Shown piece after piece: positions 1-64,000 of a stretch of 64,000 nt of DNA (within the stretch, counting starts at the first letter, position 1; every line of letters begins with the position of its first letter). Source of the DNA: an uncultured Clostridia bacterium (GTDB lineage Bacteria; Bacillota; Clostridia; Peptostreptococcales; Anaerovoracaceae); contig CAKQNZ010000001.1 in assembly GCA_934255435.1 (NCBI GenBank), forward strand, positions 1 through 64,000, written 5' to 3'. The notes beneath the pieces are model-generated. The model was given only the letters and a program-made list of their open reading frames with translations, was not told the DNA's origin and searched no databases. Made by a program: the position numbers and the translations under genes.

Positions 1-2
1 CT

Positions 3-743
3 GTGACAGTAGATGGAAAAACACTTACAGACGAAGACTTCACATTAAGCTACAGCTCAAACAAAAAACCTGGAACAGCAACGGTGACTATCGAAGGCAA
101 GGGATTTTACAAAGGTACAGTCGCTCAGACTTTCACCATAAAAGAAAATCCTGACCTTCACAGATCTGATCTGAACCGCAGCATCAGGATCTCCATGAGC
201 GGCAGCAAGGTCAATGTAAAATGGAGCAAAGTCGATATCGCAGAAGGATATGATGTATTCCTGGCAAAATGCGGCAGCAGTTTCAGCAAGAAGCCTGCAC
301 TGTCAACAAAGAAGACAAGCATTGCAGTTTCAAAGATATCCGGCAAAAAAGTCAGCAGCAGCGAGAACTACAAGGCTCTTGTCAAGGCATACCGCATGAT
401 CGACGGCAAAAAGCACTATATCACATCAAGCGAAATAGTACACGTGGCTGGAACTAAGAGCAAGAAATACACCAACCCTTCAAAGATAACCGGCATCCCT
501 GATGCGAAGACACTGAAGACAGGCAAGACATACACCATCAAGGGCAATGTGAAAAAAGCAAACAGCAAAAAGGCACTGCTTCCTGCAAAACACGCAAAGG
601 TACTGAGATACAATACCTCTGACAGGACAGTCGCAACAGTCACAAACAAAGGCGTGATAAAAGCAGCCGGCAAAGGCACATGCAAAGTATATGCAGTTAC
701 TCTGAACGGCGTAAGCAGATACATCACAGTAACGGTGAAATAA
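3..743 (+). CDS. C-terminal part of a secreted Ig-like surface protein (5' end outside window)
   Basis: The reading frame is open from the left edge, so the true start lies outside; the first in-frame GTG is not taken as a start. The visible 246 residues hold the end of a repeat ending in a GTATVTIEGKGFYKGT-type strand pair, a fibronectin-III-like stretch (about residues 60-150), and a C-terminal BIG2-like Ig domain (about 160-246, with TVATVTNKGVIKAAGKGTC). Lys/Ser/Thr-rich composition and these domains are typical of secreted or wall-associated Firmicute proteins. No LPXTG sorting signal is visible, so anchoring must come from the missing N-terminal part or be absent. The substrate or ligand cannot be told. 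Confidence 0.75.
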   Translation: MTVDGKTLTDEDFTLSYSSNKKPGTATVTIEGKGFYKGTVAQTFTIKENPDLHRSDLNRSIRISMSGSKVNVKWSKVDIAEGYDVFLAKCGSSFSKKPALSTKKTSIAVSKISGKKVSSSENYKALVKAYRMIDGKKHYITSSEIVHVAGTKSKKYTNPSKITGIPDAKTLKTGKTYTIKGNVKKANSKKALLPAKHAKVLRYNTSDRTVATVTNKGVIKAAGKGTCKVYAVTLNGVSRYITVTVK

Positions 744-837
744 ACATCACAGACGGTCTGCAGCAGACCCCGTATCATATATGATACGATCAGCCTCCTG
801 TGACCGGACAGACTGCAAACTGTATACTAAAAAACGG

Positions 838-870
838 CATACCGCATCAGATTTATACTGATGCGGTATG
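838..870. terminator. Bidirectional intrinsic terminator
   Basis: Perfect 13-bp inverted repeat (838-850 with 858-870, 7-nt loop). A T-rich run follows on the plus strand, and the A run at about 829-834 gives a T run on the minus strand. It separates the convergent surface-protein and ClC genes. A second small palindrome lies at about 771-786. Confidence 0.75.
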
Positions 871-950
871 TCGCTTTTGCGTATGTATCAAAGATTTCTG
901 TGTGAAAGGGCATCTGTATGTCTGTGCCTGTTGCGATGGAAGTTTCCTGC

Positions 951-2213
951 TCAGCCTTGCTCTTTCAATGCTCCTGGCAGCGGGATATGCGATGCTACCA
1001 GCGCCGATACTGCTATAGGGACTATATAGACCACCGGGAAGCAGAGAAGCAGTATCGCCACTGTCATCACTGCCTTCCTGCCGATATATGCGTACATCCC
1101 GGCCGCCATGGCTGCCACTGCAAATGTGGGATCGATCCCCGTCAGCGCTACAAATGCATATCCTGCGCACACACCTGTGAATATGACAGGGAAAATGCTT
1201 CCTCCTCGCCATCCGAGCTCCATGCATATGTTCACAAGGAACACCTTTGCAAGAGCAGTCAGGATCAGCACAGAAGCTGCCATGTCCTGCCAGTCTGTCA
1301 TGAGTTCCCCCATCTGATGCTCTCCGGAAAACATTGTGAAAGGCAGGAAATAGCCGATGACTGCGATGAACACTCCGGCGATCATGCAGGAGATCACTCT
1401 GTGGTCGCTGAGCTTCCTTCCTATAGTCTGCATGAGCCTGCCTGTCAGCAGATAATAAAGCCCCATCGCAGCTGCTGATACTATGATGGCAGGCATCCAC
1501 GCCCACTGTATCAGTCCGATATCATGTTCTGCGCCAAATCTCGGCAGTCCCGCATCTCCGCCTCCTGTCAGCGCACTCAGACTGCGGAAAGCCAGCATGC
1601 CTCCGGCAGCTCCCATGCAGTATATGAATATTCGCACAGGTCTGCTCACGAGACGGATGCGTTTCTTTCCTTTACCGTTCTTTCCACCGCTGTCTGCGTC
1701 TATGTTCCTGACTATCCCGAACAGCGGCGCGTTGAATATGACGCCCAGCGCAGCGCAGATGCCGGTCTGTGCCAGTGCAGCCAGTTCATCGCCTTTGTAT
1801 TTCAGGCGATCTCCCACAAAACAGCAGAGCCCTGCTATCACGCCTGTGAGTCCGGCCTCCGGACCTATCACTCCGCCGAATATCAGCGGCAGCAGAGCCG
1901 ATATTATCAGTATGTGCAGCCTGTCGTAGGGATAGCCGCCTTCACTTTTCACCCGTGTCATGACCTGCGGCATCTCCTCCGGCAGCAGTCCATACCTGCA
2001 CTGCCACAGACCGATCACCAGACCGCCTGTCAGAGTAACCGCCAGCATATATAAAAGTGAGTGCTCAAGACCTGTCCGCTCCGGGATCACGATCCAGAGC
2101 AGCTCCATCCCCAGATCCATTATTTTCAGCACCGCCCACAGCACTGCCCCGGAGAATCCTCCCAGAACTGCCGAAAGCAGCGATATGAGTATTATCTTAC
2201 CTGTTTTGTTCAT
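951..2213 (-). CDS. ClC-family chloride channel / H+-Cl- antiporter
   Basis: This 420-residue, very hydrophobic integral membrane protein has ClC hallmarks. A GGVIGPEAGL segment (about residues 112-121) matches the N-terminal anion-selectivity loop (GxExGP class), and a GGSIFPVIFTG segment matches the later GxFxP loop. ClC proteins form homodimers with one anion pathway per subunit, and bacterial members usually exchange Cl- or F- for H+. There is no C-terminal CBS pair, as in many bacterial forms. The gene stands alone, convergent with the surface protein. An SD-like AAGGTATCGG precedes the ATG. Anion specificity cannot be read from the sequence. Confidence 0.85.
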   Translation of the reverse strand: MNKTGKIILISLLSAVLGGFSGAVLWAVLKIMDLGMELLWIVIPERTGLEHSLLYMLAVTLTGGLVIGLWQCRYGLLPEEMPQVMTRVKSEGGYPYDRLHILIISALLPLIFGGVIGPEAGLTGVIAGLCCFVGDRLKYKGDELAALAQTGICAALGVIFNAPLFGIVRNIDADSGGKNGKGKKRIRLVSRPVRIFIYCMGAAGGMLAFRSLSALTGGGDAGLPRFGAEHDIGLIQWAWMPAIIVSAAAMGLYYLLTGRLMQTIGRKLSDHRVISCMIAGVFIAVIGYFLPFTMFSGEHQMGELMTDWQDMAASVLILTALAKVFLVNICMELGWRGGSIFPVIFTGVCAGYAFVALTGIDPTFAVAAMAAGMYAYIGRKAVMTVAILLLCFPVVYIVPIAVSALVASHIPLPGALKEQG

Positions 2214-2356
2214 TGCCGATACCTTACCTGTCTTTTATTGTTCTGTTAGATTACCGACCGGTCACCTACAGATATTCTATCACTTAAAATACCTGCGTTC
2301 AATGAAAATCAGCTTACATCAGATGTACATACAACACGGCAGTGATCATATCCTGC

Positions 2357-2395
2357 AAAAAAAAACCCCCGATTCCAAGGGTTGGAATCCGGGGG
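2357..2395 (-). terminator. Strong intrinsic terminator of rplM-rpsI
   Basis: GC-rich hairpin (2366-2377 with 2383-2395) followed on the minus strand by a run of about ten T. It lies about 250 nt beyond the rpsI stop, so mosaic repeat M1 is inside the rplM-rpsI transcript. Confidence 0.85.
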
Positions 2396-2399
2396 TCGT

Positions 2400-2641
2400 C
2401 CACACGAATGTGAGTTGAGCAGCTCCTCGCTGGGTCGCTGAGTCGTAAAGCACCACGCTCCTCCACGCTGCTTCGCAGCTTGATTCGCTGTGCTTCTGAC
2501 AGGGGACCTTCCTGCAGCTCGTTCCTCGCTGGGATAGGTCTGCGTCGTTGGTCGCCACGGAGCATAGCTCCTGCGACATTTGACGGCGCAATTTCCATTG
2601 CTCTCGCATGCTCTGCATGCGAATCGCAAGGACAATTGCTG
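2400..2641 (-). repeat. Mosaic hairpin-rich repeat M1 in the rpsI 3' UTR
   Basis: Non-coding stretch made of consecutive short hairpins. On the minus strand it shares an ordered skeleton with the element at 30165-30587: a block ending ACCTATCCC, a variable hairpin, GGAAGGT..C, GTCAGA.GCACAG, another variable hairpin, then CGTGGTGC.TTACGAC. Hairpin contents differ between copies while the joining blocks are conserved, which suggests a structured RNA or modular repeat. Small reading frames here are not conserved between copies and are not called. Confidence 0.7.
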
Positions 2642-3037
2642 CTATCTCTTTGAGAACTGGCTTGCTCTTCTTGCTTTTTTGAGTCCGTACTTCTTTCTTT
2701 CCTTCATTCTTGAGTCTCTTGTCAGGAATCCTGCTGCTTTCAGTGCAGGTCTGTACGCTTCTCTGTCTGCTTCGCAGAGTGCTCTTGAGATACCGTGTCT
2801 CAGTGCTCCGGCCTGACCTGTGTAACCGCCGCCTCTTACAGTAGCGATAACATCGAACTTGCCTTCGCAGCCTGCGATCTCAAAAGGTCTCTTTACCTCT
2901 CTCTTAACGATCTCCATTGCCATGTACTCGTCGAGAGGCTTCTTGTTTACTGTGATATTGCCGTCACCAGGGACTAATCTGACTCTAGCTACTGAAGATT
3001 TTCTTCTTCCTGTTCCATAATACTGTGTTTTTGCCAT
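2642..3037 (-). CDS. rpsI: 30S ribosomal protein S9
   Basis: 131 residues matching S9 along its length, with the basic C-terminal tail ending [12 protein letters not shown], which reaches the P-site tRNA anticodon stem in the ribosome. It has the usual [18 protein letters not shown] core. It lies 19 nt downstream of rplM in the conserved rplM-rpsI operon and shares its leader and terminator. Confidence 0.97.
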
Positions 3038-3056
3038 CGTTCAAATCCTCCCTTCC

Positions 3057-3485
3057 TTAAATATCCAGAACTTCCGGCTTCTGAGCTGCGTGGTTGTGCT
3101 CAGGGCCTGCATAGACCTTTAACTTCTTGTACATCTGTCTGCCAAGTCTGCCGTTAGGCATCATGCCTTTTACAGCGTGTCTTACAGCTTCTGTAGGATG
3201 CTTTTCCATCATCTTTTCAAAAGTCACTTCTCTGAGACCGCCAGGATATCCTGTATGTCTCTTGTAGATCTTTTCTTTTCTCTTCTTGCCTGTAACCTCG
3301 ACCTTTTCAGCGTTGATAACGATAACGTAGTCTCCGCAGTCAACGTGAGGAGTGTAAGTCGGCTTGTTCTTTCCTCTGAGAACAGCAGCGATCTGTGAAG
3401 CCATTCTTCCGAGGTTCTTGCCTTCAGCGTCCACAACGTACCATTTACGTTCAACTTCTGCAGGCTTTGCGATAAATGAACTCAT
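3057..3485 (-). CDS. rplM: 50S ribosomal protein L13
   Basis: 142 residues with typical L13 features ([17 protein letters not shown] near the start, [16 protein letters not shown]-type segment). L13 is an early assembly protein of the large subunit and, in Firmicutes, controls its own operon through an L13 leader RNA. The start is the ATG at 3485, preceded by AAAGGATGAG; an upstream in-frame extension reads through the leader and is not credible. rpsI follows directly. Confidence 0.97.
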
Positions 3486-3645
3486 TTTCTCATCCTTTCT
3501 ACCTACTGGGATCACTGCCGGTCTGATATGCAAAAGCTCTTCGGCGGCACGATCGTTTTCGGCCCTGCCTACTGGGTTCATCCTGAGATGAACTTTTTCG
3601 GCGAACTAAAACTTTATTTAGCCGTGCTCGTTCGGACGGATCCCC
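3486..3645 (-). promoter_or_regulatory. Candidate L13 leader (autoregulatory mRNA structure)
   Basis: The region upstream of rplM is folded and GC-rich: a GTTCATC-TCAG-GATGAAC hairpin (about 3580-3597) and two copies of CCCAGTAGG flanking a CCGAAAACGATCG core. The position matches the Firmicute L13 leader family known from Rfam. The assignment rests on position and hairpins; I could not run a covariance model. Confidence 0.5.
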
Positions 3646-3659
3646 ATCCTGCTCACACG

Positions 3660-3687
3660 AAAAACTGTGCTGCATAACACAGCACAG
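3660..3687 (-). terminator. Intrinsic terminator of the lipoprotein pair
   Basis: 8-bp stem CTGTGCTG/CAGCACAG (3665-3672, 3680-3687) followed by TTTTT on the minus strand, about 80 nt past the stop at 3767. Confidence 0.75.
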
Positions 3688-3766
3688 AATAATTCTATAC
3701 GCAGAACGCCCAAAAGTCAAGAACTTATTGAAATAATCATATTCCCGGCTCCGTATGAACGCGCTG

Positions 3767-4399
3767 TCATTTCACGAATTCCACATAGAACAGCAGACAC
3801 GCATCATACTTCTTCAGCCTGTCGTTTTTCTCCGGAGGGGCCGACATGTCGAATGACTCCATCTCGTTTGAGTCAGAGCCCGCCTGTGCGCCGAAGTATA
3901 TGCGTTTCCCGTCTTTGATGCTGACCGTCTCGCCAAGCGTCGACGTCAGCTTGCCTGAACACTTAAGATACGATTTTGCAACCGGGCTGTCCTGACTTAC
4001 CATGGACCCGTCTTCTGTACCGACCGACAGCCTGATGACATCGCCGTCTATCACCGCCGCTACCATGCCCTTCCCGGAATCATCTCCCAGATCCGTTAAA
4101 TCGCAGGTCATCTTTGTGCCGCTCTTCCCGTTTACCAGCTTACCGTGCTCGTAGTACTCGACCCCTATATTCATCTCTTTGTAATCCTTTGCACCCTCGA
4201 ATCCAGCCATCATCACCGGGGCAGTGCTGCCCACCATCATCATAGCCAGCTGCTTCTCCGATGACGACAGCTGATACGGACTCAGCTTCCCGCTGTCCTT
4301 GTCACCGCCAGTTTCGCCATTATTACCACCGCAGCCCGTCAGCAGCAGCATCACAACGACCATGATACACGATACCGCTGCGATCGATTTTTTCTTCAT
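3767..4399 (-). CDS. Lipoprotein of unknown function (paralogue of next gene)
   Basis: 210 residues beginning with a lipoprotein signal peptide, MKKKS, hydrophobic run, LLLTGCGG: the lipobox cysteine is at about residue 25, followed by a Gly/Asn/Asp-rich linker. The mature part is mixed alpha/beta with no family I recognise. It is clearly related to the upstream neighbour, sharing the layout, a VEYYEHGKL/YEYYEKGKL motif and a C-terminal LLFYVEF/YLFYVQF ending. The start at 4399 has AGGAGC upstream. The two genes are 29 nt apart and form an operon, probably from tandem duplication. Expected on the outer face of the membrane. Confidence 0.7.
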   Translation of the reverse strand: MKKKSIAAVSCIMVVVMLLLTGCGGNNGETGGDKDSGKLSPYQLSSSEKQLAMMMVGSTAPVMMAGFEGAKDYKEMNIGVEYYEHGKLVNGKSGTKMTCDLTDLGDDSGKGMVAAVIDGDVIRLSVGTEDGSMVSQDSPVAKSYLKCSGKLTSTLGETVSIKDGKRIYFGAQAGSDSNEMESFDMSAPPEKNDRLKKYDACLLFYVEFVK

Positions 4400-4428
4400 C
4401 CTTATAATGCTCCTTTCCTGCTCAGTCA

Positions 4429-5055
4429 TCATTCCGAAAACTGAACGTAGAACAGGTATCCCGTTATATCCCCCAGCTCTGCTTTTCCATCTGCCAGCTT
4501 CTTCAGATCGATATCCCCGGCTCCTTTCCCGGCAGCACAGAAGAATATCTTCCTGTCTTTCACGATGTCGAGCGGTGCGTCCAGCAGCGAGCATTCATCG
4601 GTGCCACCGAAGCTGTAGCCCTTCTCAAGAGTCCGGCTGGTAGACGATGTTTCGCTGTCGTTCCACTCACATGCCATATGTAGCATCTCACCGGAAACAT
4701 TCACCAGCAGCGTGCCATTGCTGCCGTCTTCAGGGTATTTCAGCTCAGCCTCGACCTCCGGAGATCCATGGTTTTTCAGTTTTCCCTTTTCATAATATTC
4801 GTACCCCAGGGCCATCCTGCTGCAGCTGCTGTCCGTCACGAACTTCACCACGGACAGCCCCGAAATGTCATCCACCAGCAGTTCCGCAAGCTCCTCCTCA
4901 TCGCCGGGCAGATCATAGGGCTTCATTATATTCATTTTTTCCCCGCTGTCACTGTCGCCATTTCCACCTTTTTCACCATTATCGCCTCCGCAGCCCGTCA
5001 GCGCCATTATGAACACTATGCAAAAACTGATCACTGCAAACAATTTCTTCTTCAT
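4429..5055 (-). CDS. Lipoprotein of unknown function (first of a tandem pair)
   Basis: 208 residues with signal peptide and lipobox (MKKKLFAV, hydrophobic core, ALTGCGG), then an acidic Gly/Asn/Ser linker and a small mature domain. It is a paralogue of the downstream gene but more diverged in the middle. The start at 5055 is supported by the signal peptide and an AAGGAGGAGAAA ribosome site; the longer in-frame extension upstream has no coding character. A TGTAACA-type dyad at 5220-5254 lies in the divergent region shared with the ArsC/Spx-like gene and may control one or both sides. Confidence 0.7.
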   Translation of the reverse strand: MKKKLFAVISFCIVFIMALTGCGGDNGEKGGNGDSDSGEKMNIMKPYDLPGDEEELAELLVDDISGLSVVKFVTDSSCSRMALGYEYYEKGKLKNHGSPEVEAELKYPEDGSNGTLLVNVSGEMLHMACEWNDSETSSTSRTLEKGYSFGGTDECSLLDAPLDIVKDRKIFFCAAGKGAGDIDLKKLADGKAELGDITGYLFYVQFSE

Positions 5056-5219
5056 TTTCTCCTCCTTCTTCCTCCCTGCATCATCTGTTATACAAACACT
5101 GATCTGTTCGCCATATGATTTCTCTGCTCCGTTCCCGGCCGTGTCAGGATATGCACCCTGACACGCACACAGTTGCCCGCCTGATAACCCCGCAGCCCCG
5201 GTCACGGTATTCCCTTTGT

Positions 5220-5254
5220 ATATGTAACAACCCTGCAGGACATATGTTACATAT
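5220..5254. promoter_or_regulatory. Operator-like dyad in a divergent promoter region
   Basis: Perfect 10-bp inverted repeat ATATGTAACA (5220-5229) and TGTTACATAT (5245-5254) with 15 bp between. Centre-to-centre distance is 25 bp, suitable for a dimeric regulator. It sits between the lipoprotein pair and the ArsC/Spx-like gene; the regulator is unknown. Confidence 0.55.
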
Positions 5255-5282
5255 AAATCATAATTTTTCGCCGATATGCAAA

Positions 5283-5312
5283 TTTACACGGCGGTTTCCC
5301 TCGTGTTATACT
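5283..5312 (+). promoter_or_regulatory. Probable sigma-A promoter for the ArsC/Spx-like gene
   Basis: TTTACA (5283-5288), 18-bp spacer, TATACT (5307-5312). It lies about 60 nt upstream of the ATG and just downstream of the 5220-5254 dyad. Confidence 0.55.
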
Positions 5313-5373
5313 GTTACCGTCGGCAATCTGTGCCGGATACAATAACAGACCTGATATCAAGGAGGAAAATACG

Positions 5374-5724
5374 ATGCTTTTCATAGAATACCCTAAATGC
5401 ACCACGTGCAAAAAGGCAAAGAAGTGGCTGGACGATCACGGTCTCCAGTACACCGGCCGCCACATCAAAGAAGAAAACCCTACAGCTGACGAGCTGAAAA
5501 CATGGCATGCAAAAAGCGGGCTGCCACTCAAGCGTTTTTTCAACACCAGCGGCGTGCTCTACAAGGAGATGCATATCAAGGACAAACTCCCTGAAATGAG
5601 CGAAGAAGAGCAGTTCCAGCTGCTGGCTACAGACGGCATGCTATTGAAGCGTCCCATCATAGTGACAGAAGACAAAGTCCTGACGGGTTTCAAAGAAAAA
5701 GAATGGGAGGAAACACTGCTTTAA
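5374..5724 (+). CDS. ArsC/Spx/MgsR-family thioredoxin-fold protein
   Basis: 116 residues, the full family length. An N-terminal CTTC motif (Cys9 and Cys12) is the redox pair of the family, and a conserved KRPIIV segment near residue 90 forms the later fold core. The family includes glutathione-independent arsenate reductases and the RNA-polymerase-binding regulators Spx and MgsR. The lack of neighbouring ars genes and the CxxC switch make a stress-regulator or general redox role as likely as arsenate reduction. A good AAGGAGG lies 7 nt before the ATG. The gene is followed by an unusual repeat array. Confidence 0.85.
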   Translation: MLFIEYPKCTTCKKAKKWLDDHGLQYTGRHIKEENPTADELKTWHAKSGLPLKRFFNTSGVLYKEMHIKDKLPEMSEEEQFQLLATDGMLLKRPIIVTEDKVLTGFKEKEWEETLL

Positions 5725-5804
5725 CGCAGCCCTCCATCATGTGCAGGCAGCTCACGGACGTTAAAGGAGCTACCTGATACGTTCCACGATCTCACTGCCC
5801 GTCA

Positions 5805-6116
5805 ATGGTAGAGAAATCGTGGTCTTTTTTTGAAAAATCTACCCTCGCAGTAAACAGCCCGTCAACAAAGCCGCTGCCGCCGTGACAATGGTAGAGTTTC
5901 TGATGATTTTTTTATGATTATCTACCATTGCAGTTCATATCGTCATCATACCTGCTGCGCACCTGCCATCCGCCGGCCTGCATACCGCCCGGATGGTAGG
6001 TTTTCGATAAAAATCTGTTCAAAACTCTACCATCAGCATCGTCGCATCATGGATACCCACGGCACATCAGATGCTACAGTAGGTTTTTCAAAAATAAACA
6101 GCAAAAATCCTACCAT
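5805..6116 (+). repeat. Array i: four 41-bp imperfect palindromes (CTACCAT type)
   Basis: Four elements at 5805-5845, 5888-5928, 5993-6033 and 6076-6116, each exactly 41 bp. They begin ATGGTAG (ACAGTAG in the last) and end CTACCAT (CTACCCT in the first), around a variable T/A-rich core. Start-to-start distances are 83, 105 and 83 bp, so units one and three, and two and four, are each 188 bp apart. No reading frame is shared. A 38-bp direct repeat beginning CATCACGATCCCGGC follows (6114 and 6152). The array fills most of the 5725-6294 convergent intergenic region. Confidence 0.85.
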
Positions 6117-6294
6117 CACGATCCCGGCCGACAACAGACCAGCCTTGTGTGCATCACGATCCCGGCTGGCAACAGACCAGGCTTGCGTGCGTTGCGAACG
6201 GTCAAAATGACTGATCAAAAAAAGTGCATCCGCCGGGCTGCCTCCAGCACCAACTGATACACCGTTAATGTCTTTTCACGGACATCACGATCCG

Positions 6295-6756
6295 CTATCT
6301 TGTACAGATATAGTATATGTACGCCGCGTACATGGCGATCATTATGCCGCCTTCAAATCTCCAGAGCTGTTTCTTTCTCCATGCCATGCAGAGCACTGCC
6401 ATGCTTATCACAATCAGCACCACGGTATCCACGAGATTGCTGGAAATAAAGTCCATCGGGCTTATGACGCCTGCAACTCCCAGTACGAACAGTATATTGA
6501 ATATATTCGATCCGATGACATTGCCGACTGCTATATCGACTTCGTTCTTGCGTGCCGCCACGATGGAAGTCGCAAGTTCCGGCAAGCTGGTGCCGAAAGC
6601 CACTATCGTCAGCCCTATCAGCATCGGCGGCACTCTCAGCATCTTGGCAACAGATGAACTGCCGTCAACAAAAAAATCCGCCCCTTTTATCAGCAGTATG
6701 AATCCTACGACAAGGATAAAAAACGATACAAATATATTTTCCATAATATGCTCCAT
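6295..6756 (-). CDS. Half-size sodium/calcium-exchanger-like membrane protein (single repeat)
   Basis: 153 residues, about half the usual length of the CaCA/YrbG family, whose members normally have two inverted repeats. The N-terminal part (LIKGADFFVDGSSSVAK) looks like the start of repeat one, while the second part (GTSLPELATSIVAARKNEV, GNVIGSNIFNILFVLG, and the YAAYIYYIC ending) looks like repeat two of full-length proteins. An internal deletion between the homologous repeats would produce exactly this. It could work as a homodimer, like proposed ancestors of the fold, or be inactive. It lies 45 nt downstream of mntP, so it probably shares the Mn-responsive transcript. Confidence 0.7.
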   Translation of the reverse strand: MEHIMENIFVSFFILVVGFILLIKGADFFVDGSSSVAKMLRVPPMLIGLTIVAFGTSLPELATSIVAARKNEVDIAVGNVIGSNIFNILFVLGVAGVISPMDFISSNLVDTVVLIVISMAVLCMAWRKKQLWRFEGGIMIAMYAAYIYYICTR

Positions 6757-6801
6757 TCTACTGTCAGCAGGCCATCCATGCGAGCCGCTGCAGTCGTTTT
6801 A

Positions 6802-7359
6802 TCACAGTATACCCACGCCTTCCAGCAGTATCTTCACACCTATTGCAATGAGTATGATACCGCCGAACAGCTCCGCCTTTGATTTATATCTCATTCCGAA
6901 GAGGCTGCCGATCTTGACGCCGATGGCCGAACATACGAAGGTCACGGCACCGATGAAAGACACCGCCGGCACTATAGAAACTTTGAGAAATGCAAAAGTC
7001 ACGCCTACTGCCAGTGCGTCTATGCTGGTAGCCACCGCCAGTATGAACATGCTTTTCACATCCATAGCACTGTCCACGTTCTCATCGCCGCCGAAAGATT
7101 CCTTGACCATATTGCCACCTATAAGAAGCAGCAGTATGAATGCTATCCAGTGGTCGTACCTTGTGATGAGATCTGCGAAAAAGCTTCCGAGAAAATATCC
7201 CGTCAGTGGCATCAGTGCCTGGAACCCGCCGAACCACGCTCCTGCGATACACATATGCTTCCATCTGATTTTACCGAGGGAAAGACCTTTACATATGGAC
7301 ACCGCAAAAGCATCCATGGAAAGTCCCACCGCCAGTATGAACAATTCAAGAAATCCCAT
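6802..7359 (-). CDS. mntP: Manganese efflux pump MntP
   Basis: 185 residues, six predicted membrane helices in two related halves with the acidic motifs of MntP ([13 protein letters not shown] near the start, [13 protein letters not shown] near residue 115). MntP exports Mn2+ and protects against Mn overload. It is the first gene of a two-gene operon with the exchanger-like protein. The long leader contains features of the yybP-ykoY Mn riboswitch, which commonly controls mntP. The ATG is preceded by a modest AGGAGA. Confidence 0.92.
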
Positions 7360-7499
7360 TTTATTCTCCTGTCTCCTCTTTGTTTTCCTGCATACACTTT
7401 ATGATCTCCAGGCTGCCGACATTCTTTATCACTGCTTTGCTGAAACATATCGAACACCGCTGCCATCAGGCGTTCTTCGACACATTCCCTCTGCTGTAA

Positions 7500-7795
7500 A
7501 AACAAAAAACTCACAGACAGCGCAAAAATGCTGCCCATGAGTCTCATCATTTAAAGTAATACCGGGCAGCCTGCTGCCGGCGACCTGTATTCTGCTGATG
7601 CATTGCCGGATACCTCTTAGATGCATGACCTTCAGGTCTGCTGCATATATTTCAGCTGCTGCCATTATGTCGATAGAACTGCATACCTGCGAAAGTTCCT
7701 CACCTTTCGCTGTGCGCTGCTTTGAGCCTCCTGTCCTGTAAAAACGGACCGGCGGCCGATCTTGTCTGCACGGTATGCCGACTACTCCCTCCTGG
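7500..7795 (-). promoter_or_regulatory. Candidate yybP-ykoY manganese riboswitch upstream of mntP
   Basis: Reading the minus strand from about 7795, the leader starts with GGAGGGAGTAG, resembling the conserved GGGGAGUAG of the family. After a long, hairpin-rich insert it has GCCCGG (about 7566-7571) and GATGAGAC (about 7541-7548). A G/C-rich stem with GCAGC/GCTGT and a T-rich run (GTTTTTTGTTTTT) closes the leader as a possible terminator. The insert is longer than in typical members. The assignment depends on remembered consensus and on mntP being a standard target. Confidence 0.55.
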
Positions 7796-8110
7796 AAATC
7801 CTGTACAGTGTACCATGTTTCAACATCGATTTCAATGATAAATCTCAAAGATTTTATTGAATATGCCGGCAAATAAGTTTAAACTGGTTACAGATGTACA
7901 AGCCGCAGCGGTGGTTATGCAGCTGCGTATGCAGCAAGCTGCCGGATCCGGGAGGTCTGATACTCTCAGCATCCTGTCCCGGCAGAGGCTTTGCTGGGAT
8001 ACTGCGAGTTCTGTCTGCGGTCTCATGTATCATATGATCACAGGGACTTCATGGCATTATCAGCAGCCCAGACGGATGTACACGAATTCAAATTCATGGA
8101 GGTTATAAAA

Positions 8111-8482
8111 ATGAAAAAGATCCACACTGACAAAGCGCCTGCAGCAGTAGGCCCTTATTCACAGGCAATCGAAATAAACGGAATGGTATACACATCAGGT
8201 CAGATACCTCTCGACCCGGCAACAGGCGAGATCGTTGGCACTGATATCGCATCCCAGGCTCAGCAGGTAATGAAAAATCTCATGGAGGTCCTTGCTGCAG
8301 CAGGAACAAAGCAGGAAAATACAGTAAAGACAACATGCTTCCTCAGCAGCATGGACGATTTTGCAGCTTTCAATGAAGTATATGCACAGTACTTCACAGA
8401 AAAACCTGCAAGATCATGCGTAGCAGTAAAAACTCTTCCTAAGAACGTGCTCTGCGAAGTAGAGCTTATCGCAACTGTATAG
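8111..8482 (+). CDS. ridA: RidA family enamine/imine deaminase
   Basis: 123 residues covering the whole YjgF/YER057c/UK114 fold, with TSGQIPLDPATGEIVG, the ARSCVAV segment carrying the catalytic Arg, and the CEVELIA ending with the conserved Glu. RidA hydrolyses the reactive 2-aminoacrylate/2-aminocrotonate and imines released by PLP enzymes such as threonine deaminase. It lies 27 nt upstream of ilvA, a direct functional pairing. The start at 8111 follows ATGGAGG; the in-frame extension upstream is not family-like. Confidence 0.95.
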   Translation: MKKIHTDKAPAAVGPYSQAIEINGMVYTSGQIPLDPATGEIVGTDIASQAQQVMKNLMEVLAAAGTKQENTVKTTCFLSSMDDFAAFNEVYAQYFTEKPARSCVAVKTLPKNVLCEVELIATV

Positions 8483-8509
8483 CTCGAAGCGTTTTTCGGA
8501 GAACACAGC

Positions 8510-9730
8510 ATGAAAGAACTTACACTTGAAAAATTTGAAGAAGCTGCGGAGCTGGTCAAAAACGTCACGCTGCCTACCAGTCTGGAATACAGCGAAAGCC
8601 TCAGCAGCAGGACCGGCGGCAAGATCTATCTCAAGCCGGAAAATATGCAGTACACAGGCGCATACAAAGTCCGTGGTGCATATTACAAAATCGCAACACT
8701 GACCGACGAGCAGCGTGCGAAAGGTCTCATCACTGCATCGGCAGGCAACCATGCCCAGGGCGTGGCTTATGCTGCAAAGAAATTCGGCTGCAAGGCTACT
8801 ATAGTCATGCCGACGGTGACGCCTCTCATCAAGGTAAACCGCACAAAAAGCTACGGAGCTGAGATCGTCCTTCACGGTGACGTGTACGACGACGCCTGCG
8901 AAAAGGCACTGGAGCTGGCAGAAGAACACGGCTACACGTTCATCCACCCTTTCGATGATCTTGCGGTGGCTACCGGTCAGGGCTCCATTGCAATGGAGAT
9001 CGTGCAGGAACTGCCTACCGTAGACTATATCATCGTCCCTATCGGTGGCGGCGGTCTGATAACCGGCATTTCCACACTGGCAAAGATGCTGAACCCGAAG
9101 ATAAAGGTCATCGGCGTGGAGCCTGCGGCAGCTGCCAGCATGACAGCCGCCCTTGAAAAGGGCGAGCCTGTGACACTGCCGAGCGCCAACACGATAGCTG
9201 ACGGAACAGCCGTAAAGAGGGTCGGCGAGACGATTTTCCCATACTGTCAGGAAAACATCCATCAGGTACTCACTGTCGAAGACAACGAGCTCATCGGAGC
9301 ATTCCTTGATATGGTGGAAAATCACAAGCTGATAGTCGAGAATTCCGGGCTTTGGGCTGTAGCAGCACTGAGGCAGCTTGATCTCAAAGGGAAAAAGGCA
9401 GTTGTCATCCTCAGCGGCGGCAACATGGATGTCATCACGATGTCCTCTGTGGTACAGCACGGTCTGATCCAGAAAGACAGGATCTTCTCGGTATCCGTCC
9501 TGCTTCCGGATAAAGCCGGAGAGCTTGTGAAAGTCGCAAGCATCATCGCAAAAGAAAAAGGCAACGTCATCAAGCTGGAGCACAACCAGTTCGTCAGCAT
9601 CAACAGGATCAACGCTGTTGAGCTGCGTGTCACAATGGAAGCCTACGGCACAGAACACAAGATGGCGATACTCAGGGCACTGAAAGAAAGCGGATACAAA
9701 CCTGAACTGGTGGATACGAAACTGTACTGA
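8510..9730 (+). CDS. ilvA: Threonine ammonia-lyase (threonine deaminase) with ACT domain
   Basis: 406 residues. The PLP-dependent catalytic domain (about 1-320) has the Schiff-base Lys53 in TGAYKVRGA and the glycine-rich phosphate loop GGGGL. A C-terminal ACT domain (about 325-400) follows. The enzyme converts threonine to 2-oxobutanoate and ammonia, via the enamine that RidA clears. A single ACT domain and this length fit the clostridial form that can be catabolic or biosynthetic; no other ilv genes are nearby, so threonine fermentation to propionate is plausible. A shared hairpin terminator follows. Confidence 0.93.
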   Translation: MKELTLEKFEEAAELVKNVTLPTSLEYSESLSSRTGGKIYLKPENMQYTGAYKVRGAYYKIATLTDEQRAKGLITASAGNHAQGVAYAAKKFGCKATIVMPTVTPLIKVNRTKSYGAEIVLHGDVYDDACEKALELAEEHGYTFIHPFDDLAVATGQGSIAMEIVQELPTVDYIIVPIGGGGLITGISTLAKMLNPKIKVIGVEPAAAASMTAALEKGEPVTLPSANTIADGTAVKRVGETIFPYCQENIHQVLTVEDNELIGAFLDMVENHKLIVENSGLWAVAALRQLDLKGKKAVVILSGGNMDVITMSSVVQHGLIQKDRIFSVSVLLPDKAGELVKVASIIAKEKGNVIKLEHNQFVSINRINAVELRVTMEAYGTEHKMAILRALKESGYKPELVDTKLY

Positions 9731-9777
9731 TAACATTCCACGTCAGATACAGACCGCCAGCCTTGTAACAGTAAACC

Positions 9778-9845
9778 AAAAAGAGTCCGGCATGTACGAT
9801 CGACAGTTGAATGTCTGTTTTGTACATGTGCCGGACTCTTTATAA
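9778..9845. terminator. Bidirectional long-stem terminator after ilvA
   Basis: About 18-bp inverted repeat built on AAAGAGTCCGGC and GCCGGACTCTTT with inner ATGTAC/GTACAT. T-rich flanks occur on both strands. It overlaps the broken end of the YczE-like remnant. Confidence 0.75.
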
Positions 9846-10075
9846 TTTTCGTTTCTCTGCCCAGCAGGATAACCTGCAGTATCATAAAAAGGAAACTGAA
9901 GATTATCGTCCAGTTTCCCAGTGTCAGCGCCGGTATTATAAGAGACAGTGTATAAGGCAGCGCCGATATAGGGGGTATCCCCAGCGAAGCTTTCGCAATG
10001 AAGGCTATTCCGAAGGAAACGAACATGAGCCCTGCAAAAAACACACAGTAACGTCTCGCTATTTCTTTTTTTCAT
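9838..10075 (-). pseudogene. Truncated, frameshifted YczE/YyaS/YitT-family membrane protein remnant
   Basis: The minus strand from the ATG at 10075 encodes only the first two or three membrane helices of a YczE-like protein (FFAGLMFVSFGIAF, AKASLGIPPISALPY, LGNWTIIFSFLFMILQV), then stops at the terminator. The family is normally about 200 residues. The frame from the ATG is also broken: a run of seven A directly follows ATG, and six A would give a natural MKKKEIARRYCVFFAG start. The remnant is thus both frameshifted at a homopolymer and deleted at the 3' end. Confidence 0.7.
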
Positions 10076-10375
10076 GATGATTCTCCTGTAGATATGATCA
10101 TACATTATAATCGTATCACGATTTCATGCATTTGTTTGCTTGATAATCGCTACTTTTTTGCCTTGTTTTTAAAATTTTGTGGACGACAGAGGCTCCCAGA
10201 TACAGCAACACTGCCGTCAATCGCCTTGAAAATCAGTGTTTTCAGACTTTTAACACATCGACTCCTCCATAACCACCAGATATCCGGCTCAGGCTTTGAA
10301 AATATGCTATCTCAATGGTATACTTTGAATATACTTTATTGTATCTGTTTTCATTGGTCGGAAGAAGGTAACGAT

Positions 10376-11416
10376 ATGATTTCAAACACACTGTTCATCA
10401 TTTATATGATAATGTGTTTCCTGAGTCTGCAGGCTATAACGCTGGTTCTGATTATAAGGAAACACAATGTCACCGGCAGCACGAAACTGGTCAGAGCTGC
10501 CCGGAATTTTGCCATCGTGTCCCTGCTGCTTGGGCTGGAATACTACATCTCATATTACCGGGAACTTGTGCTGAACGAATTTGCAGCAGGCCCGCTCATG
10601 CGTGGCATCGACTCCATAGTTTTCTATGCTATGGGCTACACTTGGGTAAAGCTCATAGACGCCATCATCGACTCTCAGGACCACCGTATGGAAAAGCTCC
10701 GCAAACTCACCGACCGGATCTTCCCATGTCTTATGGTGCTATCAGCAGTGATATATATTTTCCTGCTGGACGAATACTACTCCACTGATGTCCCATGGCA
10801 GGAAGTCACGGTCATCATCGGCGAAGGCATGCTGGGTGTTGCTGTGATGTTCTTTACAGCTGCATTTATCCATATTGGTTACAGAGAAATCACGGACACA
10901 TTCAGTCGCAGATACATCATCATCGTAAGTATATTCGTATGCTTCAATACGCTGTGGAACAATACTGTGGTAGTCCTGGTGTTCATCCACGCTATACATC
11001 TTTCCCTGCAGTGTTCGAAACTGTATGCTGTCACATCGCTGATGCTTATCATCACCAATGCTCTTACCATAATGTATATATACAAGAAAGACTTCACGCC
11101 GTTTTTCTTCGGAGACAGCCAGTCGCAGTCACGGCAGCTCACTGAAGAGGAGGCCCTCGACCTGGTCGCACAGGGTCACAAACTTACTGAACGTGAGCGT
11201 GACGTCATGATACTGGCATATCAGGGCCTCACAAATCCTGTGATCGCAGAAAAGCTGTACATATCGCCCCATACTGTCAAACGCCATATGCACAATATCT
11301 TTGAAAAGCTCGACGTTTCCACAAGAATGGAGCTGGCACATCTGGTACAGTCGCAGATCTCAGGAAAAAGAGGCAACAGCACCGGCAAAGAAAAGACCTC
11401 AGCAGCGGATCATTGA
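10376..11416 (+). CDS. Membrane-bound LuxR-type transcriptional regulator
   Basis: 346 residues. The N-terminal two thirds (about 1-255) carry seven or so predicted membrane helices. The C-terminus (about 275-335) is a LuxR/GerE helix-turn-helix (LTERERDVMILAYQGL, IAEKLYISPHTVKRHMHNIFEKLDV). Such regulators probably sense a small molecule or membrane state and control neighbouring transport or catabolic genes. The next gene downstream is a dehydrogenase 880 nt away on the same strand. Start 10376 has GAAGAAGG upstream; the longer ORF extends into an AT-rich promoter region (10076-10375, with TATACT-like boxes) that otherwise shows nothing. Confidence 0.8.
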   Translation: MISNTLFIIYMIMCFLSLQAITLVLIIRKHNVTGSTKLVRAARNFAIVSLLLGLEYYISYYRELVLNEFAAGPLMRGIDSIVFYAMGYTWVKLIDAIIDSQDHRMEKLRKLTDRIFPCLMVLSAVIYIFLLDEYYSTDVPWQEVTVIIGEGMLGVAVMFFTAAFIHIGYREITDTFSRRYIIIVSIFVCFNTLWNNTVVVLVFIHAIHLSLQCSKLYAVTSLMLIITNALTIMYIYKKDFTPFFFGDSQSQSRQLTEEEALDLVAQGHKLTERERDVMILAYQGLTNPVIAEKLYISPHTVKRHMHNIFEKLDVSTRMELAHLVQSQISGKRGNSTGKEKTSAADH

Positions 11417-12297
11417 AAACAGAACATCACATATCACGGGCAGAAGTCATGATTCCTGCCCGTTTTTTCATGCATGAGCTCATCGGTTCCGATGCATCTG
11501 TACCGCTATTTACCGGTATATCTATTTTCACAGCGCACTCTCTTATACCGAACAGGGGGCTTCAGAGCTGTATGATACTTTGGTATCATCTCCTGCCAGA
11601 TGGTATATTTCCGATATTTGCTATGGTATTGTCATTCTTTTACGCCTGGGCAAATAGCCGGATCTCTGTACATCTGCTCCCTGCGACACCATTTTATTTC
11701 GATCCTGAAAATAATTTTTTTCTATGTCTTTTCACAGTCATATACAGCGAGGTATCATCTCTCATCGTTGAAATTTCAATACCATGACCCTATCGGTCCA
11801 TACCTGTGATACTGTATCTGATACCCTGCTGATACGCCTTTTGACCCTTTTGGGTAGTTGTCTGAATTTTCATTTTGTCGTATGATTCAGACATGGAAAA
11901 CGAAAACGCACACGATGCAGACTCAGATTCCAGCGCACTCATAAAACATCATTTTATATCAGTAGCGCATACATAAACATGGTGGCAGCTCACAGCCAGG
12001 TATATGCTGAAGGATCACCGGCAGTAAGAAGAACGGTCCCCAAACAGCAAAACACGGACATACATATCAGAAAGCACAGTCCGGTGAAAACAGAAGCATA
12101 TACAAAGGATCCTTACAGAGGCTTCAGCATTTACATATATGACCTGAAGCACTGCAGGGCGATGCAGAGATCTTCATATAAGATTTTTCATATATAAAGG
12201 TCTCACGCAGCAGCAGTCATCATATACTGCAACAGGCAGTATAAAACCTATACTTTATATATCTATTGAAAGATAGAATCGGAAACGGAGGCAAATT
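11417..12297. other. Long intergenic region with hairpins, no gene recognised
   Basis: About 880 bp, AT-rich. It contains a GATAC-type palindrome (ATGATAC/GTATCAT, 11572-11589) and a TGTCTGAAT/ATTCAGACA hairpin (11859-11893). A short ORF at 11413-11787 lacks a ribosome site and family features. The last 60 bp hold an AT-rich promoter-like stretch and a CGGAGG ribosome site for the dehydrogenase. The length suggests an extensive control region, but I recognise no known riboswitch. Confidence 0.5.
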
Positions 12298-13584
12298 ATG
12301 AAATTACTTATCATCGGAGCAGGCGGAGTCGGTACATCAGCAGCAAAGATCATCGCAAGACAGGGCAAAGACGCTGACTGGGCGGAAAAAATAGTAGTCG
12401 CAGACTACGATAAAGCAAGAGCTGAAAAAGTAGCAAACGAGATATGCGGCGGCGGCAAATTCGTTCCTGCACATATAAATGCAAGAGACCCTGAGAGCAT
12501 CAAGGCAGTAGTAAAAGAGCACGGCGTAGATTTCACGATGAACGCATGTGACCCTCGAATGAACGAAACTATATTCGACACAGCCCTGGAGCTGGGCATC
12601 GGTTACCTCGACTGCGCTATGACACTCAGTACACCTGATGCTGACGATCCGTTCGGCAAAGTCAACATCAAGATGGGTGACTACCAGTTCGCTAAATGTG
12701 AAGAATGGAAGAAAAACGGAAAGATCGCAGTATGCGGGTCAGGCGTAGAACCTGGAATGGCTGACGTATTTGCAAAATACGCTGCAAAGCATCTCTTCGA
12801 CAAGATCGATGAAGTAAATGTAAGAGACGGAGACAACTACGGAAATACATCATCAGACTTCGGATTCTCAGTATGGACCACTATCGACGAATGCCTGGCA
12901 CCGCCTGTAGTATGGGAAAAGACAGAAGAATTCCCTGAGGGTCACTGGAAGTGCACAGAGCAGTTCTCAGAACCTGAAGTTTTCAACTTCCCTGGCGGCA
13001 TCGGTGACGTTGAAGTAGTGAATGTAGAACATGAAGAAGTAAGTCTGGTTCCAAGAGAGATCGACTGCAACAGAGTTACATTCAAATACGGCGTACCTGC
13101 TGAATTCAGAAAGAAACTCCTCACTCTTTACGAGTATGGTCTGGCAGACAAGACTACAAAGATAAAAGTAGGCGATGCAGAGATCACTCCAAGAGACTTC
13201 GTATGCAAAGTCATCCCTTCACCTGTAGAATCCACACTGACGATGACAGGCAAAGGCTGTGCAGGCACATGGGTAACAGGATGGAAAGACGGCAAGTACA
13301 GGTCAGTATATCTCTATCAGATAGCAGACAACCAGGAGTGCGTTGCAAAATACACTACAAACTCTGTAGTAGCACAGACAGCAGTAGGACCTGTTATCAT
13401 GATGGAACTCATCGCAAGAGGCATCTGGAATGAAGCCGGTGCATGGGGACCTGAACACTTTGATCCGGATCCGTTCGTAGAAAGACTTGCTAAATACGAA
13501 TTCCCTGCAGGTATCAAGGAAATGGATTCCGAATACGCAGACGAACTCAACGAAAAAGCATTCATCGACGCAGTTGGAAAATAA
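12298..13584 (+). CDS. Saccharopine-dehydrogenase-family oxidoreductase (carboxynorspermidine-dehydrogenase-like)
   Basis: 428 residues. The N-terminal Rossmann fold begins LLIIGAGGVGTSAAKIIA. The C-terminal part has the DNQECVA segment and the FDPDPFVERL ending found in the lysine-forming saccharopine dehydrogenase / carboxynorspermidine dehydrogenase family. Members catalyse NAD(P)-dependent formation or cleavage of a secondary amine between an oxo acid or aldehyde and an amine. An APC permease follows, so it may act on an imported amino acid or polyamine; the substrate is not fixed by sequence. CGGAGG lies 7 nt before the ATG. Confidence 0.8.
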   Translation: MKLLIIGAGGVGTSAAKIIARQGKDADWAEKIVVADYDKARAEKVANEICGGGKFVPAHINARDPESIKAVVKEHGVDFTMNACDPRMNETIFDTALELGIGYLDCAMTLSTPDADDPFGKVNIKMGDYQFAKCEEWKKNGKIAVCGSGVEPGMADVFAKYAAKHLFDKIDEVNVRDGDNYGNTSSDFGFSVWTTIDECLAPPVVWEKTEEFPEGHWKCTEQFSEPEVFNFPGGIGDVEVVNVEHEEVSLVPREIDCNRVTFKYGVPAEFRKKLLTLYEYGLADKTTKIKVGDAEITPRDFVCKVIPSPVESTLTMTGKGCAGTWVTGWKDGKYRSVYLYQIADNQECVAKYTTNSVVAQTAVGPVIMMELIARGIWNEAGAWGPEHFDPDPFVERLAKYEFPAGIKEMDSEYADELNEKAFIDAVGK

Positions 13585-13694
13585 GCAGCACAGGTCATGA
13601 TCTCAGCAGGGAGACCGAAACACAATAGTTACTGATTCCTTCTTCTATGATCCTCTCCCTGCATAATCTATAAAGCAAACACTTGCATAGTCAA

Positions 13695-13731
13695 TGCGGA
13701 GCCGCATATCATGCAGGCTCCGCAGTTTTTT
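13695..13731 (+). terminator. Intrinsic terminator after the dehydrogenase
   Basis: 9-bp stem TGCGGAGCC/GGCTCCGCA (13695-13703, 13716-13724) followed by GTTTTTT. The permease downstream therefore has its own promoter, probably within 13732-13940, where I see no other feature. Confidence 0.8.
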
Positions 13732-13948
13732 CACCGGGTTTTCCGGGCTTCATCTGCCTGCTCCGGGAGAGACATCATATCAGAGCAGCAGACACACACT
13801 GGAACTCCCCGGTCAGAAAACTGCAGATACCCTCTTTGCATAAAACCCCGCAGTACAGCGGCAGATCCCAGACTCATAACACAAAACATCCGGTATTATA
13901 TGTAAAACAGGTCTCTGCAAAGGTAATAAAGAAAGGAAGCTGACTGTT

Positions 13949-15418
13949 ATGTCAAAGAAAAAATCGAAGATATCCGTCTTCGCACTGGTCATGATGATAT
14001 GCGTCACCGTTGCCGGCGGCGGATTCGGCATCGAAGACCTGGTCGGTTCCGTAGGTCCGGGAATGACAATGCTGGTCTTCATACTCATACCATTCGTATG
14101 GTCACTGCCATTCGGACTGTCATCCGCAGAACTTTCATCTGCATATCCTGAAGATGGAGGTATGTACACCTGGGCGAAGAACGGACTGGGTGAAAAAGCA
14201 GGATTCGTCAGCGGCTGGTGCTACACCATCGCCGGATTCGTAGAACCTGCCACATTCGCAGTACTCAGCGCCAATTACATGAAAATGCTCCTCCCGATAA
14301 AAGTGGACGCTTTTGTTTACTGGTGCCTGTGCGCCGCACTCATAGCCATATTCGCCATAATAAACATCATCGGCATCAAGCTGGTAAGCAATCTGGCATC
14401 CGTTATCACTGTACTTTGCGTGATACCATTCATAATACTGGTGGTACTGTCGCTGACAGACATCAAGTACAGTCCTGTGGAGCCTATGGTACCTGAAGAC
14501 ATGTCGTTCCTGCAGGCAGCAGGACAGGGTCTTCTGATCGGCATCTGGTTCAACACAGGCTTCGAGACCATTTCCACAATGTCCGGAGATATCGAGGACG
14601 GCTCACGCAAAGTCCCTAAAGCCATCGTACTTGCCATACCTATCATATCTGTGATGTACATCCTCTGGGTAATGCCTGCACTTGCAGCTGTAGGACACTG
14701 GCAGGACTGGTCATCTGAAGGCCCTCTTTCCTTCGTGGAAGTCGGCAACATCGTAGGCGGAGCTCCGCTGAGATGGGCGTTCGTAGCAGCAGGCAGCCTT
14801 GCCAGCATGATGATACTCTGCGAGTACATACTGGCATACGCATACCTGATGAAATCCTTCAGTGAAAAAGGACAGTTCTTCAAGATCTTCTCGAAAGAAC
14901 ACAAGAAGTTCAAGACGCCTTACATGGCTATCATCATACTGTCGGTAGTCAGCATCGGACTCTGCTCGTCAGGAAGCTTCATCGCTTTCGTAGGCATAGC
15001 GTCCATACTTTACGCAGTACCTGTCATCATGATGTTCATCGCCAATATCAAGCTGAGGATCAAGCAGCCTGATATGAAGCTGGATTTCAAGGTGCCTCTG
15101 CCGAACAAAGCATATATCGTATATCTGTGTTTCCCGATAGTCATCTACGGAGCCAGCATATTTGCAGACAACTGGATCGTAGGACTTGGGCTGGCAGCAA
15201 CATCCATACCGGCGTACATCTTCTTCAAGAAGATATACAGAGGCGGACGCTACTGGGATGAATGTCACAAACGCACTCACCTGGCAGCCGCTGCAGAAGA
15301 CGAGGAAACAGCAAGAGAAGCTTTCAGGATCGGATCCGAGGAAAGCTTCGCCGACGACCCTTCGGAAAACGCACCGGCATCAGACGCCCCTGAATCGGAC
15401 GTACTGACACAGCATTAA
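13949..15418 (+). CDS. APC-superfamily amino-acid permease
   Basis: 489 residues, about twelve membrane helices. It starts with the GGGFGIEDLVGSVGPG unwound-helix motif of APC transporters and has an EDGSRKVPKAI loop between helices 6 and 7. The C-terminus is a hydrophilic, acidic Asp/Glu/Ser/Pro tail of about 50 residues. It imports or exchanges an amino acid or amine in the cytoplasmic membrane. Adjacency suggests its substrate feeds the saccharopine-dehydrogenase-like enzyme. A GGAAGC ribosome site precedes the ATG, and a strong terminator follows. Confidence 0.85.
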   Translation: MSKKKSKISVFALVMMICVTVAGGGFGIEDLVGSVGPGMTMLVFILIPFVWSLPFGLSSAELSSAYPEDGGMYTWAKNGLGEKAGFVSGWCYTIAGFVEPATFAVLSANYMKMLLPIKVDAFVYWCLCAALIAIFAIINIIGIKLVSNLASVITVLCVIPFIILVVLSLTDIKYSPVEPMVPEDMSFLQAAGQGLLIGIWFNTGFETISTMSGDIEDGSRKVPKAIVLAIPIISVMYILWVMPALAAVGHWQDWSSEGPLSFVEVGNIVGGAPLRWAFVAAGSLASMMILCEYILAYAYLMKSFSEKGQFFKIFSKEHKKFKTPYMAIIILSVVSIGLCSSGSFIAFVGIASILYAVPVIMMFIANIKLRIKQPDMKLDFKVPLPNKAYIVYLCFPIVIYGASIFADNWIVGLGLAATSIPAYIFFKKIYRGGRYWDECHKRTHLAAAAEDEETAREAFRIGSEESFADDPSENAPASDAPESDVLTQH

Positions 15419-15528
15419 ACGTTCATATCGTTACAGCAAAGTTATAACTTCTTCTGACAAATGACATATTTTCAGAAACGGTACATATGACCGCCTCTGA
15501 ACGGTCCGGCAGAAACCTCCGGACCGCA

Positions 15529-15570
15529 AAGACCGGCGCCGATGACAACCATCGGCGCCGGTCTTTTGTT
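15529..15570 (+). terminator. Strong intrinsic terminator after the permease
   Basis: 16-bp perfect stem (15529-15544 with 15550-15565; core GACCGGCGCCGATG), 5-nt loop, then TTTTG. Confidence 0.85.
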
Positions 15571-15616
15571 ATCCGTACAGTTTGACAGTCCCTGCTGTCT
15601 GTGATATCTTTACACC

Positions 15617-15648
15617 GATACCTGAAGTTGACTTCAGGTCGATATATT
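15617..15648 (+). promoter_or_regulatory. MerR-type operator/promoter upstream of the MerR gene
   Basis: Dyad ACCTGAAGT-TG-ACTTCAGGT (15620-15639), with a TATATT -10 box (15643-15648) on its 3' side and a poor -35 at 15617. Location and form suit autoregulation. It matches the operator before the flavodoxin gene (60702-60721) at 16 of 20 positions. Confidence 0.65.
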
Positions 15649-15784
15649 TACAACCACTTTAACTATATCTCCGGCAGGACAGCAGATTTTAATGCAACGT
15701 ACAGACACACGCCCTGATCATCAGCCAGCGTCTCTTTATATGCCGGGGTATAAGTACCAAGATCCCGCAAAGGAGGCAGATAAA

Positions 15785-16225
15785 ATGTACACTATAGGTC
15801 AGGTTTCAGAAATGTTCGATATGCCGGTATCCACACTGAGATACTACGACAAGGAAGGACTTTTCCCGCATCTTGAGCGATCGTCAGGCATACGCCAGTT
15901 CAGCGACAGAGAGCTCGAATCGCTCCGTGTGGTGGAATGTCTCAAGAAGTCCGGAGCCGAGATAAAAGACATACGCCAGTTCATGAAATGGTGCGCAGAA
16001 GGCAGCAGTACATACGGAAAGCGCCACGAATTTTTCCTGCAGCACAGGAAAGCCGCCGAAGAAGAACTTGAAAAGATGCAGCGCACTCTGGATATGATCC
16101 GATTCAAGTGCTGGTACTACGAGCAGGCCATGAAAGACGACAGCGAAGACCGCATCCTCCAGATGCTCCCGGACGGACTGCCGGAAGACATACAGAAACT
16201 TTACGACCACGCACATAAAGAGTAG
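15785..16225 (+). CDS. MerR-family transcriptional regulator
   Basis: 146 residues. The N-terminal winged helix-turn-helix (YTIGQVSEMFDMPVSTLRYY, residues 2-21, with wing to about 70) is typical MerR, and a long coiled-coil dimerisation helix follows (about 75-120). No cysteine metal-binding pattern is present, so it belongs with the small-molecule/stress-sensing MerR members rather than the metal sensors. The start at 15785 follows AAAGGAGG. Its own upstream dyad and the related dyad before the flavodoxin gene 45 kb away suggest both are targets. Confidence 0.88.
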   Translation: MYTIGQVSEMFDMPVSTLRYYDKEGLFPHLERSSGIRQFSDRELESLRVVECLKKSGAEIKDIRQFMKWCAEGSSTYGKRHEFFLQHRKAAEEELEKMQRTLDMIRFKCWYYEQAMKDDSEDRILQMLPDGLPEDIQKLYDHAHKE

Positions 16226-16260
16226 ACAGCAAACAGCCGGCAGCATCATCGCCATCAAAA

Positions 16261-16294
16261 CAGCGCAGCCGCCGTCCCGGCCGCTGCGCTTTGA
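16261..16294. terminator. Terminator between convergent MerR and MFS genes
   Basis: 8-bp stem AGCGCAGC/GCTGCGCT (16262-16269, 16283-16290) with a GC-rich loop and TTTG on the plus strand. Confidence 0.6.
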
Positions 16295-16355
16295 ATTCCA
16301 TATATTTACGGGAGCATAATGTCCTGAAACTGCACTGCCACTTTCGTATGTGGAC

Positions 16356-17651
16356 TTAGCTTACATTTTCATGAAGCTCTTCCTGACTTATCCTGTTCTT
16401 GTAATAGAATTTCTTCGAGCAGAATATCCCTCTGAGGATCGCTGATATGAACAGCAGCGCCGCCATCAGCAGGAACGCCGGAGTATATGAACCTGTCAGA
16501 TCGTAGATCACGCCCACGATGGATGACCCGAAAGCCACACCTAATGCGATGAATATGTTCAGGTACGCTATGAACCTGCCGATCTCCTTTTCCCCGAACA
16601 TATGGTTCATCACCAGCGGTGAGATAACATTAACGGCCGGACATCCGAATCCGTAACCAAGTATCAGCACTATCACCAGCCACGGACAGCTCGGTATTGC
16701 AACAGTTGCCAGGAAAGCTATCCCGAATATCACCGATACAGCCACAGCACCTGTGCTCAGTTTGAACCTGTCACAGTAAGCGCCTACGACAATCTGGCCT
16801 ATGATCAGAGCCCCGAACATAAGCGAGAATACAGATGACGCCATCGTGTTGGAGAGCCCGCCCAGTTCAAGGAAAGGCATAGTGTGGCTCAGCAGTGTTC
16901 CTGAAGCGATGGTTATAGCCATTGCAGACAGCAGAACGATCCATGTGGACGGTCTTTTCAGTGCACGTCTGAATGTAGCACCCTCCACCTCGCCTTTGTC
17001 CACAACAGGCGTCTCGTCCAGCTCACCTTTTCTTGCCAGGCCCATATCCTCCGGCGACCACTTCATGAAGACCAGCACGCACGGAATGCATATCACTGCA
17101 AGACATACGCCGATTATCAGATAGCCAGCTCTCCAGCCCAGATGCTGCACGATGATGTTCATCACCCACGACATTATCATGGCCCCCAGAGGCGAGAACA
17201 GCAGTCCCAGCGCCAGCCCCCTGAGCTTCATGCCGAACCAGTTGCTTATGATGACCGTACACGGCGTGCTCGTCAGCAGCGAGAAGCAGAACCCCTGAGG
17301 TATGGCCAGTATGTAAAAGTGCCACAGCTGCTGCGCCGATGCGAACCCGATGAACGACGCCGCCCCGCATATGGCCGCAAAGACCATTATCTTCCTTATA
17401 TACTTCTTAGTCATTTTGCTCTGGAAAATGAACAGCGCCAGCACACTTGCCAGGCATTGTATCGTTATGTACAGCGAAAACTGCCCTATGCTGAATCCCA
17501 GATCCTCCGTCAACGGAAGGAAGAACACCCCTGTTATCGAAACTATACACGAATATCCGAACACTACCAGGATGAACCCCGCCAGAGTCACCCACCATCC
17601 GAAATAGACCTTACCGCCGGTATCGAATAATTTGCTTTCCTTATCCTTCAT
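16356..17651 (-). CDS. MFS transporter, oxalate/formate-antiporter-like family
   Basis: 431 residues, twelve predicted membrane helices. FGWWVTLAGF near the start, the conserved RGLALG loop and a long cytoplasmic loop around residues 200-220 resemble the OFA and monocarboxylate branch of the major facilitator superfamily. Such carriers exchange small organic acids. Downstream and upstream neighbours (MerR, a broken amidohydrolase) give no firm substrate. It is preceded by mosaic element M2, which carries a terminator separating it from the pseudogene upstream. Confidence 0.8.
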   Translation of the reverse strand: MKDKESKLFDTGGKVYFGWWVTLAGFILVVFGYSCIVSITGVFFLPLTEDLGFSIGQFSLYITIQCLASVLALFIFQSKMTKKYIRKIMVFAAICGAASFIGFASAQQLWHFYILAIPQGFCFSLLTSTPCTVIISNWFGMKLRGLALGLLFSPLGAMIMSWVMNIIVQHLGWRAGYLIIGVCLAVICIPCVLVFMKWSPEDMGLARKGELDETPVVDKGEVEGATFRRALKRPSTWIVLLSAMAITIASGTLLSHTMPFLELGGLSNTMASSVFSLMFGALIIGQIVVGAYCDRFKLSTGAVAVSVIFGIAFLATVAIPSCPWLVIVLILGYGFGCPAVNVISPLVMNHMFGEKEIGRFIAYLNIFIALGVAFGSSIVGVIYDLTGSYTPAFLLMAALLFISAILRGIFCSKKFYYKNRISQEELHENVS

Positions 17652-17689
17652 ATCTTTCTACCTACCTTTCCTGCCCACGATGTATCAGT

Positions 17690-17812
17690 AAAAAAAGTGT
17701 GCAAGACGTGAGCGAAGCTCCCTTTGCACACATGTTGCTGCTTCGCAGCAACGCATTTGATGTGCTTTCTTTGAAGCTACGTCAATTTCTCTACGAGAAA
17801 TTTCCTATGCTA
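17690..17812 (-). repeat. Mosaic repeat M2, ends in a terminator
   Basis: On the minus strand the order is GGAAATTTCTC-GTAGAGAAATT hairpin, AAATGCGTTGCTGC...GCAGCAACATG hairpin, and GTGTGCAAAG...CTTGCACAC hairpin followed by seven T. The same blocks occur in the same order at 22000-22268 and 61473-61745. The final hairpin is an intrinsic terminator for transcription coming from the amidohydrolase remnant. Confidence 0.8.
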
Positions 17813-17888
17813 TAAAAAATCACATCGTGCGTCAAGCGACCACTTCATCCCGTATACCCGTCCTCTGTCAGCCCGACCGCCGGGATAA

Positions 17889-18729
17889 TCATGAGATATC
17901 ATACACAGTCTTACCACCGTTCACGGTCATCACCGCCTTCATTTTGTATATCTCGTCAGATCCCGCGTATTCATACGGATCCCTGTCTATGACAGTGAGA
18001 TCGGCGTCCATGCCGACAGCTATGCTGCCCTTGCGGTTCTCCAGCTTCACGGAATAGGCCGCATTCGTGGTGAATATCCTTATGGCCTCCGTCACCGGCA
18101 CGTTCCTCCTCGGATCCGGGTTCCTGATGCAGCAGGCGATGCCGTACAGCGGATCTATCAGCGATACCGGTGAGTCCAACCCTCCGCATATGATACCGCC
18201 ACGCTTCAGTATCTCAGGAAACACTTCCATCCGGTCAGCGCGCTCTCTGCCGAACAGCAGCTCGTAATATCCGCCTTCCGGCTGGCCCCACATCCCGGTG
18301 AAGGCCGGCTGCATGGAAGCTATCAGCCCAAGCTCCGCCAGTATGTCCATGTGCCTGTCCTCCGGCAGCGAGAAATGTTCCACACGGTGTCTCAGATCCT
18401 TCGGCCCCTATTCGCCGATGACCTGTTTGTAAATGTACAGCAGCTGATCTATTGCTCTTGTTCCCAGCGCATGGAAAGCGCACTGTATGCCTTCCCTGTG
18501 TGCTGCCGAAACCAGTTCGTAAATCTCCTCATCGGTGTGGAGCAGGAACCCTCTCCGTTCCGGTCTCTGGGGATACGGCTCGTTCAGCGCCATGGTGTAC
18601 TCGAACCCCGCACCGTCAAGGGTCAGGCAGCCTCCGATCCTCGGCAGGCCGCAGGCTTTTGCCTTTTCCAGATCCCAGGTCTGGTAGAAGACCTCTATAT
18701 TCACAGGCAGTTCATCACCGATGATCTGG
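17889..18729 (-). pseudogene. Amidohydrolase (YtcJ-like) remnant: missing N-terminus, in-frame stop
   Basis: The minus strand encodes about 280 residues of the C-terminal half of a metal-dependent amidohydrolase (GGCLTLDGAGFEY, HALGTRAIDQLLYIY, GGIICGGLDSPVSLIDP, MDADLTVIDRDP). The reading frame is cut by a TAG after KQVIGE (about 18405-18407) and continues in the same frame as GPKDLRHRVEHFSLPED. Upstream of about 18729 the homology stops and the opposite strand becomes the 3' part of a LuxR-type regulator. Both lesions together argue for a dead gene. Confidence 0.75.
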
Positions 18730-19418
18730 ACCGGATGCGGGCGGAATTTCTCAGACTGCTTAAATACGCCATCCCCTTTGACACAGCTAATTTTTTCCTG
18801 GTGGACACGGATGCAGACAACAGTCAGACGCTGACGGGACTCATCAATGAGAACAGCCTCCGCAACTCCGACGTCAGCGAGGTCCTTGACCGCTACATGG
18901 AGGACTGCTTCGAGATCGACAGCACCCACTGGCTCTGCACCACCAACAAACCCACAACATACAGGCTCAGCGATCTGCTGTCGGAGGACGCGCTGGAATC
19001 CAGCGATTACTACAAGGAGATGTTCCTGCCCTTCGATCTGCACTACGGAGCCCGCGCCCTGATCGCCCACGACAATACATGCCTGGGGCTGCTGGCGCTG
19101 TTCCGCATCAGAGAGAATACCGACTTCACGGACAAGGAGATGCTTTTCCTGGACTGCATCAACGAACACCTCTCCATACGGATGTACAACACCAGGATCC
19201 CGGGAGAGGCTCATGAACAGGAGCCGCGCATCGGCAGTCTGCAGCAGTACAGCCTGACGCCCCGGGAGCGCGAGATCCGGGATCTGCTGCTTCAGGGCCT
19301 CACAAGCGAGGAGATAGCCGACAGACTTTTCATCGCCGACAACACTCTGCGCCGCCACACCTACAATCTCTACAGCAAGCTGGGTATACAGGAAAGATGG
19401 CAGCTGCACTATCTCTGA
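18730..19418 (+). pseudogene. LuxR-type regulator lacking its N-terminus
   Basis: Plus-strand coding of about 225 residues: a GAF-like sensor segment (IPFDTANFFLVDTDADNS onward) and a C-terminal LuxR helix-turn-helix (LTPREREIRDLLLQGLTSEE, DNTLRRHTYNLYSKLGIQ). No plausible start or ribosome site lies at its upstream edge, where sequence passes directly into the antisense of the amidohydrolase remnant. The two were probably divergent regulator and target, and a deletion removed both 5' ends. The longer open frame from 18351 is an artefact of that junction. Confidence 0.65.
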
Positions 19419-19533
19419 TACATAAAACAATACGGTTTATTATCCCTGCCAGGTTTTACTCGCTACGCTTATGTTGGCTTTACAGTGGTCCGAGGAATAG
19501 TGTTTCGCCTGTTCAGGACTGCTCCTTTCTTGA

Positions 19534-19668
19534 TCGTATCGAAAACTCCCCGTATTTCTTCCATTTCGATACTTTACGGTGTTCCCCGAGGCTGGCGTTT
19601 CAACGATTCGGGCCACTGACAGGATCGTGATGTGCGAAAACCTGTATCTGCATTTTTCTACGCCATGG
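19534..19668 (+). repeat. Array ii: one clear and one decayed 41-bp palindrome
   Basis: Element at 19534-19574 with arms GTATCGAAAA and TTTCGATACTT. At the expected +94 position (19628) lies a weaker version (GTGCGAAAA ... TTTTTCTACGCCAT). It fills part of the 19419-19700 gap between the LuxR remnant and the T-box promoter. Confidence 0.6.
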
Positions 19669-19704
19669 TTTGTCATGCTAATTATGTAAAATCCCAAAAA
19701 ACGG

Positions 19705-19732
19705 TTGACAAATTTTGTGAAAAAGGTACAAT
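19705..19732 (+). promoter_or_regulatory. Sigma-A promoter of the T-box/ligase transcript
   Basis: TTGACA (19705-19710), 16-bp spacer, TACAAT (19727-19732), placing transcription start just before the T-box Stem I. Confidence 0.75.
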
Positions 19733-19754
19733 TGAATATAGTTGAATAATCAAG

Positions 19755-20127
19755 GCTGTGAAGGGAACAAGTAGCATGCGGGATACTGATAAAGAGAGCT
19801 GCCGGCTGGTGAGAGGCGCACAGTTACTGCCTGTGAATACATCCTGGAGCTGCGCACCGAAAACTGTACGATCACAAACTCTGATACAGGTTCTGCTGTC
19901 GGCAATTTATCTGGCACACGGCATACGATCATATATCATTATATGCCACTGTTATCTGTGATCACGACAGCCGGTAGGCTGCGACGGGAGTGCCCGATAC
20001 AGCACAGTGGTATACTCGCCATTATATGGACGACGTACCCGTAAAGGTCGCTGCCGTAAGACAGCGATAAAATGAGGTGGTACCGCGAAGTGAACACTCC
20101 GCCCTCTGCGATGCAGAGGGCGTTTTT
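19755..20127 (+). promoter_or_regulatory. T-box riboswitch, probable tyrosine specifier (UAC)
   Basis: Complete leader. Stem I has GAAGGGAACAAGTAGC, AAGAGAGCTGCCGGCTGGTG and a 3' strand GTGAA-TAC-ATCCTGGAGC, where the codon after GAA (19838-19840) is UAC, tyrosine. The T-box sequence GAGGTGGTACCGCG is at 20074-20087; its UGGU (20078-20081) pairs with ACCA, agreeing with an A discriminator base as in tRNA-Tyr. The terminator is a 9-bp stem GCCCTCTGC/GCAGAGGGC (20101-20121) plus GTTTTT. Uncharged tRNA should stabilise the antiterminator and turn the ligase gene on. Confidence 0.9.
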
Positions 20128-20176
20128 GATACCCTCGCAGCATCGATGCGAAACCATACGAAAGGAACATATACCA

Positions 20177-21811
20177 ATGCCAATAACACAGATACTTGAG
20201 CATAACGCTGCACTTTTTAAAAACGATATCAGCCTTGTGGAACTGAATCCCGGAGATGACGCCAAGCCGAGGATGACATGGAAAGAATACTCCCTGATGG
20301 AACCTAAGGGCAGAGCACGTTTCAGGAAAGAGATCACATGGGGTGAGTTCAATACTCAGGCCAACAGATTCGCCAACCTGCTGCTTTCCAGAGGTATCAA
20401 AAAAGGGGACAAAATAGCCATACTACTGATGAACTGTATCGAATGGCTTCCGATATACTTCGGTATACTCAAGACCGGAGCCCTGGCAGTGCCGCTGAAT
20501 TTCCGCTATACTCCGGAGGAGATCCGCTACTGCTGCGACCTGGCAGAAGTTGACGGTATCGTATTCGGCCCTGAATTCACAGGTCGTATGGAGGAAATAT
20601 GCGACAGGATGCCGGGAGTGGATCTCATGCTGTATGCCGGCGAGGAGTGTCCTTCATTCGCAGAGAGCTATGATGAACTCATCGAATACTGTTCATCAAG
20701 GACTCCGATGATCGACATCAAGGACTCCGATGATGCTGCAATATACTTTTCATCAGGCACCACTGGTTTCCCGAAAGCAATACTGCATCCTCACAGGAGT
20801 CTGATGCACGCATGCAAAGTAGAACAGAATCATCATTCCACGTCAAGAGACGATGTGTTCCTCTGCATCCCTCCGCTTTATCACACAGGAGCCAAGATGC
20901 ACTGGTTCGGCAGCCTCTTTGTAGGCGGTAAGGCTGTACTGCTCAAAGGGACTAAACCTGAATGGATTCTTAAGGCAATTTCTGAAGAAAAATGTACGCT
21001 CCTCTGGCTGCTGGTGCCATGGTGCCAGGATATACTGGATGCACTGGACAGAGGCGATGTCAAGCTGGAAGACTACGAACTGGATCAGCTGAGACTGATG
21101 CATATAGGTGCCCAGCCTGTACCGCCAAGCCTGATCAAACGCTGGAAATCATACTTCCCGCACCACCAGTACGATACAAACTACGGACTCAGTGAGTCAA
21201 CGGGTCCGGGATGCGTACACCTGGGCGTGGAAAACATACATAAAGTCGGCGCCATCGGTAAAGCTGGCTTCGGCTGGGAAGCAAAGATCGTAGACGAAAG
21301 CAGAGGCATCGTCAGGAGAGGCGAAGTCGGCGAACTGGCTGTCAAAGGTCCTGGAGTCATGAAATGCTACTATCGTGATGAAAAAGCCACGAACGAAACG
21401 CTTTACGACGGCTGGCTCATGACAGGCGATATGGCTTATGAAGACGAAGACGGCTTCTATTTCCTGGTAGACAGAAAGAAAGACGTTATAATCTCAGGAG
21501 GCGAAAACATCTATCCAGTGCAGGTAGAAAACTTCCTCAGAAAAAACGATGCTATCAAGGACGTTGCAGTGATCGGAGTACCGGATCAGAGACTTGGCGA
21601 GATATCAGCTGCAATAATCGAGCTGAAGGAAGGTCACGAGTGTACCGAGGCAGAGATAAATGATTTCTGCCATGAACTGCCACGTTACAAACGTCCGCAC
21701 AGAATAATATTTGCAGACGTTCCACGCAACCCAACAGGCAAGATCGAAAAGCCTGTCCTGAGAGAACGCTACAGCACACTTAGACTTGTAGAACAGCAGA
21801 ACAAAGGCTGA
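20177..21811 (+). CDS. Class I adenylate-forming acyl/aryl-CoA ligase under T-box control
   Basis: 544 residues of the ANL superfamily: P-loop-like YFSSGTTGFPKA (about 195), the YGLSESTG A5 motif, the TGD motif before the hinge, DRKKDVIISGGENIYP, and the catalytic Lys in NPTGKIEK. These enzymes activate a carboxylic acid as an acyl-AMP and transfer it to CoA. Substrate is not readable, but control by a tyrosine-type T-box points to an aromatic acid linked to tyrosine supply. Start 20177 follows AAAGGAAC; an in-frame extension would run through the terminator. A hairpin of the 41-bp family serves as its terminator. Confidence 0.85.
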   Translation: MPITQILEHNAALFKNDISLVELNPGDDAKPRMTWKEYSLMEPKGRARFRKEITWGEFNTQANRFANLLLSRGIKKGDKIAILLMNCIEWLPIYFGILKTGALAVPLNFRYTPEEIRYCCDLAEVDGIVFGPEFTGRMEEICDRMPGVDLMLYAGEECPSFAESYDELIEYCSSRTPMIDIKDSDDAAIYFSSGTTGFPKAILHPHRSLMHACKVEQNHHSTSRDDVFLCIPPLYHTGAKMHWFGSLFVGGKAVLLKGTKPEWILKAISEEKCTLLWLLVPWCQDILDALDRGDVKLEDYELDQLRLMHIGAQPVPPSLIKRWKSYFPHHQYDTNYGLSESTGPGCVHLGVENIHKVGAIGKAGFGWEAKIVDESRGIVRRGEVGELAVKGPGVMKCYYRDEKATNETLYDGWLMTGDMAYEDEDGFYFLVDRKKDVIISGGENIYPVQVENFLRKNDAIKDVAVIGVPDQRLGEISAAIIELKEGHECTEAEINDFCHELPRYKRPHRIIFADVPRNPTGKIEKPVLRERYSTLRLVEQQNKG

Positions 21812-21831
21812 TAACAGAATAACGACCATCA

Positions 21832-21966
21832 AAGGGACGAAACCAATGGCTCAAATCTCGGTTTCGTCCCTTTTTGTAATTATTTCCGGATCCGATTGCT
21901 GCCGATAATGCCTGCTTTTCTCTGATGGGTCGTTTTTGATGTGAATCCTTCTCTTTTCGATACATT
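21832..21966 (+). repeat. Array iii: two 41-bp elements; the first doubles as terminator
   Basis: First element 21832-21872: perfect 12-bp arms AAGGGACGAAAC/GTTTCGTCCCTT followed by TTTG, a working terminator for the ligase. Second at 21925-21966: left arm ATGGGTCGTTTTTGA, right arm TTTTCGATACATT, i.e. a left half of one arm type and a right half of another. Confidence 0.8.
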
Positions 21967-21999
21967 TGCCCTCGATCACCAGTACTGTATCACTGACAA

Positions 22000-22268
22000 T
22001 GCACACACATGTCGCTGCTACACAGCAACGCATTTGATGTACTTTCTTGCCTTTCTGTCCGAAGAACCGCAAGGTGATTCGTAAGACAGAACGGACAGCA
22101 ACGAACGCAGTGAGTAGGAGCGAGCATCAGCGAGCGTTGCCTTTTTTCCCGGAGAGCCGCAGGCGAACCGCAAGGAAAAACGGACAGCAACGAACGCAGT
22201 GAGTAGGAGCGAGCATCAGCGAGCGTTGAAGCTCCGTCAATTTCTCTACGAGAAATTTCCTGCGCTAT
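22000..22268 (-). repeat. Mosaic repeat M3 with a duplicated internal module
   Basis: Minus-strand order: GGAAATTTCTC-GTAGAGAAATT hairpin; the CAACGCTCGCTGATGCTCGC...CGTTGCTGTCCGTT module twice (about 22140-22231 and 22070-22137); a GGACAGAAAGGCAAGAAAGT block; AAATGCGTTGCTG...CAGC hairpin; ACATGTGTGTGC end. Blocks are shared with M2, M4 and M5. It lies 3' of the APC permease gene at 22344. Confidence 0.8.
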
Positions 22269-22269
22269 A

Positions 22270-22306
22270 AAAACCGGCCTGCTCATTTCTGAACAGACCG
22301 GTTTTT
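22270..22306. terminator. Terminator of the APC permease gene (bidirectional)
   Basis: AAACCGGCCTG...CAGACCGGTTT hairpin with T runs on both strands, about 40 nt past the permease stop at 22344. Confidence 0.75.
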
Positions 22307-22343
22307 TCCCTTGTATTGTTTCCACAACTAAATGTTATTTGCT

Positions 22344-23846
22344 TTATTTAGTAAGATCCGGGAACGTTTCATCGAATGTCTTTTCACCGTTACCCAATGC
22401 ACTGATGTCACGGCAGTGACCAGTCTTCACTGTGATCACACGAACGATCATAGGGATGAAGATGGCTGCACATGCCAGGATGAATATCGGCAGCTGGCCT
22501 TCACCGAATGCCAGCATTATCAGACAAACGATCTGTGCTATCATAGCGAACCATGGTATCCAGGCCTGTCCCTTGCTTACTCTTGCTCTCAGGCACTTCT
22601 CCGGATCATATCCTCTCTTCTTCAGACGTTTTCTGAATACAAGCTGTGATATGATGATACCTATCCAAGCCAGAGTTCCTGTGAATCCTGACATCGAGAG
22701 CAGACTCTCATACAGACTTTCGAGGAATCCTGTGAGCTGTGATATCAGACCAAGGATAAGTACTACCCACATGAATGCCAGTGTGAAGAGAACGGCATTC
22801 TTAGGGTTACCTGATTTGTTTATCTTTCCAAGGAACTTAGGAGCAAGACCCTCTATCGAAAGACCATACATAGCTCTTACTGTTCCGTAGAATCCTGTGT
22901 TGGCACAGCTGAATGCAGCGATAAGAACGACAGCACTCATGATTATTCCGAAGATATTCATGTGATAGTAGTTCATAGCTTCTGCAAATACAGGAGTATC
23001 TCCGTTAGCCATATCTGTAGGCAGGATCAGTATCAGCAGTAAGATAGGTACCATATACAGACCTACAATACGATATGTAACGCTCTTACATGCTTTTGGA
23101 ACTGATTCATCAGGATTTTCTGCTTCTGCAGCTGTCAGACCTACGATCTCAGTACCCTGGAATGTTACCAGTACTACTACCATGGAAGTCATTACTATAG
23201 CACCTCCATGAGGGAAGAGCTGCTGAGTAAAGCTCATATCTGCATTTCCGAAGTTTATAGTACCGCCCAGGAAGCTTTCGCTGCCCCAGAGACCTACCCA
23301 GACTCCGAATGCTAATAAAATGAATAAAATGATGACGCATACTTTAGTGATGGCAAGACCAGATTCGATCTTTGCAAAGATATCTACTGCGCAAAGGTTG
23401 ATTATGGTCAGTGCCAGCAGTGCTCCCACCGCATATGCTGCAAATGCAGCGCCGTTTTTTGATCCGGTGAGTGACTGTATTACTGTCGCTACCGCAATGG
23501 CTTCTGACGGACAGTAACATACCCAGTTGAACCAGAACGCCCATCCGAAACCAGTGGATACCGTCGGTCCTATAAACTCACTGGTATAGGCGACGAACGA
23601 GCCTTTTCTCGGTAAGTTTACAAGTAATTCCGCATAAGAAATCATAAGTCCGTAAACAATAACTCCAACTACCGCAAAGGCGATCAATACTGCCGGGCCC
23701 ATATCATGAATACAGATACCCAGTCCCAGGAAATAGCAGGATCCGATTACGCCACCAAGGCCGATGAACGCAACCTGCCAGCCCTTAATACCACGTTTAA
23801 GCTCCTGGTCTTCCTGCTGTGCTACAACGTTTTTTTCTTCTGACAT
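22344..23846 (-). CDS. APC-superfamily amino-acid permease (AAT-like)
   Basis: 500 residues with twelve predicted helices. GWQVAFIGLGGVIGSCYFLG is the helix-1 motif of amino acid/H+ symporters, followed by SYAELLVNLPRKGSFV, also family-typical, and a basic amphipathic N-terminal lead. It lies convergent to the T-box-controlled ligase and next to a second APC permease, in a neighbourhood that includes tyrS, so an aromatic substrate is possible but unproven. The start at 23846 has AAGGAGG 6 nt upstream; the six-codon longer start is less likely. Confidence 0.85.
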   Translation of the reverse strand: MSEEKNVVAQQEDQELKRGIKGWQVAFIGLGGVIGSCYFLGLGICIHDMGPAVLIAFAVVGVIVYGLMISYAELLVNLPRKGSFVAYTSEFIGPTVSTGFGWAFWFNWVCYCPSEAIAVATVIQSLTGSKNGAAFAAYAVGALLALTIINLCAVDIFAKIESGLAITKVCVIILFILLAFGVWVGLWGSESFLGGTINFGNADMSFTQQLFPHGGAIVMTSMVVVLVTFQGTEIVGLTAAEAENPDESVPKACKSVTYRIVGLYMVPILLLILILPTDMANGDTPVFAEAMNYYHMNIFGIIMSAVVLIAAFSCANTGFYGTVRAMYGLSIEGLAPKFLGKINKSGNPKNAVLFTLAFMWVVLILGLISQLTGFLESLYESLLSMSGFTGTLAWIGIIISQLVFRKRLKKRGYDPEKCLRARVSKGQAWIPWFAMIAQIVCLIMLAFGEGQLPIFILACAAIFIPMIVRVITVKTGHCRDISALGNGEKTFDETFPDLTK

Positions 23847-24297
23847 TTTTTGCCTCCTTCTCACATATCTAATGTATGATTAGACTTGTCCATTATATTC
23901 AGCGGGCAAAATGCTTTCCCAAGGGTCAGAAAGCAATTCTAAATTTTCTGTTTCCTAATGAACGTCTTTATTTTTTCACACTTTGCGAAAAATGTCAATA
24001 TTTCAGAGATTTTTCTCATTTTTGATTACTTATCTTCTTATTATTGCGAACCTTGGCTGTTTCTGCTCGCTTTTACAAAAAACACCCGCTTTTTGACGTC
24101 TCATGTCGAATCCTTATCGATTCAGGTTTCGATTCAGTCAATTTCTTTCTTAAACACGCATTTTTGCCTGTATTTTTTAATATTTAATAAACCCTATCGG
24201 AAATATATGAAATCCGCACTCAGCAAACAAATACCTGTTCCTACATCCGGAAAGTTATTTCTTTATTCAGAAAAAAATTTCATTTTGCACTTGCTTT
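23847..24297. other. AT-rich intergenic region between two permease genes
   Basis: About 450 bp, notably AT-rich on both strands with T runs at 23970-24060 and 24240-24300. It must hold the promoter for the downstream permease (ATTAGACTTGTCC and TATAAT-like boxes near 23880-23900) and the end of the upstream one. I see no gene, known riboswitch or 41-bp element. Confidence 0.5.
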
Positions 24298-25998
24298 CTA
24301 ATTCAATTTGTCATCGTTTTTTATGTTTTTACATGATATCAGGGCAAAAATCGCTGTCAGAACGGCACATAATATCGTCATTACATAAAAACCTGTCTGT
24401 ATCGTACCTACGATATCTGCCACCGGTATATCTGCCAGTATCCCGTCGAAATAGTCACTTGACTCCCAGGCGTCCGCAGTCCCCCAGCCTTCATACCATG
24501 GTTCGAAGAACACCGCCAGCACATTCATTACCATCATGATAAGGAACAGCAGCGCCATCCTTCTTGTATCCCCTGCTGCAAGACCTGTTCTGAGATCCTG
24601 TGGGAAACTATCCGGATCCTTTGCAGTAAGACCGCCGTACTTCTTTCTCCATATGAAATAAAGTACCGGTCCGGAAAGTATCCCAAGCATGCCGCCGAGA
24701 TAGTAGTCGGAACCGTTGATATACGTTGCGAACACTGCTACGCAGATGGGAACGATACATATCAGACAGAGCAGACCGTATCCTCCCGGTATCCTGAACT
24801 TGTATTCTTCTTCCGGAATCCGCTTTCTCAGCACCATTGCAGAAATATACACAAGTATATAGGACGCCATCAGCAGTGCGCAGTCCAACACAACAACGAA
24901 CCCGAAAGGCAGCATGCAGAATATCAGGTTGAATATGCCTACGGAAAGCACTGCGACATACGGAACGCCGAATTTCCTGTCGCACTTGACCATAACAGGC
25001 GGCGCCAGATGATCATCTGCCAGCGAGAAAAAGCCTCTGGATCCTGATGCGATATATGTGTTGTATATGGAGCACTGCGCCAGTATCGCAACAATGACGA
25101 ACACTATACCGAAAACAGGTCCCCAGAAATGTGAAACGACATCTGAATATCCTACATTGCCAGCTTCTGTCCCCCACAGCTCCCACTGTCCCAGTGAACC
25201 AAGACCTGCCACTGTCGGGAAAATATATACAGCCATTATCAGAGGCACCGTGATCAGTGTCCCTTTGGGGATCACCTGAGGGTTCTTTACTTCGCCTGCT
25301 ATCGTGGACATGGACTCATAACCTGAATACATCCACATACCGATGGATATCCCTCCTGCAATGTAAAAGAACCAGTCGCTGATCCCCTCTGCAGGTTCAG
25401 GTGTCAGCCTGAAGGATATGGTCGTCGCTGTCTGTGCATCTCCTCCCCAGTTGATGAATCCACATACAGCTACCACTGCAAAGGCCACCATGACAAGTAC
25501 CGACAGCACTGTACTTGCCACGCCCACATCTTTGACACCCCGAAGATTGATTATGGTGAATATCATTATCATTACAAATTTCAGGGCAAATTCTGCCTGC
25601 CAGCTCATATCCCAGACTGTCGCAGCGTAGCCCCCTGCAAGGATGACATATGTGGTATTGTCGATATATATGGATATGGTCCTCCACCAGCCGGCCTGGA
25701 AGCCCCAGAATTCACCCAGGGCCTCTTGTACCCATTTGTAGTATCCGCCCTCCTGCGGCCTCACAGAGCCCAGCTCCGAAGCTACAAGTCCAAAGGGAAG
25801 CCCCCACACGAACGGCAGTACACACAGCATTATTATCGTCAGCCCCGGACCACATTCCGGGATCATTTCCTCGATGCCGTAGCATCCTGCTGCAACCAGA
25901 CAGAATATCATGAATACAACAGTCGACACTTTGATATCGTGTTTTTTCAGACCGTGTTCGCCGACTTCAGCAGCCTGCATAACATCATGTTTACTCAT
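24298..25998 (-). CDS. APC-superfamily permease, large form
   Basis: 566 residues, longer than typical because of an extra pair of helices and loop at the C-terminus (about 470-560). The N-terminal region has KVSTVVFMIFCLVAAGCYGI followed by EMIPECGPGLT, the APC substrate-site helix, and a GEVKNPQVIPKG loop. It is related in layout to the permease at 13949. It is transcribed toward the 22344 permease but separated by about 450 bp. The start at 25998 is placed 7 nt after GAGGAGGG. Substrate unknown; amino acid or amine. Confidence 0.83.
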   Translation of the reverse strand: MSKHDVMQAAEVGEHGLKKHDIKVSTVVFMIFCLVAAGCYGIEEMIPECGPGLTIIMLCVLPFVWGLPFGLVASELGSVRPQEGGYYKWVQEALGEFWGFQAGWWRTISIYIDNTTYVILAGGYAATVWDMSWQAEFALKFVMIMIFTIINLRGVKDVGVASTVLSVLVMVAFAVVAVCGFINWGGDAQTATTISFRLTPEPAEGISDWFFYIAGGISIGMWMYSGYESMSTIAGEVKNPQVIPKGTLITVPLIMAVYIFPTVAGLGSLGQWELWGTEAGNVGYSDVVSHFWGPVFGIVFVIVAILAQCSIYNTYIASGSRGFFSLADDHLAPPVMVKCDRKFGVPYVAVLSVGIFNLIFCMLPFGFVVVLDCALLMASYILVYISAMVLRKRIPEEEYKFRIPGGYGLLCLICIVPICVAVFATYINGSDYYLGGMLGILSGPVLYFIWRKKYGGLTAKDPDSFPQDLRTGLAAGDTRRMALLFLIMMVMNVLAVFFEPWYEGWGTADAWESSDYFDGILADIPVADIVGTIQTGFYVMTILCAVLTAIFALISCKNIKNDDKLN

Positions 25999-26152
25999 GT
26001 CATTCCCTCCTCTCATAAATATCAGAAGTTATGGTTTCCGATATTATAGCATATTTTTCCGTCAGCAGATCGCTATTTTGAGATAATTTCAAAAATTCTA
26101 ACCGGTGTTTTCCAGACCACTCTCTGCCTTTACAATATAGTTTATGGCACAA

Positions 26153-26207
26153 AAAAGTGTGTATCCCGGAATCATCATATCCTCTTCCAGATACACACTT
26201 TTGTATC
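26153..26207 (-). terminator. Terminator of the upp-tyrS transcript
   Basis: Stem AAAAGTGTGTATC/GATACACACTTTT with a 23-nt loop, T-rich on the minus strand, about 100 nt past the tyrS stop. The GTGTG...CACAC stem resembles the terminal hairpin of the mosaic repeats. Confidence 0.75.
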
Positions 26208-26303
26208 ATCATATCATGCTGTGCTGTTCATCATGCGTCTCAAGGCAGCTTATGTCATTCGTGCCTGCATTGTTCGCAAAGTACTTAAACCAGCTGACAC
26301 TTG

Positions 26304-27641
26304 CTATTTAAGTACAACAACGACTTTCTTTTTCTTGCCTTTTTCAACGAGCATCCTGCCGTCCTTGAACTGATCAGCTGTGATCATGTGCTTCTTGTCT
26401 GTGACTTTCTCGCCGTCCAGTTTCAGTCCGCCCTGTTCGATGGTCATGAAGCCTTCTCTGTTGCTCGGCACAAGTCCCAGCTCCCTGATGAAGCTGACAA
26501 CTCCCAGTCCCTCGCCTTCGAGTTTAGCTTTGTCGAAATCTGCTGTCGGCATATTGGAAAGGTCTCCGCCGCCGCTGAATGCGTTCCTTGCTGCATCCTG
26601 AGCTTTCTGAGCCTCTTCTTCGCCGTGTACCAGCTTTGTGACTTCGAAAGCCAGGATCTCCTTGGCTTTGTTTATCTCGCTGCCCTCCAGCGAAGCCAGT
26701 CTCTTTACTTCGCTCATCGGAAGGAATGTCAGCATCCTGAGGCATTTTTCCACGTCTGCATCAGCAACGTTCCTCCAGTACTGGTAGAATTCGTACGGTG
26801 ACGTTTTCTCTGCGTTGAGCCAGAGAGCACCTTTCTGGGTCTTGCCCATTTTCTTGCCATCGCTTGTAGTGAGCAGGGAGAAAGTCATGCCGTATACTTC
26901 TTTACCTGTTTTCTTTCTTGTGAGATCAACGCCACCGATGATATTGGACCACTGGTCGTTGCCGCCGAACTCTATCTTTACGTCGAAGTCTCTTGCCATT
27001 ACCATGAAGTCGTAGCTCTGCATCAGCATATAGTTAAGCTCGAACATAGTCAGTCCGCCTTCACGCTCCATCCTCTGCTTGAAACATTCTGCACGGAGCA
27101 TCGTGTTCACATTGAAAGCAGAGCCGATCTCTCTGAGGAAATCTATATAATTCAGAGGTCTGAGCCATCTTGCGTTGTTCACTGCTACGGCCTTGCCCGG
27201 ATCCGGTTTCTTCGTCTCATGCCCCGGTGTGAACACACCTTCATTGCCGACATATTCCCATTCATCATCGAAATCAAGGAATTTATCGAAGAGATGCTTG
27301 AACTGTGTGCAGTTGTTTTCGATAGTTTCTACGGTCATTATCTGACGCATATCCGTCCTGCCGGAAGGGTCTCCCACCATGCCTGTACCGCCTCCGATGA
27401 GGACTACAGGAGTATGTCCGTACTTCTGCATATACATCATGATGATGACCTGCATGAAATGCCCCACATGGAGACAGTCTGCAGTAGGGTCGAATCCTAT
27501 ATAGAATTTGACTTTTTCGTTTGCCAGAAGTTCTCTGATCTTTTCCTCGTCAGTTGACTGCTCTATAAAGCCTCTTTCCTTCAGCACATCGTACACATTA
27601 GTGTGTTCACTGACACTGTCAGGTATAAAGTCGTATTTCAT
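26304..27641 (-). CDS. tyrS: Tyrosyl-tRNA synthetase
   Basis: 445 residues. The class I HIGH signature appears as HVGHF (about 78-82) and the KMSKS loop as KMGKT, with [12 protein letters not shown] of the tyrosine pocket. A C-terminal S4-like RNA-binding domain (about 370-440) ends in a basic KGKKKK tail. It charges tRNA-Tyr in the cytoplasm. It is only 18 nt downstream of upp, with no T-box of its own in that gap, in contrast to the Tyr T-box in front of the ligase at 20177. Confidence 0.95.
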
Positions 27642-27659
27642 TTAAGTTGCTCCTCCAAA

Positions 27660-28289
27660 TCATTTAGTGCCGTAAAGTCTGTCGCCTGCATCGCCAAGAC
27701 CTGGTACGATATAAGCGTTCTCGTTGAGTCTTTCATCCTTTGATGCTACAAAGATATCAACATCAGGATGTGCTTTCTGAAGCACTTCTATGCCTTCCGG
27801 GGCAGCTATGAGACACATGAAGATTATCTTCCTGCCACCTTTTGCCTTGATGAAGTCGATGGCTGCCGCCGCACTGCCGCCTGTTGCCAGCATCGGATCC
27901 ACAACGAATATTTCTCTTTTTTCTATGTCGTTAGGCAGTTTGCAGTAGTATTCAACAGGTTCGTGAGTCTCAGGATCTCTGTAAAGTCCCACGTGTCCGA
28001 CTTTTGCATTCGGTACGAGAGCCAGCATGCCGTCCACCATGCCAAGACCTGCTCTCAGGATAGGTACTATGGCGATATCCTCTCCGTCCAGCATATTCAC
28101 TTTGGTACGGCATATAGGAGTCTCGATCTCAGTCTCCCTGAGAGGGAGTTTTCTTGTGGCTTCGTATCCCATAAGCATGGAGATCTCTCTCACCAGTTCT
28201 CTGAAATCCTTGACGCTTGTGTCCTTCTGTCTTATCATTGCAGTTTTGTGCTGTATCAGCGGATGATCGAATACATATACACTACTCAT
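27660..28289 (-). CDS. upp: Uracil phosphoribosyltransferase
   Basis: 209 residues with the PRPP-binding [18 protein letters not shown] loop (about 130-147) and the C-terminal [17 protein letters not shown] uracil-site signature. It makes UMP from uracil and PRPP in pyrimidine salvage. It is placed between rpiB (69 nt upstream) and tyrS (18 nt downstream) in one transcription unit; prfA-tsaC-rpiB-upp order is widely conserved in Firmicutes. Confidence 0.96.
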
Positions 28290-28358
28290 TTGCTACCTGC
28301 CTTTCATTTTTTTCTTTGTTATTAACTGATGCTTTCTGTTTATGTATGTACCCCGGCG

Positions 28359-28790
28359 CTACATTTCGTTGAGCATGTCCACTCTTCTCTGGTGCCTGCC
28401 GCCTTCGAACTCAGTGTCCAGCCATACCTGGGTTATTTTAATCGCAGTTTCCGGATCAGTAGTCCTGCCGCCCATGGCCAGCATATTGGCGTCGTTGTGT
28501 TTTCTTGTCATTTCAGCCATATGCTCATCTGTACAAAGTGCGCATCTTATGCCTTTGACTTTATTGGCTGCTATGGAAATGCCTATGCCTGTGCCGCAGC
28601 ATACTATGCCTCTGTCAGCTTTGCCGCTGGCTACAGCTTCAGCGCAGATCTTGCCGTATACCGGGTAGTCCACAGAATCCGTGGAATGTGTTCCCAGATC
28701 CACCAGTTTGATGCCTCTGCTCCTGAGATATTCCTTTACTTTTTCTTTGAGTTCATAACCGCCATGGTCGCTGGCTATCGCTATTATCAT
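28359..28790 (-). CDS. rpiB: Ribose-5-phosphate isomerase B
   Basis: 143 residues, full RpiB/LacAB length: IAIASDHGGYELK at the start (catalytic-site Asp-His), GIVCCGTGIGISIAANK with the active-site Cys, and ALCTDEHMAEMTRKHNDANML. It interconverts ribose-5-P and ribulose-5-P. GGAGG lies upstream of the ATG at 28790. Its ATG overlaps the end of the small ORF described at 28787-29047. Confidence 0.95.
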   Translation of the reverse strand: MIIAIASDHGGYELKEKVKEYLRSRGIKLVDLGTHSTDSVDYPVYGKICAEAVASGKADRGIVCCGTGIGISIAANKVKGIRCALCTDEHMAEMTRKHNDANMLAMGGRTTDPETAIKITQVWLDTEFEGGRHQRRVDMLNEM

Positions 28791-29047
28791 ATCTTGAATC
28801 CTCCTGATGACCTTCCGGTCCGTATGTCCGGGGTCTGTTTATTATGCAAAATATCTATGATCGCTGCGTTTCTCCGGCTTTGCCTGAAGGTCTTGCGGAG
28901 CTCTCTGCTCCGGTGCGACCTTTTGTCCCAGCCTTCCTGGCGGATCACCGCCGGTTCTCTGGCTGAGCATGAAAGATACCATAGTCTTCTGCTGAAAACA
29001 AGTCCTGACTCAAGCCTGCCGGACAGATCGTCTCCGACGTTTATCAT
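28787..29047 (-). other. 86-codon ORF or decayed mosaic element between tsaC and rpiB
   Basis: An open frame starts at an ATG overlapping the tsaC stop (ATGA) and ends in a TGA overlapping the rpiB ATG, as real coupled genes often do. The product is Arg/Ser-rich with no family I recognise. The DNA contains a GTCGCAC-CGGAGC-AGAGA-GCTCCG-CAAGACC hairpin resembling the GTCGCA-GGAGC-TAT-GCTCC-GTGGCGACC hairpin of M1. I lean to a non-coding mosaic-type insertion with accidental overlaps. Confidence 0.3.
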
Positions 29048-30081
29048 ACTCTCGCTATATTGTATCCTGCCGATTTGAGCATCCTGTTCATTACTGCGAA
29101 GCCCACTCCGTCAGTGTCGCTCAATGCTCCGGCAAGTATCAGGTCTACGTTTTCGCTGTCGAGATCCCTGAGTCTTGCGAAAAAGTCGTGAGCTGCTTCA
29201 AGGAATGCTTTTTCCTCGAAAAGTATGACGCCGACTTTAAGGCCCAAACGCTCGTTGAGACCTTTGAGACGCTGGATCTCGCTCTTTACTTTATCACGCT
29301 GGCCTTCGATGACAGTCATCTGTGCCTTCGGTGCGTAATGTTTGTATTTCATCCCCGGAGACTTTGGTTTGAATCCGTCGTCTCCTGCGGCTTCGCCGTC
29401 TGCCGGATCTATATCTGTATGTCCCGGACCTTCTTTGAGGGAAGGATCGTATTCTACTTTCCTGCCGAGGGCTGCTTCGATGGCCTCGGCCGTTATTATT
29501 CCCGGTCTTAATATCGTTGGCGTGTCTCCTGTCATATCCAGGACTGTGGACTCTATGCCCACACGACAGTCTTCTCCGTCGATGACGGCATCTATCCTGC
29601 CGTCCATGTCTGCGATGACATCCTTCGCTCTTGTAGGGCTCGGCCTGCCGGAAATATTGGCGCTGGGCGCTGCTATGGGACTGTCTGCCAGTGTTATCAG
29701 TTCCAGTGCTGCCGGACTGTCCGGCATACGGACTGCAACTGTATCGAGGCCGCCTGTGGTCACATCAGGGATCCCCGGTTTTTTCTTCAGCACGACAGTC
29801 AGCGGACCCGGCCAGAAATTATCTACCAGTGCGACTATCTCCGGACTCAGCGCAGGAGTCAGTCTGCCAAGGTCGCTGGCTCTGGAAATATGCACTATCA
29901 TGGGATTATCGCTGGGTCTGCCCTTGGCGGCATACACCTTGCCGACAGCTTCAGGATCCAGTGCGTCTGCACCAAGTCCGTAAACCGTCTCGGTAGGGAA
30001 CGCCACCAGTCCGCCGGACCTGAGTATCCCTGCCGCCTTTGCTATATCTTCTTTGGTTGTAGATAATATTCTGGTTTTCAT
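29044..30081 (-). CDS. tsaC: L-threonylcarbamoyladenylate synthase (TsaC/Sua5)
   Basis: 345 residues: the N-terminal YrdC domain (about 1-205) with GGLVAFPTETVYGLGADA, KGRPSDNPMIVH and APSANISGRPSPT, then a Sua5-type C-terminal domain (about 235-345) preceded by the SPGMKYKHYAP hinge. It uses threonine, bicarbonate and ATP to make the precursor of the t6A37 modification on ANN-decoding tRNAs. The start is ATG 30081 after an AGGAGAAA site; the much longer in-frame ORF upstream is the non-coding M4 repeat. Confidence 0.94.
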   Translation of the reverse strand: MKTRILSTTKEDIAKAAGILRSGGLVAFPTETVYGLGADALDPEAVGKVYAAKGRPSDNPMIVHISRASDLGRLTPALSPEIVALVDNFWPGPLTVVLKKKPGIPDVTTGGLDTVAVRMPDSPAALELITLADSPIAAPSANISGRPSPTRAKDVIADMDGRIDAVIDGEDCRVGIESTVLDMTGDTPTILRPGIITAEAIEAALGRKVEYDPSLKEGPGHTDIDPADGEAAGDDGFKPKSPGMKYKHYAPKAQMTVIEGQRDKVKSEIQRLKGLNERLGLKVGVILFEEKAFLEAAHDFFARLRDLDSENVDLILAGALSDTDGVGFAVMNRMLKSAGYNIARV

Positions 30082-30164
30082 TTGTTTTCTCCTGGTTATT
30101 TTCTGTGAAAACACTTTGTATTTTTGAAGGCTGAAAGCCGGAATCTGTCGCCGGGCTTCCTGTT

Positions 30165-30587
30165 TGCTACCGTTTAACATACCCTGCCATACTTTGCGTC
30201 GTAAGGCACCACGGGCTGAAGCCCTGTGCCTCTGACGGAGAACCTTCCGCCAAATCATAGATTTGGGGATAACGCTCCTTCGTCGCTCCGACTCGCTTCG
30301 GTTGGAGACTTGTCCCGAAATCTCTGATTTCGTGGAAAGCCCCATGTGAGGGCCACAGGACTTTAGTCCGTGGTGGCTCACCGCCACTGCTGTCGCATTT
30401 TCCATTCCGGCTGAAGCCGGGGAACCATAGGTGAGCCGCTTGGCAAAACGGACAGCGTAGCCGTAGGCGAAGGAATGAGCAATAGCGAACGTTGCAGGTC
30501 TCTCGCCGTAGATTGCAGCCTCGCTCTGCTTCGGGCAATCCTGGCAGAGGACCTTCCGCCAAATCATAGATTTGGGGATAGGTCTCT
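30165..30587 (-). repeat. Mosaic repeat M4 inside the prfA-tsaC operon
   Basis: About 420 bp of back-to-back hairpins with no conserved protein. On the minus strand two copies of a CCTATCCCCAAATC-TATGATTTGGCGGAAGGT-type unit (near 30552-30590 and 30244-30275) flank a CAACGTTCGCTATTGCTC...CGCTGTCCGTTTTGCC module shared with M3 and M5 and several unique stems (for example GGACTAAAGTCC, CGAAATCAGAGATTTCG). The final part carries GTCAGAGGCACAG...CGTGGTGCCTTACGAC as in M1. It occupies the place where prmC usually lies. Confidence 0.75.
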
Positions 30588-31649
30588 CTAGAAATTCTTC
30601 ATTTTTTCAGCCTGGTCGCTGGTGATGAGGCCGTCGATTATCTCGTCCAGGTCTCCGTCCAGGAAGTTGTCCAGCTTGTAGATTGTCATGCCTATCCTGT
30701 GGTCAGATACTCTGCCCTGCGGGAAGTTGTATGTCCTGATACGTTCACTTCTGTCGCCGGAGCCTACCTGGCTCTTTCTCTGGTCTGCTATCTCCTTGTT
30801 CTGTTCCTGCATCTTCAGATCGTAAAGTCTTGAACGCAGTACCTTGAAGGCTTTTTCTTTGTTCTTTATCTGTGACTTTTCATCCTGGCATGTCACAACG
30901 AGGCCTGTCGGCTCATGTGTCAGCCTTACTGCGGAGTCTGTGGTGTTTACGCACTGTCCGCCGTTTCCGGATGCTCTGTAAACATCGACTCTGACGTCGT
31001 TAGGATTGAGTTCCACCTCGACATCATCGACTTCAGGCAGTACTGCTACTGTAGCAGCGGAAGTGTGCACTCTGCCGCTGGACTCTGTTTCCGGTACTCT
31101 CTGCACTCTGTGTGCGCCGCTTTCGTATTTGAGTCTGGAATATGCACCTTTGCCTTTTATGAGCATAACGGCTTCCTTGATGCCGCCTATACCTGTCTCG
31201 TTTATCTCCATGAGTTCAGTCTTCCAGCGGTTACGCTCTGCATATCTTGTGTACATCCTCAGCAGATCAGCACCGAAAAGGGCTGCCTCGTCGCCGCCTG
31301 TACCGGCTCTTATCTCCAGGATAACATTCTTTTCATCGTTAGGATCTTTAGGCAGCAGCAGGATCTTGAGTTCTTCCTCCTGCCGGCTGATGGTGTCTTC
31401 AAGCTCCGAGATCTCCATCTTGGCGAGTTCACGCATTTCCTCGTCGCCTTCCTCCAGCATCTCTCTGGCATCTGCCATATCAGCCTTCGCTTTCTTGTAT
31501 TCTTTGTATTTTTTTACGATGGGTTCTATCTCACCCATCTCCTTGACGTATTTCTGCCATACCGGCTGGTTGTTTATGATCTCAGGGTCAGAGACTTTCT
31601 GAGCCAGTTCGTCATATTTACCGGTTATAAAATCCAATTTATCAAACAT
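30588..31649 (-). CDS. prfA: Peptide chain release factor 1
   Basis: 353 residues, normal RF1 length. It has the stop-codon-reading P-E-T tripeptide (186-188, RF1 class) and the catalytic GGQ (230-232, in [13 protein letters not shown]); Cys replaces the usual His after GGQ. RF1 releases peptides at UAA and UAG. The start is ATG 31649, 7 nt after CAGGAG; ten extra codons upstream are not family-like. prmC, which methylates the GGQ glutamine and usually follows prfA, is absent here. Confidence 0.96.
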
Positions 31650-31789
31650 GTTAGACTCCTGTTTTACGTATTTTTTCAACTTATAATTATAGCATCATTG
31701 TGTAAAATTGTATAGACTTTTCAGAGAGAAAAACCGGCTTTCTGACGTCAGTACTCATGCTGACATCGAACCGCCGGTGCTCTGCCTTG

Positions 31790-32767
31790 TTATCTTTCCA
31801 GTATCCTGCCTATCTTCTCTCTCATCAGGTCTATATCGTCTATGGAATTGACTTCCCGCTTGATATATGATGCGCCTCTCAGACCTTTGATGTACCAGCC
31901 TACGTGTTTGCGTATCTCTCTGACTGCGATCCAGTCGCCTTTGTCTGCCGCCGCCATGTCAAGGTGTCTCAGCAGCACGCCCACACGCTCTTCCATGCCC
32001 GGCTGCGGCGGTTTTTCTTCGCCTCGCCACAGCGCTGCTGCATCACGGAAGATCCACGGGTTGCCCAGAGCACCACGGGCTATCATCACTCCGTCACATC
32101 CTGTCTGCTCCAGCATCGCCACGGCGTCCTCGCCGCTGTTCACGTCTCCGTTGCCGATTACTGGTATCTTCACGCTGTCCTTCACGCGGGCTATGACATC
32201 CCAGTCGGCCTTTCCTTCATAATACTGCTCTCTTGTCCTGCCATGGACCGTGACTGCCGATGCTCCTGCGGCTTCAGCTGCTTTCGCTGTCTGCACAGCT
32301 GTATCCTCTCCTGCTGCAAATCCCATGCGGAACTTTACTGTGACAGGTTTCCCTGCGACTTTTACCATGGCACATACGATATCATAAAGCAGATCGGGAT
32401 CTTTTATCAAAGCTGAACCCTCCCCGTTCTTTACTATTTTGGGAACAGGGCAGCCGGCATTGAGATCAAGAATCAGATTGCCGCTGTCTTTCAGAGATGA
32501 GGCCGTGAACTCCATTATCTCCGGGTCGCTGCCGAAGACCTGTATGCCGAACCGGCCTTTTTCGTCCGGTCCCGGCACCAGCAGGTCTTTGCTCTTGCGG
32601 TCTCCGTACCAGAGTCCCTTGCCGCTGACCATCTCTGTATAAACAAAGGAAGCCCCTTGCTCGAGGCAGAGACTTCTCATGGTTCTGTCCGTTATACCTG
32701 CCAGCGGGGCAAGGATAAACGGAGTTTCAAAAGTTATATCATCGATCTTAAAAAGCTGCTTTTTCAT
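31790..32767 (-). CDS. dusB: tRNA-dihydrouridine synthase, DusB-like
   Basis: 325 residues. FMN-binding TIM barrel with [15 protein letters not shown] near the N-terminus, [19 protein letters not shown] with the catalytic Cys, VTVKFRMGF and IGNGDV. It reduces uridines in the tRNA D-loop using NADPH and FMN. The start at 32767 is preceded by GAGGAGAAAT and lies inside the last codons of coaX (20-bp overlap), so the two are translationally coupled. Confidence 0.94.
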
Positions 32768-33599
32768 ATTTCTCCTCAAGATCCTCAAGAGAATGTCTGT
32801 TGTCGTGCCTCTTGAGCTTTCTGTTTTTTTCGTATATCATCTGCAGACCTTCAAGTGTGAGCATCTTGTCCACATGATCGATGCAGTCTATCCCTGAATC
32901 TATCAGAGTCGCCAGTCCGCCGGTGGCTATGACCTTGACTTCGCACTGACTGCCCTCGTAATCCTGCAGTTCTTTTTTCATTTTTTTGACGATGTAGTCC
33001 ACCATACCCATATGCCCGTAGACCAGACCTGACTGCATACTGTTGATGGTGTTCCTGCAGATCACATGTCCCGGCTCTTCAAGCTCTACTTTCGGGAGTT
33101 TTGCTGTTTTTTCGAAAAGCGCTTCGGAGGATATCTTCAGTCCTGGTGCTATGGTGCCCCCCAGGTACTCCGCCTCTGCCGATATAGCACAGAAAGTCGT
33201 CGCTGTACCGAAATCTATTATTATCAGCGGACCGCCGTACCTGGCGTGGGCCGCTACAGCATTCACTATCCTGTCTGAACCTACCTGTTTCGGGTTGTCG
33301 TATTTTATCACCAGACCGGTCTTTATCCCGGGGCCTATCACGATGGCTCTCCTGTGAAAATATTTCTGTGAAAGGTGCTGCAGTGTGTAAAGTACCGAAG
33401 GTACCACTGTGGATATTATGACGTCTCTTACGTCAGTCACTTTGAGTCCTTCATAGCTGAACAGCTGATTGACTATCATGCCGTATTCGTCAGCACTTTT
33501 GTTGTAGTCCGTCTCGAGTCTCCAGCTGGTTATCATCCTGCCGTTTTCAAAGACTCCCATGACTATGTTCGTGTTTCCTACATCGAATGCTAAAAGCAT
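32748..33599 (-). CDS. coaX: Type III pantothenate kinase
   Basis: 283 residues of the CoaX type: [17 protein letters not shown] phosphate loop at the start, [11 protein letters not shown] with the catalytic Asp, and [19 protein letters not shown], all family-typical. It phosphorylates pantothenate in the first step of CoA synthesis and is insensitive to CoA feedback. The start at 33599 follows an AAAGGAGATAC site. It overlaps the dusB start; the coaX-dusB pair is common in clostridia. Confidence 0.95.
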
Positions 33600-33756
33600 A
33601 ACTGTATCTCCTTTGTCATCTGCTCCGCGATCCGCATCTGATATGCTGCGGTATACAGGCGTAATATCTGCAGCTCTGCGGAAAACGGAGCCGCTTCTGT
33701 CAGGCAGTATATAAAACTGTCGATGCTCTGAATGCAAAGCATCCGGCCTGACAAAT

Positions 33757-33790
33757 ACAGAAGCGGTTTTCTCAAACCGCTTCTTATTTT
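33757..33790. terminator. Terminator between the decarboxylase operon and coaX
   Basis: 10-bp stem GAAGCGGTTT/AAACCGCTTC with T-rich flanks on both strands, about 45 nt past the biotin-protein stop. Confidence 0.7.
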
Positions 33791-33832
33791 ATCATGAAAA
33801 TGCTGTATTCCAAAATACTTTTTATTCTGTTT

Positions 33833-34231
33833 TTATTTAAGTGTCACCAGCACATCTCCTGCACTGACCGACGAGCCTTTGACAGCAGTGATGCTGTCTA
33901 CTGTACCGTTGGCTGCTGCCATTATTTCATTTTCCATCTTCATGGCCTCCAGAATCACCAGCACGTCACCTTTGCTTACAGGCTGGCCCTCTGTTACTTT
34001 GATGTCAAGGACAGTTCCCGGCATAGGTGCTGTGACGGTATTGCTTCCTGCCGGTGCAGGAGCTGCAGGTGCCACAGGTTTCACAGGTGACTGAGCCGCT
34101 GCAGGGGCAGCTGCCTGTGGCGCGGGAGCTGGTGCTGCTTTCGCAGGTGCTGCCGGAGCAGATATGCTGCCGGCTTCTTCTACTTCGACTTCGTATGTCA
34201 CTCCGTTTACGGTAATATTATATTTTTTCAT
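33833..34231 (-). CDS. Biotinyl carrier subunit of a biotin-dependent decarboxylase
   Basis: 132 residues: a short N-terminal beta segment, a flexible Ala/Pro linker (about residues 23-62), and a C-terminal biotinyl domain with EAMKM, where Lys98 carries biotin. It shuttles CO2 from the carboxyltransferase to the membrane pump. It is last of three genes (carboxyltransferase, OadG-like delta subunit, biotin carrier), the layout of Na+-translocating methylmalonyl-CoA decarboxylase. Start 34231 follows AAAGGAATTGAT. Confidence 0.9.
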
Positions 34232-34313
34232 ATCAATCAATTCCTTTCGACAATATGCACAGACCGCATATACAGTAATTCATCGCTGCTCTGTGCCAGC
34301 CCTTCGCACGGTA

Positions 34314-34733
34314 TCAGAACTGCCTGCTCTCGATACAGTCTTCCCTGGCAGCACTGGTCCACGGATCTGCTGCTTTTGATATCCTTTTTATCCTTCTGAC
34401 TACGAGATCTCCGGAAGAGCTGCTTCCTTCGTATGCTGCTACAGCTGCTGCTATGACAGCAACAAGAGCCTCGTCATTTTTGTCTGCTTCAGGTGCTGCA
34501 GGAGGTTTCACCGGCGTTATCAGTTCATCTGCTTCCGGCGTATCCTTGGCGGACTGTTTCTTTCCTGCATTCATCACGCTGCCCATCACTGCGATGAACC
34601 CCCAGAGTATCAGGAGTATGCAGAATGTTATACCCATACCCATGAGCATAGTGACAGCCGAACCTGTCATTTTCTGTCCGAAGCTCAGCGAATGGAAAAG
34701 CTCCGGGTCGGCAAATCTGTCCATTAAACCCAT
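34314..34733 (-). CDS. OadG-like small membrane subunit of a Na+-pump decarboxylase
   Basis: 139 residues with one membrane helix (about 25-50, MLMGMGITFCILLILWGFIAV), the standard OadG/MmdD topology, then an acidic Pro-rich linker and a C-terminal helix and basic segment (IKRISKAADPWTSAAR). In this family the subunit links the carboxyltransferase to the membrane beta subunit. It lies 14 nt after the carboxyltransferase and 82 nt before the biotin carrier. Confidence 0.85.
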   Translation of the reverse strand: MGLMDRFADPELFHSLSFGQKMTGSAVTMLMGMGITFCILLILWGFIAVMGSVMNAGKKQSAKDTPEADELITPVKPPAAPEADKNDEALVAVIAAAVAAYEGSSSSGDLVVRRIKRISKAADPWTSAAREDCIESRQF

Positions 34734-34747
34734 TTTCGTACCTCCTG

Positions 34748-36295
34748 TTAAAGCGGAATGTTGCCGTGCTTCTTGGACGGCAGCGATTCCCTCTTGGTGC
34801 TCAGCATATCAAGAGCGCTTATTATCCTCTGTCTCGATGTGGCTGGCTCGATGATATCGTCCACATATCCGAGTCCTGCTGCTATATAAGGGTTGTTGAA
34901 TTTTTCTTCGTATTCCTGTATCTTTTCCTGCCTTACTGCTTCAGGATCCTCTGCAGCCTTTATCTCCTTCTTGACGGAAGAAATGATATTGACTGCTCCT
35001 GATGCACCCATCACTGCGATCTGTGCAGAAGGCCACGCCAGTACAAGGTCTGCGCCAAGTTCTTTGTTGCACATGCCTATGTATGCTCCGCCGTAGGCTT
35101 TTCTGAGTATCATTGTTATCTTAGGCACTGTGGCTTCGCAGTATGCGTAAAGCATCTTGGCTCCGTGTCTTATGATGCCGCCGTATTCCTGGGCTGTGCC
35201 CGGAAGGAATCCCGGAACGTCCTCTATCGTCAGCAGAGGTATATTGAAAGCATCGCATCTTCTGATGAACCTTGCCGCCTTGTCTGAAGCATTGATGTCG
35301 AGGCAACCTGCTCCCACCTGAGGCTGGTTGGCGATAACTCCTACAGTGGCCCCGTCCATCCTGATGTAGCATGTTATCATATTCTTTGCATAATGCGGCA
35401 TCACATCGAACAGTACACCATCGTCTGCGATCTTCCTGATGACTTCGTACATATCGTAGGCTTTGTTCGGATTGTCAGGTATTATCTCGTTGAGCTCCGG
35501 TATCATTCGGTTGACATCATCGTCACATGCGTATACAGGAGCAGTTTCCATGTTGTTCGACGGTATATAGCTCAGGAGTTCTCTTACCATCAGCAGTGTC
35601 TCTTCATCATTGGAACCCATGAAATGTGCTACGCCGCTTATAGTGTTGTGTGTCACGGCTCCGCCCAGCTGCTCCGATGTAACGACCTCGCCGGTCACTG
35701 TCTTGATGACCTGCGGGCCTGTGATGAACATCTGGCTCGTCTTGTCCACCATGAAAACATAGTCTGTGATAGCCGGAGAGTATACTGCTCCGCCTGCACA
35801 CGGTCCCATTATGACTGATATCTGAGGTATCACGCCTGAGGAAATAGTGTTGTTGTGGAATATCTTGCCGAATCCCGACAGCGCCGCTACGCCTTCTTCG
35901 ACTCTCGCACCGCCCGAATCCTGCAGACCTACGATCGGTGCTCCCATCTTCAGCGCCATGTCCTGCACCTTTACTATCTTCTCTGCATGGTACTCTCCCA
36001 GAGAGCCGCCACTTACTGTAAAGTCCTGTGCAAAAGCAAATACGAGTCTGCCGTCGACCTGTCCGTAACCGGTAACAACACCGTCGCCGGGCAGCTCCTT
36101 CTCATCCATACCGAAGTTGCTGCACCTGTGTTTTACGAACACATCGATTTCAACAAAGCTGTCCTTGTCAAAAAGAATGTCCAGTCTTTCTCTGGCTGTC
36201 AGCTTGCCTTTCGCATGCTGCGAATCTATTCTTTTCTGCCCTCCGCCCTGTGCATGACGTTCCTTGCGGCTGCGGAGCTCTTCAAGCTTGTTCAT
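34748..36295 (-). CDS. mmdA: Carboxyltransferase subunit (methylmalonyl-CoA decarboxylase alpha type)
   Basis: 515 residues, the full length of the propionyl/methylmalonyl-CoA carboxyltransferase family: KLTARERLDILFD at the start, DFTVSGGSLGEYHAEKI, the oxyanion-hole glycines in GPCAGGAVYSPAI, and TIEDVPGFLPGTAQE. It moves the carboxyl group of an acyl-CoA (probably methylmalonyl-CoA) to biotin. The sequence shows the family clearly, but which acyl-CoA is inferred from family and neighbours. No beta subunit (ion pump) gene is present in this operon. Confidence 0.88.
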   Translation of the reverse strand: MNKLEELRSRKERHAQGGGQKRIDSQHAKGKLTARERLDILFDKDSFVEIDVFVKHRCSNFGMDEKELPGDGVVTGYGQVDGRLVFAFAQDFTVSGGSLGEYHAEKIVKVQDMALKMGAPIVGLQDSGGARVEEGVAALSGFGKIFHNNTISSGVIPQISVIMGPCAGGAVYSPAITDYVFMVDKTSQMFITGPQVIKTVTGEVVTSEQLGGAVTHNTISGVAHFMGSNDEETLLMVRELLSYIPSNNMETAPVYACDDDVNRMIPELNEIIPDNPNKAYDMYEVIRKIADDGVLFDVMPHYAKNMITCYIRMDGATVGVIANQPQVGAGCLDINASDKAARFIRRCDAFNIPLLTIEDVPGFLPGTAQEYGGIIRHGAKMLYAYCEATVPKITMILRKAYGGAYIGMCNKELGADLVLAWPSAQIAVMGASGAVNIISSVKKEIKAAEDPEAVRQEKIQEYEEKFNNPYIAAGLGYVDDIIEPATSRQRIISALDMLSTKRESLPSKKHGNIPL

Positions 36296-36602
36296 GTATG
36301 CCTCCTCTTCAAGATCCGTGATGTGGATCTGTGATATTTATAGTTTATCTCTGAATCATTAGACTTTTAGACCATTTTAACTATACCGTAAATACAGGGT
36401 TTTTGCAACTTTTTTCTATTACTGTGCAGGGCACGGACAGCTTCTCTGTACCTTCGCTCCCTGTTGGAAAATGCACGATCCCGGCTGAAGATGCACTACT
36501 GTTCCCTTCGGCCGCAGCTGGAGCAGACAGCGCGGTATTATGTGAACCATTTTGAACGTCGCAGTGTTCAGGTGGCCGGCTTGACAATCTGCGCTTTGCC
36601 CG

Positions 36603-36832
36603 ATGGGTCGTTTTCGAAGTTAAAATCCGAAAAAACGTCCCTTTGGAACTCAGCTGCCTCCGGCTGACCGGTTTTACGGCCTGCTGGCTTTGCCCAATGG
36701 GTCGTTTTTGACCGAATTTCTGCTGTTTTCGATAATTTTCCAGCTCCGGCAGCTGATCTGACCAGTGTGTCAGGCTATCGCAGTTACTGTATGGGTCGTA
36801 ACTGGCACTGTGTGGCTTCTGTTTCGTCCCTT
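36603..36832 (+). repeat. Array iv: three 41-bp elements at 94-bp spacing
   Basis: Left ends ATGGGTCG at 36603, 36697 and 36791 (94 and 94 bp). Right arms AACGTCCCTT (36643), TTTTCGATAATT (36737) and GTTTCGTCCCTT (36832; one base longer). The middle element has the left arm of one type and the right arm of another. The 53-bp intervals are unrelated to each other. It lies in the 36296-37178 gap, which has no other feature except the terminator at 36946. Confidence 0.85.
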
Positions 36833-36945
36833 TTTGCTGTGACTTACTTCAGCTGACTGTCTTGTCGGGCTGCCGGCCCCGTCAGATGAGACATAATGAC
36901 TGCTGGCTGTGACCGGCCATGGCCACTGGCTTTTTCAGGCACAAA

Positions 36946-36985
36946 AAAACAGCACGGTGGTAGCCATTGTCCATGCTGTTTCTTA
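36946..36985 (-). terminator. Terminator of the EAL-domain gene
   Basis: AAACAGCA...TGCTGTTT stem with a 19-nt loop and seven T on the minus strand, about 200 nt beyond the EAL stop. Confidence 0.7.
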
Positions 36986-37178
36986 TGATGTTTGTGTCGT
37001 TTAACGAAATACTACTGTGGCTGATCCATGTTTATCTCGCACTGATTGGTTATCTTAATCGTTTGGTTAGTTAAGACTAATCATATGATACCAGCACATC
37101 TGCATTTTGTCAACCGCAAAATGCAAATTTACTGAAAGTATTATATCTGTTCTGTGCCGGGATCCTGATTTCATCTCA

Positions 37179-39119
37179 TCACATGCGATCAGACTTCGTT
37201 TCCTCGGCTTTGATGAAATCTCTTATCATACTGCCCGCCATTGGTTTTGCGAAATAATATCCCTGGAGCATATCAACGCCCCATTTTCCCAGCAGCTCTG
37301 CTTCCTCTGCTGATTCAATGCCTTCTGCCACGACAGTGAACCCCAGGTCACACAGCGCTCTGGCAATATTTTTATAGAAAGCTGCTTCGAATCCGCCGTC
37401 AGCTATGCCTGCCAGCAGCGAACGGTCCAGCTTGACTCCATCCACCGGAAGTCCTGTAAGATTACAGAAATCAGCATATCCTGATCCGAAATCATCTATG
37501 AAAAGTTTTATCCCGGCCTGTCTGAATTTATCTATGCTGGATTCGACTTCTGCGGTATAGTGTATCACTGCAGTCTCTGTTATCTCAAAACGCACTTTGT
37601 CTGCAGGCACGCCACTGTCCGACAGTATAGCTATAAGCTCGTTGCAGTGAGCCGGATTTCCCAGCTCCAGTGCTGATATATTGAGCTTGATATCATGTAT
37701 CTGCTCCATGAGGTCGTTGTTTTCCCGTATGAATCCGCATATCCTCCGAAGCTGCATGCAGGTTATATCTGCGATGCTGCCGCACTCTTCCGCAAGCCGT
37801 ATGAAGACTTCCGGGGAAAGCCAGTCGCTGCCTGCAGGATGGCGCAGTCTGCTCAGTGCCTCAAGAGACACGAACCTGCCTTCTTTCAGCGAATATATCG
37901 GCTGATACTGTATGTCCAGCATTTCATTCTTTACAGCTGATTCAAGAGCTCTTTCGATCTCCTGCTCTGCATAGAATTCCTGTATGCTCTCTTCAGATGC
38001 TGCTATTATCTGCAGTCTGCCCGACATTTCTGTCCGGCGCAGCAGGAACCTGACATAAAGCATCAGCAGGTCGATACTTTCGAATCGCTCTGCATGCTTT
38101 ATCTCGATGAGTGCAGCTGCGCATCTTATCGCTCTGCCCTCGACGGTTATACTGCCACTGAAGATCTCCCTGACGTACTCGGTGATGTACCTGAGTTTTT
38201 CCTCAGATACCGCTACTGCCACGAATCTCTCAGACCTTGTGTGAAAAATGCTCTTTATGCCTGGGGAATATGCTAGATACTCCGCTATGCCACGCATGAG
38301 CTTTTCCTCGATGCCTTTCTCATACAGTCTCGTTATCCTGTCGAGCTGGTAAAGTTCTATAACAAGCATATGCACATCACGTCTGCCGCCAAGCATCTCT
38401 GTAAACACCTGCCTGAAATACCCCAGGTTGAAAGTATCTGTGGCGCTGTCAAGGTATGTGGACGGATTGTTCACTGTAATATACATGACGTTGATACTGA
38501 CCGCTATACCGAAGCACATCAGCCTGACATCTGATCTGAACGTCCCGGCGATTATACCGACTATCATAATTGCATATGATATCTGCATCGCAGTCGCCCT
38601 GCGATCCGGAGACCGCCTGCATCCTGGTAACATAACGCACATATCCATCATACATACGATGACTATACAGCATATGAACACAGTATGAAACCCTGCCGGC
38701 TGCAGCATGCCGGCTGCATCTGCATCGTAAATAAAACGGCCTGGTATGTTCAGCAACGTCACGATTATACCTGCTGCCAGCAGTATCCTTCGCAGGATCA
38801 GCATTTTACCACCGCCTGGCTCCTGCCATATGGCATTGAGCCTGAATCTGGCATATCTCAGCATCTCGTATGAGATCAAAAAAATACATATGTAGCAGCC
38901 TGCCGACATCACAACGAACTGCGTACGCTTGTCCATCATAAGAGTACCCGCAGGTTCCAGCATAAACAGGCTGAAAACACATAACAGCAATCCTGTCATC
39001 AGGATCGCATAAAACATAAGACTGCACCGCTCTTTTAATTTTTTCTGATGCAGGAATTGTATCAGATTAACAATAAGAAGTATAAGTCCTGCCCACAAAA
39101 TGGAGTGCTCCGGTATCAT
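37179..39119 (-). CDS. Membrane EAL phosphodiesterase with degenerate GGDEF domain
   Basis: 646 residues. An N-terminal membrane region (about 1-215, six to seven helices) is followed by a degenerate GGDEF domain (about 230-385, RSERF where GGDEF should be) and a C-terminal EAL domain (about 395-640). The EAL domain keeps SLEALSRLRHP, the metal-binding Asn in KLNISALEL, ETAVIH, DDFGSGY, KLDRSLL and AEGIES, so c-di-GMP hydrolysis to pGpG is expected. The GGDEF part probably only senses GTP or dimerises. GGGAGG precedes the ATG. It stands alone. Confidence 0.88.
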   Translation of the reverse strand: MIPEHSILWAGLILLIVNLIQFLHQKKLKERCSLMFYAILMTGLLLCVFSLFMLEPAGTLMMDKRTQFVVMSAGCYICIFLISYEMLRYARFRLNAIWQEPGGGKMLILRRILLAAGIIVTLLNIPGRFIYDADAAGMLQPAGFHTVFICCIVIVCMMDMCVMLPGCRRSPDRRATAMQISYAIMIVGIIAGTFRSDVRLMCFGIAVSINVMYITVNNPSTYLDSATDTFNLGYFRQVFTEMLGGRRDVHMLVIELYQLDRITRLYEKGIEEKLMRGIAEYLAYSPGIKSIFHTRSERFVAVAVSEEKLRYITEYVREIFSGSITVEGRAIRCAAALIEIKHAERFESIDLLMLYVRFLLRRTEMSGRLQIIAASEESIQEFYAEQEIERALESAVKNEMLDIQYQPIYSLKEGRFVSLEALSRLRHPAGSDWLSPEVFIRLAEECGSIADITCMQLRRICGFIRENNDLMEQIHDIKLNISALELGNPAHCNELIAILSDSGVPADKVRFEITETAVIHYTAEVESSIDKFRQAGIKLFIDDFGSGYADFCNLTGLPVDGVKLDRSLLAGIADGGFEAAFYKNIARALCDLGFTVVAEGIESAEEAELLGKWGVDMLQGYYFAKPMAGSMIRDFIKAEETKSDRM

Positions 39120-39723
39120 TGCAGCACCTCCCTGAAAATATACAGCAGTTCATCGTTGCAGTATGCTTTCACTGTCGATACAGCTGATGTATCGGTCACA
39201 TACAGCGTACCCGGATATGTCTGATATTGCTCCAGTCTATAAGACATATTATCGATCGTTTTCATTATTTTCCTCTGTCTGTAGTCGTCAAACGCAATGA
39301 TTTCGATTCATCTGGCCTGGACCGGTCATGTTATTCATGTTTTATCAGAAAAGATCCCCATTCAGACAGGAACATAAATCCGCAGTCGATGCAGATATGT
39401 TGCCGGACGCTGTATGTTCCAGTAAATACAGACATCCGGAATGCAAATCATATTTCCCATTATATATACATTCCCTGACAATTCCGATGAATCGTCTGTG
39501 TTTTCATGATACTGCCAGATTCTATATGTGTCAAGAAAATAGTCAGCGATACGTCAGCGCACAAATGCTCCTGCAATACAGTCGCCTGCATCATCTTCAT
39601 ATATTCATGGCAAGCCGCATATCAGGACAGCCTCCGGCTTATAGCCTGTCTTTTACGCATACGGAGATTTTCAGCAGCCATACGTCCCTGCAGCATAATT
39701 TCATCGAATATAACATTTGCCTG
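39120..39723. other. Intergenic region between the EAL and glyA genes
   Basis: About 600 bp with stop codons in all frames and no recognisable gene, repeat or riboswitch. It contains the promoter region of the EAL gene. A short ORF (39328-39756 plus) has no ribosome site or family features. Confidence 0.5.
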
Positions 39724-39755
39724 AAAAAAAGAGATACCGCAAGGGTATCTCTTTA
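39724..39755 (-). terminator. Terminator of glyA
   Basis: GAGATACC/GGTATCTC stem (39731-39738, 39744-39751) with seven T on the minus strand, 50 nt past the stop. Confidence 0.8.
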
Positions 39756-39805
39756 AAGAAAGGAGTCATCACCTGAGGCATGAGCCTGCAGGTGATTCTA
39801 TGAAT

Positions 39806-41062
39806 TTAGAATTTTCCAAAGTTTTTGTGGAGCGGATATTTATCTGTCAGCTCCTTGACGATCTTTCTTGCCTCTTCCATTGCTGATGCATCTTCAGGAT
39901 TGTCGATAACAAGTGCGATAGCGTCTACTGTTCTTGCTACGTCCTCTTCCTTGAAGCCTCTGCTTGTCATGGCAGGAGTCCCCATTCTCAGACCACTTGT
40001 TACAAACGGGCTCTGTGGATCGTTAGGGATAGTGTTCTTGTTTGTTGTGATATTGGCGTCGTCAAGCAGCTTTTCTGCAACTTTGCCTGTGATGTTCTTG
40101 TTTACCAGTTTTACCAGTACGAGATGATTGTCTGTACCGCCTGACACCAGGTCGAAGCCCTTTGCGTTCAGTGCTTTTGCGAGAGCCTGCGCATTGTTTA
40201 TGACCTGCTGCTGGTAATCTTTGAATCCAGGCTCCATAGCCTCCTTGAAGCATACTGCCTTGGCAGCGATCACGTGCATCAGAGGACCACCCTGCGTTCC
40301 AGGGAATATAGCCTTGTCGATAGCCTTTGCAAATTCTTCTTTGCAGAGGATCAGACCGCCTCTTGGTCCTCTGAGAGTCTTGTGCGTAGTGCTTGTAACG
40401 ATGTCTGCATATTCCATCGGGTTAGGATGATGTCCTGTTGCTACGAGACCTGCTACGTGAGCCATGTCTACCATCAGCAGAGCACCTACTTCATCTGCGA
40501 TCTCTCTGAACTTGTCTGTATGTATGATCCTCGGATATGCTGATGCTCCTGCAACGATGAGTTTAGGCTTGTGTTTCAGAGCCAGTTCTCTCACGTTGTC
40601 GAAGTCTATCGTTTCTGTTTCCGGATCCAGTCCATAGGAAACGAAGTTGTATGATTTGCCTGAGATATTTACAGGGGATCCATGGGAAAGGTGTCCGCCG
40701 TTTGACAGATCCATACCCAGAACAGTATCTCCGTAGTTCAGAACTGCCTGGTATACTGCGGTGTTGGCGTTTGCTCCGGAGTGAGCCTGTACGTTGGCGT
40801 GATCTGCGCCGAAGATCTTCTTGGCACGTTCGATAGCCAGTGTCTCCACTTCGTCGACAAATTCGCATCCGCCGTAGTATCTCTTGCCAGGATAGCCTTC
40901 GGCGTATTTGTTTGTCAGAGCGCTGCCCATAGCCTCCATGATCTCGTAGTTAACGAAATTCTCTGAAGCGATCATCTCGATCTTTGTTTCCTGGCGGTTG
41001 ATTTCTCTTTTCATTGCAGCCGTGATTTCAGGGTCTGCTTTTTCCAGATAATTAAAATACAT
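39806..41062 (-). CDS. glyA: Serine hydroxymethyltransferase
   Basis: 418 residues, PLP fold type [58 protein letters not shown], and the PLP-Lys segment [15 protein letters not shown]. It interconverts serine and glycine with tetrahydrofolate, and can cleave threonine-like beta-hydroxy amino acids. Start 41062 with AAGGAGA upstream. It follows a PucR-type regulator by 84 nt, which may control it or reflect purine or glycine metabolism. Confidence 0.96.
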
Positions 41063-41146
41063 ATTCGTCTCCTTATCTTGATTTCTTTGATTATATTTTT
41101 TCATGATCCGCAGATGGTGCTGGCCTTCCACCGGTCATGTCATGAA

Positions 41147-42715
41147 CTAATTGACTACACGTTCCAGCCGCTTGAGAGCCAGTGCCATAGTAAGTCCCGG
41201 GATGACTCTGTTGCCTGTTATCTCGACGCCGAGCATTTCGTTTATCTTCTTGAGCCTGTACTGCACCGTGTTGGCGTGTATGCCCATGAACTCAGCTGTC
41301 TTACTGCTGTTCATGCCTGCGTCAAGCACGAAAGTCTCCAGTGTCTCCTGCAGCTGTCTGCCTTTGCTCTCTCCCGCCTCCTTGAAAGGATCCAGAAGCT
41401 CTATGTAGTTCTTCTTGACGAAGCCTCCCTGTATCTGTATGTTGATGCAGTTGCTCACAAGAGTCAGATCGTATTTGTTGAACACTCGCTTGTAAGGGAA
41501 TATACCCTGCACGAAGTCCCAGCTTTCGTTAATGAGCCTGTATGCGTCTCCTGCACCTTCGATGCCGTTGAGACCGATGACATGGAATATCCGTGCATCC
41601 TTTCTGACTTTCATCCTGTTGAAAAGCTGAACACAGCTGTTGTTGGCGTTGATACCCGACTGCTGTTCGTCGAGATTGAGTATCATGCCGTAGGTCTCAT
41701 CGCCTTCTGTTATCTTCATGACAGTGAGATCCTCCTGCTTTTCGAAATCAGTGAAGAACTTCGTTTCAGCCTCGCTGCCTATACCCTTTGAAAAGAACAC
41801 ACAGCAGATATCGTCACCGTTTATCTTGGCTTCATCCTTGAGGGAGTACGCCAGACTCTTGTTGCCACGCATCAGCGCTTTGATGAATTCAGCTTTTGTG
41901 TCCCGCTCAGGGGTATATTTCCACATACCCATGGCGAGCTCTATGATCTCGGCAAGCTTGGTTATCTCTCCTGCCGTGTAGGAATCTTCATTGTCCACGA
42001 TGAACATATAATATTTCTCACCACTTATGGACACAGGCCCCCAGTATGTCAGGACTCCGTCCACATCGATCATGGTGTACGCCTTTGCGTTCTTTTCCAC
42101 GTTACGCTCTCTGCCGAGCTTGATGGCGTCCTCGATGGTGGCGTCATGTCTTGTCTCCACGGTAAGTATCGGGTTGAAATCCTCACTGAGAAGTATCAGC
42201 TGGAAATCGTTGTTTATAGCGGCTTCCCTGACTGCCGACTGGAAGTTGCTGTGTTTCTCGAAGTTCAGCAGATGGAATACCGTATTACTTATAAGTGCGT
42301 TCCTGAAATTGTCTCCGTACAGCACGCTGTCCATAACATCTGCTATGATGCCGCAAAACTCTGCCTCCGGAGCCATGATGATGAGCGGCAGCCCGCTGCG
42401 TTCGGCAGCCTCTGCCACTTTTCTGTCAAGGTGCTTCAGGACTTTGCCTGTATAACATACTGCCACCGCAGCACATCCGTGTTCCGCCAGCTTTGTTATC
42501 ATGTCGCACTGTGCATCGATATCGTCCCTGACACCGAGGAAACTGGTTATAACGATAGTCGTATCGTCGCCTGTATAGAACTCCGTGTCATCGAAGCTGA
42601 ATATCTCCAGTGGCGTTATGGATCTGACTTCGTTGGATGCTTTTGATATGCCTGAAACAAGTTCTGCATTCCTGAACGTGTCCAGTTTCAGGCAGTCGGC
42701 AACAGTGACCTTCAT
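41147..42715 (-). CDS. PucR-family transcriptional regulator
   Basis: 522 residues with the PucR N-terminal domain (about 1-125), a GGDEF-like middle (about 290-410), and a C-terminal PucR/CdaR helix-turn-helix (about 455-520: AEFMGIHANTVQYRLKKINEMLG). The family regulates purine, amino-acid or sugar-acid catabolism. It starts 2 nt after the ftsH stop, so it is translated from the ftsH transcript, and glyA lies downstream, making glyA a plausible target. The effector is unknown. Confidence 0.85.
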   Translation of the reverse strand: MKVTVADCLKLDTFRNAELVSGISKASNEVRSITPLEIFSFDDTEFYTGDDTTIVITSFLGVRDDIDAQCDMITKLAEHGCAAVAVCYTGKVLKHLDRKVAEAAERSGLPLIIMAPEAEFCGIIADVMDSVLYGDNFRNALISNTVFHLLNFEKHSNFQSAVREAAINNDFQLILLSEDFNPILTVETRHDATIEDAIKLGRERNVEKNAKAYTMIDVDGVLTYWGPVSISGEKYYMFIVDNEDSYTAGEITKLAEIIELAMGMWKYTPERDTKAEFIKALMRGNKSLAYSLKDEAKINGDDICCVFFSKGIGSEAETKFFTDFEKQEDLTVMKITEGDETYGMILNLDEQQSGINANNSCVQLFNRMKVRKDARIFHVIGLNGIEGAGDAYRLINESWDFVQGIFPYKRVFNKYDLTLVSNCINIQIQGGFVKKNYIELLDPFKEAGESKGRQLQETLETFVLDAGMNSSKTAEFMGIHANTVQYRLKKINEMLGVEITGNRVIPGLTMALALKRLERVVN

Positions 42716-42717
42716 AA

Positions 42718-44934
42718 TCAGTCCCTTCTTTCTTCGTTGTCGTCACCTGCTCCGCTTTCGCTGTCTGAGGCTGCATCGCTGCCATCGTCACTGAGATAAT
42801 CAGTGTCGTAGACAGACAGATCTTCTGTGTCCTGATCATCATCACTGCTGCACTGCGGATCGCTGTTCGCACTGTCATCCTGTGATGCTGACGATTCATA
42901 AGGTTTAGCTTCATTTGTGACGCTGTTGTATGTCATTATAGTTGGCTTGAACCTGCCGTTGCCTGTCTTCTCAGCCAGTGCTCTGGCTGCTTCTTCAAGC
43001 TCCTGCTGTTCAAGCATAGCTTTTTTCCTGAGCTGTTTTGCTGACTCTGCAGCTTCTTCCTGATCCTTGAGACGCTTCTCCTCCAGCTCTGCCTTAAGGT
43101 TGTCTGCCAGCTCCTGCGGAGTGACGTCTCCGTCATAAAGCTGCAAGAACTGTGTACTGTCCACTGTTTCGACAGCAAGCAGACCTTCTGCAACATTGGT
43201 AAGCTGCTCCATGTGCTCTGACAGTATAGTCTTCGCAGCTTCGTAAGCCTCTTCAATAATGGCCTTGACTTCTTCATCGATCTCTGATGCAGTTTCTTCG
43301 GAATAGTTCTGTCTTGTAGAAAAATCCTTGCCGAGGAATACTTCGTCTGAAGAGCTGTAGTTCACCGGACCAAGCTTGTCGCTGAACCCGTATTTAGTGA
43401 CCATTTCCTTGGCTATCTCTGTAGCTCTCATGATATCGTTGCTGGCACCTGTGCTGACATCATCCAGCGTGAGCATCTCTGCCACACGACCTCCCAGCAG
43501 ATGGATTATCTGCTCTCTCATTGTCTCCTTGGTGCCGTAGTATTTGTCTTCCTTAGGCAGTATCATGGTGAATCCGCCAGCTCTGCCTCTCGGTATTATA
43601 GTTATCTGATGTACCGGATCTGTCTTAGGCAGCACATGTGCCACTACAGCATGACCGGCTTCATGATAAGCAGTAAGTTTTCTCTCATCTTCGCTGATGA
43701 CCCTGCTCTTCTTCTCAGGACCTGCGATTACTTTGGTGATAGCCTCTTCTATCTCCTCCATCCTGATCCTCATGCCGTTTCTTCTGGCTGCCAGCAGAGC
43801 TGCTTCATTGAGCATATTCTCGATATCTGCAGGCGAGAATCCCGGCGTACGTCTTGCCAGCACCTTAGGATCCACGCTCTTGTCCAGCGGCTTGTTCCTG
43901 GAGTGTATCCTGAATATTTCTTCTCTGCCTACGATATCCGGTATGCCTATCACGATCTGGCGGTCGAATCTGCCCGGTCTCAGCAGTGCCGGATCAAGGA
44001 CATCAGGTCTGTTTGTGGCAGCAAGGATTATTATGCCTGTGTTTTCAGCGAATCCGTCCATCTCGACCAGCAGCTGGTTCAGAGTCTGCTCTCTTTCATC
44101 GTGACCGCCACCAAGGCCTGCACCTCTCTTGCGCCCTACAGCATCTATTTCGTCTATGAAAACTATGCAAGGTGCATTTTTCTTGGCCTGCTCGAACAGG
44201 TCTCGTACTCTCGATGCACCTACGCCTACGAACATTTCAACAAAGTCGGAACCACTTATCGTAAAGAACGGCACTCCGGCTTCTCCTGCCGTAGCTCTTG
44301 AAATATATGTCTTACCTGTTCCCGGAGGGCCTACCAGCAGGATGCCTTTAGGTATCCTGGCACCCAGGCTGTTGTACTTTGCAGGGTGTTTCAGGAAGTC
44401 TACTATCTCTTCCAGTTCTTCCTTTTCTTCTTTGAGACCCGCAACGTCCTTGAAAGTTATCTTCTTGAGGTCGCTGTCTTTCTGGAGCCTGGCCCTGCTC
44501 TTGCCGAAGGACATCGCCTTGCCTCCGCCTCCGCTCTGATTCATTATCAGTATGAAGAACACGACCATAATGGCTATCATGATAAGTGTCGGCAGCAGTG
44601 TTATGAAGATAGATTCCTTCTTAGGCTCAGGGCTCTCGAGCTTTATCTCGTGTTTGTCCACCATCGGCATTATATATGAATCGTACACGTAGCTCAGACC
44701 TACTGCACTGTCGACATAGGCGTATACTGTCTTGCCTGTTTCGAGTCTGGCTGTAAGCTTCGTGTCTTCGACCTGAACACTCTCCACTTTCTTGTCCTGG
44801 AGATATTCGATCATCGTGGATATTTTGATTTCCTTTTCGTCTTTCGGCGTCCCATTGGTGTAAAACCACACCATCGCTATCACAAGTGCGAATATGACTA
44901 CGTAGACTCCGATATTTCTGGTAAGCTTTTTCAA
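42718..44934 (-). CDS. ftsH: ATP-dependent zinc metalloprotease FtsH with a long acidic tail
   Basis: 738 residues. Two N-terminal membrane helices flank an extracytoplasmic FtsH-ext domain, then AAA (GPPGTGKT at about 202, IVFIDEID) and the zinc protease with HEAGH at about 424. It degrades membrane proteins and regulators. The start is TTG 44934: it follows CGGAGGAC at proper distance and gives the usual [10 protein letters not shown]-type N-terminus; a TTG 14 codons earlier would put the SD inside the gene. The C-terminus carries about 60 extra residues very rich in Asp, Ser and Glu, unusual for FtsH. Confidence 0.94.
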
Positions 44935-44989
44935 GGGTATGTCCTCCGTCTGTCGTCTTTTTGTTTTTGCAAACAAATATTAGTATAAT

Positions 44990-45018
44990 ATTCTACCATG
45001 AAGACCGATAAAATTCAA
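44990..45018 (-). promoter_or_regulatory. Probable sigma-A promoter of ftsH
   Basis: On the minus strand TTGAAT (45013-45018), 17-bp spacer, TAGAAT (44990-44995), about 55 nt before the TTG start. Confidence 0.6.
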
Positions 45019-45045
45019 TAGAGGCGGCAGTTATTGACTGTGATT

Positions 45046-46569
45046 TCACACAAATTTCAGTATGAGCAGCCGTTTCGTGCTGCCATCCGGCCTGTAACAT
45101 TCTGCGTATCTGCTGCGTATCTGCCCCCTGTCCGAGGTGTTTTCATCTGTAGTATCACCTGCCATGTAAAGCACTTCGCTGCCTCTGACCGCCAGCCATA
45201 TACTGCCACGCCTGTCAGATGGGATCTTCATATCTATCATGAGTTTTTTTATCTTTTTCCTGCCGGATACAAGCTGTATATAATCGCCTTCCCGACGGTG
45301 TCTGACTGTTATCTCTGCCATCAGGCGGTCAGTATCCACTGTTATCTTGTCTGCATCGAAGACAGCGTATCCGCCAGGAGACTTTTTCCCGCTGAAACGT
45401 TCTGCCATTGTTTTTATCTGCTGCGGGTCGTCTGTCAGCGTTATATCTATATTCGGAGGCTCTTCGCCGAATCTTCCGCTACTGATGTCGGTCTGCTGCA
45501 GTGCTCCCGCCAAAGGGTCATCGCCGCTGCTGCTCTTCGAGTCTGGAAACAGGCTCCTGCCGCAGATGAGTTTTCCATAAGAGAGCTTTATCTCGTATCC
45601 GTAAGGGAGCTGGATAGTCTTCGTACCGCCCCGGTTTTCGCTGTCTATCAGCCGGTCGGCTGCCGCCAGCCTTTCCTGTGTAACGTCCTGGGAAAGTCCT
45701 GCATGATCCAGCGCATGCATCAGGACACGGTGCCTGATGGCTTTGTGCAGACGCCTTGTCTTTTCAAGATCCAGGACCGTTTCATATCCGTCTGCAGAAA
45801 CCAGTGCATCCTGATATGCTTTTTCTACCTGCTGCCATATGTAGTCCTTGTCTTCTCCTGCTATGCGGCCCAGTCTTGTGAGGGCTGCCATGATATTGGT
45901 GTTATATTCTTTCTTCATATATGGCAGCAGCTGCAGTCTTATCTTGTTCCGTGAATAGACGGTCTGGCTGTTGGTATGATCTGTCACCGGCTCCAGCCCG
46001 CTCAGGCTGCAGTATTCTTCGATCTCACTGCGGTATGTGTCAAGCAATGGTCTGATGACGGTGAACGGACCTTCGCTGCGGCTATGGGATATGCCTGCCA
46101 GTCCGTCCGGTCCTGTGCCTCTCATCAGACGGAAAAGTATGGTCTCCGCCTGGTCGTTGGCGTTCTGAGCCACTGCGATCTTTACATGTTCCGGTGCCGC
46201 ACCTGATGCGACTGTTTCTTCTGCGACTTTGCGGAAAGAGTCGTATCTGACCTTGCGCCCGGCTTCTTCGTCTGTCATCCCGGTTCTCTCTGCAAGGGCG
46301 TGACAGTCCTCAGTGAAGACCCTGCAATCCAGACCGAGGCTGTGACAAAGATCCTCGACATACGCCTGGTCGTGTTCTGCCGCTCCAGGCCTGAACTTGT
46401 GGTTTATATGCACCGGATAGATATGCAGATCCATCTCTTTGCAAAGGCTCAGCAGCACGTGAAAAAGGCACACTGAATCGGGGCCTCCTGAGAGGCCCAC
46501 AACAATGTGTTCGCCGTTTTCTATAAGGTTGTTATCTTTTATCGTTTTCCTGACTTTTTCTATCAACAT
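45046..46569 (-). CDS. tilS: tRNA(Ile)-lysidine synthase
   Basis: 507 residues: the N-terminal PP-loop SGGPDSVCLFHVL (about 26-38), conserved HINHKFR and NDQAETILFRLMRGTG, then the TilS C-terminal domain. It converts C34 of the AUA-reading tRNA-Ile to lysidine with ATP and lysine. It lies between spoIIE (44 nt upstream) and ftsH, the usual spoIIE-tilS-hpt-ftsH order except that hpt is absent. The ribosome site is weak. Confidence 0.95.
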   Translation of the reverse strand: MLIEKVRKTIKDNNLIENGEHIVVGLSGGPDSVCLFHVLLSLCKEMDLHIYPVHINHKFRPGAAEHDQAYVEDLCHSLGLDCRVFTEDCHALAERTGMTDEEAGRKVRYDSFRKVAEETVASGAAPEHVKIAVAQNANDQAETILFRLMRGTGPDGLAGISHSRSEGPFTVIRPLLDTYRSEIEEYCSLSGLEPVTDHTNSQTVYSRNKIRLQLLPYMKKEYNTNIMAALTRLGRIAGEDKDYIWQQVEKAYQDALVSADGYETVLDLEKTRRLHKAIRHRVLMHALDHAGLSQDVTQERLAAADRLIDSENRGGTKTIQLPYGYEIKLSYGKLICGRSLFPDSKSSSGDDPLAGALQQTDISSGRFGEEPPNIDITLTDDPQQIKTMAERFSGKKSPGGYAVFDADKITVDTDRLMAEITVRHRREGDYIQLVSGRKKIKKLMIDMKIPSDRRGSIWLAVRGSEVLYMAGDTTDENTSDRGQIRSRYAECYRPDGSTKRLLILKFV

Positions 46570-46613
46570 ACTGATATTGTATCACAGAATGGCTGGTATA
46601 ATCAGTGTTTTTT

Positions 46614-48665
46614 TCATGATGATACTTCATCCGGGTTCAGCCTGGCGACGATGACCGTAAGGTCGTCTCTTTCCCTGAGGGCGTAGCTGTCTGACGCCTG
46701 GTCCAGTATCAGGTCGCTCATCACCTGTGGATTGCCGGATCTTATCTTCACTGCAGTGCGGCTTATGTCTTCAATGACAGAGGATTCCCTGCCGCCGTCG
46801 CTGACCCCGTCGGACATCATGATTATCCAGTCTCCGCATTTCAGAGAAGTTTCCATGTATCTGACTTTCAGGCCATTGACGATGCCAAGAGGCACTGCCG
46901 AAAGTTTCATTTCTTCTACGTTTTCCCTTCGTCTGAGAAGTGTGGGTGCTGCGCCTATCTTGTAAAACCTTCCGGTGCCGGTCTTCCTGTCGATGATGGC
47001 GAGGTCCAGTGTTGCAAAGGAATCGCCGTCGTCTTTCATCAGCATCACAGTGTTTATGGTCTTTATGGTCATGTCTGTACTGACGCCTGCCCGAAGCAGC
47101 GACAGGACTGTCCTGACTACCATCAGGCTTTCTGTAGCAGCTTTCTTGCCTTTGCCCATGCCGTCGCTGAGGACTATGGCGATACGGCCGTCCCCTATAT
47201 CCTGCCATCCACAGCAGTCTCCGTTGATGCCTCCGAGAGCTGCACACTGGGACGCTGCGATGTCTGCATCGAATTTCAGACTTCCCGCCTGACTGCGTCT
47301 TCCTGCCCTGCTGCGAAGCATATCCGCTGCATTTGCAAATATCTGGCTGCTCATGTCGAACTGGCTCGCCAGTATCGACCGCCTGTCGAGATATGTGCTG
47401 TAAAGTTCCTCAAGGGCAGACATTTCCGCTGCACTTTCCCTGAGGAAAAGTTCGGCAGCCCTTGCCCCGGCAAGCTCCGCCATGCCCGCTTCATCATGAA
47501 AGCCGCTTCCCGGATATGCAAAATCCCTGAGGATTCTTTCCATGCCTTTGCTGTGTTTCAGGTTCAGCGGCAGGAAAACCACCGCTGCTGTCAGCAGCGT
47601 GCGTATATCGACTCCCAGCACAAGTCCTTCATCTGCATGGCTCGGAAGGCTGCATACTATGATGAAAACTGCTGCCGATACTGCTGTCCTGAGCTGTACG
47701 CCGGTTTCTGTCTTCACTGAGGATATTTTTCCTGAAAAAGTATGTTCTGCCGGTCTTGCGCCGGCTGTTATCATGTCAATAAAGGAGGCCGCAGCTGTTC
47801 CTGTAAGAAGGCTTACCATGATACCCCACTGCGTCTGCCCTGCCAGTGCTGCGGTGACTCCACCTGCAAGCACTACGATCAGGGTCTTTTCAGCGGGCAG
47901 ATATGCCAGTGACCACATGGAAAGGAACACCACCACTATCCAGGTCAGGAATGTCAGGTCTGCCCCGCAGACTGCCATTACAGATACGGCCGGAAGCGAT
48001 GCCAGCGACATCATGCCGGATGCACTGCTGTACCGGTCCTGCAGGAAAACTCCGCTGCCTGCTCTGGGGCAAGGGTCCCGTATATCCAGTCCCGGAAAGT
48101 GGTCACCCTTGCTGTATCCTTTCGCTGTGCTGTTATATGGAACAGCTGCGCTTGTTGCTTTGAGAAAGCTGTCGAAAATAAATACCAGACATATGACTGC
48201 AAATCCTTCCAGGAGCAGTTCTGCTGTCCCTGTCCTGTAAAGAGTGCTGCTTGCCAGCCTGTATATGCTCTGGCATATTATGAAAATGCACGCAGCGATC
48301 AATGCCCTGTGCATCGGTTTCAGTTCTGTCTTTGCAGCTGCTGCGAAAAAAATACCGCAGACTGCCATTGCAGCCAGATCGCCGTATGCATCGGCACCTC
48401 TGCTTATCCTGAGTATCAGCGCCGCTGATGCCGGTATCATCAGAAAAATGTTGCGCCTGCTGTATGCCGTGGTGCATGTCACAGCGGCACTTGCTCCCGG
48501 AAAGGACAGCCCCATAAGAGGTGCTGCACTCATCAGAAACGAAAAGACTGTCAGAAGCAGTATTTTTGCAATTCTGTTGATCATGTTTGCGGCAGCTGAT
48601 CTTTTCAGTGTTTGCCTTTTTCCCGATTCTCCCGCTCTGTATGCAGCTGTGCCTGGATCGCTCAT
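46614..48665 (-). CDS. spoIIE: Stage II sporulation protein E phosphatase
   Basis: 683 residues. The N-terminal half has about ten membrane helices; the C-terminal half is a PP2C-like phosphatase (DGMGKGKKAATES, SDGVSDGG metal ligands). SpoIIE dephosphorylates the anti-anti-sigma SpoIIAA to activate sigma-F in the forespore. It is shorter than the Bacillus protein, mainly in the central region. The start at 48665 follows AAGGAGAGG, avoiding a non-coding extension. A Spo0A-style promoter lies about 265 nt upstream. The tilS neighbour supports the identity. Confidence 0.9.
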   Translation of the reverse strand: MSDPGTAAYRAGESGKRQTLKRSAAANMINRIAKILLLTVFSFLMSAAPLMGLSFPGASAAVTCTTAYSRRNIFLMIPASAALILRISRGADAYGDLAAMAVCGIFFAAAAKTELKPMHRALIAACIFIICQSIYRLASSTLYRTGTAELLLEGFAVICLVFIFDSFLKATSAAVPYNSTAKGYSKGDHFPGLDIRDPCPRAGSGVFLQDRYSSASGMMSLASLPAVSVMAVCGADLTFLTWIVVVFLSMWSLAYLPAEKTLIVVLAGGVTAALAGQTQWGIMVSLLTGTAAASFIDMITAGARPAEHTFSGKISSVKTETGVQLRTAVSAAVFIIVCSLPSHADEGLVLGVDIRTLLTAAVVFLPLNLKHSKGMERILRDFAYPGSGFHDEAGMAELAGARAAELFLRESAAEMSALEELYSTYLDRRSILASQFDMSSQIFANAADMLRSRAGRRSQAGSLKFDADIAASQCAALGGINGDCCGWQDIGDGRIAIVLSDGMGKGKKAATESLMVVRTVLSLLRAGVSTDMTIKTINTVMLMKDDGDSFATLDLAIIDRKTGTGRFYKIGAAPTLLRRRENVEEMKLSAVPLGIVNGLKVRYMETSLKCGDWIIMMSDGVSDGGRESSVIEDISRTAVKIRSGNPQVMSDLILDQASDSYALRERDDLTVIVARLNPDEVSS

Positions 48666-48928
48666 CTTACCTCTCCTTGTAATATGGATAATGCCGGAGA
48701 TCCGATACCGGAAAAGCAGGACGCATGTATCCCCCTGATACATACAACTGACACTGCCAGTTATTGTGGCTGCCCTGCGAGCCCGGTAACTCTGCTGTTG
48801 TGATGAGCCAAACGTCTCATATCTGTAGTCGCTGGCGACATTACAGACCCGGAAGACCTCCGTATCCATTTTCTTCTCTAACCCCGACAAGCCCCGATAC
48901 CTGCCGCAGCCTGTCCTGTTTCTATGCC

Positions 48929-48962
48929 ATTATACATACCCTCCGATGCGAAATTTGTCATA
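48929..48962 (-). promoter_or_regulatory. Spo0A-type promoter of spoIIE with 21-bp spacer
   Basis: On the minus strand ATGACA (48956-48961), 21-bp spacer, TATAAT (48929-48934). The wide spacing is the hallmark of the Spo0A-activated sigma-A promoters of spoIIE and spoIIG in Bacillus. Overlapping the -35 on the plus strand is TTTGTCATA (48954-48962), 8 of 9 to the 0A box TTTGTCRAA. Confidence 0.75.
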
Positions 48963-49035
48963 ATGAGAAGACTGCATGAAAATTTTTTAAACAGCATTGC
49001 AGCCCGGCGGTCCCGGCAACCTATGGAACCATAAA

Positions 49036-49074
49036 AAGCCCCCACAACTGACTGCGATGTCGGCTGTGGGGACT
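49036..49074 (-). terminator. Terminator downstream of the 49-kb remnant
   Basis: AGCCCCCACA.../TGTGGGGACT stem, T-rich on the minus strand (GCTTTTTATGG), about 12 nt past the remnant stop. Confidence 0.7.
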
Positions 49075-49086
49075 TTCTATGTGTGG

Positions 49087-49250
49087 CTAATAGATAACTG
49101 TTACCGTAATCTTCTGTTCGATTTCCAAAAATGACTTTCCATTAAAGCATTTTTCAGAAAGAACAGCATCGATAACGGACTTCGGAATGTCACCCTTGAA
49201 GCCAAACTTCTGTTTTGCGATGTATTTTGCTGCATCAGGGTGCTGGGGAT
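49087..49250 (-). pseudogene. C-terminal remnant of an unrecognised gene
   Basis: After tatD, the minus strand has an open frame of about 55 codons with no start, running from DPQHPDAAKYIAKQ through KSVIDAVLSEK to the stop at 49087-49089. Codon use and residue mix look protein-like, and a terminator follows. An in-frame TGA lies only a few codons upstream. I do not recognise the family. It is probably the 3' end of a gene whose front was lost. Confidence 0.4.
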
Positions 49251-49279
49251 CCCGGCAGGCGGACCTGCCGGATCAGTTT

Positions 49280-50428
49280 TTACTTTATCCCGTAAAAACG
49301 CATTGCGTTCCGTTTCGTCTGCTTTGCAACGGTCTCGAAGGATATTCCTTTTATCTCTGCGATCTTTGCGGCTGTATGCTCCACATAAGGCGGCATGTTC
49401 GGCCTGCCGCGGAAAGGTGCCGGCGTGAGATATGGCGAGTCGGTCTCCACCAGCAGGAAGCTGAGGGGTATCTCACTGACCATCGCTACAGTCTTGCGGT
49501 TGTTCTTGTATGTCACCGGCCCTGCCACTGAGATCGTGGCTCCCATCCGGACATACTGTTTCCCAAGCTCGGCGCTGCCTGAAAAACAGTGGAGCAGCAC
49601 CCTGGCGTCATCGCACATTGAGACGTTACTTTCGGCATTTTCCCCGGTATGCTCCGGAGCGCCACAGTCAAGGGCGATGCTGGAAGATGCGGCAGCTTTG
49701 GATCCGGTCGTATCTGTATCAGTGCCTCCGTTGCTTCCAAAGGCCCCATCAGCTATGCATGACTTTCCAGTGAAAGATGCCGGATCGCGTTCAGAGTCCG
49801 TGTCTGCAGGCAGCGCCGATTTGCCATCTGCAAAACCTGCATCACTGTTTCCGCAGTCTTTGCATGATACGGCGTCACCGCACGAATACCCGGATTTTCC
49901 ATGGTTTTCTTTGCATACTGCCGGTCTGCCGGTCACATAGCCCTCCGGATCGGGACGCTTCGGGAACCAGCTTTTGCGCTCATCGGAAAAAGCCCCCTCT
50001 TCCTTCAGTATATCCATGACCTCCTGGTCGGCCTCACGGGCGTGTATGGCTATGGGCATTTTCAGCTCGTTGGCAAGGCGTATCTGCCTGCGGAACCACT
50101 CCCGCTGGACGTCGCGGTCAGAAAGATCGTAATGATAGTCGAGACCTATCTCGCCGATGGCCATGACTTTATCCCTTCCCGCTATCTCACGGATCATCTG
50201 CAGCTTCGCTTCATCCATATCCTTCGTGTCGTGAGGATGGCAGCCTGCCGCAGCATAACACCATGGGTATTTTTCAGCCTGCTCCGCCGCCAGCAGCGAG
50301 CTGGCCGGATCGAAGCCCACGTTCATGACATAGTCCAGCGGCGATTCCTCTATGGCTCTGACCCAGGCCTGTCTTTCCTCCTCCGTTAACTCTCCGTTAT
50401 TAAGATGCGCATGTGAATCAAACAGCAT
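49280..50428 (-). CDS. tatD: TatD-family metal-dependent hydrolase with a large Cys-rich insertion
   Basis: 382 residues against the usual 255-265. TatD motifs are intact on both sides: SHAHLN at the start, GCHPHD, IGEIGLDYHY, IAIHAREA, then VLLHCFSGS and ETDSPYLTPAP. Between DILKEEGAF (about 148) and VLLHCFSGS (about 277) lies about 128 residues of low-complexity Ser/Gly/Asp/Ala sequence with seven Cys (172, 183, 189, 192, 224, 255, 272). TatD proteins are DNases or RNases in repair and turnover. Order metG-tatD is conserved in Firmicutes. Confidence 0.88.
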   Translation of the reverse strand: MLFDSHAHLNNGELTEEERQAWVRAIEESPLDYVMNVGFDPASSLLAAEQAEKYPWCYAAAGCHPHDTKDMDEAKLQMIREIAGRDKVMAIGEIGLDYHYDLSDRDVQREWFRRQIRLANELKMPIAIHAREADQEVMDILKEEGAFSDERKSWFPKRPDPEGYVTGRPAVCKENHGKSGYSCGDAVSCKDCGNSDAGFADGKSALPADTDSERDPASFTGKSCIADGAFGSNGGTDTDTTGSKAAASSSIALDCGAPEHTGENAESNVSMCDDARVLLHCFSGSAELGKQYVRMGATISVAGPVTYKNNRKTVAMVSEIPLSFLLVETDSPYLTPAPFRGRPNMPPYVEHTAAKIAEIKGISFETVAKQTKRNAMRFYGIK

Positions 50429-50634
50429 GGTTTCCTCCTGTATCGTTTATTGTCTATGTTGGATTTCTTTCTTATCTGCAATGATTTTACAACTTTCACA
50501 CTGTAAAATCAATCCCCGTGGGAAAGCCGCACGGCTCTGGACCTCCGGTTCCATCCTGCTGCTTCGCAGCATCGTCATCATCCACTGTGACCCATCTGAA
50601 TCCCCGCAGGCCGACAGCATGCCCATCATACTGC

Positions 50635-50672
50635 AAAACAGGCAGCACCCGGATACTGTCCCGGCACTGCCT
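50635..50672 (-). terminator. Terminator of the DUF134-NifX gene
   Basis: 14-bp stem CAGGCAGCACCCGG/CCCGGCACTGCCTG (mismatched at the centre), four T on the minus strand. The remaining 50429-50817 gap shows nothing else. Confidence 0.7.
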
Positions 50673-50817
50673 GCTGTCACATCATTTTTTTGCTGATAAG
50701 ATCCACGGCTCAGTCATACAACTGCAGATCCGCAGCACTGTATCCCGCATCATACTGTCCTGGGTCATTCACACTGGATCGATGCATCAGCGTATGATGC
50801 GTCACCCCGATTTTGCA

Positions 50818-51666
50818 TTACCTGCCACAGCTGTGACTGCCACAGGTCTGTCCATGTTCATGTCCTTCGTGGCCGCTGCACTTTGCTTCAGGGTCGAAAT
50901 CAAGTTTGCCTGCCAGTAGTTTTTCCACCGCAGCATCCGCACTGCCTGAAACTCCGCCGTAGAGTTCTACACCTTCTGCAGCCAGCGCATTCCTCGCACC
51001 GCCTCCTATACCTCCGCAGATAAGCACATCCACATTCATGGCTCTGAGTATCCCTGCAAGGGCTCCATGTCCGTTCCCTTCAGTGCTTACCACTTCCGAA
51101 GACACCACTTTCCCGTCTTCGGCATCGTACACCTTGAAATATTCTGTGTGTCCGAAGTGCTGAAAAATATCTCCGTTTTCATACGTAACTGCGATCCTCA
51201 TGATTCCTTCTCCTTTCGGTCCGGCATATATCCGGCTGAATTCCTGTTTCCAGCAGGTATTGCAACAGCACATGGCATTGCCTCCATCACAGAGCTTATA
51301 ATCTCCGCCTCCGATGCGCAGCGGTCTGCCGTCAACCAGTGCATCTGCCAGTTTCTTTCGCGCGCTGGTATATATATGCTGCACAGTTGTCCGGGCGATC
51401 TGCATAAAATCGCTGCACTGTTCCTGAGACATGCCCTCCTTGTCGATAAGACGTATAGTCTCGTACTCATCCACAGTTATCACAACGGTATTGCGTTCTG
51501 CCTCCGCAGCCCATGCACTGTAGCCGTCTGCCGCTTTTTCCCGGTTATCAGATACCGTGCCGTTTTCAACAGACACATCGATCCCATCATCGTCCGGGTA
51601 CTCCGGTGAGAAACCCAGTATATATGGAAAATGACATACTCTCCTGCATTTTCTCGGCCTTGACAA
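50818..51666 (-). CDS. DUF134 DNA-binding domain fused to NifX/NifB-type iron-molybdenum cofactor domain
   Basis: 282 residues. The N-terminal DUF134 domain (SRPRKCRRVCHFP start, helix-turn-helix around MSQEQCSDFMQIARTTVQHI) has a Cys cluster (CCCNTC) at about residue 140. The C-terminal domain (about 150-255) is NifX/NifB-like (MRIAVTYENGDIFQHFGHTEYFKVYD, ICGGIGGGARNAL) and ends in a His/Cys-rich tail (HEGHEHGQTCGSHSCGR). It probably senses or carries an Fe-S or metal cluster and binds DNA. The start is TTG 51666, giving the usual RPRK N-terminus, after GGGAGG. No nif genes are near. Confidence 0.8.
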   Translation of the reverse strand: MSRPRKCRRVCHFPYILGFSPEYPDDDGIDVSVENGTVSDNREKAADGYSAWAAEAERNTVVITVDEYETIRLIDKEGMSQEQCSDFMQIARTTVQHIYTSARKKLADALVDGRPLRIGGGDYKLCDGGNAMCCCNTCWKQEFSRIYAGPKGEGIMRIAVTYENGDIFQHFGHTEYFKVYDAEDGKVVSSEVVSTEGNGHGALAGILRAMNVDVLICGGIGGGARNALAAEGVELYGGVSGSADAAVEKLLAGKLDFDPEAKCSGHEGHEHGQTCGSHSCGR

Positions 51667-51823
51667 ACTGCACACCTCCCTGCACAGGCAACATATCCTG
51701 CCTGATCTCACTATTTTCTTCTATAAAGACCCCTTGATGCGTGGTCTTCACATTAATAGAATACGCTAATTAATAACATATGTCAATAACCCCCCGCTGC
51801 TTCTGATATTTAAAAAAATTGAA

Positions 51824-52241
51824 AAGTAACGTTTTGGAACTCCCGGATCGATGTTTTCGATACTTTTTTATTTCCGGGAGGTACCCTGACACTCTGTCGT
51901 CAGTCATGCTGATCCTGAATGTATCGAAAACCGTGTTCTATAACCCATTTTCGATACTTTTCAGAGCAAAATGTCTGAATCACAGACTGCTGATTGCTGG
52001 CGGCACTGATAAATGGGTCGTTACCACTACTTCTTTTCGCCATTTCGTCCCTTTCCACTTCGACACTCGCTGTCATGGTCGCTCTGACTCCGGGTGATCG
52101 CTGCTGATGGGTCGTTTTTGACTTCCAGACTGCCGGTTTCGATACTTTCTGAGGCGTGACGACCGAATCATCAGCTGCCAGCAGCTGGCAGCATTGAGCG
52201 ATGGGTCATTTTGGGCTTTCTGACTACTGATTTCGATACTT
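51824..52241 (+). repeat. Array v: five 41-bp elements at exact 94-bp spacing
   Basis: Right ends at 51865, 51959, 52053, 52147 and 52241, each exactly 94 bp apart. Left arms: a weak AAGTAACG, ATGTATCGAAAA, ATGGGTCGTTA, ATGGGTCGTTTTTGA, ATGGGTCATTTT. Right arms: TTTTCGATACTT, TTTTCGATACTT, TTTCGTCCCTT, TTTCGATACTT, TTTCGATACTT. The first measures 42 bp, the rest 41. Elements four and five join one left-arm type to another right-arm type. The 53-bp intervals between elements are GC-rich and unrelated. Confidence 0.9.
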
Positions 52242-52299
52242 TCCCACTTCTGGACGCCAGCTTGAAAGTACCAAGCTCCGATACTCTGCCTGCTCCAAT

Positions 52300-52372
52300 G
52301 AAAAGAGCCGCATCCTCATATGCCCTGGTCCCCGGTGTGATTCCGGGGATCAGATGAGGACCGGCTCCTTCG
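52300..52372 (-). terminator. Long-stem terminator of metG
   Basis: Nested hairpin: outer GAGCCG...CGGCTC with ATCCTCAT/ATGAGGA, inner CCCCGG...CCGGGG, and TTTTC on the minus strand, about 80 nt past the stop. Confidence 0.75.
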
Positions 52373-52453
52373 CTCTTTTATTTCCGCCATCAGGCGGAGT
52401 GTTTATCAAGTTGTTGTTTTGCAGCTTGCTGTCAGGGTCGCAGGTTCTGCGGT

Positions 52454-54388
52454 CTACGCTACCGGGTTGCCGTCGGCTGCGATCGTAGTCACGAATTCGT
52501 ATCTCACTTTGCCGTCCACTTCGTTGTCTGCAAAGAGGATCATGCCTTTGGATTCGAGACCTCTCAGTTTTCTCGGCTTGAGGTTGGCTACTACGACTAC
52601 TTTCTTGCCTACACATTCTTCAGGCTTGAAGTACTGCGCCACGCCGGAGATGATCTGTCTCGTCTCGGTGCCCATCTTCACCTGGAACACCAGCAGCTTG
52701 TCAGCCTTAGGATGCTTTTCAGCGGAAAGGATGGTTCCCACTCTGAAATCCATCTTGTCGAAATCGTCGTACTCGATCTCGTCCTTCAGTTCCAGCGGGA
52801 TATTTTCTTCCTTGCCTTCATTTTTCATGGCTTCCAGCTCAGCCAGCTCTTTCTCTATGTCGAGGCGAGGGAAAATAGCTTTGCCTTTCTTCACCTGCTC
52901 ACCCTGCATCATCTCGAACACGAACGCATCCTCCCATGCCACGTCTGAATACCAGAGACCCAGCTGTTTCCTTATCTCGTCAGCTGTAGTGTGCATGAAC
53001 GGGTGGATGAGTATGGAAATTATCCTGATGGATTCTGCCAGGTTGTGGAGCACATTGTCCAGTCTCGGCTTCTGCGCTTCGTCCTTTGCCAGTACCCACG
53101 GCATAGTTTCGTCGATATATTTGTTGGCTCTTCTCACGACAGTCCAGATGTCTTCCAGTGCCATGTTGAATGCAAATTTGTCCATGTTGGCTTCTACTTT
53201 TGCAGCTGCGCCTGTTGCTACAGCCTTGAGGTCATCGTCCACCGCATCTTTTGCATCTGTCAGCTCAGGAACGAATCCGCCGTTGTATTTTTCTATCATG
53301 GAAACTGTCCTGGATACGAGATTGCCCAGGTCGTTTGCCAGATCGTAGTTCATCCTCTTGAGCATCACTTCGTTGGTGAACACACCGTCCTGTCCGAAAG
53401 TGTATTCTCTCAGCAGGAAATATTTCAGTGCATCGATGCCGTATCTGTCGATGAGTTTCACAGGGTCCACCACGTTGCCTTTGGACTTCGACATCTTGCC
53501 GCCCTCAAGCAGCAGCCAGCCGTGTCCCAGTACCTGCTTAGGCAGCGGTTCCTCGATGGACATCAGCATTGCCGGCCAGATGATGGAGTGGAATCTCACG
53601 ATCTCCTTGCCCACCAGGTGTACGTCCACCGGCCAGTACTTTTCATAAAGTTCAGGCTCGTCAGGATATCCCAGCGCAGTGATGTAGTTCGTGAGTGCGT
53701 CCAGCCATACATAGATGACATGCTTGTCGTCGATAGGTACAGGGATGCCCCAGTCGAAGGTGGATCTGGAAATACACAGATCTTCCAGTCCCTGCTTGAC
53801 GAAGGCTACCATCTCATTCCTTCTTGTTTCAGGCTGCAGGAAGTCCGGGTTCTTCTCGAACAGCTCCAGGAGCCTGTCCTGATATTTGGAAAGTCTGAAG
53901 AAGTACGCTTCCTCCTTGGCTTTCTGCACCGGTCTGCCGCAGTCAGGGCACTTGCCGTCCACCAGCTGGCTCTCGGTCCAGAACGATTCGCACGGAGTGC
54001 AGTACATTCCTTCGTATTCACCTTTATATATGTCGCCCTTTTCGTACATCTTCATGAAGATGGCCTGGACTCTTTTGACGTGTCTCGGTTCTGTAGTCCT
54101 GATAAAGTCATCGTAGGAGATCTCCATGGTCTTCCAGAGATTCTTGATGCCTGCAACGACTCCGTCAACGTATTCCTGCGGAGTAACGCCGTTCTTCTTC
54201 GCGATGTCCTGGATCTTCTGTCCGTGTTCGTCAGCGCCTGTCAGGAATCTGACGTCGTAGCCTGCAAGTCTCTTGAATCTTGCCATGGCGTCTGCCATTA
54301 CCGTACAGTACGTGTGACCTATATGAAGGTTCGAACTCGGATAATAGATCGGGGTGGTGATATAATACTTACCTTTAGTTTCTGCCAT
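52454..54388 (-). CDS. metG: Methionyl-tRNA synthetase with C-terminal tRNA-binding domain
   Basis: 644 residues: HIGH in [14 protein letters not shown] (about 22), a zinc knuckle in [21 protein letters not shown] (two CxxC motifs), KMSKSKGN at about 298, an anticodon-binding helical region, and a C-terminal OB-fold EMAP/Arc1-like domain (about 540-644, [21 protein letters not shown]) used for dimerisation and tRNA capture. Start 54388 follows AAAGGAATG. It is followed by array v and preceded by 289 bp with no recognisable leader or T-box. Confidence 0.96.
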
Positions 54389-54677
54389 TTTGTAAAATCA
54401 TTCCTTTCATCTTGCATCTGCGAATGGGCAGACGCAGTAATCACTTTTTAGGATATCATTTATCCCGCCGGTAGTCAATTCGCAAAAGCCGGGATCCGGT
54501 GCTGATCTGTGCCCACACCTGTCTGCCGGCACGCCCCGTTGTACATCGATTGCGGCTCCTGCAAAATATCTGCAGCCGAGGGTAGAGTTTTTACGAAAGA
54601 TCCTGTGTAAAGTTCTGCTGTCATGCGGAGCAGGGCGATACACCTCCAGCGCTGACTTCCCGCAAGGCACCTCTGCC

Positions 54678-55577
54678 CTACAGGAAAAATTCAGGCTCTT
54701 TGCGGTCAGGGTATCCCAGCTCCAGCTCCTCCTTGTGGTAGAGATAGCCCGGGTCGTCGAAGTAAAGCGCACCATTCGGACATTTCTTTTCGCATCCGCA
54801 GCATTTGATACAGATGCCGTCCACCACGCCCGGCGCCTCCGGCTTTATGGAACCCATCGGGCAGACTTCCACGCATATGCCACAGCCACCGCACTTGTCA
54901 GCATGGAGTTTCGGCTTCACTTTCAGTATGTTGATGTGATTGCCCTTGCGGTCACGGGGCTTGTAGTACGGCCTGATGGGATCGCAGCCATTTACATATA
55001 CCGGCCCTGCCGCTTCAAGGGCTGCCTTCAGCTTATCGTCATCGCCCGCTTCGTTCATGATACCCAGGATCTTGTCTGCAGCCTTTCCTGCAAAATCATC
55101 AGCTGTCTTCATATCTTCAGCGTCAGGTCTGCCTGCCGCCAGCTTCCTGGAAAATGAATGTTCCCCGATAAAAGCGGCACCTGCCACGGTATGGAATCCC
55201 TTGTCTTCCAGTATGTTCCTCAGCTCGATCAGCGCATCGTCGTAGTTTCTGTTGCCGTAAAGGACCACCGGGATAGCCATAGCGCCGCCGCCCTGCAGAG
55301 TATCCAGGAACTTCAGCAGCACATTCGGCACCCTGCCTGCGATGACCGGCGTGCCGAAAACAACGATATCATCGCCATCGAACTTATAATCCACCTTGCG
55401 AGCCCCCGGCGGCGTGAAGTTGATATTCTCAGCCTTCGTGAAACGTATCTTTCCGCCGTCTGCGCCAGCCGTTTCCCCATCATCCATCAGCTCCCACATT
55501 TTATACGCCACTGCCGTCGTTATCTTTTCGGTAGTACCCGTACCGCTGAAATACATCGCTCTTATTCTTTTCTCCAT
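54678..55577 (-). CDS. EFR1-type flavodoxin-ferredoxin protein
   Basis: 299 residues. An N-terminal flavodoxin-like fold (YFSGTGTTEKI phosphate loop, GTPVIAGRVPN, IPVVLYGNRNYDDALIEL) is joined to two C-terminal 4Fe-4S clusters (CGGCGICVEVCP and CIKCCGCEKKCP, about 235-285). Such proteins pass electrons between flavins and iron-sulfur enzymes. The start at 55577 lies after AGGAGG; the longer frame upstream is not coding. The gene stands alone near an Rpn-type remnant. Confidence 0.88.
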   Translation of the reverse strand: MEKRIRAMYFSGTGTTEKITTAVAYKMWELMDDGETAGADGGKIRFTKAENINFTPPGARKVDYKFDGDDIVVFGTPVIAGRVPNVLLKFLDTLQGGGAMAIPVVLYGNRNYDDALIELRNILEDKGFHTVAGAAFIGEHSFSRKLAAGRPDAEDMKTADDFAGKAADKILGIMNEAGDDDKLKAALEAAGPVYVNGCDPIRPYYKPRDRKGNHINILKVKPKLHADKCGGCGICVEVCPMGSIKPEAPGVVDGICIKCCGCEKKCPNGALYFDDPGYLYHKEELELGYPDRKEPEFFL

Positions 55578-55736
55578 TGCTGCACCTCCTGCAAAGGACG
55601 CATCTGCGCCCTCATCATACACACATACCCGGACCGCAAGTATGCTCATAAACCGCAGTCCGGCAGCAGGGCCGACACCCTGCTCCATCTGATATGAGTA
55701 TAGCACCCGTGCCAGCAGCTTTCAAGACTGCAGGGT

Positions 55737-55904
55737 ATGTACGATTTCGTAAAAGAGCGGGAGCAGGCCATGTTCAGGGAAAGCGAAAATACGACCAGGA
55801 CAGCTGCTGCCAAAAAGCTATTGTCGATGGGCATGGATATCGCCAGGATCTCCGAAGCTGCAGGGCTGAGCGAAAAAGAAATCAAAAAACCGAATGAGCA
55901 CTGA
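55737..55904 (+). pseudogene. C-terminal remnant of an Rpn/PD-(D/E)XK-type transposase-like protein
   Basis: A 55-residue frame, MYDFVKEREQAMFRESEN...AKKLLSMGMDIARISEAAGLSEKEIKK, resembles the C-terminal tail of the Rpn (COG5464) family of recombination-promoting nucleases (KGMDI.LI...TGLSEEEI). The nuclease domain is absent and there is no ribosome site. It is likely a leftover of a mobile element, in the gap between the ferredoxin and the cytidylate-kinase-like genes. Confidence 0.55.
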
Positions 55905-55933
55905 TCGAAAGGCAAAATGGGATACAAAAAAAC

Positions 55934-55967
55934 TGCCGCACAGAGATCATCTGCACGGCAGTTATAT
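55934..55967 (-). terminator. Terminator of the cytidylate-kinase-like gene
   Basis: AACTGCCG/CGGCAGTT stem with a 17-nt loop and seven T on the minus strand, about 90 nt past the stop. Confidence 0.8.
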
Positions 55968-56054
55968 GAACAGATTTTCAGATATTCGACCTGTCTGCTT
56001 GACAAGGTAGCATATCAGATGCAGCTGCCTTTTGATTATTCGGTTCTGTTTTCG

Positions 56055-56687
56055 CTATTTATAGAGTTTCCTGTCTGTGTACATTATGATCAGGTCCACG
56101 ATGTCGTCGATGTCGATGTAGCCTGTATCTATGGAAAGGTTGTAGTTGACAGGTTCGCCCCACTTGCGGCCTGTGTGGTACGCATAGTAGTTGGCTCTCG
56201 CCTTGTCAGTGTCTTTCATGAGTTTCTTTACTTCTTTCTCCGGAACACCGTACTGCTCCACTGCACGCTTTATCTTGTCAGATTCCTCGGCATACAGGAA
56301 CACGTTCGTAGCCTCCGGCATGCCTCTGAGGACGTAATCTGCACATCTTCCGACGATGACACACGAACCTTCAGACGCTATATTCCTTATGGTATCGAAC
56401 TGCGCCAGGAAAAATCTCTCGTTCAGGGAAAGGCTTTCAGGGCCTGCTTCCCCTGTACCCATAGCTGATGCGAGACTGTAAAGGAAACTGTTCTTTGCCT
56501 TTTTCTCTGCGTCTTCCATCATTTCTTTGCTGAATCCGGATTCTTCTGCTATCCTGTCCAGCAGGAGCTTGTCGTAATAAGGGACGCCCAGCTTGTCTGC
56601 CAGCTTCTGACCTACGAGCCTTCCGCCGCTGCCGAATTCACGGCTTATCGTTATCAGTTTCTTTTTATCGTTTGAATCATTGCTCAT
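56055..56687 (-). CDS. Cytidylate-kinase-like nucleotide kinase (family 2)
   Basis: 210 residues with a P-loop-type start (ISREFGSGGRLVGQKLADKLG), VIVGRCADYVLRG and ANVFLYAEESDKIKR segments, and a C-terminal Asp-rich TGYIDIDDIVDLI. This is the cytidylate-kinase-like family common in clostridia, distinct from the main cmk; the true phosphate acceptor is not established. AGGAGG precedes the ATG. It is isolated, with the YjiH-type gene starting about 1.7 kb away on the same strand. Confidence 0.85.
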   Translation of the reverse strand: MSNDSNDKKKLITISREFGSGGRLVGQKLADKLGVPYYDKLLLDRIAEESGFSKEMMEDAEKKAKNSFLYSLASAMGTGEAGPESLSLNERFFLAQFDTIRNIASEGSCVIVGRCADYVLRGMPEATNVFLYAEESDKIKRAVEQYGVPEKEVKKLMKDTDKARANYYAYHTGRKWGEPVNYNLSIDTGYIDIDDIVDLIIMYTDRKLYK

Positions 56688-56891
56688 GTCAGTACCTCCT
56701 GATATTTATATAATATTCTAACACTTCCTGCCTTTAAATACAAATGCAAAATCACCCTTGTTTTCTGATACTGCAGGCTTTACATATATCAGACAGGCAA
56801 AAAGGAACTCCGGCGGCACCTTTGATCTTGGGAGGATCTTCGGTGCAGCCGGAGCCTGGTTTGAAATCAGTTCTTGATAAATGTTATTTTA

Positions 56892-58397
56892 TCAGAACAG
56901 GAAATGTATAGCTAACGCAGCAAGCGGGATCGCAACGATAGTTCTTTCGAGGAAGCATACGAGGAGCTCCCAGAATTTTATCGGTGACTTTGTTGCCAGC
57001 ATAACAGTTGCAGTCTCCGAGAAAAAGATTATCTGTACCATCGATACGAGGCAGACGAATATTCTGGCTTTCATACCTATAGCCACTGTTGCTGCTGTTC
57101 CGTTCATTACCAGAACAGGCAGGAACATCTCTGCGATACCAACCGGCATCGATGGTGCGATAGCTGCTGCATCAGGTACCTGACAAAGCATAAGGAGGGG
57201 CTGGAATATATATCCGAGCCATGTGAATACCGGCGTGTATTCAGCGATTATCATAGCTGATACACCTACACCGGAGATCATCGTCAGTACCTGCGGCATT
57301 ATTACAACGCTGTCTTTAAGGCTAAGCCCTACATCTTTGTGCAGACCTCTTGAGATCGCTGCACGTGTCACAGCTCTCCTGCATCCACGAGGTATAGTCT
57401 GTGAATCATATCTCACTTCACCTTTACGTTCTTCGTCAGTCTGTTCCTTGCCATTATAGAAAATGTTCTTCTTGCGGCTTACAGGCGGTATCCTTACCAT
57501 TATCATCTCAAGGATGAATACCATGATGAAGCTGATGAAGTATATCTTTGCAAAATTCGATCCGCATCCGGCGGTTTCTATGACCAGACCTGCGAATCCT
57601 ATACTTACTGCCGAGAATCCGGTCATGATAGCAACCATCTCTTTTTCAGTATAGACATTGTTTTTCCATAATCTGTTGGTTATCAGCACGCCCAGTGAGG
57701 ATGAGCTTACGAATGACGCTGTAGCATCCAGTGCTGCCTTTCCAGGCACTTTGAACAGCGGTCTCATCAGTGGCTCCAGCAGAGCACCTACTATCTCGAG
57801 TATGCCATAGTTCAGCAGGAACGGCATGAACACCGCACCAACGATGATTATTCCGAATACGCCCTTGCAGACCGGCGGGATAACGTTGCCGCCTGTGGAG
57901 TCGCTGACGATCATTTCAGGTGCGTTCACACCGAGTGTCAGCCACAGAGTATATACCAGGACATATATGAATCCCAGTGCGAACAGTACAGTATGTACGA
58001 CTGTATCGTTCTCGTATACATCAAGCAGTATGTTGGAATGTTTGCCTCTGTCTATGTATTTGCGGTAAACGTGCAGACACAGGTTTCCGCCTATGAGGAC
58101 AGTCAGTATCCAGTATATGACGTTTCCGAACAGGTCCAGGAACCCGTTGTAAAGGAAACTGAATATGGTCTCCGAGCTGCCGTCCGCTTTAGGTATCGAG
58201 CAGAAGAATACTGCTATACCTATGGCGCTGCATATCAGGAACAGCAACAGACCTTTCATTTTACGGCTTTTGCTCAGCTTCAGCTCGTCCAGTTCTGCGG
58301 ACTGCATGTCCGGATCGAGTTCAGGGACGATGTCGTCGATGATCTCATCAACGACATCTGCTCCTTTTTTCTTTATATCTACTGTATTGGAATCCAT
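56892..58397 (-). CDS. YjiH-type membrane protein with nucleoside-recognition (Gate) domains
   Basis: 501 residues, about eleven membrane helices, with two gate-type segments (LNYGILEIVGALLEPLMRPL and YIFQPLLMLCQVPDAAAIAP) typical of the YjiH/nucleoside-recognition family, plus an acidic N-terminal leader of about 45 residues. The family is proposed to transport small molecules; substrate unknown. It follows speB by 3 nt, so it is translationally coupled to agmatinase. A role in moving agmatine, putrescine or urea is a fair guess from context only. Confidence 0.8.
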   Translation of the reverse strand: MDSNTVDIKKKGADVVDEIIDDIVPELDPDMQSAELDELKLSKSRKMKGLLLFLICSAIGIAVFFCSIPKADGSSETIFSFLYNGFLDLFGNVIYWILTVLIGGNLCLHVYRKYIDRGKHSNILLDVYENDTVVHTVLFALGFIYVLVYTLWLTLGVNAPEMIVSDSTGGNVIPPVCKGVFGIIIVGAVFMPFLLNYGILEIVGALLEPLMRPLFKVPGKAALDATASFVSSSSLGVLITNRLWKNNVYTEKEMVAIMTGFSAVSIGFAGLVIETAGCGSNFAKIYFISFIMVFILEMIMVRIPPVSRKKNIFYNGKEQTDEERKGEVRYDSQTIPRGCRRAVTRAAISRGLHKDVGLSLKDSVVIMPQVLTMISGVGVSAMIIAEYTPVFTWLGYIFQPLLMLCQVPDAAAIAPSMPVGIAEMFLPVLVMNGTAATVAIGMKARIFVCLVSMVQIIFFSETATVMLATKSPIKFWELLVCFLERTIVAIPLAALAIHFLF

Positions 58398-58400
58398 TTT

Positions 58401-59354
58401 TTATTTACCTGCCTGTTTCTTTGCCGCCAGTATCGAAAGATATTCGAATACGATGTTTGCAGCCAGGTACGCTGTCGTTTCACCTGCTGTGTCATATGCA
58501 GGAAGAACTTCAACGATATCGAAGCCTATGAAGTTCAGATCCTTGATACGTCTTACGATATCCAGGGATTCATACGAAGTGAATCCGCCTACTTCCGGTG
58601 TACCAGTTCCTGGTGCGTATGCCGGGTCTACGAAGTCGATATCGAAAGTCAGGAAACATGGTGTGTCGCCTACACGGTTCAGGATCTCTTTGATGAGAGC
58701 GTCGAATCCCATTTCACGAACTTTGTGTGCAGGGATCAGTTCCATTCCCAGTTCTGCTGCCAGCTTGTGCTCGTCAGGATCGTAAAGTGATCCTCTCATG
58801 CCGATCTGGATCGAGTGTGACGGATCGATGAGGCCTTCTTCGATGGCTCTGCGGAACGGCGTACCGTGGTTGTATTTCTGTCCGAAAACTTCGTCGCACA
58901 GGTCTGAATGTGAGTCGAAGTGCACCAGCGCAACTTTGCCGTGCTTCTTTGCTACTGCACGGAGTTCAGCCAGTGTGATGGAGTGGTCTCCGCCCAGTAC
59001 GATAGGTACTGCACCTGCTTCACAGATCTTGCTCACGCCTTCTTCGATGGCGTCGTAAGTAGGGTGGATATATCCAGGAGTCACATTGAAATCTCCCAGG
59101 TCAGCGCCTTTGAGGCTGTCCATGATATTTACCTGCAGGATAACATTGTTAGGCTTCATCATTGCTGAAATGCTTCTGATAGCTGCCGGACCGAAACGTG
59201 ATCCCGAACGGAATGAACTTGCTGTATCGAACGGCGCTCCTGCGATGGCGAAGTCAAGACCTTCTGCTGAGTCGAGTCTCGGCATCCTCATAAAAGTTCC
59301 CATATTGCAGAAACGTGGTGATGATAAAGCGCTTGCTGGTTGTTTTACATTCAT
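58401..59354 (-). CDS. speB: Agmatinase (ureohydrolase family)
   Basis: 317 residues with all binuclear Mn-site motifs: GGDHSIT, HFDSHSD and DIDFVDPAYAPGTGTPE. It hydrolyses agmatine (or a related guanidino compound) to putrescine and urea. The YjiH-type gene follows immediately and a LysR regulator is divergent upstream, the usual layout of a regulated catabolic pair. GAGGAGG precedes the ATG. Confidence 0.9.
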   Translation of the reverse strand: MNVKQPASALSSPRFCNMGTFMRMPRLDSAEGLDFAIAGAPFDTASSFRSGSRFGPAAIRSISAMMKPNNVILQVNIMDSLKGADLGDFNVTPGYIHPTYDAIEEGVSKICEAGAVPIVLGGDHSITLAELRAVAKKHGKVALVHFDSHSDLCDEVFGQKYNHGTPFRRAIEEGLIDPSHSIQIGMRGSLYDPDEHKLAAELGMELIPAHKVREMGFDALIKEILNRVGDTPCFLTFDIDFVDPAYAPGTGTPEVGGFTSYESLDIVRRIKDLNFIGFDIVEVLPAYDTAGETTAYLAANIVFEYLSILAAKKQAGK

Positions 59355-59735
59355 TGTGAAATCCTCCTCTTCAGTTATCGTGATTCATTTGCTTGCGTTA
59401 TTGCATACTTCCTCATGTTGTTATACAATTAAACAGATGGTGTACAAATATGACACATCCTCTCTTGTTGGTGCTATACTAACATATACAGACAGAGTTT
59501 GTCCTATTTCATATAGTTATAGGTTATATTGTAAACCATATAACCCCTTCTGTCGGACGGACTTGTGCAAAGTCCCGGACCGCTGTAATGATGGGGCGTC
59601 CCGCCTTTTTGGAGTCATCGGACCCGTTCCGACAAAATCCGTAAAAAAATTTTGATTTTTTATCAGATATGATATTTTTTTAACGAAATATACATTCTGG
59701 TCTGTATAATGCATAAGCTGAAAGGAGACCCTGAA
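59355..59735. other. Divergent regulatory region between speB and the LysR gene
   Basis: 380 bp, AT-rich. A TATACTAACATATAC block near 59471-59488 and a TTATACAATT block near 59417-59427 are promoter-like, and the position suits LysR control of speB. No clear long dyad, riboswitch or gene was found. Confidence 0.45.
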
Positions 59736-60635
59736 ATGAATCTTAATTCTTTTGTATACGTTGCTGAGATCGAGCGATGCGGTTCTATAAACAGAGCGGC
59801 GCAGAATCTTTATACATCCCAGTCCAACCTCAGTACAGCGCTGAAAGCTCTGGAAGAGGAGCTGGGATACCCCATATTCAGACGTACCAGCAACGGCAGC
59901 GTGCCGACTCCGGAGGGGTATCTTTTCATACAGTCCGCCAAGGCGATACTTGAGGAAATAGACAAGATAGAGGATATCCCCCAGCGTACAGGCATCGGCG
60001 ACACCATCTCCCTGACATGCAACTGGTCTGCCCAGGTGCTGCAGTGTCTTGTTGATTTCAAGGAGCACAACCATCCGGAAGCTCACGACACCTACCGTGA
60101 GACCAGTATCGTCCAGACCTTCGACTGTATCTACGAAAACCGCTACAGACTGGCAATGGTGGACTGTTTCCACTCCAATCTGGAAAAATACTGCGAAATG
60201 GCCAGAAAAACCAATATCGAGCCTATCGTCATGCAGCAGGATATCCCGGCAGTAGCGCTGATGTCCGATTCACATCCGCTGGCACATAGAAAAAGTGTAT
60301 CTCTGAAGGAAGTCTATTCCTACCCGCTGGTACTGTTCGAGGATTACAGCAATGCTGAATCCATGGAGCTGATGAGGCTGAAACCGTCCCAGCAGATACT
60401 TTATCTGTATGACAGGGGCGGTCTGCTGGACGTAATGCAGACAAGCGAAAGTATATCGATATTGAAGAAGAATACCTTCGTGGACCTTGAAAAATACGGG
60501 CTGGTGGAGCTGCCTATCTACGATTTCCCTGATACATATGATATAGTCCTGCTGAAGCGCAGCTACTATCAGCTGAACAGCCGTGAGGAGGCTTTTATAA
60601 AGCACCTGCAGGAACAGATGCAGGCCGGCAGCTGA
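59736..60635 (+). CDS. LysR-family transcriptional regulator
   Basis: 299 residues. N-terminal winged helix-turn-helix (FVYVAEIERCGSINRAAQNL, QSNLSTALKALEEELGYPIF, residues 5-60) and a C-terminal periplasmic-binding-protein-like effector domain (about 90-295). Divergent from speB, so it probably controls agmatine or arginine use in response to a metabolite of that pathway. Start 59736 has AAAGGAGACC upstream. Confidence 0.88.
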   Translation: MNLNSFVYVAEIERCGSINRAAQNLYTSQSNLSTALKALEEELGYPIFRRTSNGSVPTPEGYLFIQSAKAILEEIDKIEDIPQRTGIGDTISLTCNWSAQVLQCLVDFKEHNHPEAHDTYRETSIVQTFDCIYENRYRLAMVDCFHSNLEKYCEMARKTNIEPIVMQQDIPAVALMSDSHPLAHRKSVSLKEVYSYPLVLFEDYSNAESMELMRLKPSQQILYLYDRGGLLDVMQTSESISILKKNTFVDLEKYGLVELPIYDFPDTYDIVLLKRSYYQLNSREEAFIKHLQEQMQAGS

Positions 60636-60698
60636 CAGTTACGGCGATCCGGGCTTTCATTTTCTTTGATTTCAACTCCATGAAAATTCAAAAAAGCC

Positions 60699-60729
60699 TT
60701 GACCTGAACCTGACTTGAGGTTGTATGAT
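60699..60729 (+). promoter_or_regulatory. MerR-type promoter with 19-bp spacer before the flavodoxin gene
   Basis: TTGACC (60699-60704), 19-bp spacer, TATGAT (60724-60729). Inside the spacer lies the dyad ACCTGAAC-CT-GACTTGAGGT (60702-60721). The long spacer is the defining feature of MerR-activated promoters, and the dyad matches the one before the MerR gene (15620-15639) at 16 of 20 positions. Confidence 0.8.
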
Positions 60730-60992
60730 TGAGCTATAGACAAAACCGGGCTTTCTGACGAATTTATATGTCCGCCTGAGGGCACATACACCAACTTCAG
60801 GGGCAGTGGTGCCGTCGCAGGCTGAGGCGGACCTTTGGAATCTGAAAAGATCCCGCAGAAACTCCGGTACCGGTAAATATGCTGATATCCCCTGCAGCTA
60901 CCGTCTCCCGAAAAGGCGGCCCTCAGATTTCAGAAGCACCGGCAATGATACTTTTTTAACAATAACGTAAATAAAAGACAGGCGTGATAAAA

Positions 60993-61472
60993 ATGGCAAT
61001 GATACTGACAGCTTATTTTTCAGCAGGCGGCATTACCGCAGTAGCAGCAAAGACACTGGCGGAGGCAGCAGGCTCGGACCTTTACGAGATCCGCCCGGCA
61101 GTACCATATACGAACGCTGACCTCGACTGGATGAACAAGAAAAGCCGCAGCAGCGTGGAGATGAATGACCTTTCATGTCGTCCTGAAATAGCAGGCAAAG
61201 TCGACGATATGTCCGGCTACGATACGATCCTTCTCGGCTTCCCGATCTGGTGGTACAGAGAACCCAGCATAATCGACACTTTCCTCGAGAGCTATGATTT
61301 TATCGGTAAAAAAATAATCCTGTTTGCCACATCAGGGGGCAGTGGATTCGGCAAAACAGTCCACGGACTGAGAAAACTTGCACCAGGATCCGAAATCGTC
61401 GAAGGCAGACTTCTTAACGGCAGACCCAGCAAAGAAGAACTCAAGGAATGGCTCGCAAGCCTGGGATTATAA
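60993..61472 (+). CDS. Short-chain flavodoxin-family protein
   Basis: 159 residues of the flavodoxin fold: ILTAYFSAGGITAVAAK phosphate loop, ILLGFPIWWYREPSIIDTFLE, and FATSGGSGFGKTVHGLRKLAP. The family includes electron carriers and NAD(P)H:quinone-type reductases; FMN is the expected cofactor. The long leader (about 250 nt) follows a MerR-type promoter, so expression is likely induced by a stress or small molecule. Start is uncertain: ATG 60993 or a GTG three codons upstream; the ribosome site is weak for both. Confidence 0.8.
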   Translation: MAMILTAYFSAGGITAVAAKTLAEAAGSDLYEIRPAVPYTNADLDWMNKKSRSSVEMNDLSCRPEIAGKVDDMSGYDTILLGFPIWWYREPSIIDTFLESYDFIGKKIILFATSGGSGFGKTVHGLRKLAPGSEIVEGRLLNGRPSKEELKEWLASLGL

Positions 61473-61745
61473 AAAAAAAAAGTGTGCAAGACGAAATCTT
61501 TGATTTCTTTGCACACATGTTGCTGCTGTGCAGCAACGCATTTCATGTACTTTTTTGCCTTTCTGTCCGAAGAACCGCAAGGTGATTCGCCAGACAGAAC
61601 GGACAGCGTAGCCGCAGGCGCAGGAGCGAGCATCAGCGAGCGTTGAAACTCCGGAAATATCTCCAACGGAGATATTTCCTATGTTAGAACAAAAGTGGCT
61701 TCGCCACGTTTTATCATATGAAACTTTTGTTGATATCACGGCAAT
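61473..61745 (-). repeat. Mosaic repeat M5, full-length with terminal hairpin and T run
   Basis: Read on the minus strand: GAACAAAAGTGGC-family hairpin (complement at 61687-61736), GGAAATATCTCC/GGAGATATTTCC hairpin, CAACGCTCGCTGATGCTCGC...CGCTGTCCGTT module, GGACAGAAAGGCAAAAAAGT, AAATGCGTTGCTGC/GCAGCAACATG hairpin, and GTGTGCAAAG/CTTGCACAC with about ten T. It matches M2 and M3 block by block. It abuts the flavodoxin stop from the opposite strand. Confidence 0.85.
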
Positions 61746-61944
61746 ATCTAAAATGATATTGCTTCCATATTAACAAATGTCGATGCAGCTATAAATAACG
61801 GTTGCAACCCTCGCATAAAACATGCCTTCTCCCCCTGCTGAAAGTCAGATAACAGCTCTGATAAGCAGACCCCCGGCACGATATGTGGGGGTTTTCTTTA
61901 TAATCTGGTGAGCCGCAGATTTCCCCGGAAAGAGAACTGCGACC

Positions 61945-62036
61945 TGCATGGAACAAAAGTGGCTTCGCCACGTTTTATCATATGAAACTTTTGTTGATAT
62001 TCCGGAAATATCGAAAACGATATTTCCTGCATAATA
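61945..62036 (-). repeat. Mosaic repeat M6 (partial copy)
   Basis: A 50-bp stretch (61951-62000, beginning GAACAAAAGTGGCTTCGCCA) is identical to 61687-61736 in M5, exactly 264 bp away. It is followed by a GGAAATATC/GATATTTCC hairpin of the same module class. A GC-rich hairpin with ACCCCCGGC/GTGGGGGT arms lies between the copies (61868-61897). Confidence 0.8.
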
Positions 62037-62091
62037 AAAACAATCAGCGATGGCCACCAACGCTTATGCTCCAGGCTGGCAGCGGAGTATA

Positions 62092-62414
62092 ATGGGTCGT
62101 AATGGCTCGGTTTAAATCCAAAAACGTCCCTTTCCACCGGCCTGCCCAGGACCAGCGCAGCACATCAAGCTGACGGCCTCTCCATTTGGGTCGTTATGGC
62201 TCATTTCTTTCACAAAAACGTCCCTTTCCACGGGTTCGCCCGGTGCCAGCGCAGCACATCAAGCCGGTGACCTTTCCACATGGGTCGTAATAGCTCGTTT
62301 CATACCAAAAAACGTCCCTTTCCACCGGCCTGCCCAGGACCAGCGCAGCACATCAAGCTGACGGCCTCTCCATTTGGGTCGTTATGGCTCATTTCTTTCA
62401 CAAAAACGTCCCTT
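62092..62414 (+). repeat. Array vi: four 41-bp elements forming a 188-bp higher-order tandem repeat
   Basis: Left cores GGGTCGT at 62094, 62188, 62282 and 62376 and right ends CCCTT at 62132, 62226, 62320 and 62414, all exactly 94 bp apart. Here the intervals are also repeated: units one and three are near-identical and units two and four are near-identical, so the array is a two-unit (188 bp) repeat present twice. All right arms are AACGTCCCTT. No frame is shared, since 94 is not a multiple of 3. Confidence 0.92.
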
Positions 62415-62493
62415 TCCACGGGTTCACCCGGTGCCTGCGCAGCACAACAGGCAGTTCCTGTCATCGCTCGACTCCATCGTTCTCTCTGTTTCC

Positions 62494-63465
62494 TCAGCGG
62501 CCTGTCATATAGCTGAGGGCTTCACCGATATCTGCATCTATACAGATGGAGCGCTTTGCTATATCTGCCGGTGCTCCGGCTTCTCCGTAGTTGATGCAGG
62601 CGTATACAGCCTCACGGTTTGCGGCGGTCATTTTCCAGAACGGATATTTTATTATCACCGGAGTGTTTCCGCCAACCCCCAGCTCCAGATAGACTACTCT
62701 ACCTTTCCTGTGCTTTTTCACGAAATCGCTGTATCTGGCGGCGGCTTCATGCCAGCCGCTGTCCTCAACAAAAGTTCCGTCTGCCCTGAGATTCATCGTC
62801 ATCGGTCTGCCGCACTTCGGGCAGATCGGCACAAGCTCAGGCGATATGCTCATAGAAACGCTGCCATCGCTGCACAATTCTCCATTTTCATCAATGGAAA
62901 ATCCCTGGGACCGGAGCATTTGCATAACGATATCACGATTGTCGTATGTCTCCTTGTGACATGGTTTCGAACACTGCCATAGTCCATAATCGCCCTGGGT
63001 GTAAAAAAGCCGCTGCTTGTCGAATCCTGCTTTCTGGAAACAATGATCCACATTTGTAGTCAGCACGAAATATTCCTTGCCTCGAACCAGTTCCAGCAGG
63101 TCGTCGTAAACCGGTTTCGGTGCACTCATATAGCGGTTTATCCATATATAGCGGCTCCAGTATGCCCAGTATTCCTCCAGTGTCCTGTAGGAATAGAAAC
63201 CTCCGTAATACATATTCTCGAAACCGTATTTCGCACTGAAGTCAGAAAAATACCGCCTGAACCTTTCCCCGGAGTAGGTGAACCCTGCCGATGTGGAAAG
63301 GCCGGCACCTGCTCCGATCACAACAGCGTCCGCCTGCTCTGTCAGCTGCTTCAGACTGCCTGCAAGCACAGCGTTCTCTCCGCATGACCTGGCATCTTCA
63401 GCCATTTTCCTGCACTCATCCCAGCAGCTTGCTGTAGATATCATAGTCTTTTTCTTTAAAAACAT
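62494..63465 (-). CDS. Class M sirtuin (SirTM), protein ADP-ribosyltransferase type
   Basis: 323 residues. NAD-binding GAGAGLSTSAG (51-61) and TTNVD (136-140); where usual sirtuins have the catalytic His (HG), this has TQG with Gln157, as in class M sirtuins. Zinc ligands C165-x3-C169 and C215-x2-C218. SirTM proteins ADP-ribosylate a carrier protein rather than deacetylate. The start at 63465 follows a perfect GGAGGTGA located within the macrodomain gene, giving a 50-bp overlap and translational coupling. The two are a known functional pair. Confidence 0.88.
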   Translation of the reverse strand: MFLKKKTMISTASCWDECRKMAEDARSCGENAVLAGSLKQLTEQADAVVIGAGAGLSTSAGFTYSGERFRRYFSDFSAKYGFENMYYGGFYSYRTLEEYWAYWSRYIWINRYMSAPKPVYDDLLELVRGKEYFVLTTNVDHCFQKAGFDKQRLFYTQGDYGLWQCSKPCHKETYDNRDIVMQMLRSQGFSIDENGELCSDGSVSMSISPELVPICPKCGRPMTMNLRADGTFVEDSGWHEAAARYSDFVKKHRKGRVVYLELGVGGNTPVIIKYPFWKMTAANREAVYACINYGEAGAPADIAKRSICIDADIGEALSYMTGR

Positions 63466-64000
63466 TGAAAATCACCTCCGGACTGTCCGGATTTTCCATC
63501 ATAAATTCTTTCACTGTCGTCACAGCGATCTCTGCCGCAGCGTCATCAGGGAAATGGAATTCCCCTGTGGAAATGCAGCAGAACGCAACACTGCCAAGAC
63601 CCTTTTCCATTGCAAGCTCAAGGCATGACCTGTAACAGCCAGCCAGCAGCTTCCGATCCTTTTTCGTAAGTCTGCCATGCACTATCGGTCCCACTGTATG
63701 CAGTACATAACGGCACGGCAGGTTGAAAGCCTCCGTTATCTTTGCTTTTCCGGTCTTTTCCTCGTGACCCTGCTGCTGCATCATCTCTGCACAGGTGTTT
63801 CGCAGCTGCACTCCACTGAAAGTATGGATGCAGTTGTCTATACATCTGTGGTTCGGATGATAGCAGCCGGTCATGCCGCTGTTGGCAGCATTTACGATGG
63901 CATCGCATCTGAGTGTGGTGATGTCGCCCCGCCACAGGTATATTTTATCCTGCAAAGGTTCCAGCTCCCAGATATCTGTGATACCTTTCTGCTGCAGCTC
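63416..64000 (-). CDS. Zinc-type macrodomain protein (5' end outside window)
   Basis: The frame runs to the right edge without a start; upstream codons read LQQKGITDIWELEPLQDKI, typical of the N-terminal part of SirTM-linked macrodomains, so the TTG at 63955 is not taken. The visible domain has WRGDITTLRCDAIVNAANSG, the Cys/His-rich GCYHPNHRCIDNCIH loop of the zinc macrodomain group, and CCISTGEFHFP. It should remove ADP-ribose from the protein modified by the neighbouring sirtuin. The usual GcvH-L and lipoate ligase partners, if present, would lie beyond the edge. Confidence 0.88.
   Translation of the reverse strand, partial: ELQQKGITDIWELEPLQDKIYLWRGDITTLRCDAIVNAANSGMTGCYHPNHRCIDNCIHTFSGVQLRNTCAEMMQQQGHEEKTGKAKITEAFNLPCRYVLHTVGPIVHGRLTKKDRKLLAGCYRSCLELAMEKGLGSVAFCCISTGEFHFPDDAAAEIAVTTVKEFMMENPDSPEVIFNVFKEKDYDIYSKLLG

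Follow-up and report, generated by a model that had tools for sequence, protein, structure and literature searches.

Intergenic arrays of two-armed elements spaced near whole helical turns in an uncultured Clostridia bacterium and its relatives

The window, the stretch of 64 000 nucleotides of contig CAKQNZ010000001.1 that was analysed here, comes from an uncultured Clostridia bacterium that is probably a gut inhabitant. It carries 19 short elements, 15 of family A and four of family B, arranged as follows.

5805..6116, no strand assigned: array i, family B, four 41-bp elements (starts 5805, 5888, 5993 and 6076)
19534..19574, + strand: array ii, one element, arms (TC)GTATCGAAA/TTTCGATAC
21832..21965, + strand: array iii, two elements (21832–21872 and 21925–21965)
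36603..36832, + strand: array iv, three elements (starts 36603, 36697 and 36791, the last of 42 bp)
51824..52241, + strand: array v, five elements (starts 51824, of 42 bp, 51919, 52013, 52107 and 52201)
62092..62414, + strand: array vi, four elements (starts 62092, 62186, 62280 and 62374)

Array v lies at the 3' side of the methionyl-tRNA synthetase gene (metG). The arms of array i are of the ATGGTAG/CTACCAT type and its outer two elements are degenerate. Element 21832–21872 has complementary arms of 13 bp and is terminator-like, and element 21925–21965 has mixed arms. Mixed arms, ATGGGTCG being paired with TTTCGATAC, were frequent in the window and stayed in register; some elements are therefore not palindromes. 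A preliminary description of this DNA had reported at least 19 elements at six loci, all of 41 bp (a few 42) with an inverted-repeat layout. The total and the sizes were reproduced, palindromy did not extend to every element, and a second member of array ii (19628–19668) was not recovered.

Family A was sought with a two-arm weight matrix built from 14 elements, using a cut-off of at least 12 bits on the + strand. The scan of the window returned 15 elements, namely the 14 training elements and 51824; a weak additional match at 16904 (minus strand, 10.0 bits) was discarded. The matrix score preferred the + strand in 13 of the 15, while 21832 was tied and 51824 scored marginally higher on the minus strand. 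Leave-one-out scores ranged from 15.4 to 33.8 bits, those of array vi not being independent because its copies are near-identical. Sixty first-order Markov resamples gave a mean of 0.12 matches of at least 16 bits, and their single top value, 21.0, is higher than what elements 19534 (15.4) and 21832 (19.1) reached under leave-one-out. Perfect inverted repeats alone were too weak a detector in the window, and Rfam yielded no match there at the gathering cut-off.

Centre distances between neighbours were 93 bp in array iii, 94 and 94.5 bp in array iv, 94.5, 94, 94 and 94 bp in array v and 94, 94 and 94 bp in array vi, so that all 10 distances in arrays iii–vi fall within 93–94.5 bp; array i is spaced 83/105/83 bp. 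The period of ~94 bp described earlier for arrays iv, v and vi is thus confirmed by measurement; as a universal constant it did not hold, being one of many near-whole-turn values. The accompanying statement that most intervals are unrelated in sequence was correct in part. The two intervals of array iv are 37% identical (z 1.6), five of the six pairs in array v are 17–29% identical, and 35 pairs compared across arrays had a mean z of 0.86 (maximum 3.7). The exceptions are intervals 2 and 4 of array v (54% identical, z 5.0) and the intervals of array vi (77–100%), an array with 95% matches at period 188. This likeness indicates that arrays v and vi grew partly by duplicating a two-element unit of 188 bp. 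As the whole explanation, simple tandem copying of a unit of 94 or 188 bp, followed by decay of the intervals, is disfavoured and we regard it as very improbable, since identity among the remaining intervals is close to or at background though the arms are intact. Neither the symmetric unequal layouts (83/105/83, 83/52/83 and 62/188/63) nor the one-turn steps of middle distance described below would follow from it.

The exact arms of the window were not recovered in relatives, all 28 genomes searched lacking them. Arms with one mismatch were present at six sites in five of 296 family genomes and were dismissed as chance or unrelated palindromes because a backward-pattern control also matched in more than 10 genomes; window-arm matches in seven viral contigs were likewise judged to be chance. 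Equal architecture with other arms was found in relatives, three genomes containing 49, 61 and 23 elements, each with 0 in its backward-pattern control; further control matches numbered four in G306 and one each in G282, G013, G011 and G003. G011, the genome of the cultured isolate Emergencia sp. 1XD21-10, has TGACCG arrays. Other arms in viral contigs gave raw counts of 88, 0 and 64 stretches, with a single site apiece and no array. De novo pairs (support of at least 2) numbered 82 in 14 of 80 loci from relatives versus 2 in the backward control, 3 versus 9 in the viral contigs and 2 versus 0 in the window, and runs on wider sets, which took in additional stretches as well as the window, yielded 87 versus 2 and 58 versus 0. 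Two of the 14 loci, L025 and L034, resemble ordinary tandem repeats. No earlier description of such arrays was found in the openly available literature searched, in agreement with the initial assertion that no described element fits. The recurrence of the same layout with other letters suggests a putative protein assembling on one face of the DNA.

The helical phase of the spacings was assessed over 35 classes from 19 arm families, taking in every family met and the off-phase spacings too. The best period in a scan of 6–16 bp was 10.46 bp (R 0.78), a fit that none of 2000 jittered nulls equalled. Restricting the scan to the first nine families gave 10.48 bp (R 0.93), and the ten later, sparser families alone gave no significant phase (R 0.59, 667 of 2000 nulls). 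Unsupervised pairs from the 80 relatives' loci, providing 26 values, also gave a best period of 10.48 bp (R 0.52, 10 of 5000 nulls). One-turn steps of the middle distance were seen in G025 (168/178/188/198, after dropping one-base-shifted duplicates and isolated matches with 3–4 mismatches, for example in L144, L151 and L153) and in the G010 arrays with a 50-bp pair (135/146/156/167.5, omitting doubtful four-mismatch neighbours with gaps of 90, 190 and 241); outer-end distances in G003, obtained by subtraction, were 230/242/252/263. Off-phase spacings were 50 bp in G010 (4.8 turns), 133 in L066, 48 in L042, 68 in L025, 144 in L049 and 228 in L045. Raw G010 gaps of >100 bp, doubtful four-mismatch neighbours being retained, fitted best at 10.22 bp (R 0.75) and more poorly at 10.5 bp (R 0.65). 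The earlier proposal of selection on spacing in whole turns is supported by these data, the other families of relatives lying mostly near multiples of ~10.5 bp.

Inverted arms may form hairpins, and the elements could be of the REP/REPIN or another hairpin type working as single-stranded DNA or RNA. Folding of 18 elements gave z < −2 in eight (three of array i, 19534, 21832, 36603, 51919 and 62186), and the terminator-like 21832 and two solo elements of G003, which are 54-bp inverted repeats, also favour hairpins. The remaining 10 had z > −2, four of them positive, and four mixed-arm elements ranged from −0.63 to 1.27. The T/C and A/G position showed independent variation between the two arms in 63 elements drawn from G025 and G011 (31/13/12/7, p 0.57); pairing of the arms as in REP/REPIN was thus not found, there being no covariation though 8 of 18 elements fold. 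Self-pairing was avoided in the interiors of G025 and G011, and no such avoidance was seen in the window's 12 interiors. IS200-type/Y1 transposases (PF01797), whose presence also speaks for the hairpin reading, were found in seven of 10 genomes (11 matches). No complete element lay within 2–3.3 kb of the eight Y1 genes checked (all but the three of G194; some loci were contig-cut), single six-letter arm words occurred near four of these eight, and a RAYT/IS200 link was rejected as unsupported. Hairpins would moreover give whole-turn spacing no role. Lacking arm covariation and with the mixed-arm elements unfolded, the elements look like duplex half-sites rather than hairpins, and the hairpin reading is disfavoured; we consider it improbable.

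Constraint in place was measured in a single full orthologous array, where changed sites amounted to 0 of 64 in the arms, 1 of 54 in the 27-bp spacers, 12 of 78 in the interiors and 24 of 163 in the centre. Interiors and centre together had 36 of 241 changed (Fisher p 1.5e-4 for the arms), and the 359 bp contained no indel. Retention of arms and lengths while interiors drift supports the original preference for protein binding over plain duplication.

The arrays are dispersed and placed without regard to gene orientation, flanking genes being co-oriented at 16, convergent at 11 and divergent at nine of the 36 sites (of 41) with genes called on both sides. Arrays of G011 align with non-orthologous arrays of G025 over ~300–400 bp at 66–68%, and the arrays of G003 (CCCGAGAAT/ATTCTCGG) and G024 (CCCAGCAAT/ATTGCTGGG) have their own end boxes. 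Terminal inverted repeats with dispersed copies, as in MITEs, were thus found in these relatives' genomes. One array of G003 is missing from G024 between orthologous genes (loss in G024 is also possible), and G024 contains isolated, relic-like end pieces. By eye, no clear target duplication was present in the G003 and G024 flanks, borders at the present/absent site were not sharp, and no insertion border could be placed exactly at the loci inspected. No transposase was seen between array ends, and no autonomous copy was found among the G003 and G024 end matches or the listed G010 places; draft assemblies may miss one. Extended left ends in G010 gave 11 matches, and of these C45 and C49 each have a pair of elements inside 200 bp. 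On C23, two sites separated by 3.06 kb were considered as possible termini of an autonomous copy; they are parts of two distinct arrays, and the genes lying between encode transporters of the ABC and EamA types.

The arrays might alternatively be owned by the host, as operators of a chromosomal nucleoid-type or looping protein kept at chosen intergenic places, with arms and protein co-evolving. In addition to the conservation of arms and length in place, this is favoured by the flank 3' of metG, where arrays with differing arms occurred in five of 74 relatives' flanks versus 10 of 2314 other tiles; this flank was picked because array v of the window sits there, and the tile background is unmatched for intergenic DNA. 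Among 3' flanks of ORFs of at least 200 aa, 14 of 863 had arrays, five of them metG flanks. L032 and L035, whose MetG proteins are 95% identical, each carry an array in this flank (arms GTTGTAA and TGTTCCAA, respectively), and L169 of G003 and L143 of G025 adjoin related genes (48% identity). Shared array neighbours other than metG were few. Against host ownership, array neighbours were mostly metabolic or housekeeping genes and did not share a family (in a scan of 83 of the 90 listed proteins no family was matched by more than three, 25 of 127 families being listed), and the hoped-for DNA-binding gene tracking the elements did not emerge among the scanned proteins. The orientation data are as in random placement, and dispersed copies, absence at an orthologous site and relic-like end pieces also count against it. 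Operators of this kind are possible, though we think them less than probable. Still more tentatively, and as an unlikely case, there may be a DNA-architecture system, shared by the whole family and evolving fast, whose putative protein and half-site words co-evolve across each genome. Arrays would then persist at some shared loci, such as that 3' of metG, the recognition word would differ even between close relatives, and geometry alone, in whole helical turns on one DNA face, would be kept.

Operators of the Lac, Ara and lambda repressors and the Hin/res sites have inverted half-sites, an A/T-rich dyad and integral-turn spacing. The arrays share these traits, same-face spacing being found overall and not significantly in the ten sparser families alone, but here many arrays per genome lie at unrelated genes, the sites are long (35–41 bp), the arms are lineage-specific and the binding protein is putative. 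CRISPR and TIGR-type guide arrays have longer identical repeats and associated nuclease genes; this assignment was rejected, the conserved words being only 8–12 bp, the neighbours mostly metabolic or housekeeping and Rfam without a match. BIMEs are intergenic palindromes grouped with REP/REPIN. Like REP/REPIN with RAYT, as treated in PMC3116915, the elements are dispersed, extragenic, inverted words with their own words per genome. In contrast to REP/BIME/REPIN palindromes, a hairpin is not required, several duplex sites are helically phased and the checked Y1 genes have no complete element. Short transposons and Paramecium internal eliminated sequences show a ~10-bp length periodicity, read as end-to-end looping in PMC3464196, which also cites helical-twist studies and work on IS50 and IS1. 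The helical repeat quantises element length in both cases; the present arrays differ in that their internal sites are phased too, many of their sites are palindromes with two arms and the arms are under constraint in place, and neither a transposase nor a target duplication was found.

Our preferred reading, held with modest confidence, is that the arrays are mobile-like units to which a putative dimeric protein binds, bringing together sites on one face of the DNA. Each element would be a duplex site for such a protein, with two inverted half-sites of 8–12 bp about three helical turns apart and A/T beside the arms and at the dyad. Two to seven sites spaced near whole turns would place the bound dimers on one helix face, from which they could join in a single complex, looped or wrapped. 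The arrays would be copies of miniature intergenic units that are dispersed and resemble mobile elements, mobile now or in the past, and whole-turn spacing may persist since a short loop has to bring the ends and the internal sites together. The protein would most likely be a recombinase or transposase type or a derivative, encoded elsewhere, and rapid evolution of protein and arms would give each lineage its own words. Counting against this reading, the arm constraint in place exceeds that expected of a dead mobile element, the autonomous copy, transposase and clear target duplication are all unseen, and the ten sparser families show no significant phase by themselves. The off-phase spacings, the poorer fit of the raw G010 gaps at 10.5 bp and the absence of self-pairing avoidance in the window's interiors also weigh against it.

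If this reading is correct, many lineages would have kept helical geometry but not sequence, and this would be rare, direct evidence of selection on the three-dimensional arrangement of DNA. The arrays would then serve as a helical-twist experiment performed by nature in many replicates and as an example of a protein and its sites co-evolving rapidly, and would offer a defined bait for catching a putative DNA-binding protein. Motif searches relying on sequence alone would miss such systems.

Family-A elements (arrays ii–vi) were identified with a two-arm weight matrix, and their left arms include ATGGGTCG, AAGGGACG and GTATCGAAA, and their right arms CGTCCCTT and TTTCGATAC; array i carries elements of family B, with ATGGTAG/CTACCAT arms.

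Positions of two-armed elements in the intergenic arrays of the window
Array i, family B (n = 4): 5805, 5888, 5993, 6076
Array ii, family A: 19534
Array iii, family A: 21832, 21925
Array iv, family A: 36603, 36697, 36791
Array v, family A: 51824, 51919, 52013, 52107, 52201
Array vi, family A: 62092, 62186, 62280, 62374

The 15 family-A elements scored 15.4–33.8 bits in leave-one-out evaluation, and Markov resamples of the window gave a mean of 0.12 matches of at least 16 bits, with a single maximum of 21.0. Scores were higher on the + strand for 13 of the 15, with one tie and one slightly higher on the minus strand. All ten neighbour distances in arrays iii–vi were within 93–94.5 bp, and array i is spaced 83/105/83. 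Within array vi the intervals are related, as is one interval pair within array v (188-bp unit), identity among the remaining intervals is at or near background, and a plain duplication model fares worse on the outcome of the tests run here. Two 38-bp tandem copies (CATCACGATCCCGGC...) lie at 6114–6190, starting with the final bases of array i, and array vi is preceded by two identical short hairpins, GTGGCTTCGCCAC then GTTTTATCAT, at 61695–61707 and 61959–61971 (264 bp apart).

G+C content was 0.58 in the intervals versus 0.34 in the element interiors. In the interiors of 12 elements of 41 bp the three arm-adjacent positions are A/T-only, G/C is tolerated deeper in and the dyad is A/T-rich. 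When 18 window elements were folded (one array vi copy omitted), z was below -2 in eight and not in ten. In 63 elements from two relatives' genomes, G025 and G011, one arm position varies, left arms having T or C there and right arms A or G, and the letters are unassociated (31, 13, 12 and 7; P = 0.57). Interior positions 2–5 from the arm were paired in 14, 14, 8 and 5 cases, against 23.9, 16.3, 16.1 and 15.9 when re-paired; no avoidance was found at position 1 (30 against 27.1), nor in the 12 window interiors. As the conserved half-sites keep register though unable to pair mutually, they speak for protein contacts, and a hairpin model likewise fares worse in these tests.

At loci L145 (G025) and L159 (G011), orthologous across ∼1.8 kb at 89.5% identity, the 359-bp array contains no indel. 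Differences numbered 0/64 in the arms, 1/54 in the 27-bp pair spacers, 12/78 in the interiors and 24/163 in the centre (arms versus interior plus centre, Fisher P = 1.5e-4, from this one array). The pair spacers have a common A/T box in 28 half-arrays from 14 arrays. Array content is unequal at the orthologous sites L146/L160 and L143/L175; judged by eye, the difference resembles an in-register contraction.

The window's exact arms were not found in the relatives searched. Genome-wide pattern counts were 49 in G025 and 14 in G011 (backward-pattern control 0 and 1; two of 13 genomes positive), 61 in G010 (control 0), and 4 in G001 and 1 in G002 among six genomes. Counts were 23 in G003, two in G024 and one in G301 (three of 41 genomes positive; control 0 in G003, with control matches in three other genomes). 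The arms are thus lineage-specific. De novo searching of the metG surroundings, 80 loci with 1.37 Mb in all, gave 82 equal inverted-repeat element pairs against 2 for the control, spread over 14 loci, two of which resemble plain tandem repeats; viral contigs (1.43 Mb) gave 3 pairs against 9. By eye, GACAC-type arms adjoining metG in Emergencia-like genomes (L049 9230–9320; L012, upstream of metG) form a second element family, and an intergenic region of G159 (L091 1440–1775) holds several unlike long palindromes, GGGACGGT..ACCGTCCC, GAGTTATGTGTGGA..TCCACACATAACTC and AAAAGGGACTGTCCCTTTT.

Spacing varied between lineages. Of 18 G025 loci fetched, 12 have four elements, one has two and the other five have just one; in the four-element layout pairs are 62–63 bp apart and the middle step is 168, 178, 187–188 or 198 bp. 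Most G003 arrays have three elements, spaced 73/125 or its mirror image, also 135/63, 104/72 and 115/73. Spacings were 83/52/83 in L032, 83.5/73.5 in L001 and 50/135–167.5/50 in G010, which also has two-element arrays at ∼185–230 bp. With every arm family met taken in, off-phase spacings too, 35 spacing classes from 19 arm families gave a best period of 10.46 bp (strength of phase fit R 0.78, 0/2000 nulls), the classes being merged by hand and non-independent within a family, and the G003 and G024 arms being similar. The first nine families alone gave 10.48 (R 0.93); the last ten alone were not significant (R 0.59, 667/2000 nulls). Ten 'held-out' values, from families already partly seen while the idea was formed, gave R 0.86, and an unsupervised set of 26 values, with false values and some multiples left in, gave 10.48 (R 0.52, 10/5000 nulls).

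The main rival explanation is that the arrays are host architecture. Arrays occur in 5 of 74 metG 3' flanks of relatives (L001, L010, L023, L032 and L035, the arms different in each) versus 10 of 2314 other tiles; among 3' flanks of ORFs of at least 200 aa, 14 of 863 have an array, five being those of metG. Array v likewise lies in the metG 3' flank, and the adjacent MetG (methionyl-tRNA synthetase) is 88–90% identical (best segment) to MetG of L001, L002, L003 and L048, further matches among those listed including Emergencia and Aminicella records. Going by these names, the source is probably a gut bacterium of the GTDB family Anaerovoracaceae. These flanks hint at fixed places; the recurrence may represent a common array with arms rewritten, or an insertion hot spot. 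ORFs were called on both sides of 36 of 41 sites, and these flanking genes were co-oriented in 16, convergent in 11 and divergent in 9; no neighbour family recurred among 83 neighbouring proteins, the commonest being amino-acid permease (n = 3). The window also contains a TatD-family gene (49280–50428) matched in two stretches, residues 2–145 and 273–381, the split reflecting an inserted segment of ∼130 residues.

Most G003 arrays have outer boxes CCCGAGAAT and ATTCTCGG in common, identical in two 54-bp solos, with additional boxes at constant distance and unconserved letters between them. G024 has two CCCAGCAAT/ATTGCTGGG units of 198 bp and others of 127, 76 and 35 bp, together with ends that occur in isolation. 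Seven G010 left ends have ∼65 bp of flank in common, in which boxes recur, by eye, about once per turn. A 252-bp array lies between orthologous genes in G003 (L163) and is missing from G024, which could also be loss in G024. In L163 (1360–1672) a G003 array separates a promoter-like stretch from a gene's start codon; by eye, the array's flank has a -10-like box rich in A/T, a feature that recurs in several G003 arrays. GGGGCTGTCGC / GCGACAGCCC repeats border the G024 array ends in L209, L174 and L215, giving the impression that these ends are nested within a further family of small repeats.

The closest precedent is the helically quantised length of elements that have to bring their ends together, as described for Paramecium IESs in PMC3464196. 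The best supported reading is that dimers of a putative protein would sit on the two-armed sites and, bound on one DNA face, would form a looped or wrapped complex, and that array units may spread in the manner of miniature mobile elements.
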